Shown: one piece after another, positions 1-35,861 of the stretch | How positions within the stretch are numbered: position 1 is the stretch's first letter | Layout: every line of letters starts with the position of its first letter | DNA from: a virus | DNA: 35,861 nucleotides | Virus record (IMG/VR): IMGVR_UViG_3300047994_000425 | Span: 1-35,861 of that record | Strand: one strand, 5' to 3' | Translations under genes and position numbers: made by a program | The notes under the pieces: model-generated | The model's database searches: none | What the model was told of the DNA's origin: nothing | Seen by the model: only the letters and a program-made list of their open reading frames with translations

Positions 1-529
1 GCGCAAACCAGCCGACCAATTTGAGGGCCGGCGAAAGAAACGACAGCATGGCACCTGCGGCGCCCCCGACGGACGGCGCAAACGCCTCCATCGCCAGACC
101 GGTGGACCGAACGCCAGAGGCCACTCCCGTCAGATTCGGATTCAGTCGCTCGGCCTGCGCCGCCAGGGCGACCAGCCCGGTGCCGGCGTAATTCGTTGCC
201 GTCACCATGCCTGTCGCGACGCCGGCGATCGCCGTGGACGCCGCGCCCAACGCCGGCACGGCCATCTCGTTCACGACACCCCGGAACGCGGGCGAAAACG
301 TATAAGCAGCTTCCGCCGCCTGCCGCAGATGGTTAGCGGCCAATAGCGCGCCATTGGCGGTTAACTGGAAACCGCCATTCGAATCCTGGGCGACGGAACG
401 ACTCTTGGCGAGATTATCATTTGCGGAAGCGATCGACGCCGTCAGTTGATTAAGCGCTGCTGTCGCTTCATTGACGCCATCGGTTTGACCCTTGACGGTG
501 ACGGTGCGGATGGTGTCGATGGATGGCAT
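1..529 (-). CDS. Tail length tape-measure protein, N-terminal part (cut by left edge)
   Basis: An open frame starts with ATG at 529, one base after the stop of the gpT-like reading frame, and runs off the left edge; 176 codons are visible. The visible part begins MPSIDTIRTVTVKGQ, then continues as an Ala/Gly-rich, helical and partly hydrophobic sequence (for example GAASTAIAGVATGMV). This is typical of the start of tape-measure proteins, which set tail length and are packed inside the tail tube. The position directly after the G/GT pair matches gene H of lambda. The call rests on position and composition. No diagnostic motif is visible in this N-terminal piece. Confidence 0.75.
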   Translation of the reverse strand, partial: MPSIDTIRTVTVKGQTDGVNEATAALNQLTASIASANDNLAKSRSVAQDSNGGFQLTANGALLAANHLRQAAEAAYTFSPAFRGVVNEMAVPALGAASTAIAGVATGMVTATNYAGTGLVALAAQAERLNPNLTGVASGVRSTGLAMEAFAPSVGGAAGAMLSFLSPALKLVGWFA

Positions 530-530
530 T

Positions 531-857
531 TCAGTCTTTCCTGAAATAGTCCAGATAGGCGCGATCCATGGCGCGGATCAGATCGCTTAAGCGTTCGAAT
601 TCCTCGCCGACGACGCCGTAGCGTTCGGCGTAACAATGGATCGAGCGCCACGGGATCGGCCCGCGATCCATTCCAAGCTGGCGATCGGTCGTCAGCGCGC
701 CGAACGCTCGCCAGTAAAATTGCAATTCGCCTCGAGGCTCGACCTGCGATTTGACGCAGGGCAATTCAGACAGAGCAACGCCGGCGGCAAGCGCCGCATC
801 GGTGATGGCTTTGAAACTATCGCCCCAATCGAGCTGCCAGATCAGGGCGTCCGTCAG
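531..857 (-). CDS. gpT-like part of tail assembly chaperone gpGT, reached by -1 frameshift
   Basis: This frame is open from the slippery site at 857-863 down to the stop at 531-533. It reads KLTDALIWQLDWGDSFKAI and onward, and ends with a conserved-looking segment (IPWRSIHCYAERYGVVGEEF, then LIRAMDRAYLDYF). The only possible independent start nearby is a TTG at 764 without a clear ribosome-binding site. Protein-like sequence continues upstream of that TTG right up to the end of the gpG-like gene, which supports translation as a gpG-gpT fusion of about 245 residues. In lambda, gpGT binds the tail tube and tape-measure proteins during tail assembly and is absent from the virion. Assignment is by position, overlap and slippery site. 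Confidence 0.75.
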   Translation of the reverse strand: MTDALIWQLDWGDSFKAITDAALAAGVALSELPCVKSQVEPRGELQFYWRAFGALTTDRQLGMDRGPIPWRSIHCYAERYGVVGEEFERLSDLIRAMDRAYLDYFRKD

Positions 858-1267
858 TTTTTTGCGTCGTTGTCCGCGTCGGCCTTGCGGCGCTGCGCCA
901 CGATCATGCCGGCATAGGCCGCGCCAGCCTGAAACACCTTGAAATCAGGGTCCAGGAGGAGTTGCTTGCCCAATTCCTTTGTGTATTTGATCGGCGTCAC
1001 GCCATCGTCCTGCGTCAGGCCTTCGACGTCGAGCACGACGGTTTCCAGCAGCAACGTGCCCGCGATGCGATCCTGATCGGCCGGAGCGACCCCTTCGATC
1101 CGGTCCGCGCGCGGAATTTCGCGAACCAGCTTGCCTTCAAGAAGGCGGTAATCGTTGTTGTTGGTCCCGCGGGCCTTGATCCGGATCCCCATCAGATCGG
1201 GAATATTTTCGACCCAATCACCCTGCTCCGCGAGCGCGGAATCACACTTGATGGCTGAAAGCTTCAT
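854..1267 (-). CDS. gpG-like tail assembly chaperone
   Basis: This 137-residue protein starts with ATG at 1267 behind a GAGGG ribosome-binding site. It lies between the tail tube gene and the tape-measure gene, the place of gene G in lambda-like phages, and its length is close to that of lambda gpG (140). The sequence is acidic and soluble, with no signal peptide or membrane segment. The last codons are GCA AAA AAC followed by TGA, so the stop directly follows a heptamer suited to -1 frameshifting. It would be the abundant short form of the chaperone; the rare frameshifted form adds the gpT-like part. Confidence 0.75.
   Translation of the reverse strand: MKLSAIKCDSALAEQGDWVENIPDLMGIRIKARGTNNNDYRLLEGKLVREIPRADRIEGVAPADQDRIAGTLLLETVVLDVEGLTQDDGVTPIKYTKELGKQLLLDPDFKVFQAGAAYAGMIVAQRRKADADNDAKN
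857..863 (-). promoter_or_regulatory. Programmed -1 ribosomal frameshift site A AAA AAC
   Basis: On the minus strand the heptamer A AAA AAC is in the zero frame of the gpG-like gene (codons GCA AAA AAC) and is followed at once by TGA. It fits the X XXY YYZ rule. Slipping back one base joins gpG to the open gpT-like frame. The arrangement matches the conserved G/GT frameshift of long-tailed phages. Confidence 0.8.
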
Positions 1268-1285
1268 GACAAAAACGTCCCTCGT

Positions 1286-2743
1286 TTACGGAAGATACCA
1301 AAAGCGGGTGATGCCGAGCGTGTAGCCCAGCGTCGAATCGCGGATCGCCTGGAACGACGCCGAGAGCTCCACGTCCGCATTCTTGCCGCTGACCGACGGC
1401 GAACCGGACGAAAGCTTGATGCTCGGAAAATCAAAGACCAGGGATTGATTGTTGCTGTCGGTGCGCCCGAGCCGGATATCGAAAGACGTCAGCGTGTTGT
1501 TGATGATCTTGTCGAGAACGGTCTTGTCGCCGAAGTAGGTCCCGAGCGTTCCGGTGACGGTGAACTCGCCGTTGCCGATGCCGATGGCGCCGAGCGAACC
1601 CACCGCGATCTGGCGGCGCAGATTGTTGGCGATATCGAATTTCGCGCTCATGACGAAATTCGGCCCGGCGACTGGCGTCCCGGCAAAACCAATACGTCCG
1701 ACATTCGTTGAGGTGTTGAGCACGTCGTTCGTCGGCGCGGCGATATCCGTCGCTCCCGAGACGCGCACGGTCTGCGTGATGCCATCGGCACCGACATACG
1801 ATTTGGTGTAGGTCGCCACCTTCTGCGCGGCAGCTGTGACAGAAAATTTATCGACCGCCTGCCCGCGCAGATATTCATAGGTGACGGGCGAATGATCGAG
1901 ATATTGCCGCTCGATGGTCGAGGTTCTAAGCGTCGATGCGTTCACCAGGAAATCGCCAGCGAAGACGGAGATGATGACTCCGGTGCCCGCATCCGCAGTC
2001 CAGCCGACCGGGACGCGGTCGAAGGACAGGCGGTTCGCAGCCACTGCGGAAACTCTGCAGAAGTCATTGTTGGCGGCGGTCGCGAAATTGTTCGGACGAA
2101 CCCACATGCCAGGCTGAAGATTCATCGTCGTGAAATCGAGCGCGGTCGAAATCATGGCATTGCCGCCCGCAGTGACCGCCGAAAGATCGCCAGACACGCC
2201 AGCGAAGCCGACCGTGCGCAAGGAAGCACCCACAGGAATCACCGCCGCCTCGGCGGCAAAAGTCGCCGCCGGAAACACGACCGTCGTCCCCGTCGATGAC
2301 GCAACACGCGCGACGATTCCGTTGTTCGCCAGCGTCGTGAAACCGCCGGTCAGAACCAGCATGCCCGCCTTGAACGGCGTTCCGAGCCCGGCCGCGACCG
2401 TGGCCGTGTTCGTGGAAATATCCGAAATCTCGGTGTCCGACGTAGCGACAGTGATGTTCGGAAGATTGGCCCAGCTCCCCTGCAGCGCCTCTTCCAGATC
2501 GTCGTCCATGGTCTGAAACGACATCTCGCCGCCGATGTCGCCGCCCGCCTGCACGCCGACAAGGATCAGATCGCTGACCTGCCGGTCGGACCGGATTTCA
2601 TTTGAAACAACCGTCTGCGGATTCACAGCCAGGCTGCTGGACGTCTCGCGGATGGCCTTGAAAACCGGATTGACCGGCGTCACGCCAAAGGTCGTTTCAC
2701 GGACCTTTGCAATCGCGACCCGGTTGGTGGATTGAATCGTCAT
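1286..2743 (-). CDS. Major tail tube protein
   Basis: This 485-residue protein (ATG at 2743, AGGAG site about 10 bases upstream) sits in the gene V position, between the tail terminator and gpG-like genes. Its N-terminus (RVAIAKVRETTFGVTP) and C-terminal part (FDIRLGRTDSNNQSL, then ADVELSASFQAI) look like the phage tail tube protein family that forms the hollow tube of siphovirus tails. It is about twice the length of lambda gpV. The extra length comes from residues about 115-265, where two related units can be read: GMLVLTGGFTTLANNGIVARV and, about 84 residues on, GMWVRPNNFATAANNDFCRV. These may be surface domains decorating the tube. Family is assigned by recognition and position. Confidence 0.8.
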   Translation of the reverse strand: MTIQSTNRVAIAKVRETTFGVTPVNPVFKAIRETSSSLAVNPQTVVSNEIRSDRQVSDLILVGVQAGGDIGGEMSFQTMDDDLEEALQGSWANLPNITVATSDTEISDISTNTATVAAGLGTPFKAGMLVLTGGFTTLANNGIVARVASSTGTTVVFPAATFAAEAAVIPVGASLRTVGFAGVSGDLSAVTAGGNAMISTALDFTTMNLQPGMWVRPNNFATAANNDFCRVSAVAANRLSFDRVPVGWTADAGTGVIISVFAGDFLVNASTLRTSTIERQYLDHSPVTYEYLRGQAVDKFSVTAAAQKVATYTKSYVGADGITQTVRVSGATDIAAPTNDVLNTSTNVGRIGFAGTPVAGPNFVMSAKFDIANNLRRQIAVGSLGAIGIGNGEFTVTGTLGTYFGDKTVLDKIINNTLTSFDIRLGRTDSNNQSLVFDFPSIKLSSGSPSVSGKNADVELSASFQAIRDSTLGYTLGITRFWYLP

Positions 2744-2775
2744 AGCGTGAAGCTCCTGGAAAAAAGAGTTGCGGC

Positions 2776-3183
2776 CTATCTCACGAGGTCAAAGCGATAC
2801 GTCACGACGAACGGCAACAGGTAAAACGCTCCCGCCCGGTTCGACTTGTCGAAGGCAACGGGCGCCGCCTCGAATGTCGAAACGCCATCAAACGTCTGTT
2901 CGCGAAACCAGTCGCGCAGCGTATCGGTCAGCGATTGCGCCGCCGTCAGCCCGCTCATATTGAGAATGTGCACGATGAACCGGATGGAGCCGGTCTCCCT
3001 GAAGATCGCAGGCTTCGCCCCGATGTTGATCCGATTTTCGTTCGCGACCGGATATTCGATCGTGAGATGCTGTTGTGATGGCAAGGCAGCCACATCATTT
3101 TCGTCATAGAAAGGACAACTCGAAAGTCCCGGCCATGCCGCAAGCCGCGTCTCAACCGCCGCCTTAACCGCCGCACTCGCCAT
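2776..3183 (-). CDS. Tail terminator-like protein (gpU position)
   Basis: This 135-residue protein starts with ATG at 3183. Size and place agree with lambda gpU (131 residues), which caps the tail tube when it reaches final length. It resembles the phage tail terminator-like (DUF4128-type) proteins: an N-terminal helix (AAVKAAVETRLAAW), then a beta-rich body with IRFIVHILNMSG and a C-terminal LLPFVVTYRFDL strand. It follows the tail-completion gene by 7 bases and precedes the tail tube gene. The function is inferred from gene order and general similarity, not from catalytic residues. Confidence 0.65.
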   Translation of the reverse strand: MASAAVKAAVETRLAAWPGLSSCPFYDENDVAALPSQQHLTIEYPVANENRINIGAKPAIFRETGSIRFIVHILNMSGLTAAQSLTDTLRDWFREQTFDGVSTFEAAPVAFDKSNRAGAFYLLPFVVTYRFDLVR

Positions 3184-3190
3184 GATGTCC

Positions 3191-3814
3191 TCACAAATTC
3201 ACGATAATGGCAGGCTCGGCCGCTGGCGCTCGACCCGCGCGCGGTTGATCGGCGCCGGCAATCGACAAAAAGGTAAAACTGATATCGGCAACCTGACCGA
3301 AGCGCTGTCGCGCGAGCGCGGCGACCGCTTGATAAACCCCATCGGGCGCTTTTCGGGATTCACCCGGCCTGCCGTCGTGCGGCTCGATCTCTGGCGCATA
3401 GGACGACAGCGGCGCAAATACGATTTGCGAAACATCGGGGGGAATGTCTGCGATCGCCGTCTGTACCCCGTTCACGAAGACGCGATGGGATTTCTGGTAT
3501 CTGCCGGTGCGCACCGGCGAATGCAGAATAAGCTGTTCCTCGATCCATGTCAGCGCTTCGGTCTTGAGATCGAAGATCGCAACGATCGCACCGTCTGGAC
3601 GGACGCTCTCGAAATTCTGAGAAGCGCTGCCATCAACGAGAGTTTTATAAGGAACACTCTCGCCGAGAGCCGCGTCGTTGATCGCAGAGACTTCAGCGAT
3701 CGCGTCGCGCGCAACTTGCGCGATCGCGGCGCTAATGGCGGCAGGTCCGAATTCTTCCGAAACAAGATCGTCAAAATTGGCTTGGCCGCCGGTGTCCACA
3801 TTTCCCGAAAGCAT
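3191..3814 (-). CDS. HK97 gp10-like / gpZ-position tail completion protein
   Basis: The protein has 207 residues from the ATG at 3814, which overlaps the upstream stop by one base (TGATG). A GTG at 3826 would add four residues. The segment SPVRTGRYQKSHRVFVNG is the kind of PVdTGRLrxS motif found in HK97 gp10-like neck and tail-completion proteins. An N-terminal helical region (AAISAAIAQVARDAIAEV) precedes it. The place between the head-tail connector and the tail terminator is that of gene Z in lambda (192 residues). It probably acts at the head-tail junction. Confidence 0.65.
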   Translation of the reverse strand: MLSGNVDTGGQANFDDLVSEEFGPAAISAAIAQVARDAIAEVSAINDAALGESVPYKTLVDGSASQNFESVRPDGAIVAIFDLKTEALTWIEEQLILHSPVRTGRYQKSHRVFVNGVQTAIADIPPDVSQIVFAPLSSYAPEIEPHDGRPGESRKAPDGVYQAVAALARQRFGQVADISFTFLSIAGADQPRAGRAPAAEPAIIVNL

Positions 3815-4161
3815 CAGACCGCCCACATTTTCCAGACGAGGCCTTCTTCTTCATCGATCATCGGCCTGTTCGAGACCGTCAGCGTTCGCGGTCCCGGAAC
3901 GAACGTCCCGTTGACGATTTCACCGGGCTGAAATGTGTCGCCATTCGCTGGAGCCGCGACGTCTGTCGTCCGTACTTCCAGCAAAGCTGTTCCGGAGACC
4001 GGACGGCCATCGTCGATGCGTGAATTCGGATCGCGAAGGTCGAGAATAACGGTGACTTGTTTAGGCTCGCCGCCGGCGATGGCCTGATACAATGCAGCGT
4101 GGCCGTATTCGGCATAGGTATCGTCGATCGCGATCTGCGCGTTGTCGGCGCCTGTGCTCAT
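3814..4161 (-). CDS. Head-tail connector-like protein (gpFII position)
   Basis: The start is the ATG at 4161, which forms an ATGA overlap with the preceding gene and gives 115 residues. An upstream in-frame start at 4185 would overlap that gene more deeply and is less likely. The sequence has a beta-rich central and C-terminal part (PVSGTALLEVRTTDV, EIVNGTFVPGPRTLTV). It occupies the place of lambda gpFII (117 residues), the protein that joins filled heads to tails. No decisive motif is visible, so the assignment is by position and size. Confidence 0.55.
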   Translation of the reverse strand: MSTGADNAQIAIDDTYAEYGHAALYQAIAGGEPKQVTVILDLRDPNSRIDDGRPVSGTALLEVRTTDVAAPANGDTFQPGEIVNGTFVPGPRTLTVSNRPMIDEEEGLVWKMWAV

Positions 4162-4343
4162 CGCATCACCACGATATCGACCCATGTCTCAACGAGCAGA
4201 TCGAATTCAAATGTCCCGGTGCCGCCTGCGATGCGTGCGCCGTTGACGCGCACTTCGGCTTCCTTCTCATTGACCGCGTGCCTGCCCGCGCTCAGACGCA
4301 AGCGAATGGACGACGGAAGCTTCGATGCTGGTTTCTTTGCCAC
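4158..4343 (-). CDS. Small phage structural-operon protein, function unknown
   Basis: This 61-residue basic protein starts MAKKPASKLPSS at 4343 and ends in an ATGA overlap with the connector-like gene. It lies directly after the major capsid gene, the place taken by gene FI in lambda, but is much shorter than gpFI. I see no known motif. The translational coupling to the next gene and the phage-typical position support a real gene. A DNA packaging or head-joining accessory role would be a guess. Confidence 0.55.
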   Translation of the reverse strand: MAKKPASKLPSSIRLRLSAGRHAVNEKEAEVRVNGARIAGGTGTFEFDLLVETWVDIVVMR

Positions 4344-4402
4344 GAGGCCCCCCTACAAGTCGCAAGCCCGCCCGGTCTTCCCAGGCGGGCCTGCAAATAG
4401 AC

Positions 4403-5449
4403 TTAGTCGCCGCTGGTGCGCTTGCCGCTCAGCAGCGCACCCGGCATTGTGCAGACGGCCAGCGGATAGCTGAACGTTTCAACGTCCGCCCACATGTCAC
4501 GCTTGTCGTCGGTGACGACCCACGAATAGGTCGGCAGGCCGAGCGTGTTGACAAACTCCATGCGGGGCGCCGGCGCATAGGCCATCTGGAAGATGCCAGC
4601 ACCGACCGGGAAGAACTTGGCGCGCGTCGAGGGAATGCCGACGGTCGGGGTGTCCGTCGTGTCGCCATCGTCGGTCGAGCGGTAGTTGAACCATGTGATG
4701 TTACCGAAGTCGAACGTCTCCCACGCATTACCGGTGCGCAGGTCCGCCGCAGCCATCCAGTTCAGATAGGTCTGGCGAACTTCCGGATGAGCCGTGAAGG
4801 CATCCCAGAATTTATCGCCGCAGGCCGCCATGATCTTGATGTTCGACCCGCCCACGCCAGACAGTCTGCGGGTCATGTGACGAACGGTCGCGTTGCACTG
4901 CTGACGCAGCACACCGGAAGCCGGCGCTGCGTTTTGCAGATCCCAGTTCACTTCCGACGCCTGGGCCTGATTGAACTCGGCATTCCAGTCGTAAATTGTC
5001 GTGCCGTCGGCGTCTTTGAGAACGCCTTGAATAACCCCGAGCCGCCAGTTCTCCTTGGTCAACTCGATATCGTTTTTGATCAGAAGCTGCCGACGAGCAA
5101 CCTCGCTCATGAGCGTCTTCATTTCGGTTTCCAAACCGAAGGCGCGAATGTTCTGCAGTTCGTCCGCCATGATCCGGGAACCGGTCCCCAGTGCCTTGGT
5201 CGAAAAAGCGCGCGCGGCGCGCTGCTCGGCACCTTTTGTGTTCGGAGGAGCAGATCGCGGCGACGTCTGGATCAGCGCCGCAGCGTTCGAGCGCTCTTCG
5301 ATCCACACCGCCGTGGTGCGCACCGGCGCATCCACGAACAGGCCTGGAATGGAGCCGAGGAACTGCGGCACGAAGCCGAGCTTGTCGACTGCCGATGTGA
5401 GCGAGGTCGCAGAGAACGCGTCCGCCCGGAATGCATCCATAGTGATCAT
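4403..5449 (-). CDS. Major capsid protein (lambda gpE family)
   Basis: This 348-residue protein (lambda gpE is 341) starts with ATG at 5449 behind an AGGAG site. The N-terminus (MITMDAFRADAFSATSLT) and the segments TVWIEER-like (TTAVWIEERSNAAALI), VRHMTRRLSGVGG, ACGDKFWDAFTAHPEVR and KFFPVGAGIFQMAYAPAPRM are typical of the phage capsid E family. It forms the icosahedral head shell. It follows the decoration protein gene and precedes the small head-joining genes, as in lambda. No insertion or truncation is apparent. Confidence 0.93.
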   Translation of the reverse strand: MITMDAFRADAFSATSLTSAVDKLGFVPQFLGSIPGLFVDAPVRTTAVWIEERSNAAALIQTSPRSAPPNTKGAEQRAARAFSTKALGTGSRIMADELQNIRAFGLETEMKTLMSEVARRQLLIKNDIELTKENWRLGVIQGVLKDADGTTIYDWNAEFNQAQASEVNWDLQNAAPASGVLRQQCNATVRHMTRRLSGVGGSNIKIMAACGDKFWDAFTAHPEVRQTYLNWMAAADLRTGNAWETFDFGNITWFNYRSTDDGDTTDTPTVGIPSTRAKFFPVGAGIFQMAYAPAPRMEFVNTLGLPTYSWVVTDDKRDMWADVETFSYPLAVCTMPGALLSGKRTSGD

Positions 5450-5512
5450 TGCAGGTCTCCTGAGAGGTCGGACGTGTTCGCCGACGCAGGGTTGAAGAAA
5501 AAACGCGCCTAC

Positions 5513-6190
5513 TTAGCGAAGGACGATGCCGAGATCTTCGAGTTGCCGGATATAATCCGCCTGCTGAACGGCCGTGATGCCGGCTGGCCAGGTCAGATCG
5601 GATGCTCGGACTTCGGCGTTTCGCGTGATGAAGGTGCCCTTCACCGTGTTGGATCCGTCAGTCACATAGCTGCCCCACGAGATGCCGGCGGCGCGCTGCG
5701 AACCATCAGTGCCCGAGACATTGAGCGCTTCAACCTGATAGTCGGTTTCTTCGATGCCAACGGTGACCGAGAAGGCATCGCCGATCGCAAAATCGGTGCT
5801 GCCATCCGCGATCGCGAACTTGATCTCGTTGCTGAACGTGGCGCCGACCGCGACACGACCGATTTCCTTGCCCTTTGGATCGAACACAACGAACTCGCCG
5901 CTGTTTGTGGACACAAGCATGTTGATGACGCGATAAATGCCGTTCTTGGCGCCCGCCAAAACAGGCGTCGTGCCATCGATCGTGAAGATACCGTTGCCGG
6001 TGTTGCCCGCGTCGGCAGCCACGCTTGACGTCACGCTGCCGATCACAGCCGTCTTGCCGATGACCTGCCCCGGCACCAGCGTCTGCGAAAGGGCGACGGT
6101 AAACTTGTCGCGAGACAAGCGGCCGTCAGCCTCACTCACCATGAAGCTGCCGGGATGCTTCGATTCAGTCTGAACGATACCTGTGGTCAT
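5513..6190 (-). CDS. Head decoration protein (gpD-like)
   Basis: The start is ATG at 6190 with an AAGGGAG site just upstream. The place between the protease/scaffold gene and the capsid gene is that of lambda gpD, which binds the three-fold positions of the expanded capsid and stabilises it. At 225 residues it is about twice as long as gpD (110). The N-terminal half (LSRDKFTVALSQTLVPGQVI, NGIYRVINMLVST) looks like the decoration domain. The C-terminal half (DYQVEALNVSGTDGSQRAAG, YVTDGSNTVKGTFI) also reads as a HDPD-type segment describing changes from the starting value. It ends with a helix (YIRQLEDLGIVL). Confidence 0.8.
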   Translation of the reverse strand: MTTGIVQTESKHPGSFMVSEADGRLSRDKFTVALSQTLVPGQVIGKTAVIGSVTSSVAADAGNTGNGIFTIDGTTPVLAGAKNGIYRVINMLVSTNSGEFVVFDPKGKEIGRVAVGATFSNEIKFAIADGSTDFAIGDAFSVTVGIEETDYQVEALNVSGTDGSQRAAGISWGSYVTDGSNTVKGTFITRNAEVRASDLTWPAGITAVQQADYIRQLEDLGIVLR

Positions 6191-6283
6191 GGAATAGCTC
6201 CCTTGCTGACCGTGGATTCAACGACGGATGGCAAACACAGCGTCGCGGCTCCGTCGTCGGAAGACCGGCGGCTGACAAAAAAA

Positions 6284-6772
6284 CTAGCGCTTGGAATTCT
6301 GAGCAAGTTTCGCGTTCTGCTCTTCCACGACCTTGTCCCACGCAGCCGCGGTTTCGGTCTCGGATGACGCAGCGGGCTTTGACGTGCCATGAACCGGCAG
6401 TGCGTCGGTATCATCCGCAGCCTTCTTCGCGAGCGCGGCGCGCACGCCGGCGACCGGAGTCTTCGCGGCAACGAATGCTTTTGCATCTGCGGCCGGGAGC
6501 TTGGCGATCGCGCATAGCTCCAGGGTTTCGGTCGCCATCTCGACCGTGTACTCACCGGCAGACGCTTCTGTCGTCTTGGTGTCGGGGTCGGCAGGATCTT
6601 CGCCGGGCATCACCTGACCGCAGGTCGAACACGTCTCGCCAGGTGCCGGCTTGGCTGGCGCCGCCGCCGCTGGCTCGGCTTTGACCGGCTCGGAGACCGC
6701 TTCCGTGCCTGACGGTTTAACGTCTTCCGTTGCCGCTGGCGAAAGGGTCGAGACGAGATTTTCTTTTGACAT
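6284..6772 (-). CDS. Nested scaffolding protein (Nu3-like), internal start in protease gene
   Basis: Codon 317 of the protease gene is an ATG (6770-6772) preceded by GAAGGAG with 8 bases spacing, a better ribosome-binding site than most in this operon. Starting there gives a 162-residue protein, MSKENLVSTLSP and onward, made only of the Ala/Pro/Glu-rich linker and the C-terminal helical part. This copies the lambda C/Nu3 arrangement, in which the scaffold is the in-frame 3' part of the protease gene. Production of the short form is inferred from the site and from the lambda precedent. Confidence 0.65.
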   Translation of the reverse strand: MSKENLVSTLSPAATEDVKPSGTEAVSEPVKAEPAAAAPAKPAPGETCSTCGQVMPGEDPADPDTKTTEASAGEYTVEMATETLELCAIAKLPAADAKAFVAAKTPVAGVRAALAKKAADDTDALPVHGTSKPAASSETETAAAWDKVVEEQNAKLAQNSKR

Positions 6773-7720
6773 TGACGCGGCTCCTTCGGTTGAACGTGCC
6801 GCCATGCGGCTTTGTGAATTTTTCGAAATCAGGTCCGTGAGATTCGCGAGCGCTTCATCGAAGGTCGCGACACCGTCGGCGAGACCGTTGGTTACCGCGT
6901 CGGCATCGACATAGAGACCCGCTTCAGTCTCCATCGCCTGCTTCGATGTCATGCGGCCCTGCCGACCAATGAGATCGGCGAACGATTGACGACAATGGTC
7001 TGCTCGCGCCTGATATCCGTCGCGCGCCTGCGCGGAGAGCTGCGCATGTTCCCAGCCGTCGATCTTGCGGGCACCGGAAAACACCGCCGTGTATTTCAGG
7101 CCATCGACCTGATCGGCCGCTGACTGATCGACGTGAACGATGACGGCTCCGATCGACCCGACCGCAGCCATCCGTGGCAGGAAAAGTTTTGAGGCCGAAC
7201 CGGCGATCCCATAGGCGGCCGAGGCCGCATAAGAATTCGCAACCGCCCAGATCGGTTTGACATCGCGCGCTGCGAGAAACTTGTCGGCGATGTCGAGCAT
7301 GCCGCTCGCTTCACCGCCGGGGCTCTCCACATCGAGCAAGATTGCCTTGACCCGCGAGTCCGCCATCGCTGCATCCAGAGATGCACTAAGCGCGTCGTAA
7401 GTGGTCCAGCCGCACATTGCCGCCAGCCAATCGTAGCGGCGCGAGAGAACGCCGGCTACGGACATGATCGCAACGCCCTCCGCCGTCAGAAAGAACTCGG
7501 CCATCCCGTCGTTGCTGCGAACCGGCTCGGCTTCCACAACCATGGACAGCCGCTCGCGGCGCATCTTCCCGGACTTCTTCGCTTCCTTGCCTTCCAGCCG
7601 CGCGCCCGAAAGAACGCGGCGACCGACCGGCCCTTCGACGATCGCGCGCAATGCTGCGGGCTCGATCGCGTGCGCATGGCCGAACAACCGTTCGGCGACA
7701 TGAGGATAAGCAATGGTCAT
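6284..7720 (-). CDS. S49-family head maturation protease with C-terminal scaffold domain (gpC-like)
   Basis: This 478-residue protein matches lambda gpC in plan: a SppA-like S49 serine protease domain (about residues 75-290) followed by a scaffold-like acidic, Ala/Pro-rich tail. DVESPGGEASGM aligns with the gpC segment around DSPGG. The likely nucleophile is Ser167 in ANSYAASAAYGIAG and the likely general base is Lys219 in SGARKIDG. After the linker there is a CSTCG...MPGED segment with two close cysteines. The enzyme would degrade the scaffold and trim head proteins during prohead maturation. It lies between portal and decoration genes. An internal start gives a separate scaffold (next entry). 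Confidence 0.88.
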   Translation of the reverse strand: MTIAYPHVAERLFGHAHAIEPAALRAIVEGPVGRRVLSGARLEGKEAKKSGKMRRERLSMVVEAEPVRSNDGMAEFFLTAEGVAIMSVAGVLSRRYDWLAAMCGWTTYDALSASLDAAMADSRVKAILLDVESPGGEASGMLDIADKFLAARDVKPIWAVANSYAASAAYGIAGSASKLFLPRMAAVGSIGAVIVHVDQSAADQVDGLKYTAVFSGARKIDGWEHAQLSAQARDGYQARADHCRQSFADLIGRQGRMTSKQAMETEAGLYVDADAVTNGLADGVATFDEALANLTDLISKNSQSRMAARSTEGAASMSKENLVSTLSPAATEDVKPSGTEAVSEPVKAEPAAAAPAKPAPGETCSTCGQVMPGEDPADPDTKTTEASAGEYTVEMATETLELCAIAKLPAADAKAFVAAKTPVAGVRAALAKKAADDTDALPVHGTSKPAASSETETAAAWDKVVEEQNAKLAQNSKR

Positions 7721-7723
7721 CGT

Positions 7724-9385
7724 CTAGTTCCGGTAAGGGCTGACCGAATGAGCCTTGGGCGGCTTCGGTTTCGGCGGCGCGGTCTTTTTGACAGGCGACG
7801 AAGTCGGCTCGCGATCTTCATTGGGTGTAGCGTCCTCGCCCATCGGGTTGCCGCTATCATCGACAGTGTCGGGTGGCGGCTCGCTGAGAAGTTTCTTCAA
7901 GCCTTGCGAGCCCTGAAGGGTGATGCCCAGACGCTCGGCGCGCGCGGCGTCGTCCGCAATGCGCTGATCAACTTCGGCCGCGTCGTAGCCTTCCTCTTCG
8001 ATGACTTGCGAGCGAGCCTTGAAGCCCGCATCGACAGCGAGGATTTCCGCCTGACGATCTTTGAGAGGATCGATCCACATCCAGCGCGGAGGAATCCAAT
8101 CCATCTGCAAATAATCCTGCGGATCGTCGGCATATCCATCGAAGTTCAACGCGCCAGCGATATGTGCAGAATCCAAAAACGCGCGAAACACCGGGCGGCA
8201 AAACTGAAACGCGATCACGCCATGCTGAATAGCTTCGGCGCGGCGCCGCGCTTCGATCATCGCGGCGCGCTGACTTCCATAGCTGGCCTGACGGACATCG
8301 CCTGTCACGCCTGCATATGGCAATCCGAGTGCTGCGCAGACGCGCGTGAGGATGCGGTACTGAAATGGCTCGAACGACTGGCCGCTGTCCGCAGGGGCCG
8401 CCGTCGAGATATCTTCTCCCGGCAAGAGAACATGCGCCGCACCGGGTTCAAGCTTGACGGCGGCCGGCCCTTCGTCAGCCGCAGCCCCCGGCGTCTGCGC
8501 GGTCTTCGCTTTCTCGTTGTCGAAGATTTCGCCATCGGGGTCGGCGCGGCGAATGAAAACGTTGAACAGCGCGGCGGTTTTCTTGCGGTCAAGCTCCGCA
8601 TCGTCGTAGATGTCGAGCATCCACAAGGTTACGATCGCCGGCGTCAGTCGCGACAATCCACGGATCTGCCCGGCTTCGAGAGGGTCGAAGACGTGGATGA
8701 TCTGACTTGCCGGAATTCGAATTCGCTCGCCGAACTTCGGCGCCAGCGTGATGTCGCCGGGATTGACGCGCCAGAAATGATAGGCGACGCGCCGACCGAT
8801 CCTGTCGAACTCGATGCCCTGCCGAATCCAGTTGCCGTTCGCCAGCGGCATGTTCAGCCAAACCGGCAACTGCTCAGATGGAAGAAGTTCAAGCTGCAAC
8901 GGGATCGACAGTCCATCCGAAAGATACCGGGGCCGAAGACGGACAAAAATTTCGCCCGCTATGAACATCTCTCGCGCGATGCGTTTCTGCAGTCCGTAAA
9001 AATCCGTGACGCCTTCGCAGTCGGCCTCATCGACCCAGCGCGCCCACAATGCATGGACCGATTTCTTTTGGGCCGCAGCTTCTGCGACAGCATTGTCGCC
9101 GCCTTCCGAAAGCGGAGACTTCCAGCTTGGTGTGATTCCCGCGCCCACAAGATTCGACGAGAAACATTCGACAGCGCTGAAAGCATATCCATTGTTGCGG
9201 GCGAGAAAGCGAGCGCGGGCGAGCGTGTTCGAGCCCGAACTGTTGATCAGCGTGTTAACGTGCGATCGCGAAGGCACCCAGCCGCCGAGCCGCCTGCCCA
9301 TGCGGCCCGCCTCGAGTCCAGACCCGTCGCCGCCGCTCCATGCCTTCAGGCCCCCGGCAATTGCACGCCCCAATCCAGCGAGCAT
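7724..9385 (-). CDS. Portal protein (lambda gpB family)
   Basis: This 553-residue protein (lambda gpB is 533) starts with ATG at 9385, three bases after the gpW-like gene. Recognisable portal segments are the N-terminal ARFLARNNGYAFSAVECFSS with NLVGAGITP, then LQLELLPSEQLP, and the central YAGVTGDVRQASYGSQRAA, which resembles the conserved Y-s-xR-a part of gpB portals. It forms the dodecameric ring through which DNA enters and leaves the head. The C-terminal end is a Pro/Lys-rich tail. It sits between gpW and the protease, as in lambda. Confidence 0.92.
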   Translation of the reverse strand: MLAGLGRAIAGGLKAWSGGDGSGLEAGRMGRRLGGWVPSRSHVNTLINSSGSNTLARARFLARNNGYAFSAVECFSSNLVGAGITPSWKSPLSEGGDNAVAEAAAQKKSVHALWARWVDEADCEGVTDFYGLQKRIAREMFIAGEIFVRLRPRYLSDGLSIPLQLELLPSEQLPVWLNMPLANGNWIRQGIEFDRIGRRVAYHFWRVNPGDITLAPKFGERIRIPASQIIHVFDPLEAGQIRGLSRLTPAIVTLWMLDIYDDAELDRKKTAALFNVFIRRADPDGEIFDNEKAKTAQTPGAAADEGPAAVKLEPGAAHVLLPGEDISTAAPADSGQSFEPFQYRILTRVCAALGLPYAGVTGDVRQASYGSQRAAMIEARRRAEAIQHGVIAFQFCRPVFRAFLDSAHIAGALNFDGYADDPQDYLQMDWIPPRWMWIDPLKDRQAEILAVDAGFKARSQVIEEEGYDAAEVDQRIADDAARAERLGITLQGSQGLKKLLSEPPPDTVDDSGNPMGEDATPNEDREPTSSPVKKTAPPKPKPPKAHSVSPYRN

Positions 9386-9387
9386 GC

Positions 9388-9606
9388 CTACAGGCCCTTT
9401 GCCGAGTCGAAATAGTAGGTTCGGCGAAGCGCTTTGCCGTTGAGTCGCGCGATATCCTGCTCGACACTCTTGATCGCCGTCTGGATCTCTTGCACGGAGC
9501 GATATTTTGTCGTGCGTCCGGCATAACTGATCTCAGAACGACCGTTCGTCAGCGCCAGCTTCAGCGCCTCGAGACGGCCTTCAAGGGTTGGAATGTCTGC
9601 GGCCAT
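9388..9606 (-). CDS. gpW-like head-tail joining protein
   Basis: This 72-residue protein (lambda gpW is 68) starts with ATG at 9606. It has the two-helix plan with a short beta hairpin: LEGRLEALKLALTNGR, then SYAGRTTKYRSVQEIQTAIK, SVEQDIARLN. It lies between large terminase and portal, exactly the place of gene W. gpW sits under the portal, helps keep DNA in the head and provides the site for later connector proteins. Confidence 0.85.
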   Translation of the reverse strand: MAADIPTLEGRLEALKLALTNGRSEISYAGRTTKYRSVQEIQTAIKSVEQDIARLNGKALRRTYYFDSAKGL

Positions 9607-9612
9607 CGATCA

Positions 9613-11556
9613 TCAATCCATGGTGGAACTTGACCGTCGGAAACGCGAGGTCGGGGCAGGTTTCTCTGCAGGCTGGCGCTTGACGGTTTGCTGTTCGCCG
9701 CCGAACAGCGGCGCATCAAACAATTCGGGCTGGCCTTGCGGTGGTGGCGTCTCACGTTCGGCTTCGATGCGGGCCCAGATCGCATCCGGAAGTCCGCGCA
9801 CACCGAATTTGATCGCGGCGGCTTCAGCCTGCAGGTGCGTGTCGAGGCCTTCGTTCGCTTGCGACTCGTCTTTCGTCCATCGATAGACGATGAAACCGTG
9901 CCGCTTTTCCGGAGTGCGCCGCTCAGCGGTCAATTGGCGAAAATATTCGTCGTCGAGACCCGATGGAAACGCGATATAACCCTGCGAAAGCGGGTCTTCC
10001 TTGGCGAGATTTCGATAGAGCGCCATTTTCAGCACCGAAGTGCCGAAGTTGAAGAAGCGTTTCGCGTATTTCAGCAGTTTGCCGGTACGCTGGTTGCGTT
10101 CCTTGCGCACTCTTGCCAGCAACGGCGCGGAATCCGAACCCAAACCGCGCACCATGATCAACTGACTGGCTGGATGCTTGCGCGCAAACTCCCAGACATC
10201 TTCGGTCCACGCGTTGCCGTCGATCGCCGACAGATCGCTCGCGATTTTTCGGCCTGAGGCGTTCGGCCATTGCTGCCCAAGCAACGCACTGAGACGTTCC
10301 TGGCAAATCTTGTCCGAGATGTGCCCCGGAATGACCCCGTACTCGATGACGAAGCGCCGATGCTCCCTGCCCCAGCCGACGACCTGCCATTCGACGCGAT
10401 CTTGCTGGCAATCGATGCCAATTGTGACGATCAGTGCGCCTGCGGGGATCGTTCCTCGCACGTAATGCGACTGAGACGCGCGGTCGCGAAGTTTTTCCCA
10501 CGGTGGCGCTTCGGAAGCAGCCTTGTAAGCTTGGCCCGCAGTGTCGTTGAGGAACGTCTGCTCCGCGGCAGGATCGCCTTTGGCCTTCAGCCACTCGCGC
10601 GCGATACGCTCGAACGATTGCAGATAGGAATATGCCGACCAGATCCAGAAAGACCGATGTTCGCGACGCGCCGAAGGGTTTTGCGCCCTGAATTCGAGAC
10701 GCGCCAACATTCCGCGGCGATGGTGTTCTTCAATTGAGCAACCGCAATCGACGCAAGTGAAATGCGCTTCCTCCGGCTTTTCCGGATCAAGCGCCGCCAG
10801 CATGTTGTCCCATTCCAGCACCTGCATATGGTCGCAGTGCGGGCATGGAACGTAGGGAAGCTCCTGGCTTCCGGCCTCAAGGCTTTTCGTAATCCGGCAA
10901 CCAGGCAGGACGAGCGGCGTTGAAGCTTTCAGAATCTTTGCAAACTCGTGAGCGCGAGATCGCGAGTCTGCCTGCGCTTCAGGATCGCCGGCGGCGTTCA
11001 TTTCCCACTTCGACAGATCGTCCTGGACCTGACGACGCATCGAGACTTGGGAGAGTGACGACGGCGAGTTCGCGCCGGAAATCAGGATGGCGCCGAGACC
11101 GTCGCGATGTTCTTTCAGAAGGACGCTGTTCGAACCGTCGCGAGACTTTTCCGGAAACAGCGTCTTGAGGGACGCCGTGCCTTTCAGCATCGGCGTCAAT
11201 TTCAGCTTCGACCATCGTCCCGCGTTGTCGTCTGTCGGATGAACAACGAGGAAATCGCAGGGGTCCATCGCCATCGAACCGCCGATGAAGATGTTCGCGA
11301 TGACCGTCTTGCCGATCTGCGCGGAACCCGCGACCGTGACGATGCGACACGGATCATCAGGCGAAAGCGCCGCGAGGATCTCCGCAACGTGCGGAAACAT
11401 TGCTGGATTGAACGGACCCGGAAACGGGCTCTCGCGTTCGGTGAAGACGATGTTGTCTTCGGCCCAGTTCAGATAATCAACCGGAGGCGGCGGCTCCGTC
11501 GCTTTCGCCAGCGCATCCATCATGAGGCGTTCTGGATTCGCCAGTTGGATTCCCAC
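9613..11556 (-). CDS. Terminase large subunit (gpA family)
   Basis: The protein has 647 residues from the GTG at 11556; an ATG at 11523 is an alternative. The N-terminal ATPase domain has the Walker A-like GSAQIGKT at residues 77-84 after PFNPAMFPHVAEIL, typical of the lambda gpA family. A zinc-ribbon-like group CPHC...CVDC lies near residue 235-275. The segment TIGIDCQQDRVEWQVVGWG begins the nuclease part. Its role is to cut concatemeric DNA and pump it into proheads. The first 80 bases overlap the small-subunit gene, a typical coupling. Length agrees with lambda gpA (641). Confidence 0.93.
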   Translation of the reverse strand: MGIQLANPERLMMDALAKATEPPPPVDYLNWAEDNIVFTERESPFPGPFNPAMFPHVAEILAALSPDDPCRIVTVAGSAQIGKTVIANIFIGGSMAMDPCDFLVVHPTDDNAGRWSKLKLTPMLKGTASLKTLFPEKSRDGSNSVLLKEHRDGLGAILISGANSPSSLSQVSMRRQVQDDLSKWEMNAAGDPEAQADSRSRAHEFAKILKASTPLVLPGCRITKSLEAGSQELPYVPCPHCDHMQVLEWDNMLAALDPEKPEEAHFTCVDCGCSIEEHHRRGMLARLEFRAQNPSARREHRSFWIWSAYSYLQSFERIAREWLKAKGDPAAEQTFLNDTAGQAYKAASEAPPWEKLRDRASQSHYVRGTIPAGALIVTIGIDCQQDRVEWQVVGWGREHRRFVIEYGVIPGHISDKICQERLSALLGQQWPNASGRKIASDLSAIDGNAWTEDVWEFARKHPASQLIMVRGLGSDSAPLLARVRKERNQRTGKLLKYAKRFFNFGTSVLKMALYRNLAKEDPLSQGYIAFPSGLDDEYFRQLTAERRTPEKRHGFIVYRWTKDESQANEGLDTHLQAEAAAIKFGVRGLPDAIWARIEAERETPPPQGQPELFDAPLFGGEQQTVKRQPAEKPAPTSRFRRSSSTMD

Positions 11557-12223
11557 GCGGCGGCTCGCTCTCGTTTTCCTCGTCGAGCTCTGCCTCGATC
11601 GTCGCCGGCATGCTCGCCGCCTGGTCGCGGAATAATTTGGCGCTGGTCGCGCGCACTTTGCGGAATTCGTTTCGCATCAGGTGCAGCGCATCTCGCTGCG
11701 GGATTTGGAACTTGGCCGATATCGCCGTGGCGATTTCCGACAGCGAGCCCTCCATCACCGCGAGCAACTGAACCGCAAGCTGTCCCATCTGACGGGTTAC
11801 GTCGGCGGTCTCGGTGAACTTGCCTGCGGCGGCCGCTTCCTCAATCGCCTTGAGCCGGTTCGCGCGTTGAAGCGCGTCGAGTCGCTCGCGCTTGATCTGT
11901 TCTTCGATCGGATCTTTGACTGGCGGGGTTGAAGGCGTCTGGTCAGATGCTTCGCGCGGTTCCGTCCGCGCCAATGACAACTGCGACGGCAAATCGAGTT
12001 TCGTATCCAGCCCATTGCCAGTGCGCTGGCTGATATCGAGCGACGCCCGAAGCTGCAGCGTTGCCTTCTCGACATTGATCTTGGCGTTGCGACCCTCGCC
12101 GATCAGCGCATCGGGTTTGATCTTGCCCTCGCTGATCCATTGCGACACGCGACCTGGCGAGACGTTTGTCAGTTCGGCGAAGCGGCCTTTTGAAACTGCT
12201 GCGCCATGCGGTGAAGCATTCAC
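11477..12223 (-). CDS. Terminase small subunit-like protein (gpNu1-type)
   Basis: The gene starts with GTG at 12223 behind a GAGGG site and encodes 248 residues. The N-terminal part reads as a helix-turn-helix (KGRFAELTNVSPGRVSQWIS) followed by a basic wing-like segment, as in the DNA-binding domain of lambda Nu1. Next come a coiled-coil-like charged region (IEEQIKRERLDALQRANRLK) and a helical C-terminal half. It would bind the packaging site and deliver the end to the large subunit. Position directly upstream of, and overlapping, the large subunit supports this. Five TTTAGG repeats just upstream are candidate binding sites. Confidence 0.8.
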   Translation of the reverse strand: MNASPHGAAVSKGRFAELTNVSPGRVSQWISEGKIKPDALIGEGRNAKINVEKATLQLRASLDISQRTGNGLDTKLDLPSQLSLARTEPREASDQTPSTPPVKDPIEEQIKRERLDALQRANRLKAIEEAAAAGKFTETADVTRQMGQLAVQLLAVMEGSLSEIATAISAKFQIPQRDALHLMRNEFRKVRATSAKLFRDQAASMPATIEAELDEENESEPPRGNPTGESRTPHDGCAGESDGAAASG

Positions 12224-12237
12224 TTCGCCCTCGATAC

Positions 12238-12287
12238 TTTAGGCGTTCTTTAGGCCGCCTCTTTAGGTGTTTAGGCTCGATTTTAGG
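12238..12287. repeat. Five TTTAGG repeats in front of the small terminase gene (candidate cosB)
   Basis: TTTAGG on the plus strand occurs at 12238, 12249, 12262, 12270 and 12282, five copies in 50 bases, all in one orientation. They lie 15-65 bases upstream of the small-terminase start codon. In lambda the small terminase binds short repeated R sites in cosB next to cosN, just before Nu1. By analogy these are candidate terminase-binding sites. The repeat is seen; the role is inferred. Confidence 0.5.
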
Positions 12288-12368
12288 GGTCAGACTGCCG
12301 AATGGCCGGGGCGATTTGACCCGTTTTCGATTTTCGCCAGGGAGGACCCGCACACCAACCAAAGAACC

Positions 12369-12396
12369 GGGCCACTCGCGTTGAGGCAAGTGGCCC
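12369..12396. repeat. Inverted repeat, 8-bp stem
   Basis: GGGCCACT at 12369-12376 pairs with AGTGGCCC at 12389-12396 around a 12-base loop, and two more pairs can form past one mismatch. There is no T-run on either side, so it is less likely a terminator. It may belong to the packaging or late promoter region. Confidence 0.45.
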
Positions 12397-12470
12397 AAAG
12401 TCTGGGGAGGAAACGTCCAAGATGGCGCGGCGTCAGAAGGCATCTGGCAACCGCGTCTACCTATGAACGC

Positions 12471-12498
12471 AAAAGCCCGACACGTTGCCGTGCCGGGC
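12471..12498 (-). terminator. Probable rho-independent terminator for leftward transcription
   Basis: On the minus strand an imperfect hairpin (10 positions per arm, one mismatch, TTGC-type 4-base loop; arms 12489-12498 and 12475-12484) is followed by TTTT at 12474-12471. It lies about 130 bases past the NusG-like gene and before the late operon, so it would end early/replication transcription or be the point at which antitermination acts. Confidence 0.6.
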
Positions 12499-12625
12499 CT
12501 ACCAATCACCGCTTATTTGCAAAGCTTCGCTTGCGTGACGCCTCGCCTGTTGCGAGGGCCACGTGCGTAGCGGGAGCGCCTGTTGCGCCGTGCCGCTGTC
12601 GCTCCATTCTTCCGGCTGTGCCCGT

Positions 12626-13258
12626 TTAGACTGGATCGACCTGGTCCTGCGTCATCCGCACGCGGACCTTACGCTTCATGATGTTCATCAGTACGGTGAT
12701 TCTCCCGCGCTCGTCTATGTCGTCAATGACCCCGACTTCGCCGCCGAGCAGTTCCTCCACATGAACGCGCACCGCATCGCCCACGAAATGCCGGATTTCG
12801 ACCTTGCCATTGGTCTCGCGTCGGCGGCGCGCCTCGTAACGATCCCGCAGCAACGCTTCAATGCCCTGAACGATCGCCATCTGTCCCGCATCCATCACGG
12901 CGCGATGTTCGCCGAAATGCAGATACGGCCGCGCGGCGACGCCATAGCTCACTCTGATAGCGCGATCCTTGGCTTCAGCGACGTTGTCGGCGATGAATAC
13001 CATGCCGGGAAACAGTGGCCGATGAACATCAGGCTTGGCTTGTCCCGCGCGATATCGGTTCACATGCGCAGGCCTCACATGCGTCGGCACATAAAATGGC
13101 ACCCGCCGCAACGTGAGATTCGCCGTCACGGTGAACTCGCGGCTGGGCTCCGTCTGCAGGATGTACCAGCGGCAATCCTGCCATGGCGCGATATCGATGG
13201 CCGGTTCGGGCTCAACGAAGCCAACCACATCGCCGATTGAAAATGTTGATGGGGTCAT
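12626..13258 (-). CDS. NusG/RfaH-like transcription elongation factor (candidate antiterminator)
   Basis: The protein has 210 residues from the ATG at 13258, which overlaps the upstream stop (ATGA). After a short N-terminal segment comes a NusG-type domain: CRWYILQTEPSREFTVTANL, then FYVPTHVR and RPLFPGMVFI, the last being the typical rPlfpGYvFv strand. The C-terminal part has KOW-like features (FVGDAVRVHVEELLGGEVGV, ITVLMNIMKRKVRVRM). NusG paralogues bind RNA polymerase and change pausing and termination. Its gene is the last before a terminator and the late operon, the place where lambda has Q, so a late antiterminator role is a reasonable inference. Confidence 0.8.
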   Translation of the reverse strand: MTPSTFSIGDVVGFVEPEPAIDIAPWQDCRWYILQTEPSREFTVTANLTLRRVPFYVPTHVRPAHVNRYRAGQAKPDVHRPLFPGMVFIADNVAEAKDRAIRVSYGVAARPYLHFGEHRAVMDAGQMAIVQGIEALLRDRYEARRRRETNGKVEIRHFVGDAVRVHVEELLGGEVGVIDDIDERGRITVLMNIMKRKVRVRMTQDQVDPV

Positions 13259-14319
13259 GTCCCACCTCCGCCTGCCAGAGTGATTTGCCCTAATCCGTCC
13301 GATAACGAATCGCGATCGACGGGAGGCGGCCATTCGCTGCGCTCAAACCATTTTTCGCCCTGCGCCGCGCGGCTTTCCATGAAGGAAACCGGTTGCCCAT
13401 GCGCTTTTTTGTAATCGCGCCAGCGATACCACTGCGGCGTGTAGGGTTTGATCTCGACTGCGACCACGCCAGCGCGAACGGAATCCGCGAAACGTTCGAA
13501 ACGCTTCTCGCGCAGATACGTCGTCAGGTCGCAGACCTTCCGGCTTTGCCGGGCGCAATCGTCGAGATAGCTCTGCGCGCAGTCGTTGGCGCGCCTGCGA
13601 TCTGTCGTCGAGAGATGTTGCCAGGCCTTTTCCGCTGCCACACGGCTCAGAACCACGTCGGGAGGCCAGACCCTGAGCAAATCCGAAAACGCACACCCGC
13701 CCGTTTTCGTCGGAGGATCAGCGCATGAGGTTTGCGGATTTGCATTGGGCGGTGTTCGTGAATCTCTGTTTTCGTAAGATTCTGTTTTCTTAGAGTCTAT
13801 ATAGCCATGATACGCCTTACCCGTATCCCGGTTAACCCGTGTCACGGGTAACCCGTCGCACGGCAAAGGCGTATCATGGTGCGCGGTTGCCGGCGCGGCG
13901 ACAGCTTCATCGGCAGATTGCTCGACAGCGTCTCGGGCACTAGTTTCTTCGGCGACATGTGACGGAACCGGATCGGCCTCATCGTCGGCGGCTTCTTCGG
14001 CATCGAGCGCAGCGTCGTCGATCGGCTCGCCCGGTTCGTCCGTGATGATCCAGCGCACGCCGAGAAACGTGCCGTCGTCGCCGTGCACACGTTCCACCTG
14101 AGCCCAGCCGCGCTTGCGCAGGCTGCGGAAGATACGGGCCGCCTTGTCGCGTCCGATGCCCCAGAACTTGGCGCAGTTGTGCCGGCTCACTTCCCAGTCG
14201 TCTGGAAGCGACAACAGGTAATGCAGCATGCCATGCTCATCGAGCGTCAGATTCTGGTCACGCACGAGCGCGTTTTCCAGCTGAACGAAATTCTTGGTTT
14301 TGACGCGCCGGATAATCAT
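13255..14319 (-). CDS. Replication initiator-like protein with winged helix-turn-helix (lambda O-like role)
   Basis: I choose the ATG at 14319 (MIIRRVKTKNFVQLENALV), with AGAAGG about nine bases upstream. The open frame extends further up but would overlap the DUF4031 gene. The 354-residue protein has an N-terminal winged helix region (LDEHGMLHYLLSLPDDWEVS, KFWGIGRDKAARIFRSLRKR) of the type found in phage replication and DnaD/O-like proteins. A low-complexity acidic linker follows (residues about 105-160). The C-terminal part has a Trp-rich segment (YTPQWYRWRDYKKAHG). The linker-coding DNA carries three 16-bp tandem repeats and AT-rich DNA, as lambda ori lies in gene O. This context supports replication initiation. 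Confidence 0.68.
   Translation of the reverse strand: MIIRRVKTKNFVQLENALVRDQNLTLDEHGMLHYLLSLPDDWEVSRHNCAKFWGIGRDKAARIFRSLRKRGWAQVERVHGDDGTFLGVRWIITDEPGEPIDDAALDAEEAADDEADPVPSHVAEETSARDAVEQSADEAVAAPATAHHDTPLPCDGLPVTRVNRDTGKAYHGYIDSKKTESYENRDSRTPPNANPQTSCADPPTKTGGCAFSDLLRVWPPDVVLSRVAAEKAWQHLSTTDRRRANDCAQSYLDDCARQSRKVCDLTTYLREKRFERFADSVRAGVVAVEIKPYTPQWYRWRDYKKAHGQPVSFMESRAAQGEKWFERSEWPPPVDRDSLSDGLGQITLAGGGGT
13756..13879. other. Candidate phage replication origin: three 16-bp iterons, flanking inverted repeat, AT-rich block
   Basis: Three tandem 16-bp units start at 13819, 13835 and 13851 and share ACCCGT at their heads (consensus about ACCCGTNTCACGGNTA). They are enclosed by a perfect 14-bp inverted repeat, CCATGATACGCCTT at 13805-13818 and its complement at 13866-13879. 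An AT-rich block of nearly 50 bases (13756-13804) lies beside them, unlike the GC-rich surroundings. The whole lies inside the replication-initiator-like gene, the same plan as the lambda origin within gene O. The pattern is seen directly; origin function is inferred. Confidence 0.65.
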
Positions 14320-14435
14320 GCGGCGCACCTTCTGGCGGGCGAAATCGCGCACGCGTCGGCATCGATGCTCATGTGTCAGTCTCTCGAAAAGCTTGTGGGA
14401 AAAAGAACGCGACGCAACCGGCACAAAATTTTTCG

Positions 14436-14753
14436 TCAGTCCGCAGCCGTCGCATGCCGCGCCCGAAGCGCGGCGATCTGATCCAGTTTCATCTGGTCGC
14501 CATTCAGCCGCGCCAGAAATTCGAGCGGTCCGTATTTGTCGGTCAGGATCGCGCCCGCCTCGAGCGCCAGCCGCTTTTTCGAAAGGCTGATGTCGAAGTG
14601 AACCCATGCGGCATGCGGCGGCTGTTGCAGCCATTTGCGCGGCACGCCGATGCGATCCACCATCGCCAGCAGTTCATCCAGCGTGTCGGCCCACAGGTGG
14701 CACATCACCATGCGCCCGAAAGCGTGGCGCACGTCGTCGACATAGACGCTCAT
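14436..14753 (-). CDS. DUF4031 domain protein
   Basis: This 105-residue protein starts with ATG at 14753 in an ATGA overlap with the preceding HTH gene. MSVYVDDVRHAFGRMVMCHL, ADTLDELLAMVDRIGV, HFDISLSKKRLALEAGA is a near-complete DUF4031 signature; this small family is common in phages and actinobacteria and has no established function. The acidic VYVDD start and the conserved His and Ser-Lys could form a small active or binding site, but that is a guess. It lies in the replication/early block. Confidence 0.8.
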   Translation of the reverse strand: MSVYVDDVRHAFGRMVMCHLWADTLDELLAMVDRIGVPRKWLQQPPHAAWVHFDISLSKKRLALEAGAILTDKYGPLEFLARLNGDQMKLDQIAALRARHATAAD

Positions 14754-14989
14754 GATTTGCGCCTCGAGGCTGTCCGCTCGGGCCAGTAGCGCGCAGGCCG
14801 AAAACCTGTGCCGGTCTTGTTATGCGAGACGCCTTTCGCGCGGCAACCGGCGGCCGGATGCCGCATCCGGAACAGCGCGCCCGCGACCGCGTTGCGGGTC
14901 ACGCCGACAGCATCCGCGATCAGCTGATAGGAATCCCGGCCGGGGTGGCGCTGCGCCATCTCGACGATCTGTCGCGTGGTGTCCTTCAT
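14750..14989 (-). CDS. Small helix-turn-helix protein
   Basis: I take the ATG at 14989, which overlaps the methyltransferase stop as ATGA, giving 79 residues; an upstream start at 15001 would add four. The N-terminal half, TRQIVEMAQRHPGRDSYQLI then ADAVGVTRNAVAGALFRMR, is a clear helix-turn-helix. It resembles the GcrA-like or MarR-like small DNA-binding domains frequent in alphaproteobacterial phages. The basic C-terminal tail (PERTASRRKS) may add DNA contact. Both ends are translationally coupled to neighbours. A regulatory role is likely but the target is unknown. Confidence 0.65.
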   Translation of the reverse strand: MKDTTRQIVEMAQRHPGRDSYQLIADAVGVTRNAVAGALFRMRHPAAGCRAKGVSHNKTGTGFRPARYWPERTASRRKS

Positions 14990-15735
14990 GCCGCGCTCCA
15001 TTGTCCGCGGCCGACGTGAACAAAATCGCGCCCGCGCCCGAGCTGCAACACCTGACGCAGTTTCGCGCGCCAGTGCGGGTTGTGTTTCGATTTCGGATGA
15101 TCCGCCATCATGCGGTAAAGATCGGCCAGCGCGACAGGTCCGCGCGCGTCACGCAGCGCCGCGGCGACAACCGAGCGCCATGTCTCGCTCGCCAGCGCCG
15201 CGCCCAAAACGGACCGTGGAAACCGCAGCGGCACGAAATGACCATTTAGCCCGCAGAACGCGAGAATGTCAGCGTCCGCCGTGCCGTAGGCACAGAGCAC
15301 GGTCGGCGCGCCGGAATTGGCTTTCGCGCGCGCGCCATCGGGGGTGTGAAAATTCAGCCGCCCGCGCAGAAACAACAGTGCGCTCGCACGCTCCCACACG
15401 TGCCGGAAAAACGCATCGGTCTCGGTGCGCGCGAAAATGATCGTGGTGCCGCGATCATGATCCGCGAGTTTGTCCAGCCAGCGGCCGATGATGCCGTGCG
15501 TGTAGGGCGGATTCAGCCAGACGCGACCGAACCAGTCTTGCGAGAGGCCGTCATCGGCTTTGGTGAAGCGATGCCGGGCCGTCGGCCAGGGCTGGATGTC
15601 GGGCGTCGCCGGATCGAGATCGAACGATCGATGACCGCCCAGCGCGTCGAGAATCGCGGGCGGCGTCAGCCATTCGATCGTCTGCGGCCGGTTGCTGTGA
15701 TGTCCGCCGATGCCGGCAAAGCGTGAGGTCGTCAT
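14986..15735 (-). CDS. Phage DNA N6-adenine methyltransferase (DNMT/Dam family)
   Basis: This 249-residue protein starts with ATG at 15735. EWLTPPAILDALGG, SFDLDPAT and the catalytic motif NPPY (residues 75-78, in RVWLNPPYTHGIIGRWLDKL) fit the phage DNA N-6-adenine methyltransferase family. The last third (about residue 185 on, ARGPVALADLYRMMADHP) is an added small domain with a HTH-like look, perhaps for DNA binding. It would methylate adenine in phage DNA, as protection from host restriction or for regulation. It is the first gene of a short minus-strand group, divergent from brnT. Confidence 0.85.
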   Translation of the reverse strand: MTTSRFAGIGGHHSNRPQTIEWLTPPAILDALGGHRSFDLDPATPDIQPWPTARHRFTKADDGLSQDWFGRVWLNPPYTHGIIGRWLDKLADHDRGTTIIFARTETDAFFRHVWERASALLFLRGRLNFHTPDGARAKANSGAPTVLCAYGTADADILAFCGLNGHFVPLRFPRSVLGAALASETWRSVVAAALRDARGPVALADLYRMMADHPKSKHNPHWRAKLRQVLQLGRGRDFVHVGRGQWSAA

Positions 15736-15794
15736 GCCGCTCTTCTCGAAGTTTTCGCCGAGAATGCGTCATAGGCCCTCGCGGCATTATTTAT

Positions 15795-15848
15795 TGTAAC
15801 TGCATTTAATTGTTGACGGCGTGATTTAAGAGAGTTACATTTATTCTC
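15795..15848 (+). promoter_or_regulatory. brnTA promoter with overlapping inverted repeat (candidate BrnA operator)
   Basis: A -35 TTGACG (15813-15818), a 17-base spacer and a -10 TACATT (15836-15841) precede the brnT start codon at 15849. Transcription would begin close to the ATG, so the mRNA may be leaderless or nearly so. TGTAACT at 15795-15801 and AGTTACA at 15833-15839 form an inverted repeat that overlaps the -10. BrnA represses its own operon in known systems, and this repeat is a natural candidate site. Confidence 0.55.
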
Positions 15849-16127
15849 ATGACATTCACCTACGACCTGAAGAAATACGTCAGGACGCGCGCGGAACGCG
15901 GCATCGATTTCAAGGATGCGGAGATCGTGTTTGCGGGCGTCACGTTGACGAAACTGGATACCCGGCGCGACTACGGCGAAGACCGTTTTCAAACGATCGG
16001 ATTTCTCGCGGGCCGGATGGTGATGATTGTCTGGACCCCGCGTGGCGAGGCCCGCCACATCATCAGCATGAGGAAGTGCAATGGCCGCGAAAAAGCGATC
16101 TATCAACAGCAGTTTGCGAAAGATTGA
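15849..16127 (+). CDS. brnT: BrnT-family ribonuclease toxin
   Basis: This 92-residue protein (family about 90-93) has the BrnT plan: AERGIDFKDAEIVFAG, then RRDYGEDRFQTIGFLAGR, MVMIVWTPRG, and ARHIISMRKCNGREKAIYQ. The DYGEeR and IISmRk...E..Y segments are the family hallmarks. BrnT is a RelE-like RNase that inhibits translation and is held inactive by BrnA. It lies on the plus strand between minus-strand phage genes, so it is probably a self-contained addiction or phage-defence cassette. No promoter other than its own is apparent. Confidence 0.88.
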   Translation: MTFTYDLKKYVRTRAERGIDFKDAEIVFAGVTLTKLDTRRDYGEDRFQTIGFLAGRMVMIVWTPRGEARHIISMRKCNGREKAIYQQQFAKD

Positions 16128-16383
16128 CCGCCACGTCATCCAGCCGGAAGAATATGAAGATGCGCCGGAATGGACCGCGCAGGATTTCGAGTCAGCCACC
16201 TTGCGCCAAGGCAACAAGGTCATCCGGCGCGGCCGGCCGTCTTTGCCCATCGACGAGCGCAAGAAGGCGATCACGTTGCGGCTTGATCCAGGCGTGATCG
16301 AGGCATACCGCGCGACCGGCGCGGGCTGGCAGGCGCGCATCAACGAGGATCTGCGCAAGACGGCGAAGCGATTGAAGGCATAA
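16081..16383 (+). CDS. brnA: BrnA-family antitoxin
   Basis: This 100-residue protein starts inside the end of brnT (47-base overlap) at an ATG with AGGAAG upstream. Residues 1-50 are charged and likely bind the toxin. The C-terminal part, RRGRPSLPIDERKKAITLRL then DPGVIEAYRATGAGWQARIN, is the ribbon-helix-helix type region of BrnA (GRP..., V..R.d.dV...~r..G.gWQ.riN). It neutralises BrnT and represses the operon. The gene ends 64 bases from the convergent reverse-transcriptase gene. Confidence 0.9.
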   Translation: MAAKKRSINSSLRKIDRHVIQPEEYEDAPEWTAQDFESATLRQGNKVIRRGRPSLPIDERKKAITLRLDPGVIEAYRATGAGWQARINEDLRKTAKRLKA

Positions 16384-16447
16384 TACCGACCCACGAACAG
16401 CGCATGATACGCATCGTTGATGACCGAGATCGATTTGCGTGAAGCGG

Positions 16448-17434
16448 TCATACGGCGAGCCCCAGACTGCGAATGAGATTCCGGCTGTCCGCCCAGCGCG
16501 CATGGCCGAGCCATGCGGCGAGGAACGTCTCCAGCCGCTTGTGATCACCCGCTTTGCGATACGCCGCGATCTTGCGCCGCGCGCGCGTGACGCTGTCGCG
16601 CCGCAGCAGCTTGTGCGTCGGCCAGATGCGGTAGCCGAGGAAGTTGATTCCGCGGCTGACCGGCGCGATCGACCACTTTGAGAACCGCAAGCCCAGTTCG
16701 CGGCGGGAGAAATCCTCGATGCTCGCTTTCACCGCGCGCAGATGCGCCGGGCTGCGGCCCAGCACCACGAGATCGTCCATGTAGCGAACCCAGAGGCGCT
16801 CACCCAAGGCTTGCTGCAGATGCCGGTCGAGCGTGGCGCCGGTATAGACGTTGGCGAAAATCTGCGAGGTGAGACTGCCGATCGGCAGGCCGATGCCGTC
16901 GCGTGGTACCATCGCTTCGATCAACGTCAGCGTGGCGCGGCAACTGATCTTGGCCTCGATCAGCCGCCAGAGAACATCACGCTGGATCGATGCGAAATAG
17001 GCCGAGAAGTCGGTTTTCAAAAAGTATAACGCTTCGCCCGCCCGTGTTTCCCGCCGCACGTCGGATTGCAGCAGCGTCACGCCGGCATGCGTTCCCTTCC
17101 CCGGACGACAGGCAAACGCGCGCGGCAACAGCGCCCGGTCGAAGATCGGCGCGATGACCAGACACAGCGCCTGCTGCGCCACGCGATCGCGAAACGGCAA
17201 CGCCGAGATCAACCGCAGCTTCGGATCGAAGATGTGGAATTCGTGCGGCGCGCCGGACACATAGGTTCCGTCGCGCATCTCGCACGCGAGGTCGTGGAGG
17301 TTCAGTGCGCTGAATTCCTTGAAGTCGAGATACCCCGGCGTAAGACGCTTGCCCGCGGACGTCAGCCGCAGCGCGGCTTCCATCGTCTTGGGCGATGTGA
17401 TCTGGCCGATGAGATTGCGATATCGCTTCGTCAT
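16448..17434 (-). CDS. DGR reverse transcriptase
   Basis: This 328-residue protein starts with ATG at 17434. It carries the group II-intron-like reverse transcriptase motifs: KTDFSAYFASI with the catalytic Asp142, IGLPIGSLTSQIFANVY (181-197), the active-site YMDD (218-221) and the LGLRFSKWSI and INFLGYRI segments. The motif IGxxxSQ in place of QGxxxSP marks reverse transcriptases of diversity-generating retroelements. It lacks endonuclease and maturase domains. Together with Avd it copies the template-repeat RNA into cDNA, misreading adenines, for transfer into the variable repeats. The order target, avd, TR, RT is that of the Bordetella phage BPP-1 element. Confidence 0.97.
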   Translation of the reverse strand: MTKRYRNLIGQITSPKTMEAALRLTSAGKRLTPGYLDFKEFSALNLHDLACEMRDGTYVSGAPHEFHIFDPKLRLISALPFRDRVAQQALCLVIAPIFDRALLPRAFACRPGKGTHAGVTLLQSDVRRETRAGEALYFLKTDFSAYFASIQRDVLWRLIEAKISCRATLTLIEAMVPRDGIGLPIGSLTSQIFANVYTGATLDRHLQQALGERLWVRYMDDLVVLGRSPAHLRAVKASIEDFSRRELGLRFSKWSIAPVSRGINFLGYRIWPTHKLLRRDSVTRARRKIAAYRKAGDHKRLETFLAAWLGHARWADSRNLIRSLGLAV

Positions 17435-17689
17435 GCGACACCCGAAGAAGAAAAACCGGCCGCGGGTCTCGACGCTTGCGCGCTACGCCCCGTTCTGCCG
17501 GATCGTGAAGCGTGTTCGCCGAAGCAGGACACGCGGGCTGACCACCAACCTTGGTTTTGTGCGGGCGCGCATGCGGCCTGCCGCATGCGCGCCGTGGCCG
17601 GCCGGAGCAACCGTGATCGCATCCGAGCCCGTCTTCCGCGACGCGTCGCCGAGCGACGTCCGCGACGTTTCGCGCAAGCCATAAGGTCG
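17435..17689 (-). ncRNA. DGR RNA spacer between template repeat and reverse transcriptase
   Basis: This 255-base stretch has no convincing gene. In characterised DGRs the RNA continues from the template repeat through a structured spacer that primes cDNA synthesis and binds Avd/RT. Here the spacer includes a perfect 14-bp inverted repeat (17564-17577 and 17580-17593, arm GGCGCGCATGCGGC) with a two-base loop. The RNA ends cannot be set from sequence. Confidence 0.65.
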
Positions 17690-17811
17690 TCACTGCGGCC
17701 CCGCGCTCCAATGTTGTCGTTCGAGTTGTCCGGCCAGTTGTCGACGTTCGCGTAGCGCGAGCCCGCGTTGTCGTCGTTGATCCAGGACCCGCCGAAGATG
17801 GACGCGCGCGG
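17690..17811 (-). repeat. DGR template repeat (TR)
   Basis: A 122-base block, minus strand, is nearly identical to the 3' ends of both target genes. All differences to VR1 (14) and VR2 (15) fall at adenines of this copy, which marks it as template. Read in the target frame it is rich in AAC codons (seven), the usual TR codon because single or double A changes cannot make a stop. It begins six bases after the avd stop codon and ends with the GC-rich GCGCGGGGCCGCAGTGA shared with both VRs. After that it diverges from them (CGACC against YCACC). Confidence 0.97.
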
Positions 17812-17816
17812 CTGCA

Positions 17817-18194
17817 TCATTTCCCCGCCTGCCCTCCAAGCTTCCGTTGCCATGCACCCAGCATCCGTCCCGGCTCTGACAGCAGCTTGAGCGCTGTTTC
17901 GTGTTGGTGGGTTGAGATGGCTTTGATGTTTTTGGTGGCAAGGAAGCGAAGATGAGACCGCAGCGTCGCGAACTCGGCATCGACGGCGTGAAGCCGTGAC
18001 ACCTGTCGCGATTTCGCGGCGTAATAGAGACCCCCGATCGGCTCGAACAGCGCGCGCAACACAACGTCCCGAAGGACGCCATGTTTGCGCGGGCACGTCT
18101 GAAGAACCGGATAAATGTAGCTCACGAAGGCCTCGTATTTTTCGACGATCGCCAGAGCGTCGGTTGAAGTGTTTTCGTCTCTGACGATCGTCAT
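17817..18194 (-). CDS. avd: Avd accessory variability determinant
   Basis: I take the ATG at 18194 (GGTGA eight bases upstream), giving 125 residues, close to BPP-1 bAvd (128). A GTG at 18206 would add four. The sequence is all-helical: VEKYEAFVSYIYPVLQTCPR, KHGVLRDVVLRALFEPIGGL, YYAAKSRQVSRLHAVDAEFA, LRSHLRFLATKN. That fits the four-helix bundle of Avd with its basic, nucleic-acid-binding surface. Avd forms a pentamer that binds the reverse transcriptase and template RNA and is needed for mutagenic retrohoming. It lies between the target gene and the template repeat, as in BPP-1. Confidence 0.92.
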   Translation of the reverse strand: MTIVRDENTSTDALAIVEKYEAFVSYIYPVLQTCPRKHGVLRDVVLRALFEPIGGLYYAAKSRQVSRLHAVDAEFATLRSHLRFLATKNIKAISTHQHETALKLLSEPGRMLGAWQRKLGGQAGK

Positions 18195-18208
18195 GGTGTG
18201 GATCACCC

Positions 18209-18228
18209 GCCGCCGCTGTCGCGACGGC
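18209..18228 (-). promoter_or_regulatory. Hairpin after VR1 (retrohoming recognition element)
   Basis: On the minus strand GCCGTCGC (18228-18221), loop GACA and GCGGCGGC (18216-18209) form an 8-bp stem with one G-T pair. It begins at the last base of the target stop codon, 18 bases past VR1. BPP-1 has an 8-bp stem, 4-base loop hairpin or cruciform in the same place that is needed for target recognition. The same element follows VR2. Confidence 0.8.
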
Positions 18229-19142
18229 TAGACAGGTTGCAGGTGATCACTGCGGCCCCGCGCACCAATGCTGCCGCTCGAGCTGCCCGGCCAGAAGTCG
18301 ACGACCGCGTAGCGCGAGCCCGCGTTGTCGGCGACGATCCAGGACCCGCCGAAGAGGGACGCGCGCGGCTCGTCGGGATCTCCGTCATGGCCCCACACCC
18401 ACATGTTGCCGGTGGCCTGCATCAGGCCGAAGCGGCTCGTGCGCGCCGCGTCCAGTTTCGTGATCTTCGGTTTGGAAGCGGCGGCGGTCTTTTCCGTAAC
18501 GCCGATCGCGGCACAGGCGAATTCCTCGAAGCTGAGAAGTCCCTTGCCGTGATGCGCCATCACCTTGCACGCGGTGTCGTAATCGAACTTTCGAAACGCT
18601 TTGCCGGTCGAAGGATCAACGGGGCAATCGTCGCCGTCGGCAATTGGAACGCCGAGCTTGCTCGTCCCCATACTGAAGTGCGCGACACCCGTCAGATAGA
18701 TGTCGCACCAGAACGGTTTGATCGTGGCGGATTCAACGCGAACCATGCCGCGGGGATCGGCGCATGCGGGACGGAAGTTGCGATCCCACACCGAGAACGG
18801 ATTGATCGCAGGTATGTCATCGCCGCCGGCGCGCGCGGAGGCGCTGCCGCCGGGCGTAAAATGAAAGCCGCCAATGACAGCGTCGGTCAACGTCGTCATC
18901 GGCACGATGCTGAGCGTGCCAAGATCGCAGATCACCGCGTAGTCTGTCCCCGCGACGGGATGCCCCGAGGGGAACGTCACGGGCGTGTCCCGGTCGAACG
19001 TTGTCCCGTTGAACGATGTTCCGGCCTTGATGCCGACAGCGGCGCGGTGGCTCACGTAAATCGCGGGCGACGACGGGTCTTCTTTCGTCAGCGTCGGCAG
19101 TAACACGGTCTCAACTGGCTTTGCCTTTGCGGTCGCGGTCAT
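18228..19142 (-). CDS. DGR variable target protein 1 (lectin-fold-type, Mtd-like)
   Basis: This 304-residue protein starts with ATG at 19142 behind GGAG. The C-terminal half looks like the C-type-lectin-like fold of DGR targets: VIGGFHFTP, INPFSVWDRNFRPACADPRG, TGNMWVWGHDGDPD, then the variable segment with GGSW, AGSRYA, FWPG and GARGRSDH. Variable residues alternate with fixed ones and would form the ligand-binding face. The N-terminal part (about residues 1-85) is separate and may be an attachment or trimerisation domain. It has no signal peptide or membrane segment. The gene lies after a methyltransferase and a SANT-like gene, not in the tail module. Its product could be a receptor-binding protein, but that is inferred. 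Confidence 0.93.
   Translation of the reverse strand: MTATAKAKPVETVLLPTLTKEDPSSPAIYVSHRAAVGIKAGTSFNGTTFDRDTPVTFPSGHPVAGTDYAVICDLGTLSIVPMTTLTDAVIGGFHFTPGGSASARAGGDDIPAINPFSVWDRNFRPACADPRGMVRVESATIKPFWCDIYLTGVAHFSMGTSKLGVPIADGDDCPVDPSTGKAFRKFDYDTACKVMAHHGKGLLSFEEFACAAIGVTEKTAAASKPKITKLDAARTSRFGLMQATGNMWVWGHDGDPDEPRASLFGGSWIVADNAGSRYAVVDFWPGSSSGSIGARGRSDHLQPV
18247..18368 (-). repeat. DGR variable repeat VR1
   Basis: This block aligns without gaps to the template repeat over 122 bases. Fourteen differences are seen, all where the template has A: aac to gtc twice, aac to ttc, aac to agc three times, gac to ggc twice, gac to gcc, atc to ctc and gga to ggt. No C, G or T of the template is changed. 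The last 17 bases are constant and match the initiation of mutagenic homing region. It encodes the C-terminal part of target protein 1. Confidence 0.97.
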
Positions 19143-19145
19143 GTG

Positions 19146-19544
19146 TCACGTCTCCATGTGAATCCGGCCACCCGCCGGCAGGGTCGGTAAGGTGATTTGC
19201 GAAATCGATGCCCGTTTCTGATCGAGCGCGCTGCGTCCGGGCAGAGGATCGCCCAGGACGGCAGCCGTGATGGTGGTGTGCGTCAGCGCCGCGCGACGGG
19301 CCGCTTCGGTTTTCAACCGCGCTGTGATGGCATCGGACGCTGATGAAGCCGCCGATGGCGGAGGCGCGGGGCGCGGCAAACCCGATACGCGCAGATGCGG
19401 CGGCATGTAGAAGCGGATCTGGCAGGCCACGGCGGTGCGGCCGGGCATCCTCAATGCCACCTTTTGCCAGTTCCGGTCATGCGCATCGGCCAGTCGCAAC
19501 AGCCGCTCGACTTCGGGCGCGGTCCACAATGGAATCTGTTTCAT
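19146..19544 (-). CDS. Small SANT/Myb-like DNA-binding protein
   Basis: The ATG at 19544 overlaps the methyltransferase stop as ATGA and gives 132 residues. The N-terminal part, LWTAPEVERLLRLADAHDRN then WQKVALRMPGRTAVACQIRF, has the spaced Trp residues and the gRT..qC..R end of SANT/Myb-type helix-turn-helix domains. The rest is Pro/Ala-rich and likely disordered, ending with LPTLPAGGRIHMET. The last codons carry the ribosome-binding site of target protein 1, so the two genes are probably co-transcribed. A regulatory role is plausible but unproven. Confidence 0.65.
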   Translation of the reverse strand: MKQIPLWTAPEVERLLRLADAHDRNWQKVALRMPGRTAVACQIRFYMPPHLRVSGLPRPAPPPSAASSASDAITARLKTEAARRAALTHTTITAAVLGDPLPGRSALDQKRASISQITLPTLPAGGRIHMET

Positions 19545-21454
19545 TCCGCCGCCTCCAGATAGAAATCCGGCGGAGCGCGCCGCGCGATCTCGCGCGGTTT
19601 GAAATTCGCGCGCACCAGCGCTTCGGCCATCGGCGGGCAAACGCTGTTGCCGCACTTCGAGACCTGATCGGTCTTCGTGATCGGCCTGCCGTCAGGTCTG
19701 CGGTCGATGATGTAGCTGTCATCGAAACCCTGTGCGCGAAACAGTTCGCGCGGCGTCAGCATCCGCATGCCGATGTCGGTGATCACATAAGGCTCGCCGT
19801 CGATATCGACGGTCACCACGCCGAGACGATCCTTCGTGGTGACCGTGTGTGCGGGACCGGAAACGTCTTGGCCCTCGCCGGTCCCGTAATATTTCGAGAT
19901 GAATGCTGCAGACAGTTGCGTTTTGCCGGCGCCATCCGCCATCACCGTGCGTGCAGGTTCTTCCAGTGATGAGCCGACGCCAGTCCCGAACTGGCGCAGG
20001 AGATTCGCGGCAACCAGCCCCTGATGCGATCCGGTTTGCAGAATGGTGGAGACTGGTTCTTCTGCCGAACGTCCCGGATGGCCTTCGCCGGTTCGGCTGT
20101 CGATGTTGTGCTGAGCGAGGAATGCGGCGACGGTGTACATATGCGCGCCGCCCGCGGTGATGGTGTGTGTCGGCTCATCGCCCGCTGTGTGCGGCTTCTG
20201 CGCATTGCGCATGACCTGCAGATGCGGCGCGACCAGAGCGTGTTTCACGCCGCCGGCCACCACGGTGCCGAGCGGCTTGTCGAGACCAGGCACGCGCGGT
20301 TCTTGGCCTTCGCGCTCGCCGTAACCTGTCTGGACCAGCGTCGGAACGATGATCTGATTTTGATCTTTGCGTGACGCGGCGATCGTATGGATCGGCTCTC
20401 CCGCCTCTCGCGATGATCCGCCATGCTGAGCCGCGCTGACGAACGGAGTGACAACAACGCTGTCGGCTTTCGCTGTCAGCGTTTGGACCGGCGCATCCGC
20501 ATTGCGCGGTTCGGTCTGCCCCATGCGTCCGCCAACGCCAGTCACGAACGGGACGGCGACCGCTTTTTCGCCGCGGTGCGCGCCGGTCACGGTCATCATC
20601 GGGTCTTCGACGGATTCGGTCCGGTCGCCGCCCTGATGCGTGAGGTTGACGATGAATGGCTTCGCCGCGTCGAGAACGTAGCGCTTCACGCCCTTGGCGA
20701 TGCGCGCCATCGTCGCGGGCTGAAGGGGCCGGACAGCGCGGAGGCCGAACTTCGCCATGATCTCTTCGGACGTTTCGAAGATCGACGGACAAGGCATCGA
20801 CCAGTCGATGATTTCTGCGGCCGTTCGCCATGGCTTCAGCTTGCCTGACGTTACGGCTGCCGATTTCGGATCGCCATGCGTCGGCTCGGGCCAGACGATC
20901 GGCTCGCCGTCATTGCGGGCGATCAGGAACAGGCGCTTGCGAATGGTTGGCGCGCCGTAGTCGCAGGCGCGAAGCTCGCGCCATTCGAGCCTGTAGCCAA
21001 GCTTGCGGAGTTCGTTCGTCCATTGACGGAACGTGTCGCCCTTCAGCGCCGTGTCGGGCTTGTTGTCCGCACCCAGCGGTCCCCACGTCTGAAACTCTTC
21101 GACGTTCTCAAGGATGATGACGCGCGGTCCGCCTCTGCGGCGCTTCGCCCAGCGAACAACGACCCAGGCCAGATCGCGGATGCCCTTCTCGACGGGCTTG
21201 CCGCCCTTGGCCTTGGAAAAATGTTTGCAGTCCGGACTGAACCAGCCGAGCCCGATATCACCATCGATGTCGTCCGGATCGATTTTCCAGACGTTGTTGC
21301 AAAGGTGTTTCGTGTCGGGATGGTTGACCTCGTGCATCGCCAGCGCGACGTCGTCGTGATTGATCGCGATGTCCGGCGAAATGCCGAGCGCCATGTAAAT
21401 GCCGGTCGACGCGCCTCCCCCGCCCGCGAAATTATCGACGATCAGTTCGCGCAT
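19541..21454 (-). CDS. C5-cytosine DNA methyltransferase with internal repeat region
   Basis: I take the ATG at 21454 (TGATG overlap, GGAGG eight bases upstream); the GTG at 21457 is an alternative. It has about 637 residues. Motif I is DNFAGGGGASTG. The catalytic Cys is in FSPDCKHFSKAKGG, an SPDC form of the PC motif. ENV is in VIILENVEEF, the QxRxR-like motif in TIRKRLFLIA, and motifs IX/X in QVSKCGNSVCPPMAEALV. Residues 267-548, where the target recognition domain should be, are eight degenerate repeats of 32-39 residues. It is 1.5 times the usual length of such enzymes. It would methylate phage DNA, probably against host restriction. Confidence 0.9.
   Translation of the reverse strand: MRELIVDNFAGGGGASTGIYMALGISPDIAINHDDVALAMHEVNHPDTKHLCNNVWKIDPDDIDGDIGLGWFSPDCKHFSKAKGGKPVEKGIRDLAWVVVRWAKRRRGGPRVIILENVEEFQTWGPLGADNKPDTALKGDTFRQWTNELRKLGYRLEWRELRACDYGAPTIRKRLFLIARNDGEPIVWPEPTHGDPKSAAVTSGKLKPWRTAAEIIDWSMPCPSIFETSEEIMAKFGLRAVRPLQPATMARIAKGVKRYVLDAAKPFIVNLTHQGGDRTESVEDPMMTVTGAHRGEKAVAVPFVTGVGGRMGQTEPRNADAPVQTLTAKADSVVVTPFVSAAQHGGSSREAGEPIHTIAASRKDQNQIIVPTLVQTGYGEREGQEPRVPGLDKPLGTVVAGGVKHALVAPHLQVMRNAQKPHTAGDEPTHTITAGGAHMYTVAAFLAQHNIDSRTGEGHPGRSAEEPVSTILQTGSHQGLVAANLLRQFGTGVGSSLEEPARTVMADGAGKTQLSAAFISKYYGTGEGQDVSGPAHTVTTKDRLGVVTVDIDGEPYVITDIGMRMLTPRELFRAQGFDDSYIIDRRPDGRPITKTDQVSKCGNSVCPPMAEALVRANFKPREIARRAPPDFYLEAAE
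19814..20659 (-). repeat. Eight degenerate 32-39-residue repeats in the cytosine methyltransferase
   Basis: The coded repeats start near PFIVNLTHQGG, VPFVTGVGGRM, TPFVSAAQHGG, PTLVQTGYGER, APHLQVMRNAQ, AAFLAQHNIDS, AANLLRQFGTG and AAFISKYYGTG. Each continues with a (E)P..T(v/i) segment (DPMMTVTG, APVQTLTA, EPIHTIAA, KPLGTVVA, EPTHTITA, EPVSTILQ, EPARTVMA, GPAHTVTT). They stand between the catalytic and C-terminal methyltransferase motifs. Confidence 0.75.
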
Positions 21455-22707
21455 CACGCAACCTCCGCATTGCGACGGAGGAACGGCGGAATATCGAGCG
21501 GACCATCGACAGGCAAATTTGCCGCTGACGCCGAAACCGCATCGGATGACTCATGGCCCATAGTTTTTATTTCACGTGAAACTTCTTGAGCTTGATTTCC
21601 CCACGCATCGAATCCGGGCGGAAGCGGGTTGTCTTGATCGACGCGCGCGAAGAGCTCGAGAACTCGAACGCCGGCCATCGAAGCAATCATCTTGCGGTAG
21701 TGATCTGGCTTGCGAGAATGCTCGCGGGCGCGCTCGCGATGATTGCTTGTGAACTTCTCATCCGAGCGGGGCTTCGGTAATCCCGTGCCACGTTTGAACA
21801 TCAGGAGGATTTCATCCTGATCGCGGACAAGAATGCCGCCGCCGATATCGTCCGGGTGTTCTTCATCGGTCTTCGTCCAGACAAAGGCCGTGCAGTAGTT
21901 GTCGAAGCCCCACGCTCGCGCGATCGCCCACGCCAACGGAAGTTCAACTTCGATATCGAACGCCTCTGGTCCGCCCTCAAGCTCGATGGGGAGCGTGACC
22001 TTATGCAGCGCGAACATGTGCGCGCGCGGGATCCAGAGAAACAGCCACGCATCTGGCAGCACACGATCAGCGACGGGCACCTTCATGATCTCGTCCCACG
22101 TCATCGTGGGATAATGATTTTCATAGGATCGATTGGTGACCCCTTGCTTGCGGAGCCATGGCGGGTCCGCGTAGATGCAGGCATATTTCCTCGTTCCGGA
22201 TAGCTCGAAGCTGGTTTCAGAAAGTTCGTTCGCCAGATTGCGCCGGTTGACCCGCTGTTCTTCTTCAGCGCCCACTTTCAACAGATTGGTCGTCAAGCGT
22301 GCATCGTTGAGCGCGCTTTCTTCCTTCCACGCGCCGATCATGCCCTCGAATTTCTCGGCGGGAACGGCAGCAAGCTTTTGCGCGCGGGAGGAAAGCTTCC
22401 GATCGATGCCGGCTTCCGCCAAGGTACCGGCCTGAGAAACCTGTTCCTCCGGAGAACAGGTTTTCTCGGAGGGGCGACCGCCGCGGTTCAGACCGAATTC
22501 TTTTTTCTGGGCCGCTATCAATTCGCCCAATCGCCGCTCGCCCCGCATGCGAAGCTCGATCGCCTGCATTTCCAGATCGCGGTTCTTGGCGATGCGAGCA
22601 GCGGCGCGCATCATCTCGGCCGTGTCTTGCAGGGCCATCACTTCATCGACCGAAACAGCGGCGGCCAGCGCGCGGCAAGCTTCATCGTATTTGACGAGAG
22701 ATGACAT
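21454..22707 (-). CDS. MT-A70-family N6-adenine methyltransferase
   Basis: The ATG at 22707 (TGATG with the preceding stop) gives 417 residues. The N-terminal 165 residues are helical and charged (ARIAKNRDLEMQAIELRMRG), as in phage MT-A70 proteins with a ParB/DNA-binding-like front part. The catalytic part has YACIYADPPW (DPPW at 181-184), then SYENHYPTMTWDEIMKVPV, WLFLWIPRAHM and VLELFAR near the end, all typical of MT-A70 enzymes that methylate adenine N6. It is the second adenine methyltransferase of this phage and overlaps the cytosine methyltransferase gene, so modification genes form one transcription unit. Confidence 0.9.
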   Translation of the reverse strand: MSSLVKYDEACRALAAAVSVDEVMALQDTAEMMRAAARIAKNRDLEMQAIELRMRGERRLGELIAAQKKEFGLNRGGRPSEKTCSPEEQVSQAGTLAEAGIDRKLSSRAQKLAAVPAEKFEGMIGAWKEESALNDARLTTNLLKVGAEEEQRVNRRNLANELSETSFELSGTRKYACIYADPPWLRKQGVTNRSYENHYPTMTWDEIMKVPVADRVLPDAWLFLWIPRAHMFALHKVTLPIELEGGPEAFDIEVELPLAWAIARAWGFDNYCTAFVWTKTDEEHPDDIGGGILVRDQDEILLMFKRGTGLPKPRSDEKFTSNHRERAREHSRKPDHYRKMIASMAGVRVLELFARVDQDNPLPPGFDAWGNQAQEVSREIKTMGHESSDAVSASAANLPVDGPLDIPPFLRRNAEVA

Positions 22708-22946
22708 CAGATGAAGCCCTCTTTCTGCGCCAGCCATTCGGGCAACGTGACGTTGACCATCGGCAGTCGCAAGATCTGGCCGTGACGATCCGTGCCGGAC
22801 GTGGTCCGGCCGATATCGTGGAAGGATTTGAAGTGCTGCCGGGCGATCCAGATCGCGTGCGAATCCTCGCCGTCGATCGACACGCGGCGCGCGCCGGCGG
22901 TTTCTTTATGCAGGGCGAGCATGACTTCCACGGGTGCGCTGCTCAT
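22707..22946 (-). CDS. Small phage protein, function unknown
   Basis: The ATG at 22946 overlaps the previous stop (ATGA) and the stop overlaps the methyltransferase start (TGATG), so the gene is coupled on both sides. Its 79 residues begin MSSAPVEVMLALHKETAGAR and end with LPEWLAQKEGFI. The part GEDSHAIWIARQHFKSFHDI then LRLPMVNVTLPEWLA looks like a small acidic globular protein. I do not recognise a family. Confidence 0.6.
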   Translation of the reverse strand: MSSAPVEVMLALHKETAGARRVSIDGEDSHAIWIARQHFKSFHDIGRTTSGTDRHGQILRLPMVNVTLPEWLAQKEGFI

Positions 22947-23125
22947 CTCACCACCTGAACAGGATCGCATCGAAGCGATTCGTGCAGGTTTGGGACGAAG
23001 TAGTCGCGAAACGCGTCCGGGCTGTCGAAGCCGTCGGCAATCGCCTCTGCACAAAAGCCGTTGGCCTTGTCGCCGGACGTTTCGGCGTGTTGATGCAGAT
23101 CGAGTGTGATACGAATTCCGGTCAC
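22943..23125 (-). CDS. Small phage protein, function unknown
   Basis: A GTG at 23125 overlapping the AAA+ gene stop (GTGA) starts a 60-residue frame, VTGIRITLDLHQHAETSGDK, continuing with NGFCAEAIADGFDSPDAFRD. The stop overlaps the next start (ATGA). Coupling at both ends and a normal protein composition support it. No family is recognised. Confidence 0.5.
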   Translation of the reverse strand: MTGIRITLDLHQHAETSGDKANGFCAEAIADGFDSPDAFRDYFVPNLHESLRCDPVQVVR

Positions 23126-24090
23126 AGCGACGCCCTCCCGATCGGCACGACGTTGTCCGGATCGGCCTGATGCGCGTTTTCGGTTGCCACTTCGGCAATG
23201 TCGGCGGCGCGGGAGAGCGGCCATGTCAGCGATTTGATCGCGATGTCTTTGCTGCCGTGACTCCACAGGCGCGGCTTGCCGAGATCAGGATGCGGTCCGA
23301 ACGACGCCAGCATGCGGTCGAACAGCGCTTCCTTGCGCATATTCCAGCCGACCTTTGGGCCGATCACGAGTTGACGTTTCAGATTCTCGCAAAGCTGGCG
23401 CATCAGCGCGGGCGACGCGTTGCCAAGCGAGTCCGCGAGTTGAAAGAGTTCGGATTTCGGCAATCCCAGCGGATCGAGATAGCGCGCCAGAATTCGTTCG
23501 CGCTCGAACTGGCCGGGTAATTCCAGCGTGATGTGAATGTCGAAGCGACGCCAAACGGCCTGATCGATATGATTGCCATGATTCGTTGCCGCGATGATGA
23601 AGCCGTCGTGTTGCTCGATTCGCTGCAGCAACGTATTGACCCAGCCGTTTTGCTCATCGCCGGCGGCCTGTTCGGTTTCCTTGCGCTTGATCGCAATGGC
23701 ATCAAACTCGTCCAGAAACAGAACGACAGGATCGGTTGCCTCTTCCTCGGCCACGGCATCGAACAGCGCGCCGATGTTGCGGCCGGTGCTGCCGAGATAT
23801 TTATGGATGATCCGGTCCGGCCGCACAGCCAGCATGCGAAGACCCAGCCGCGCCGCCAGATGATGCGCAAGCGTGGTCTTGCCCACTCCGGGCGGTCCGT
23901 CGAACAAAGCCCGACGCCGCGGCGAAACTTTCATCGCATCGAGCTCGTCCTTGGCGAAAATCTCGGTCAGCCATTCCAGCAACGCATTGCGTACCGGCTT
24001 GGCGAGGATCGGCTCCATCGCCTCATCCGGAAGGAACACGTCGCCGAATTCATGGATCTGTGTCGGCTCGTCTGATCGATTGCGAAACAT
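23122..24090 (-). CDS. AAA+ ATPase
   Basis: This 322-residue protein starts with ATG at 24090 (TGATG overlap). It has Walker A GPPGVGKT (65-72), Walker B VVLFLDEFD (122-130), a sensor-1 Asn in IIAATNHGN and an Arg-finger-like pair in VWRRFDIHITL. That is the pattern of classical AAA proteins (FtsH/spastin/Vps4-like). The C-terminal lid is helical (LFQLADSLGNASPALMRQLC). There is no membrane segment or protease part. In phage early operons such ATPases act as remodellers in replication or recombination; the partner here may be the GapR-like protein upstream, but that is inference. Confidence 0.85.
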   Translation of the reverse strand: MFRNRSDEPTQIHEFGDVFLPDEAMEPILAKPVRNALLEWLTEIFAKDELDAMKVSPRRRALFDGPPGVGKTTLAHHLAARLGLRMLAVRPDRIIHKYLGSTGRNIGALFDAVAEEEATDPVVLFLDEFDAIAIKRKETEQAAGDEQNGWVNTLLQRIEQHDGFIIAATNHGNHIDQAVWRRFDIHITLELPGQFERERILARYLDPLGLPKSELFQLADSLGNASPALMRQLCENLKRQLVIGPKVGWNMRKEALFDRMLASFGPHPDLGKPRLWSHGSKDIAIKSLTWPLSRAADIAEVATENAHQADPDNVVPIGRASL

Positions 24091-24764
24091 CAGTCCTCGC
24101 TCTCGCCCATGCCGTCAGAGCCCGACTCTTTCCGGTAGCCTTCATCGCAACGCGCGCGGCGCGGATCGCCGAACGGAAACGGATTCTCGGTGATGGGTCG
24201 GTTGTCGCGAAACATTTGCGCGCCATAGGTAAACGCGCCATCAAGCGTCACATCGGGCACTTCGCGCGGCGGTCGCTGGCCCTTGCGATAGTCAGGATTG
24301 TCGGCCGAAGCGGCCTTGCGCGCTTTCTCGACATAGGGCTCGACATGCGCTGTGCCGTCCTTGTCGCGATAAACGCGAACCGGCTCGCCGCCCATACGCA
24401 GGATGATGTCGCCTTCCGGCGGCGCGAGCTGCTTCATACTCTCCAGCAGTCCCTCGCGCGTCAGAGAATCCTTCGCCATCTCGCTGAGCGCCCGGAACAG
24501 CGGCGGCTCGTCATCCATGCCGATGGCGTGCTCGTAGGTCTGAAAAATTGCGTCGGCTTCCTGCCGGTCGTGCGGTTTCATTTTGCGGCGGCGCTTCAAG
24601 AGCGAAATTGCTTTGGTGTTGAAGCCTTCCGCTTTTGCTGCCGCCATCAGCGCGGAATTGAGATCGCTGATATCCTTCTTGTCGGCGTCGTACTGCTCGG
24701 ACCGTTCGATGATTTCGAGCGGCCGCTTCCCCTGAATGGTATTCTTGCCGATCGACATGCTCAT
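24090..24764 (-). CDS. GapR-like (DUF2312-type) DNA-binding protein with long C-terminal extension
   Basis: The ATG at 24764 (ATGA overlap) gives 224 residues. Residues about 15-85, IERSEQYDADKKDISDLNSA then AAKAEGFNTKAISLLKRRRK and AIFQTYEHAIGM, follow the GapR plan: a coiled coil, a helix ending in basic residues, then the Y.HALGM-like end. GapR binds overtwisted, AT-rich DNA and supports replication in alphaproteobacteria. The remaining 140 residues are not part of GapR and contain PEGDIILRMGGEPVRVYRDK. The protein lies directly before the AAA+ gene. The GapR likeness is by recognition of the pattern and moderately sure. Confidence 0.65.
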   Translation of the reverse strand: MSMSIGKNTIQGKRPLEIIERSEQYDADKKDISDLNSALMAAAKAEGFNTKAISLLKRRRKMKPHDRQEADAIFQTYEHAIGMDDEPPLFRALSEMAKDSLTREGLLESMKQLAPPEGDIILRMGGEPVRVYRDKDGTAHVEPYVEKARKAASADNPDYRKGQRPPREVPDVTLDGAFTYGAQMFRDNRPITENPFPFGDPRRARCDEGYRKESGSDGMGESED

Positions 24765-25072
24765 GTCCCCTCGCCTCCAATGACTTTCAGCGGTTCGCTT
24801 TGCCGCAGTTTCGGGTCGGCGTGCAGCGCCGCGCGGCGAAACGCCTCCGCCATCTTCAATGCATGCGACGGCTGCATGCCCACATACATTTTGGGTCCCA
24901 CCTGTCCGGGGACGTTGACGCGCACGATCGCCATGTCGGCATCCGCCGAAACCACCATCTCGTGCGTCATCAGCACGCACCGCGCGCGGGCGATGTCGGT
25001 CTCGGCGGCCGCAAGCGCGGGTGCGTCGCCGCCCTGGCTCTCGACTGCAAAATTCGCGCGCGGCAGTTTCAT
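24761..25072 (-). CDS. Phage early protein, function unknown
   Basis: The ATG at 25072 overlaps the preceding stop (ATGA) and gives 103 residues, beginning MKLPRANFAVESQGGDAPAL. The central part, VLMTHEMVVSADADMAIVRV then NVPGQVGPKMYVGMQPSHAL, is beta-rich, followed by a helix (KMAEAFRRAALHA). No family is recognised. Tight coupling with both neighbours shows it is part of the early operon. Confidence 0.6.
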   Translation of the reverse strand: MKLPRANFAVESQGGDAPALAAAETDIARARCVLMTHEMVVSADADMAIVRVNVPGQVGPKMYVGMQPSHALKMAEAFRRAALHADPKLRQSEPLKVIGGEGT

Positions 25073-25602
25073 GATGTGGCCTTTCGGCGCTTGCGCAGAT
25101 CGCGATCGAGTTCGGCGAGGATCAGCGCGCCCGCGCGCACCAGATCGCGGCGATCGTCCTGCGGCTTCCACCACTCCCGTGACCACGGCCAGTCGGGACC
25201 GGGATGCCCATGCACACACCTGTCGACTTCCGCCGACTGCCGCCGCGCTGGCGTGAGCGCATACATGGCACCCGCCGCCGCAAGCTCGCCGCGCAGATGA
25301 CTGTCGTCATGCGCCGCATCGAAGCCTTCGACACTCATCTGGCGCTGGCGCTCGGCGATGATGGCCTGCATCGACGGCGACAGCGGCACGCGGATGTGCA
25401 GCGCCTCGAACAGCCGGCGCAGCAGATAGCCGCGCACGATCGACACCACCGTGAACAGTCCCGCGATCATGAAGTTCTGCGACAGCGGCGGCGAAAACCC
25501 GAACAGCGGAAAGATCAGAAGCTGCGCGCCGATCGCGACGCCGAAACCGATCGCCGTATTGCCGACGGTCTCCACCATCGACATGAGTCTGGATTGCTTC
25601 AT
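25069..25602 (-). CDS. DUF7220-type membrane protein fused to a small phage domain
   Basis: This 177-residue protein starts with ATG at 25602. Residues 1-70, MKQSRLMSMVETVGNTAIGF with two hydrophobic stretches (about 15-33 and 43-60) and IVRGYLLRRLFEAL, match a small two-helix membrane family common in phages of alphaproteobacteria. The second half, AIIAERQRQMSVEGFDAAHD then DSHLRGELAAAGAMYAL, is a separate soluble motif seen in other phage proteins (ERQRQ...EG.D..HDD.H...L). The fusion is of interest but no function is established. Confidence 0.65.
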   Translation of the reverse strand: MKQSRLMSMVETVGNTAIGFGVAIGAQLLIFPLFGFSPPLSQNFMIAGLFTVVSIVRGYLLRRLFEALHIRVPLSPSMQAIIAERQRQMSVEGFDAAHDDSHLRGELAAAGAMYALTPARRQSAEVDRCVHGHPGPDWPWSREWWKPQDDRRDLVRAGALILAELDRDLRKRRKATS

Positions 25603-25847
25603 CGCGCCCGCACCCGTGTGTGCTCGCGCGGCAGCGCCGCCATGTCGCCGAACGGCTGTGCCATCGGGTCATAAAGCGAATCCGGCGCATCGATCCGGAT
25701 GCGGTCGCGGTCGATCGCGCGCACGAGCAGAAGGACACCCACACCCAGTGCCAGCGAGATCGCGAACAGCGCGAACATCACCAGCCGCATCGGATCGGGT
25801 ACGCAGGCTTGCACAAGATCGAGAAGACGATCGGCGTTCGGTGACAT
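25599..25847 (-). CDS. Small single-pass membrane protein
   Basis: The ATG at 25847 gives 82 residues and the stop overlaps the next start (ATGA). One hydrophobic helix is visible (about residues 20-42, LVMFALFAISLALGVGVLLL), with a short N-terminal part and a charged C-terminal tail (IDRDRIRIDAPDS). A holin role was considered, but its place in the early operon next to another membrane protein argues against it. Function unknown. Confidence 0.55.
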   Translation of the reverse strand: MSPNADRLLDLVQACVPDPMRLVMFALFAISLALGVGVLLLVRAIDRDRIRIDAPDSLYDPMAQPFGDMAALPREHTRVRAR

Positions 25848-25944
25848 GGCTTTGCGCCCCTTGCGGATCAGAAAAAACAAAACGCAGACGCAACACCGCA
25901 ACACGCACAAGCCGCCCTGCGAGGACGGGATTCGAAACTTTGCG

Positions 25945-26523
25945 CTACCGGCGCGCGGGTTTGGGTCCGGGCTGATCCGACGAACGACTTCCCCGTTTCG
26001 GGGTCATCCCCACCAGGGCGCGAGCTTTCGCGCTAGCCGGATAAGCCCGAGCCGGCGCAGACTGCGCGCCATAAAATTCTTCATCCTGAAAAACCGCGGC
26101 ATACGGAATCGCGCGCGCATCGACCGCTCTCCTGTCGGCATCCAAAAGCGCCTTCAGCTTGCGCCGCGCGGCGCGCTGCTCGGAGGCGAGATCGATGGAT
26201 TTGAGAAACGCGGTGAGCGCGATCCACCAGCGAGGGATGGCATCTGCCATCACAGCCGCCAGAAACTCGCGGCCCCGGTCGCTGCGCAAAAGTTCGGCCA
26301 ATGCGTCCGCCGGAATGACGACCTCGCCGGAGAGCCAGTATTCGCAGGCGCGTAGCGAATAGCCTGTGAGATCAGCAAGATGATGCGCGGTCTTGACCGG
26401 AAACAAGTCACGCGATTTTTGCATGACGGAGGAATTCAACCGCAAGGCTCTGCGGCGATTGCCGCAATGATCTGCGGTGACGTAATTTGCGCGGTTCTGC
26501 CTATTGGACGACGGTGCGGTCAT
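25945..26523 (-). CDS. Phage early protein with HTH-like N-terminal region
   Basis: The ATG at 26523 gives 192 residues; an internal ATG at 26424 (MQKSRDLFPVKTAHHLADLT) has no ribosome-binding site. Residues about 40-75, KTAHHLADLTGYSLRACEYW then LSGEVVIPADALAELLR, resemble the HTH region of small phage regulators. The rest is basic and helical (LASEQRAARRKLKALLDADR), with a Pro/Arg/Ser-rich tail. It lies in the early operon two genes downstream of the Cro-like gene, as CII or similar regulators do. No family is assigned. Confidence 0.55.
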   Translation of the reverse strand: MTAPSSNRQNRANYVTADHCGNRRRALRLNSSVMQKSRDLFPVKTAHHLADLTGYSLRACEYWLSGEVVIPADALAELLRSDRGREFLAAVMADAIPRWWIALTAFLKSIDLASEQRAARRKLKALLDADRRAVDARAIPYAAVFQDEEFYGAQSAPARAYPASAKARALVGMTPKRGSRSSDQPGPKPARR

Positions 26524-26526
26524 GAC

Positions 26527-26679
26527 CTACGCCCCGACAGCGGCGGCAGCGCCGCCGAGACCGCGCAGACTCTCGATGACCTTGAGCGGGCGTGGAAGGA
26601 TCTCGGCACATGATCTGAGCCGGGCGATCAGGCGTTTGACATCATCGCCGACGGCGAAGCGGATGCTGAGCGCGCTCAT
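26527..26679 (-). CDS. Very small early protein (50 residues), tentative
   Basis: An ATG at 26679, three bases after the upstream stop, starts a 50-codon frame, MSALSIRFAVGDDVKRLIAR and onward, that ends in TAG three bases before the next start codon. It fills the gap between two genes exactly and reads like a short helical protein (VKRLIARLRSCAEIL). Support is from spacing and composition only. Confidence 0.4.
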   Translation of the reverse strand: MSALSIRFAVGDDVKRLIARLRSCAEILPRPLKVIESLRGLGGAAAAVGA

Positions 26680-26682
26680 GCC

Positions 26683-26943
26683 TTACGCCTCGCTCGCTGT
26701 AACCGAATCGTCAGCATCTTCCGGAGCCCGCATGAAATCGGCTTCCGTAATGGGCAATTCTTCTTTGCGGGCATGCATTAAAAGTTTGAGGGAGTCGGCG
26801 TGAGGAATGATTCCGCCTGTTCCTTGGCGCACGCCGGACGGATACGTCCATCGGTAGATGCGAGAAATATGCTTACCGGTAACTCGCGCCGCGGTTTCAT
26901 AACCGATGATGTCGAGAATCGATTTGGCCGGGTTCATGCGCAT
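26683..26943 (-). CDS. Cro-like repressor / early regulator
   Basis: This 86-residue protein (ATG at 26943, or 26937) is the first gene of the leftward early operon. It diverges from the repressor gene across the operator cluster. AKSILDIIGYETAARVTGKH then ISRIYRWTYP is a helix-turn-helix, and GGIIPHADSLKLLMHARKEE is the conserved tail of Cro/YdaS-type phage regulators in which a helix follows the IP. It probably competes with the repressor for the TTTGCGA operators and supports the lytic path. The role is inferred from position and fold. Confidence 0.7.
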   Translation of the reverse strand: MRMNPAKSILDIIGYETAARVTGKHISRIYRWTYPSGVRQGTGGIIPHADSLKLLMHARKEELPITEADFMRAPEDADDSVTASEA

Positions 26944-26953
26944 GGGCCCAGTC

Positions 26954-27027
26954 TTTGCGATAATCGCGAGTATCGGTCAATCATAATTTGCGATTGTCGC
27001 GATATATTTATTTGCGAATATCGCGAA
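26954..27027. promoter_or_regulatory. Three-site operator cluster between cro-like and repressor genes
   Basis: Three copies of a 17-bp near-palindrome lie between the two start codons: TTTGCGATAATCGCGAG (26954-26970), TTTGCGATTGTCGCGAT (26987-27003) and TTTGCGAATATCGCGAA (27011-27027). The dyad is TTYGCGAT-N-ATCGCGAA-like, with 33 and 24 bp spacing between starts. The third site ends 10 bases before the repressor ATG, so it must overlap that promoter. The arrangement is comparable to OR of lambda. Confidence 0.85.
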
Positions 27028-27037
27028 TACTAATAAG

Positions 27038-27736
27038 ATGAGCAACTTACGTGATGCGCAGAAGCAATGGCTCCTTGATCACCTCGATGCCCGTGGTCGC
27101 GGCGCGCGTGGCGCGTTAGCAATTTACATGGGCGTCCGCGCTGATGTGATCACACGAATGACGAATCGAGACGGCTCTAAGGAGACGCGCGAGATATCCT
27201 TTGAAGAACTGGTCAAGATGGCCGAGTTTTTCGAAGATGACCCACCAGGTTTGGCTGCAGCGCGCGCCGGAATTGCGCCAACGGTCGCACGCTCTAAAAC
27301 TGCCCTACCACCCATCGGCGATCAGTATGGGCCGAAGGACTTCCGCATTTTTAGTGCGGCTGAGGGAGGTTCCGGTGAAATCATTCGATCTGTTGAGCCT
27401 GTCGACTGGTGGCCAAGGCCGATCGAAGTCCAGCAGGTCAAGGGGGCCTACGGAATGTACATTGTTGGCGATTCAATGGTCCCAGAATTTCGACCCGGAC
27501 ACGTGGCCGTTATCAATCCGAATCTGCCGCACGTCGGAGACAAGCCGTACATTTTTTATGCTGAAACAGAGGGCGGCGAAGTTCGCGCAACCGTGAAGCT
27601 CTTGCGCAGGCAAACCGGGGATCTTTGGCATGTCACCCAGCACAACCCGCCGCCGGGACAAAAGAACGACTTCACGCTTTCCAAAAAACTCTGGCGGGAA
27701 GCTCATCGGATTGTCGGTCGGCAAGATCCATCGTAG
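27038..27736 (+). CDS. S24-family phage repressor (CI/LexA-like)
   Basis: This 232-residue protein starts with ATG at 27038. The N-terminal part is a HTH (ARGALAIYMGVRADVITRMT, ISFEELVKMAEFF). The C-terminal domain is of the LexA/S24 type: AYGMYIVGDSMVPEFRPGHV with Ser146, and ATVKLLRRQ with Lys187, the expected serine-lysine pair. The segment where the cleaved Ala-Gly bond is usual reads SAAEGGSGE (106-114), so a canonical cleavage site is not evident and RecA-induced autocleavage is uncertain. It would keep the lytic operon silent by binding the nearby dyads. Base composition is lower in GC than its neighbours. Confidence 0.88.
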   Translation: MSNLRDAQKQWLLDHLDARGRGARGALAIYMGVRADVITRMTNRDGSKETREISFEELVKMAEFFEDDPPGLAAARAGIAPTVARSKTALPPIGDQYGPKDFRIFSAAEGGSGEIIRSVEPVDWWPRPIEVQQVKGAYGMYIVGDSMVPEFRPGHVAVINPNLPHVGDKPYIFYAETEGGEVRATVKLLRRQTGDLWHVTQHNPPPGQKNDFTLSKKLWREAHRIVGRQDPS

Positions 27737-27757
27737 ACGGAGCGACGTGTCGCGATC

Positions 27758-28414
27758 TCAGAATCTGAAGTTCACGCCGATCTTGCCGGTATCGAGATCA
27801 AGCGTGCCGGACGGGAGACCGCCGACAAATACGGTGCTCAGGTAGTTTTGGCTCTGGAAATGATAACGCATGTATTCGGCCTTGACCGATATATTGCGTG
27901 TGACGCCGTACTCCAGGCCAGCGCCGATCGCGTAGCCGCCGTGAACGCGGGTCTCTGAAGCGGTCACGCCACCGGCGGTTGCGCCAAGCTCATTCTGTCC
28001 AACCGCATAGCCGCCTTTGCCGTAAACCAGAAAATTGTCGAGCGCCACGCCGAGACGAGCAGTTGCCGAGCCAAAGGCATTGATCCTGTCAAACACAGAA
28101 ACTCCTGCTCCCAAGGAAATGGTTTGTCCGATGCGAGATCCCGAACCCTCGACCTCAACGCCCGCGACGAGATTTGAGATTTGAGCGTTGTAGCCAACAG
28201 TGCCGCCGCCGAAGCCGCCATTGAAGCTGGCATTGGCACCAGCGGTGCCACCGGTGGCCCGGGCGTAGCCGCCGATCGCGCCGACGTAGAGCCCGCTCCA
28301 GTCGTATACCTGCGACACCACCGCCGACGGTTGATAAATGGGACCGGCGAGATCGCCAGCCAACGCAGGGCAAATTGACATGAAAACAATAATAACCGCC
28401 AAAATTCGTTTCAC
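27758..28414 (-). CDS. Outer-membrane beta-barrel protein (Omp25/31 type), lysogenic conversion candidate
   Basis: This 218-residue protein starts with GTG at 28414 after AAAAAGGG. It has a signal peptide (KRILAVIIVFMSICPALA), then DWSGLYVGAIGGYARATGG, many alternating glycine-rich strands (LGVALDNFLVYGKGGYAVGQ) and a C-terminal Phe (IGVNFRF), the sorting signal of outer-membrane barrels. It belongs to the porin-like OMP family of rhizobia and brucellae. The gene is on its own, convergent to the repressor and between two operator clusters. This fits a gene expressed in the lysogen that alters the cell surface, as lom does in lambda. Confidence 0.88.
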   Translation of the reverse strand: MKRILAVIIVFMSICPALAGDLAGPIYQPSAVVSQVYDWSGLYVGAIGGYARATGGTAGANASFNGGFGGGTVGYNAQISNLVAGVEVEGSGSRIGQTISLGAGVSVFDRINAFGSATARLGVALDNFLVYGKGGYAVGQNELGATAGGVTASETRVHGGYAIGAGLEYGVTRNISVKAEYMRYHFQSQNYLSTVFVGGLPSGTLDLDTGKIGVNFRF

Positions 28415-28542
28415 AACTCTACACCCTTTTTAAATATGACCGAATTAGGGCACGATTTTAAAGGCCCGGCAACTTGATTCTGAGTGGTTCGTTAACGGCT
28501 TAAAAGGTCAAAATGCGGTCGCAAACCGGTGTAAATCCGTTA

Positions 28543-28592
28543 TTTGCGATTATCGCGATTTAGTAGTTGACTAAATTTGCGATTATCGCGAA
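28543..28592. promoter_or_regulatory. Two-site operator cluster before the rightward operon
   Basis: TTTGCGATTATCGCGAT (28543-28559) and TTTGCGATTATCGCGAA (28576-28592) repeat the 17-bp dyad of the repressor/cro region 1.5 kb away. Their 33-bp spacing equals that of the first two sites there. They lie 48-97 bases before the first gene of the plus-strand operon. The same repressor very likely controls that operon, as at OL of lambda. Confidence 0.85.
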
Positions 28593-28639
28593 TGTGCCTC
28601 CATCACCTCGGGACACACCCGACAACGATGGAGCGCAAG

Positions 28640-28855
28640 ATGGTCCAATCCAAGCCGATCAAATCCGAAATCGCCCTCGCTCTCTACAAATCGCTGGAAG
28701 CCGGTTTCCGCATGAAGCGCCGCGCCCTTCAGAGCACCGCCGCCACGTTTCTCGGCCGCGAGGTGAGCGACACCGAATTCGAGGCCGGCATGTCAGAACT
28801 CGGCGATCGCGTGATGCGCCTTCGCGGCGTCGGCGGCTACATCTGTTTCGCCTGA
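28640..28855 (+). CDS. Small protein of the rightward early operon, function unknown
   Basis: I take the ATG at 28640, six bases after GGAG; it gives 71 residues, MVQSKPIKSEIALALYKSLE and onward. An upstream ATG at 28628 is possible. The sequence FRMKRRALQSTAATFLGREV then SDTEFEAGMSELGDRVMRLR is helical and moderately basic. It is the first gene after the two-site operator. I do not recognise a family. Confidence 0.6.
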   Translation: MVQSKPIKSEIALALYKSLEAGFRMKRRALQSTAATFLGREVSDTEFEAGMSELGDRVMRLRGVGGYICFA

Positions 28856-28867
28856 GGGGACCAAACC

Positions 28868-29089
28868 ATGTCCAATGCCGCTGCCTTCCACACAGCCGAA
28901 TGCCGCCGCAATCTTTTGCAGATCGCGGCGGACGCCGCCCATCCGCAAAGCCCGCTGGTGTTTCGGCTGCTGCGCAGCTTTGATGCCGCCGTGCGCGCCG
29001 CCTCCGCTCAAAGTCACACGCGCGAGGGCGACGCACCGCCCGCCCCGATCGTCATCCCCTTCCCCGCACCCATAAGGATGTCGCCATGA
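28868..29089 (+). CDS. Small protein of the rightward operon, function unknown
   Basis: This 73-residue protein starts with ATG at 28868 with GGGGA upstream and ends in an ATGA overlap with the next gene. The N-terminal half is helical (ECRRNLLQIAADAAHPQSPL, FRLLRSFDAAVRAA) and the end is Pro-rich (APPAPIVIPFPAPI-like). No family is recognised. Confidence 0.55.
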   Translation: MSNAAAFHTAECRRNLLQIAADAAHPQSPLVFRLLRSFDAAVRAASAQSHTREGDAPPAPIVIPFPAPIRMSP

Positions 29090-29382
29090 CGCCACGCCGC
29101 AGTCACACGCTTCGCCGCGCCGCCAATCCCGGCGTTGCCACCACGTTTCGCCTGCAGCCGGCCATTCCCTCCTTCATCGACTCGTCGCTGGTCCGTCCGC
29201 GCGCCTCGCTGAGTGGCGCGGCGATCACGCGCCAAATGGCGAGCGACATGCGCGAGGCAGCGCTTCGCGAAGGCGGCATCACTCGCGACGACCTTGAGGT
29301 GTTGGGCTGGACCTCGGCGCAGATCGACAAGTATGTCGCCGCGGCGCGTGAGCAGGCCCAGGCGTTATCGGGTCTCAACTGA
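29086..29382 (+). CDS. Small protein of the rightward operon, function unknown
   Basis: The ATG at 29086 overlaps the previous stop and gives 98 residues. The N-terminus is basic (TPRRSHTLRRAANPG). The second half, DMREAALREGGITRDDLEVL then GWTSAQIDKYVAAAREQAQA, is a helical segment that looks like a small DNA- or protein-binding domain. The stop overlaps the next ATG by one base. No family is recognised. Confidence 0.55.
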   Translation: MTPRRSHTLRRAANPGVATTFRLQPAIPSFIDSSLVRPRASLSGAAITRQMASDMREAALREGGITRDDLEVLGWTSAQIDKYVAAAREQAQALSGLN

Positions 29383-29585
29383 TGGCGATCAGCATCTCGG
29401 CCAGCGACCGCGTCCTCAAAGCCATCGGCGATGGCGAGGCGCTTAGTTCTGGCGCAATCGCCGCGCGCATCGACATTCTCGCGCGCGCCACCGTGCGGCA
29501 TGTGCTGGCCGAACTGGTCCGCAACGGCCGCCTGCACATGAGCGGCCCGATGGGCAAGCGCGTGTACAGCCGCGCGAACGTTTGA
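29382..29585 (+). CDS. Small winged-helix DNA-binding protein
   Basis: This 67-residue protein starts at 29382. SASDRVLKAIGDGEALSSGA, IAARIDILARATVRHVLAEL and VRNGRLHMSGPMGKRVYSR follow the winged-helix pattern, with a recognition helix (ARATVRHVLAELVRN) and a hairpin wing. It probably regulates nearby genes. The next gene, target protein 2, follows after a 62-base gap, so it may be co-transcribed. Confidence 0.65.
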   Translation: MAISISASDRVLKAIGDGEALSSGAIAARIDILARATVRHVLAELVRNGRLHMSGPMGKRVYSRANV

Positions 29586-29647
29586 CGGGCGAGAGGCTGC
29601 ACACGCTTCACGGCCATAACAACACCACATCACACGGAGACGCCGAC

Positions 29648-30574
29648 ATGAATTCACCCGCAAAAAACCTCAAGACCGATCACGCCGCGCAGATGCTGGT
29701 GAAGGCAGACCCGTCCAGCCCCGCGCTGTTCGTCACCGGACCGAACACGATCTCGATCAAAGCCGGCACCCGTTTCGCCGGCTATACGTTCACGGAGGAT
29801 GCTCCGGTCGTCATGCCTGCGGGCGGACTTATGCCCGGTTGTGACTATGCCGTCACCGTCGCGGATGGTGTGGGCGCGGCCATCAAGCTGGATGCTTCGC
29901 CAGCGGCATCGACCTCGCCGGGAGCTTTGCTCGGAGGCTTTCATTTCGCGCCTGGTGGCAAAGCATTGGCGCGGGCGGGCGGGGACACGACACCGGCGAT
30001 CAATCCGTTTTCAATTTGGGATATCAACTTTCGTCCGTCATGCGCTGATCCTCGCGGCATGGCCCGCGTTGAGACGGCCGCGATCAAACCGTTCTGGTGC
30101 GACATCTATCTGCTCGGCGTCGACCACCTTGTCGACGGAACGAGCAAATGTGATGTGACGATCGCGGACGGCGACGATCCGCCAATCAGACCCAACGGCA
30201 AATATTTCGCGGGGCTTGACTACAAGACGGCCGTCGACGTGATGAAGCACCACGGCAAAACTTTGTTGAGCCATGACGAGTTCCGCGACGCCGCGTTTGG
30301 CGTGACCGAAAAGACATCGGCCCCCAAAGACCCGAAAATTACCAAGCTCGATGCGGCGCGCACCAGCCGGTTCGGCCTGATGCAGGCCACCGGCAACATG
30401 TGGGTGTGGGGCCACGACGGCGATCCCGACGCGCCGCGCGCGTCCCTCTTCGGCGGGTCCTGGTTCGACGACGGCAACGCGGGCTCGCGCTGCGCGTACG
30501 TCGGCCGCTGGCCGGACAACTCGTGCGTCGGCATTGGGGCGCGGGGCCGCAGTGACCACCTGCAGCTTGTTTAG
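29648..30574 (+). CDS. DGR variable target protein 2 (remote target, lectin-fold-type)
   Basis: The ATG at 29648 lies behind GGAG, in a leader similar to that of target 1 (GGAGACG in both). The 308-residue protein is a full-length paralogue of target protein 1: KADPSSPALFVTG, SIKAGTRFAGYTF, LGGFHFAPGG, INPFSIWDINFRPSCADPRG and TGNMWVWGHDGDPDAPRASL all have counterparts there. The body differs clearly while the last 50 residues are fixed except at variable positions. It has no signal peptide. It lies about 12 kb from the reverse transcriptase on the other strand, in the operon controlled by the two-site operator. Its role may be a second ligand-binding protein; location in the virion or cell is unknown. 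Confidence 0.93.
   Translation: MNSPAKNLKTDHAAQMLVKADPSSPALFVTGPNTISIKAGTRFAGYTFTEDAPVVMPAGGLMPGCDYAVTVADGVGAAIKLDASPAASTSPGALLGGFHFAPGGKALARAGGDTTPAINPFSIWDINFRPSCADPRGMARVETAAIKPFWCDIYLLGVDHLVDGTSKCDVTIADGDDPPIRPNGKYFAGLDYKTAVDVMKHHGKTLLSHDEFRDAAFGVTEKTSAPKDPKITKLDAARTSRFGLMQATGNMWVWGHDGDPDAPRASLFGGSWFDDGNAGSRCAYVGRWPDNSCVGIGARGRSDHLQLV
30434..30555 (+). repeat. DGR variable repeat VR2 (remote)
   Basis: This 122-base block aligns without gaps to the template repeat at 17690-17811. Fifteen differences are seen, all at template adenines: aac to cgc, tgc and ggc, aac to tac and gac, gac to ggc twice, gac to gtc, tac to tgc, atc to ctc and ttc, and gga to ggg. Codons containing no A are unchanged. 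The constant GC-rich end GCGCGGGGCCGCAGTGA is the same as in VR1 and the template. Confidence 0.97.
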
Positions 30575-30593
30575 CCGCCGCGACAGCGGCGGC
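30574..30593 (+). promoter_or_regulatory. Hairpin after VR2 (retrohoming recognition element)
   Basis: GCCGCCGC (30574-30581), loop GACA and GCGGCGGC (30586-30593) form a perfect 8-bp stem that begins at the last base of the stop codon, 18 bases past VR2. Position, stem length, loop size and loop sequence equal those after VR1. Confidence 0.82.
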
Positions 30594-30611
30594 GGACGCG
30601 CGACGGACCCC

Positions 30612-30842
30612 ATGACCGAGCCGCGGCAGCCAATGACGCCAGAGCGCGTTGAGCGCGCCACGCTGCTGCTTGCCGTGATTATCAGCCAGCGATCGCCCGA
30701 GGACGCCGCAGTGCTGGCCCCGATCTTCGATCGCCTGGAGCGCGAGCTGGACGGGATGCAGAACAGTGACGTCAAGCTGAAGGCGCAGCGCCGCATTGAG
30801 CTTTATAAAAACACTGAAGCCGTAAAGGCCATCGCATCGTGA
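30612..30842 (+). CDS. Small protein after target protein 2, function unknown
   Basis: The ATG at 30612 gives 76 residues, MTEPRQPMTPERVERATLLL and onward, with VIISQRSPEDAAVLAPIFDR and LERELDGMQNSDVKLKAQRR. It is a charged, helical protein. The stop overlaps the next start (GTGA). It begins 38 bases after the target gene and is probably in the same operon. It is not an Avd by pattern. No family is recognised. Confidence 0.6.
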   Translation: MTEPRQPMTPERVERATLLLAVIISQRSPEDAAVLAPIFDRLERELDGMQNSDVKLKAQRRIELYKNTEAVKAIAS

Positions 30843-30988
30843 AGCCGAGACCAACTGACGAAGAATTCAAAGAACTGATCCGGAAACGCGATGAGTCCGT
30901 TGCCGAGAGCGTGCGCAAACGGCCACCACCGACGCTAAACCTTCCTCTATCGTCAGAAACGACTAGCGAACCGGATCAAAGCGAATAA
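30839..30988 (+). CDS. Very small protein (49 residues), end of rightward operon
   Basis: A GTG at 30839 overlaps the preceding stop (GTGA) and opens a 49-residue frame, VKPRPTDEEFKELIRKRDES and onward, ending at TAA 30986-30988. The composition is charged and helical (EEFKELIRKRDESVAESVRK). Just after it lies a terminator, so it is the last gene of the operon. Support is coupling and position. Confidence 0.45.
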   Translation: MKPRPTDEEFKELIRKRDESVAESVRKRPPPTLNLPLSSETTSEPDQSE

Positions 30989-30994
30989 GCTGTT

Positions 30995-31022
30995 CCCCAT
31001 TGAGAAAAACGGGGCATTTTTT
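30995..31022 (+). terminator. Probable terminator of the rightward operon
   Basis: CCCC (30995-30998) and GGGG (31011-31014) pair, with two further A-T pairs possible past one mismatch, and a run of six T follows at 31017-31022. The stem is short, but the place, seven bases after the last stop codon, and the T-run support termination. Confidence 0.55.
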
Positions 31023-31118
31023 ATGACCTTTTTAGTTTCTATAGCGATTCCGACCTTTAATCACGCAGCTTATCGACGTTTGCGGTGATACGGGGAGGAT
31101 CCCCTGGCCGGTCGGCCG

Positions 31119-32432
31119 TTATTGAAACGCAACCGCCTGACACCACTTCAGCTTGAGCGGGAGCGACGGCCCTAGTCCGTATTTCGCGCCTTTCTTTTTG
31201 TGCCCGATGAGGCTGTCGATCATCTCGTCGCCGGCCTCGAGCTCGACCAGCGAATCCCGGAACGTATGGCGGAGCGAATAGAGGCTGTGCATTTCTTCCG
31301 GCCGCATGCCGTTGTCCGTCATAAACGCATTGACGGTTGCAGACAAATTGTCCTCGCCATCGTGATAGCGCGGGAAACCGTTCGGGTTGGCGCGCATCGC
31401 GTCGAGCGCAACCCCGCACAAGGGCACGTCTCGCTTCGACTGAGGCGTCTTCATCCGGCGCCCGTCGGGGCGCACCTGGATGTGGGGAATGTCGACGTCG
31501 AGACGGATCGTGGCCTCGTTGAGGTTGATCGCCTCCGCGATGCGACAGCCGCTGCCGGCCATCAGCATGACGACACCCCTCGCCTCGGGGTTCAACTGCA
31601 TCAGCTTGCCGGAACCGAGGATGGCGTCTTGCACGAATTGGCGCGTGAAGGGCAGCCGGGAATTCTCGAAGCCTCCCTTGAAGCGCAACTCGGCGAAGAT
31701 TGCCTCTAATCCGAGACGTTTCAGCAGATTCAGTTCGCGCAGCATCTTCGCCAGATGCCCGATGTCCTTGTTGGCTGTGTCGGGATCGAGACCTTCGGCC
31801 AGAATGCGGGCCTTCCACCATGCGCGAAAATCCATCGCATCATCACGCGTGAGTTTGTGGATCGGCTTGTCGCCGACCACGGCTTTCAGATTCTCGATCG
31901 CGCGATCTTTCGGGTTGCGCCATTTGCGCATTTGATTGGGCGACAGATCCGTCAACTCGGTCGCAAACTCTGTCTCGAAAGTCGTGCGCAACTTCGAGAG
32001 CGGAATCTCATCCACTGCGATCGGAATGCCGAGTACGGCGTCTTGCGACACGGGATCGCGGGCGACGTTGCGATGAAGCAGCGCTTCCAGCCTTGTGACG
32101 ATGTCTTCGAGCGGCGCTGATGCGAGTTGTTTTGCCGGTACATAGCTGACACCCATCGCGCGGGCTCGCGCCACGGCCGCGCTGTAGGCTTTGTCGGCGT
32201 CGATTGAACGGCCGCCAGAGATCACGCGCCAATAGGCCTCGAGATCGCTGTCGAGTTGATCGGCAACGAGCGATGCGCGCGCGGCCCGCGGATCTTTCTT
32301 GACGCGAATTTTGGTTGAATGTCGAACGATGACGCGATCATCGAGGTGCGCGACTTCGGCAGGAACGCGGCGCGCGTAGTGCCAAACTCCGTTGCGATCG
32401 AACAGCCGTTCGGGCATTGCGGAACCGATCAA
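31119..32432 (-). CDS. Tyrosine-type site-specific integrase
   Basis: The start may be ATG at 32432 or at 32417 (MPERLFDRNGVWHYARRVP); the full form has 437 residues. The N-terminal part is an arm-binding domain, the middle a SAM-like core-binding domain (HKLTRDDAMDFRAWWKARIL). The catalytic domain has Arg297 (GSGCRIAEAINL), the YSLRHTFRDSL box with Arg388, His411 in LIGH and the likely nucleophile Tyr418 in KKKGAKYG. The first residue of box II, usually His, is Tyr or Ser here. It would recombine attP with the 3' end of tRNA-Asn, 100 bases away. Two hairpins (31092-31117) lie just past its stop and may end its transcript. Confidence 0.92.
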   Translation of the reverse strand: MIGSAMPERLFDRNGVWHYARRVPAEVAHLDDRVIVRHSTKIRVKKDPRAARASLVADQLDSDLEAYWRVISGGRSIDADKAYSAAVARARAMGVSYVPAKQLASAPLEDIVTRLEALLHRNVARDPVSQDAVLGIPIAVDEIPLSKLRTTFETEFATELTDLSPNQMRKWRNPKDRAIENLKAVVGDKPIHKLTRDDAMDFRAWWKARILAEGLDPDTANKDIGHLAKMLRELNLLKRLGLEAIFAELRFKGGFENSRLPFTRQFVQDAILGSGKLMQLNPEARGVVMLMAGSGCRIAEAINLNEATIRLDVDIPHIQVRPDGRRMKTPQSKRDVPLCGVALDAMRANPNGFPRYHDGEDNLSATVNAFMTDNGMRPEEMHSLYSLRHTFRDSLVELEAGDEMIDSLIGHKKKGAKYGLGPSLPLKLKWCQAVAFQ

Positions 32433-32433
32433 A

Positions 32434-32457
32434 TGTTACACGTTTTGTTACACGTTT
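32434..32457. repeat. Tandem 12-bp repeat upstream of integrase (candidate arm-binding sites)
   Basis: TGTTACACGTTT occurs twice head to tail at 32434-32445 and 32446-32457. It lies between the integrase start and the tRNA end, where integrase arm-type sites are expected. Binding is inferred. Confidence 0.55.
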
Positions 32458-32533
32458 TTATGCCAGATGGCCGTGTAAGGCGTCAACGACACTGTATAAC
32501 TATCTGATATCGCTTATGTATAATGCCTGAAAG

Positions 32534-32608
32534 TGGCTCCCCGGGCTGGATTCGAACCAGCGACCATTCGATTAACAGTCGAATGCTCTACCGCTGAGCT
32601 ACCGAGGA
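32534..32608 (-). tRNA. tRNA-Asn (anticodon GTT), prophage integration site
   Basis: Read on the minus strand from 32608, TCCTCGG and CCGGGGA pair as acceptor stem. The D arm GGTAGCTCAGCGGTAGAGC and the T arm with GGTTCGAATCC are normal. The anticodon stem-loop TTCGACTGTTAATCGAA shows GTT. A discriminator G and encoded CCA end the gene at 32534. The 3' end faces the integrase gene, so the phage DNA restores it on integration. Confidence 0.95.
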
Positions 32609-32800
32609 ACAGTGTTGGCCAGCAACGCGCCGCGTATAACAAAGGCGCCGAGTCTTTCAAAGCCCAAAGTCACGCGGCTTGGCGTGCGAAATCTTGGAAA
32701 AATCGCCCAAACCAGCCGCAAATGGCGCAAACGAACGTGAGTTTTTTAAGATTTTGGAAGCAAAATTACCGGACGCGCCCCCGTTCCGGATATCGAGCCC

Positions 32801-35077
32801 GTGAGTGCTTCATTCCCTCTTCCCCACGATGAAGCCGACCGGCTGGCCGCGCTCGACCGATTAAAAATCGTCGACACCCCTCGCGCGCCCGAGTTCGACG
32901 CCATCCTGACCCTGGCCACGCGAATAACGAATTGCCGCGCCGGCGTGATCGGGCTGATGGAGGGCGATCGTCACTGGTTCAAGGCGGTCCGCGGTCTCGA
33001 TCGCGCCGATGCGCCGCGCGCCATTTCGCTGTGCAATTACACGCTGCTGCAGGCTGAACCGCTAATCGTCGAAGACCTGACCCGCGACCCGCGCTTTTGC
33101 GATAATCCCTTCGTTACCGAGCGTGGCACCAGCTTTTACGCCGGAGTCGCCCTCGCCGATCAGGACGGCTGCAAAGTCGGAACTCTTTGCGTGACCGATC
33201 GCGATCCACGGGGCTCCGATCCTGCAATTGCCGAGACCCTGAAATATCTGGGACGTGTGGTTGAAGGCCTGCTTGAGACACACGCACGCTCGGTTCAGGC
33301 GTTTCAGATCGCGGAAAAAGCTGCGGTCGGGGAACGTGAGCTGTGGAAAAAAACGCGGCTGCTCGAACAATCCGAACAAATTGCAAAGATTGGATCGTGG
33401 GAGTTCGATCCGGAATCGAGAACTTTTGTCCTGTCGGACGAAGCCTGCCGCATCCACGAACTGCCCGTCGGCACAATTCTGCATATCGACGATATGCACG
33501 CGCGTTTTCCGCTCAGCGATCTCGACCTCGTGGCTGCACGCTATCGAAACGCCGAAGAAACCGGAGAGGGTTACGAGATCCTCGGCGATATCATAACTGC
33601 GAAAGGCAATGCGCGCTGGACCCATCGCATCGTGGAAACGGAAAAACGAAACGGCAAAGTCGTTCGGATTTTCAGCGCGATCCGCGATGTCAGCGCCGAT
33701 CGACTGGCGGAACAAGCCTTGTGGCGCGCGGCGCACTACGATGCACTGACCGGCGCACCCAATCGCCATTCATGGACGGTTCGCCTCGACGAGGCCTTCG
33801 CTCGCGCGAGTGGCGAACAAGGCGGTTTGACGATCCTGATCCTCGATCTCGATGGCTTTAAAGAGATCAACGATACGCGCGGTCATGCCGCGGGCGACGG
33901 CGTCCTGTGCGAGATTGCGCGCCGTCTGGAGTCGACGTTGCCAAACGACGCTTTTCATGCGCGCCTTGGCGGTGACGAGTTCGCAGTCCTTCTGGAGGGC
34001 ATGCGGGCTCCCGCCGACATCGAAATCATCGTTCGGGCTTTGTTGATGTCCATTCAGAAGCCGATCGTCGTCGATACGCAGCGCCTTCAGATTTCCGGCA
34101 CATTCGGCTGCGCCAGCTTTCCAGTGGACGCCCCCACGGCCGCCGATTTGATGCAAAAGGCCGACATCGCGCTTTATCAGGCCAAACGATCCCATCGAAG
34201 TTCGTTCGTATCGTTTCGCCCGGAGATCGGCGATCTGTTCAACGACAAGCGTCATGCCATCGATCTCGTGGCCGCCGCGATCGAGCAAAATCATCTTGTG
34301 CCTTTCTATCAGCCCAAGATCGATCTCAAGACGGGTCAGCTTCTGGGGTTTGAAGCGCTTTGCCGTATTGAAGCGGTCGATGGCACGATTCTGGGACCGA
34401 ACCAGTTTCTGCCGGCGTTGCGCGACCCCGCATCGTCGGCGCGGATCGGGCGGACCATGGTGAACCTCGTCACCTCGGATATCGTGGCTTGGCGCGCGGA
34501 CGGTCTCACTCCCGGCCGCATCGCGATCAACGTCACCGGAGACGATTTTGCCGATGGCGCCTTTCACAGCCGCGTGCTCGGACGGCTGTCGTCCTTGAAC
34601 CTTCCTGCGACCGCATTGGAAATCGAAGTCACGGAAAATACCATTTTGGGAAAAGAGACGGCGGCGGTGAACGAAGCGCTCCAGACCCTGCGCGATCAAG
34701 GCATCGTCATTTCGCTCGACGACTTCGGCACCGGTTATGCCTCCCTGACCCATCTGCGCGACGCGCCCATTCAATGCATCAAGCTCGACCGGTCGTTCAT
34801 CAATGAATTGAACCAAGGCGGCGACACAGCCATCATCGTCAAATCGATTGTCGATCTTGGCCATAGCCTCGGCATGAGGATTGTGGCCGAAGGCATCGAG
34901 ACCAATGGACAGGCTGAATTCCTGCGCTCGATCGGATGCGACGAGGCGCAGGGATTTTTGTTTGGGCGCCCGGCCGCACGGAATGCGACCCGGCTGTTGC
35001 TTCAGGAGCGAGAACGGTGGAACGGGGTGACACAAATCGAATTCAACAGGCAAAAAAACCGTCGCCGCTGGGCTTAA
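32801..35077 (+). CDS. GAF-PAS-GGDEF-EAL cyclic di-GMP signalling protein (host)
   Basis: The GTG at 32801 starts a 758-residue protein. A GAF domain covers about residues 20-160 (FDAILTLATRITNCRAGVIG, FYAGVALADQDGCKVGTLCV), a PAS-like domain about 195-300 (QIAKIGSWEFDPESRTFVLS). The diguanylate cyclase domain has an intact GGDEF at 390-394 and no RxxD inhibitory site before it. The phosphodiesterase domain has EAL at 518-520, DDFGTGYASLTHL, IKLDRSFI, EGIET and QGFLFGRPA, so both catalytic sets look intact. It has no membrane segment, so a cytoplasmic sensor that makes or breaks cyclic di-GMP. It is on the host side of the integration site. Confidence 0.95.
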   Translation: MSASFPLPHDEADRLAALDRLKIVDTPRAPEFDAILTLATRITNCRAGVIGLMEGDRHWFKAVRGLDRADAPRAISLCNYTLLQAEPLIVEDLTRDPRFCDNPFVTERGTSFYAGVALADQDGCKVGTLCVTDRDPRGSDPAIAETLKYLGRVVEGLLETHARSVQAFQIAEKAAVGERELWKKTRLLEQSEQIAKIGSWEFDPESRTFVLSDEACRIHELPVGTILHIDDMHARFPLSDLDLVAARYRNAEETGEGYEILGDIITAKGNARWTHRIVETEKRNGKVVRIFSAIRDVSADRLAEQALWRAAHYDALTGAPNRHSWTVRLDEAFARASGEQGGLTILILDLDGFKEINDTRGHAAGDGVLCEIARRLESTLPNDAFHARLGGDEFAVLLEGMRAPADIEIIVRALLMSIQKPIVVDTQRLQISGTFGCASFPVDAPTAADLMQKADIALYQAKRSHRSSFVSFRPEIGDLFNDKRHAIDLVAAAIEQNHLVPFYQPKIDLKTGQLLGFEALCRIEAVDGTILGPNQFLPALRDPASSARIGRTMVNLVTSDIVAWRADGLTPGRIAINVTGDDFADGAFHSRVLGRLSSLNLPATALEIEVTENTILGKETAAVNEALQTLRDQGIVISLDDFGTGYASLTHLRDAPIQCIKLDRSFINELNQGGDTAIIVKSIVDLGHSLGMRIVAEGIETNGQAEFLRSIGCDEAQGFLFGRPAARNATRLLLQERERWNGVTQIEFNRQKNRRRWA

Positions 35078-35139
35078 ACACGAAATCGGCGGGCCCCAGT
35101 TGCCCGCTTCCGGCGGCTGGGCTATACGGCCCGCAGGAT

Positions 35140-35213
35140 GGCCACGTGGCGGAGTGGTGACGCAACGGTCTGCAAAACCGTGTACACCGGTTCAATTCCG
35201 GTCGTGGCCTCCA
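35140..35213 (+). tRNA. tRNA-Cys (anticodon GCA)
   Basis: GGCCACG (35140-35146) pairs with CGTGGCC (35203-35209). The anticodon arm ACGGTCTGCAAAACCGT carries GCA, the T arm is CCGGTTCAATTCCGG, and T plus encoded CCA ends at 35213. The short variable arm and the D arm GGCGGAGTGGTGACGCA are typical of bacterial tRNA-Cys. Confidence 0.95.
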
Positions 35214-35236
35214 GTTTCCCTTGAATCTTGAATGCG

Positions 35237-35861
35237 TCAGTGCCGCTTGCGGCGGCGGAAGTCGCGCTTGGGTTTCGGCTTCGGCATCAATTCAGGCATC
35301 GTGGCCTGCGCCGCACGATAAGCGCCGAGCATCCGTTCGAAGCTCGCATTGAGCCTCGTCTCGATCTCGGTTCGATTTTCAAGCCGGCTGATCAGCATCG
35401 CCGCCGCCTCAATTGTCGATAGCCCGTCTGCGCGGGGCTCGCGGCGCAGTTTGCCGTATCGCGATGCTGAAGCGGGCGCGAGAATAATGCGGTGACATTT
35501 CAGCATCCAGGCATTGCGCCACCATAGTGCCTTGGCCTGACTCCATGTTCCATCGAGCAGCACGACGCCTTCGATGGATTTGAGGATGCCGCGCTGATTG
35601 TCCTCAGGCTGGCCCTTGCGGTCGATGACGACGATGTCGCGATCGATGTCCAGATCAGCCACCTTTGCGGAGCCGAGATACAACACCGCCCAGTCTTGCG
35701 GATCGACGCTTCGGCCGAGAATCTTGGACAGGCTTGGCCACGACAAGCCGATCTTGAGCATCGCCTTCTTGAAATGGAGGGCCGCCAGCCGCGCCGTTCC
35801 CAGCAATCGATCCTGCTCCTGCGGATGTTGCAGGATCAGCAATTCAATCCGGTTGTCGATC
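35237..35861 (-). CDS. DTW-domain protein, probable tRNA uridine aminocarboxypropyltransferase (N-terminus outside window)
   Basis: The frame ends at 35237 and is open to the right edge (IDNRIELLILQHPQEQ at the edge), so the start is missing. LLILQHPQE, VVLLDGTWSQAKALWWRNAW with the DGTW signature, and the later AAAMLISRLE segment are those of DTW proteins. These transfer an aminocarboxypropyl group from S-adenosylmethionine to a tRNA uridine. The zinc-binding cysteines usual near the N-terminus would lie outside the window. The C-terminus is a basic tail (PKPKPKRDFRRRKRH), which may bind RNA. It is a host gene, convergent with tRNA-Cys. Confidence 0.88.
   Translation of the reverse strand, partial: IDNRIELLILQHPQEQDRLLGTARLAALHFKKAMLKIGLSWPSLSKILGRSVDPQDWAVLYLGSAKVADLDIDRDIVVIDRKGQPEDNQRGILKSIEGVVLLDGTWSQAKALWWRNAWMLKCHRIILAPASASRYGKLRREPRADGLSTIEAAAMLISRLENRTEIETRLNASFERMLGAYRAAQATMPELMPKPKPKRDFRRRKRH

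Follow-up and report, generated by a model that had tools for sequence, protein, structure and literature searches.

A complete BPP-1-type diversity-generating retroelement with one template repeat and two Mtd-like target genes in a temperate phage

The retroelement and its two target genes

The sequence analysed here (the window) is the whole 35,861-nucleotide IMG/VR virus record IMGVR_UViG_3300047994_000425. It carries a diversity-generating retroelement (DGR) with a single template repeat (TR), two target genes that each end in a variable repeat (VR), and the repressor and integrase genes of a prophage. The relevant features are the following:

16448–17434, minus strand: DGR reverse transcriptase (RT), 328 aa, YMDD intact; Pfam RVT_1, PHROG 1423, 56% identity to BPP-1 Brt with aligned motifs
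17684–17813, minus strand: TR; 88% identical to VR1 and to VR2, differences adenine-specific
17817–18206, minus strand: avd (accessory variability determinant); Pfam bAvd 1.3e-27, PHROG 3206
18209–18228, minus strand: hairpin after VR1, GCCGTCGC-GACA-GCGGCGGC; stem with one T.G pair, overlapping the stop codon
18228–19142, minus strand: target 1, Mtd-like C-type-lectin protein, 304 aa; PHROG 11262 5.7e-77, without N-terminal beta-prism
18241–18370, minus strand: VR1, 3' end of target 1; 14 of 28 TR adenines and 2 of 102 other bases changed
26954–27028: three operator-like sites of the TTTGCGATTATCGCGAAT type, between a cro-like gene and the repressor
27038–27736, plus strand: S24-type phage repressor; Pfam Peptidase_S24 4.1e-5, PHROG 4 (transcriptional repressor) 1e-10
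28543–28593: two operator-like sites of the same TTTGCGATTATCGCGAAT type, upstream of rightward genes including target 2
29648–30574, plus strand: target 2, Mtd-like protein, 308 aa; PHROG 11262 1.8e-84, Pfam mtd_2nd 1.6e-7 (above the cut-off), without N-terminal beta-prism
30433–30561, plus strand: VR2, 3' end of target 2; 16 of 28 TR adenines and 1 of 102 other bases changed
30574–30593, plus strand: hairpin after VR2, GCCGCCGC-GACA-GCGGCGGC; perfect 8-bp stem
31119–32432, minus strand: tyrosine integrase; Pfam Phage_integrase 1.5e-5, score 25.2, just below the 27.1 cut-off, with homologous integrases in relatives
32534–32608: tRNA-Asn (ARAGORN), beside the integrase, at the right end of the prophage

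Target 1, avd, TR and RT all lie on the minus strand in the BPP-1 order, with an Avd of the bAvd type and the TR immediately after the avd stop codon. Profile searches assigned the RT to RVT_1 (6e-17) and to the PHROG reverse transcriptase family (2.5e-107), and its YMDD and GLPIGSLTSQ motifs are both intact. Target 1 matches PDB 1yu3 at 8e-46 across Mtd residues 56–378; both targets match PHROG 11262 and the PDB Mtd chains 1yu0–1yu4, the Mtd match running through the VR end, and on these sequence matches we class both as Mtd homologues. The locus therefore combines a DGR-type RT with an intact active site, adenine-specific differences between TR and VR, and VRs at the 3' termini of C-type-lectin targets. 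Its target-avd-TR-RT order on one strand, with a hairpin after the VR and no such hairpin within 60 bases after the TR, is that of a BPP-1-type cassette. The prophage DGR is real, complete and of the BPP-1 kind.

The initial annotation had proposed just such an element, with one TR and two full-length target genes in the same temperate phage, and our analysis supports it: every part was found, with coordinates that match those given there to within a few bases (TR-like identity spans 17684–17813 rather than 17690–17811, and VR2 30433–30561 rather than 30434–30555), and the gene order agrees with that of the annotated BPP-1 record (AY029185; mtd-avd-TR-brt). The protein identities to BPP-1 are 56% for the RT, 44% for Avd and about 42% for Mtd, and the two systems share the TR right after the avd stop, the VR at the target 3' end and a hairpin overlapping the stop codon. 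However, BPP-1 has one DGR target where the window has two, its Mtd has the N-terminal beta-prism that the window targets lack, its hairpin loop is GAAA instead of GACA and its TR-RT spacer is shorter. Moreover, its cassette lies after the tail genes, at the end opposite cI, whereas that of the window is upstream of terminase.

The variable repeats and their hairpins

The TR contains 28 adenines, and in the VR reading frame 27 of them occupy first or second codon positions, so that mutagenesis would almost always alter the amino acid. The changes listed above are strongly adenine-specific in both repeats (Fisher p 1.7e-9 for VR1 and 3.8e-12 for VR2). Compared with each other, VR1 and VR2 share 101 of the 102 non-adenine positions but only 11 of the 28 adenine positions, whereas upstream of the VRs the two target genes are just 69% identical over 760 aligned bases; both VRs have thus been rewritten, or homogenised, by the shared TR since the genes diverged. 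Part of this likeness may reflect domain conservation, given that 86 of the 96 bases directly 5' of the VR are alike between the target genes. The pattern within the VRs, however, is the one produced when a single template overwrites them again and again. Close to the 3' end, a non-adenine difference (GAC in the TR and CAC in the VR, Asp to His) recurs in many relatives and, by analogy with IMH* and IMH in BPP-1, looks like a fixed difference between the 3' ends of TR and VR. Further repeats in the window were chance-like only. An AlphaFold model of target 2 had a mean pLDDT of 71.9 and fell below 50 at the lectin end, too weak in the VR domain for mapping the variable residues.

The two targets are paralogues, as chance or a plain gene duplication without a retroelement would also have it, but the adenine-biased differences (p about 1e-9 and 4e-12) together with the RT, Avd, TR and hairpins leave that explanation with practically no probability; the adenine bias refutes duplication without a DGR.

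The hairpins at the VR ends did not figure in the initial annotation. Both have an 8-bp stem and a GACA loop and begin at the last base of the target stop codon, so that VR1 and VR2 are each followed shortly 3' by a GC-rich stem in the 7–10 bp range with a GRNA loop, the consensus that phage DGR hairpin loops follow (PMC3240598). In BPP-1 the hairpin is required for homing and its stem sequence may vary (Guo et al., PMC3240598). The single T.G pair in the VR1 stem counts against the BPP-1-type account. The same element occurs in BPP-1 and in relatives of the window (loci labelled L below), where, measured from the VR end, it was present after 60 of 69 family VRs, with 32 distinct stems, as against 10 of 1,380 random stretches. 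Counting from stop codons gave 57 of 74 and missed targets whose frame continues beyond the hairpin.

Targets 1 and 2 lie about 11 kb apart on opposite strands, and a remote copy in the relative L096 is cut short inside its VR, so it could be argued that only VR1 is active and that VR2 is the relic of an old duplication that no longer receives cDNA. We consider this very improbable. The non-adenine identity of the two VRs persists in genes that have otherwise diverged, VR2 has the better of the two hairpins, the reading frame of target 2 is open, and both VRs vary between the relatives L037 and L038. Orientation, for its part, is immaterial in BPP-1, where inversion of the target in the phage genome did no harm to homing (PMC3240598). 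VR2 as a dead copy was accordingly rejected on its non-adenine identity, hairpin and open frame.

The initial annotation had also suggested comparing close relatives for VR differences at a constant TR, and two pairs of relatives show them. L073 and L075 differ at 20 positions in 11,152 bp; all 20 are VR positions and 19 fall on TR adenines, which indicates that this DGR family is active. L037 and L038, a two-target pair that is 92% identical over most of its length, have identical TRs and differ in both VRs. Across the family, TR and VR differ at 822 of 1,644 TR adenines and at 52 of 6,993 other bases. An exact-pattern search of IMG/VR with the TR/VR 3' end gave no match, so that no near-identical relative of the window was found, and it is from these other relatives that we infer that its DGR copy is very probably active too. 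The L073 and L075 records, 99.8% identical over the 11,152 bp and different solely in the VR (L073:8344–8431), are in themselves a natural snapshot of DGR activity.

Genomic setting and two-target relatives

Leftward from the repressor the window holds cro-like, GapR-like, ATPase and DNA methyltransferase genes and then the DGR. Genes for a replication initiator, antiterminator, terminase, portal, protease and capsid follow, and the last is a tail gene, at which the record ends; the DGR cassette thus sits upstream of antiterminator and terminase. The record begins within tail genes (1–1300), and most of the prophage tail and lysis genes are missing from it. At the other end, a GAF-GGDEF-EAL gene beyond the tRNA-Asn looks like host DNA. 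Three DNA methyltransferase genes surround the DGR (14986–15735, 19541–21457 and 21454–22737, minus strand), and many relatives also have methyltransferase genes flanking the cassette. Homologues of the window's neighbouring genes stand in the same relation to the DGR in L082, L079, L029, L015 and L047, in which the cassette is likewise among early genes before terminase or portal, and in several relatives a repressor faces away from the DGR a few kb upstream.

The operator-like motif is a near-palindrome of 17–18 bp with 6 matches in the window, against 0.09 expected by chance. Five near-identical sites are divided between the two intergenic stretches that flank the S24 repressor and an outer-membrane-protein gene. 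The TTTGCGATTATCGCGAAT-type near-palindromes are probably repressor operators, and we infer that target 2 would be under repressor control. A simple sigma-70 promoter scan ahead of the target 2 operon found nothing above chance. The outer-membrane beta-barrel gene itself (27758–28414, minus strand; OMP_b-brl, 4e-14) lies between repressor and target 2 in the immunity region, and it is possible that it is a lysogenic conversion gene acting at the cell surface.

The initial annotation had called the combination of two targets uncommon in a temperate phage of this type. This does not hold for the family, in which 20 of 49 loci have two VRs matching their own TR and 16 of 37 whole records searched have two Mtd-type genes; the two-target arrangement is ordinary here. 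Multi-VR DGRs made up about a seventh of those in one survey (PMC3521204) and 28.6% in another (PMC6642488), and about 13% with two target genes is the figure quoted in PMC10743442. In most two-target loci both targets stand in tandem before avd. Remote second targets are found in the window, L095, L087, L096 and L056, and at 1–1.5 kb in L097, L098 and L033; the remote target lies 0.3–1.9 kb from the repressor gene in the window, L095, L087 and L098, and in the last three the S24 or XRE repressor gene is 0.3–1.4 kb off with the remote target on its diverging side. Among the relatives compared, a second target on the strand opposite to the cassette occurs only in the window and in L096. In the latter (L096:6407–7612, minus strand) the remote inverted Mtd target, cut inside its VR, continues in frame into an XRE-type helix-turn-helix protein, giving an open frame of 401 aa that is either an assembly chimera or a fusion left by a natural deletion.

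Among the closest known counterparts are the Mtd/DGR loci of alphaproteobacterial prophages (for example Bradyrhizobium sp. YR681, L081, a one-target form; an Afipia MAG, L079; a Rhodopseudomonas MAG, L087), whose RTs are 71–85% identical to that of the window. They have the same gene order, hairpins and short Mtd targets, often two of them, and are placed among early genes; the opposite-strand second target sets the window and the truncated L096 apart from them. The phage DGRs of nd4 and nd12 (tentaclins, PMC10743442) also combine one TR with two C-type-lectin targets, but these have two different architectures, whereas the targets in the window are paralogues, one of them remote.

Targets without a beta-prism and their possible roles

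Both targets have the second (beta-sandwich) and C-type-lectin domains of Mtd, as given by mtd_2nd and the PDB match to residues 56–378, and both lack the beta-prism (PF18454, Mtd residues 5–41), which the same library detects in BPP-1 Mtd. Through the beta-prism, Mtd is presumably anchored on the tail fibre (PMC10743442). Pfam Mtd_N gave no matches in 18 whole records, and likewise none in control genomes, so that this search does not count as evidence of absence; the absence in the two targets rests on their alignment with Mtd and on the detection in BPP-1 Mtd. In most family targets the homologous part is preceded by fewer than about 25 residues, while the distant L041 and L044 have long extensions. 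The Mtd homologues in the structural modules of BPP-1, S-CBS3 and P12026 also have N-terminal extensions ahead of the homologous part. The absence of the beta-prism implies that either another fibre takes up these short lectins or they work away from the tail.

We favour, with a probability of about 80%, a BPP-1-type DGR in which one TR diversifies two Mtd-type genes whose products are most likely receptor-binding lectins. The order of the mutagenic steps would follow that of BPP-1: the RT-Avd complex would make an adenine-mutated cDNA from the TR transcript, and this cDNA would replace the VR that ends either Mtd-type gene, each being marked as a homing target by its GC-rich 3' end and the hairpin at the stop codon. 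Target 2 would be a paralogue that was moved across the repressor and inverted, and it would remain a homing target because nothing more than the VR and the hairpin is required for homing, in either orientation. Two receptor-binding lectins would then vary independently and provide two samplings of the host surface. Receptor binding is our best guess for the role of both targets. However, the missing beta-prism and the position of the cassette before antiterminator and terminase sit badly with a plain tail-tip role.

These two features, and the N-terminal extensions of the structural-module homologues, are what could be expected if the targets were not tail tips at all and were instead anchor-less Mtd-derived lectins, made early after induction from repressor-controlled operons and with a function inside the cell or on its surface, such as binding and masking receptors or recognising competitors. 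We regard this as unlikely, with a real but minor share of the probability. The cassette is among early genes in the window and in the five relatives named above, target 2 lies downstream of operator-like sites, and remote second targets are near the repressor in the window, L095, L087 and L098. On the other hand, the targets showed no recognisable signal peptide or other effector domain, the name of their PHROG family is tail protein, and a lectin without beta-prism could be held by another fibre, the tail-fibre genes being outside the window. Furthermore, gene position does not prove the time of expression. It is similarly doubtful, as a history, that the DGR was taken over from the tail module into repressor-controlled early regions and that its targets lost the tail anchor and now work either outside the virion or ahead of its assembly; if this were true, the DGR would diversify a protein used in induction or lysogeny and not in adsorption.

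The machinery described here is of a known kind. Its less ordinary features are the early position, which several relatives share, the lack of the anchor domain in both targets, and the place of target 2 behind two operator-like sites that match those in front of the repressor. With receptor-binding lectins as the products, one TR feeding two paralogous genes in a temperate phage would lend itself naturally to the sampling of two binding sites simultaneously, and the DGR family supplies many natural replicates of it. The consistent early position and the missing N-terminal domain also raise the question of whether all phage DGR targets are tail proteins.

Follow-up and report, generated by a model that had tools for sequence, protein, structure and literature searches.

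The locus at positions 29648 to 30593 raises the question whether a DGR can rewrite a gene that lies far from its template, in inverted orientation and behind the operators of a phage repressor, and what the product of such a gene would be used for. The DNA analysed is an IMG/VR record of 35,861 bases (the window, always meant at its full length), which comprises the right portion of a temperate phage together with host DNA. Read from right to left, it begins with a host gene, a tRNA-Asn, the integrase gene on the minus strand and a plus-strand operon containing the remote target, here target 2. Then follow two operators, an outer-membrane beta-barrel gene (minus strand), an S24 repressor gene (plus strand) and three further operators, and after these minus-strand early genes and methyltransferases, target 1, Avd, the template repeat (TR), the reverse transcriptase (RT) and another methyltransferase. 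The far-left part, also on the minus strand, encodes the replication initiator, a transcription antiterminator, terminase, portal, capsid and tail genes. The record ends inside the tape-measure gene, and thus the tail-tip and fibre genes fall out of view. At the right end, the integrase gene (31119-32417, minus strand; phrog_1, 2.1e-18) is convergent with the target 2 operon and adjoins the tRNA-Asn (32534-32608), which has host DNA beyond it.

The cassette consists of a DGR-type RT (16448-17434, minus strand; Pfam RVT_1 6.1e-17, phrog_1423 2.5e-107), the accessory protein Avd (17817-18194, minus strand; phrog_3206 1.3e-26), the TR located by the repeat finder (17684-17813, minus strand), which is the only template in the window, and target 1 (18228-19142, minus strand), a short Mtd homologue of 304 amino acids with Pfam and PHROG matches. 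VR1 (18241-18370, minus strand) differs from the TR at 16 of 130 positions, and 14 of these differences are at A. Two neighbourhoods of the cassette deserve mention in their own right. Between the RT and the methyltransferase, two plus-strand ORFs (15849-16383) run against the minus-strand genes; the first matches a ribonuclease-toxin family (phrog_4399, 3.8e-28), and the two look like a toxin-antitoxin pair. Immediately upstream of target 1, a Myb-like DNA-binding protein is encoded (19146-19655, minus strand; PF00249, 9.5e-9), a gene that recurs close to the DGR cassette in several relatives.

Target 2 (29648-30574, plus strand) encodes 308 amino acids, starts with ATG preceded by GGAG and matches mtd_2nd (1.6e-7), phrog_11262 (1.8e-84) and Mtd 1YU3 (4.9e-58). 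Its VR2 (30433-30561, plus strand), found by the repeat finder as an inverted repeat of the TR, lies 12.6 kb from it, in agreement with the earlier note, which had placed target 2 about 12 kb from the template and inverted. Over the 129 positions compared, TR and VR2 show 16 differences; 15 of these fall on adenines of the template, which offers 27 (hypergeometric P ~2e-11). Adenine-specific differences to the TR are thus present in both VR1 and VR2, and the proposal that both targets draw on one template was borne out.

Both targets are followed by a hairpin. In target 2 it has the form GCCGCCGC-GACA-GCGGCGGC (30574-30593, plus strand), a perfect 8-bp GC stem without mismatch and a GACA loop, beginning at the last base of the stop codon and 12 bases past VR2; the end of the feature as delimited before, 30593, coincides with the end of this hairpin and is therefore correct. 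The hairpin of target 1, GCCGTCGC-GACA-GCGGCGGC (18209-18228, minus strand), contains one T-G mismatch. Phage DGRs have in common stems of 7-10 bp of GC and GRNA loops located 4-34 bases after the VR, and in BPP-1 the hairpin after the VR is required for efficient retrohoming (PMC3240598). The structure after VR2, a GC hairpin with a GRNA loop, falls within this range, and GACA-type hairpins are present after most targets of this family.

To which template VR2 belongs can be read from the positions that are not adenines. There, VR2 fits the TR of the window at 0.990, whereas the next best of 48 templates (47 from relatives and the window's own) reaches 0.916. Taken over its full length, the target 2 gene clusters in the tree with other phages' targets and apart from target 1, at a fork that lacks strong support. 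Since VR2 is nearest to its own TR while the gene groups elsewhere, VR2 was probably rewritten after both genes came together. Upstream of the VR the two targets share 62% amino-acid identity, and the codons differ at 67 of 150 shared residues, compared to 2 of 27 within the VR. Such a distribution, with few codon differences in the VR and many upstream, indicates that one template has overwritten both genes. A chance repeat is ruled out by the adenine specificity, the hairpin and the codon evidence, and a recent duplication of target 1 by the 62% identity upstream of the VR and the lack of a sister relation in the tree. At the level of sequence, target 2 is confirmed as a genuine DGR target, and the template probably writes to VR2 over 12.6 kb in inverted orientation.

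The second part of the question concerns the control of this gene. The S24-type (CI/LexA-like) repressor (27038-27736, plus strand; Peptidase_S24 4.1e-5, phrog_4 1e-10) is surrounded by five exact copies of the candidate operator TTGCGANNNTCGCGA, and no copy lies elsewhere. Three of them (at 26955, 26988 and 27012, together spanning 26955-27026) are located between the repressor and the minus-strand operon, in which every gene call between 26943 and target 1 is a minus-strand one; the other two (28544-28558 and 28577-28591) precede the target 2 operon and have a -35-like hexamer, TTGACT, between them. Both placements, target 2 behind two operators and target 1 in the other operon behind a cluster of three, had been noted before and hold. 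With one mismatch allowed, 6 operator matches were found versus 1.2 expected, and none of 100 shuffles reached 6, a statistic that is post hoc because the pattern was derived from these very sites; a short operator core with 3 mismatches allowed gave 42 matches versus 33 expected, too close to expectation to be of use. Between the operators and target 2 are four small plus-strand ORFs (~28628-28855, 28868-29089, 29086-29382 and 29382-29585; 28628-29585 overall), for which a confident family match was sought and none found, and terminator prediction gave no plus-strand site in this interval. With a repressor next to a pair of divergent promoters that each bear operator repeats, the arrangement follows the lambda-type immunity region and its two divergent early promoters, except that here one is displaced by the outer-membrane gene. 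Repressor control of both operons is likely from this anatomy, and both target regions look like early regions, with promoters that bear operators for the same repressor. The two proteins may still differ in timing or amount, as the earlier note suggested. The outer-membrane beta-barrel gene (27758-28414, minus strand; OMP_b-brl 4.3e-14), which separates the repressor from the operators of target 2, has the look of a lysogenic-conversion gene. Four relatives of the repressor (L123-L126) match it in its C-terminal part only, and their records contain no Mtd homologue.

What kind of protein would be made from such an operon? Both targets are homologues of Mtd over its second and lectin domains, and the N-terminal part of Mtd, the residues before ~55, is absent from both: residue 15 of target 2 aligns with Mtd residue 55, so that the first ~40 residues are missing. 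This part is missing throughout the short clade. The leader before the second domain has 4-19 amino acids in the large short clade and 54 or more in a few fibre-linked Mtds; relatives with 0-1 leader residues look incomplete, and the divergent, short L028 begins at the end of its contig. By eye, no signal peptide was evident in the N-terminus of target 2. An AlphaFold model of target 2 based on 20 sequences had a mean pLDDT of 56, with a lectin half too poor to use.

In relatives, short Mtds are found among methyltransferase, ParB, primase and replication genes, several of them beside repressors. Within 8 kb, early-type neighbours occur at 35 of 44 loci and a structural neighbour at one, in a count in which some records appear twice and the structural probes are less sensitive than the early-type ones. 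The full-length Mtds read in context adjoin tail fibres or are fused to one: the mtd gene of BPP-1 comes after the fibre gene bbp9, a long Mtd in L027 comes after tail-fibre-like genes and one in L112 is fused to a fibre. The BPP-1 fibre protein bbp9 has a match in L112 only among the loci compared. G021 carries a second target beside its Cro/S24 repressor, as gene three of the operon on the cro side and ~11 kb away from the cassette, with a palindrome between repressor and operon, and this phage has its own tail-fibre and baseplate genes. A second target in L075 lies after Cro and beside the S24 repressor. L022 carries a short Mtd (L022:10010-10903, plus strand), from which an S24 repressor is separated by a minus-strand gene, in a layout close to that of the window; in the stretch read, no RT or template match was found nearby, and it is possibly an orphan target, open to service in trans by another DGR. 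No shared repeats resembling operators were evident beside the L022 and L075 targets. Upstream of and divergent from the target, L022 and L047 encode similar small membrane-like proteins (L022:9103-9645 and L047:11686-12222, both minus strand) with no Pfam match. A search over the full length of 40 other records showed no second target that was intact and on the strand opposite its template. A broken one exists in G001 (L036:6407-7582, minus strand), an inverted remote Mtd copy in the integrase-side operon, in which the VR is truncated and continues in frame into a helix-turn-helix domain (HTH_3, 2.4e-11) and which is without a hairpin. It may be a decayed target or a lectin turned regulator, and as it is represented by one record only, it may also reflect an assembly error.

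Taken together, we propose that the RT/Avd complex would copy TR RNA with errors at adenines, and that the cDNA would replace VR2 in trans, with TR/VR identity and the GACA-loop hairpin behind the stop codon as guides. Homing into VR2 is strongly supported by the sequence features described above. Judging from the anatomy, target 2 would be transcribed from a promoter overlapped by two S24 repressor operators, as part of a short plus-strand early operon running toward the integrase. Its predicted product consists of the Mtd second domain and a variable C-type-lectin domain without the Mtd N-terminal part. Such a protein might be made early and bind a variable host or rival-phage component rather than forming a standard fibre tip. 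For the whole of this reading, a working remote target in an early repressor-controlled operon that encodes an early binding protein, we see the chances as evenly balanced. The early product is suggested by the remote target, the operators, the missing N-terminal part and the synteny. We lean towards an early role because target 2 is excluded from the late transcript, the N-terminus is missing and the repressor-side siting recurs, and we consider this role the most likely one since relatives keep short Mtds in early repressor-side operons, at least one of them with separate tail-fibre genes. More tentatively, and with some doubt, the short Mtds in general might be a DGR-target branch that has gone from the virion: early, repressor-controlled, probably cytoplasmic and hypermutated against variable host components, for example defence proteins, or against rival phages, with additional copies heading early operons. 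Naming defence here is a guess prompted by the methyltransferases nearby.

Against an early role stand the Mtd homology and the label given by PHROGs, which suggest a tail protein. Both targets could be ordinary receptor-binding proteins, with the short Mtds joining the tail via a putative adaptor, and two separately regulated copies would then give mixed or alternative host ranges. The targets are homologous to a proven receptor-binding protein, their VRs turn over as expected for ligand-binding surfaces, and for the phage Lagaffe_CP, with its two Mtd-like targets, the authors propose a broader host range (PMC11792537). It is also conceivable that the missing N-terminus was replaced by another anchor. 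We nevertheless regard this explanation as somewhat unlikely. The N-terminal part is missing across the clade, and neither target adjoins a tail-fibre gene among the visible genes of the window, as mtd does in BPP-1; the gene map confirms the earlier note in that neither lies near the visible tail genes, in a record cut inside the tape-measure gene. In addition, G021 is already equipped with fibre and baseplate genes, and target 2, within its operator-headed operon, cannot be on the minus-strand late transcript.

Two further explanations were weighed. Target 2 might be a parked or decaying allele without current function, as the broken copy in G001 would suggest, but the reading frame, ribosome site, VR and hairpin of target 2 are intact, as are the residues conserved in the family, and at non-A positions VR2 still agrees with the local TR (0.990), which makes decay quite unlikely. 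A function as surface or exclusion factor of the prophage stage, with leaky or internal promoters giving weak expression in lysogens, would liken target 2 to the neighbouring outer-membrane protein gene and would suit its place in the accessory zone between repressor and integrase. The operators at the promoter, however, predict shut-off in lysogens and a signal peptide is not evident by eye, so that this function seems very unlikely.

The two targets face opposite ways, and in a passively replicated prophage one of them would therefore always be favoured: a 2026 study in E. coli found up to 44-fold more editing of targets co-directional with replication than of head-on targets (PMC12875486). 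The inverted pair lends itself naturally to testing this finding. Within the replication initiator gene, a 75-base inverted repeat with ACCCGT units (13805-13879) is located beside an AT-rich stretch; our guess is that this could be the phage origin, and if so, the fork moving rightward during lytic growth would be to the advantage of target 2 and the disadvantage of target 1. GC skew gave no pointer to an origin.

Several components of this arrangement have been described before. The BPP-1 DGR (mtd-avd-TR-brt) has the same parts in the same order as the target 1 cassette, with homologous Mtds and a GRNA-loop hairpin after the VR; in contrast to the two short targets of the window, one of them remote, inverted and operator-headed, its mtd follows a tail-fibre gene and keeps the N-terminal part. 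DGRs with more than one VR are common, making up about a seventh of those in a 2012 survey, and the DGR of Pseudogulbenkiania sp. NH8B has four VRs, two of them farther off and on the opposite strand (PMC3521204); it was described from a bacterial genome, and a repressor-controlled phage operon is not part of the description. One phage DGR with two Mtd-like targets, as in the window, is present in the Faecalibacterium prophage Lagaffe_CP, whose description, as far as it was accessible, is without a repressor-controlled remote target (PMC11792537). Gut phage DGRs with tentaclins likewise serve two targets from one template, but these differ in topology and share one cassette, whereas in the window both are short Mtds and one is remote (PMC10743442). 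Multi-target DGRs, remote VRs on the opposite strand and phages with two Mtd-like targets are thus already known. In the literature covered, which is incomplete, we found no account of an early phage operon under repressor control that contains a DGR target, and none in which short Mtds are early genes. Remote targets were out of reach for the largest metagenomic survey, whose approach would miss them by its own account (Roux 2021).

Phage DGR targets have so far been read mainly as tail proteins. Hypermutated lectins that lack the Mtd N-terminal part and are encoded in early operons point to a possible further use of DGRs, the diversification of proteins that act inside the infected cell.
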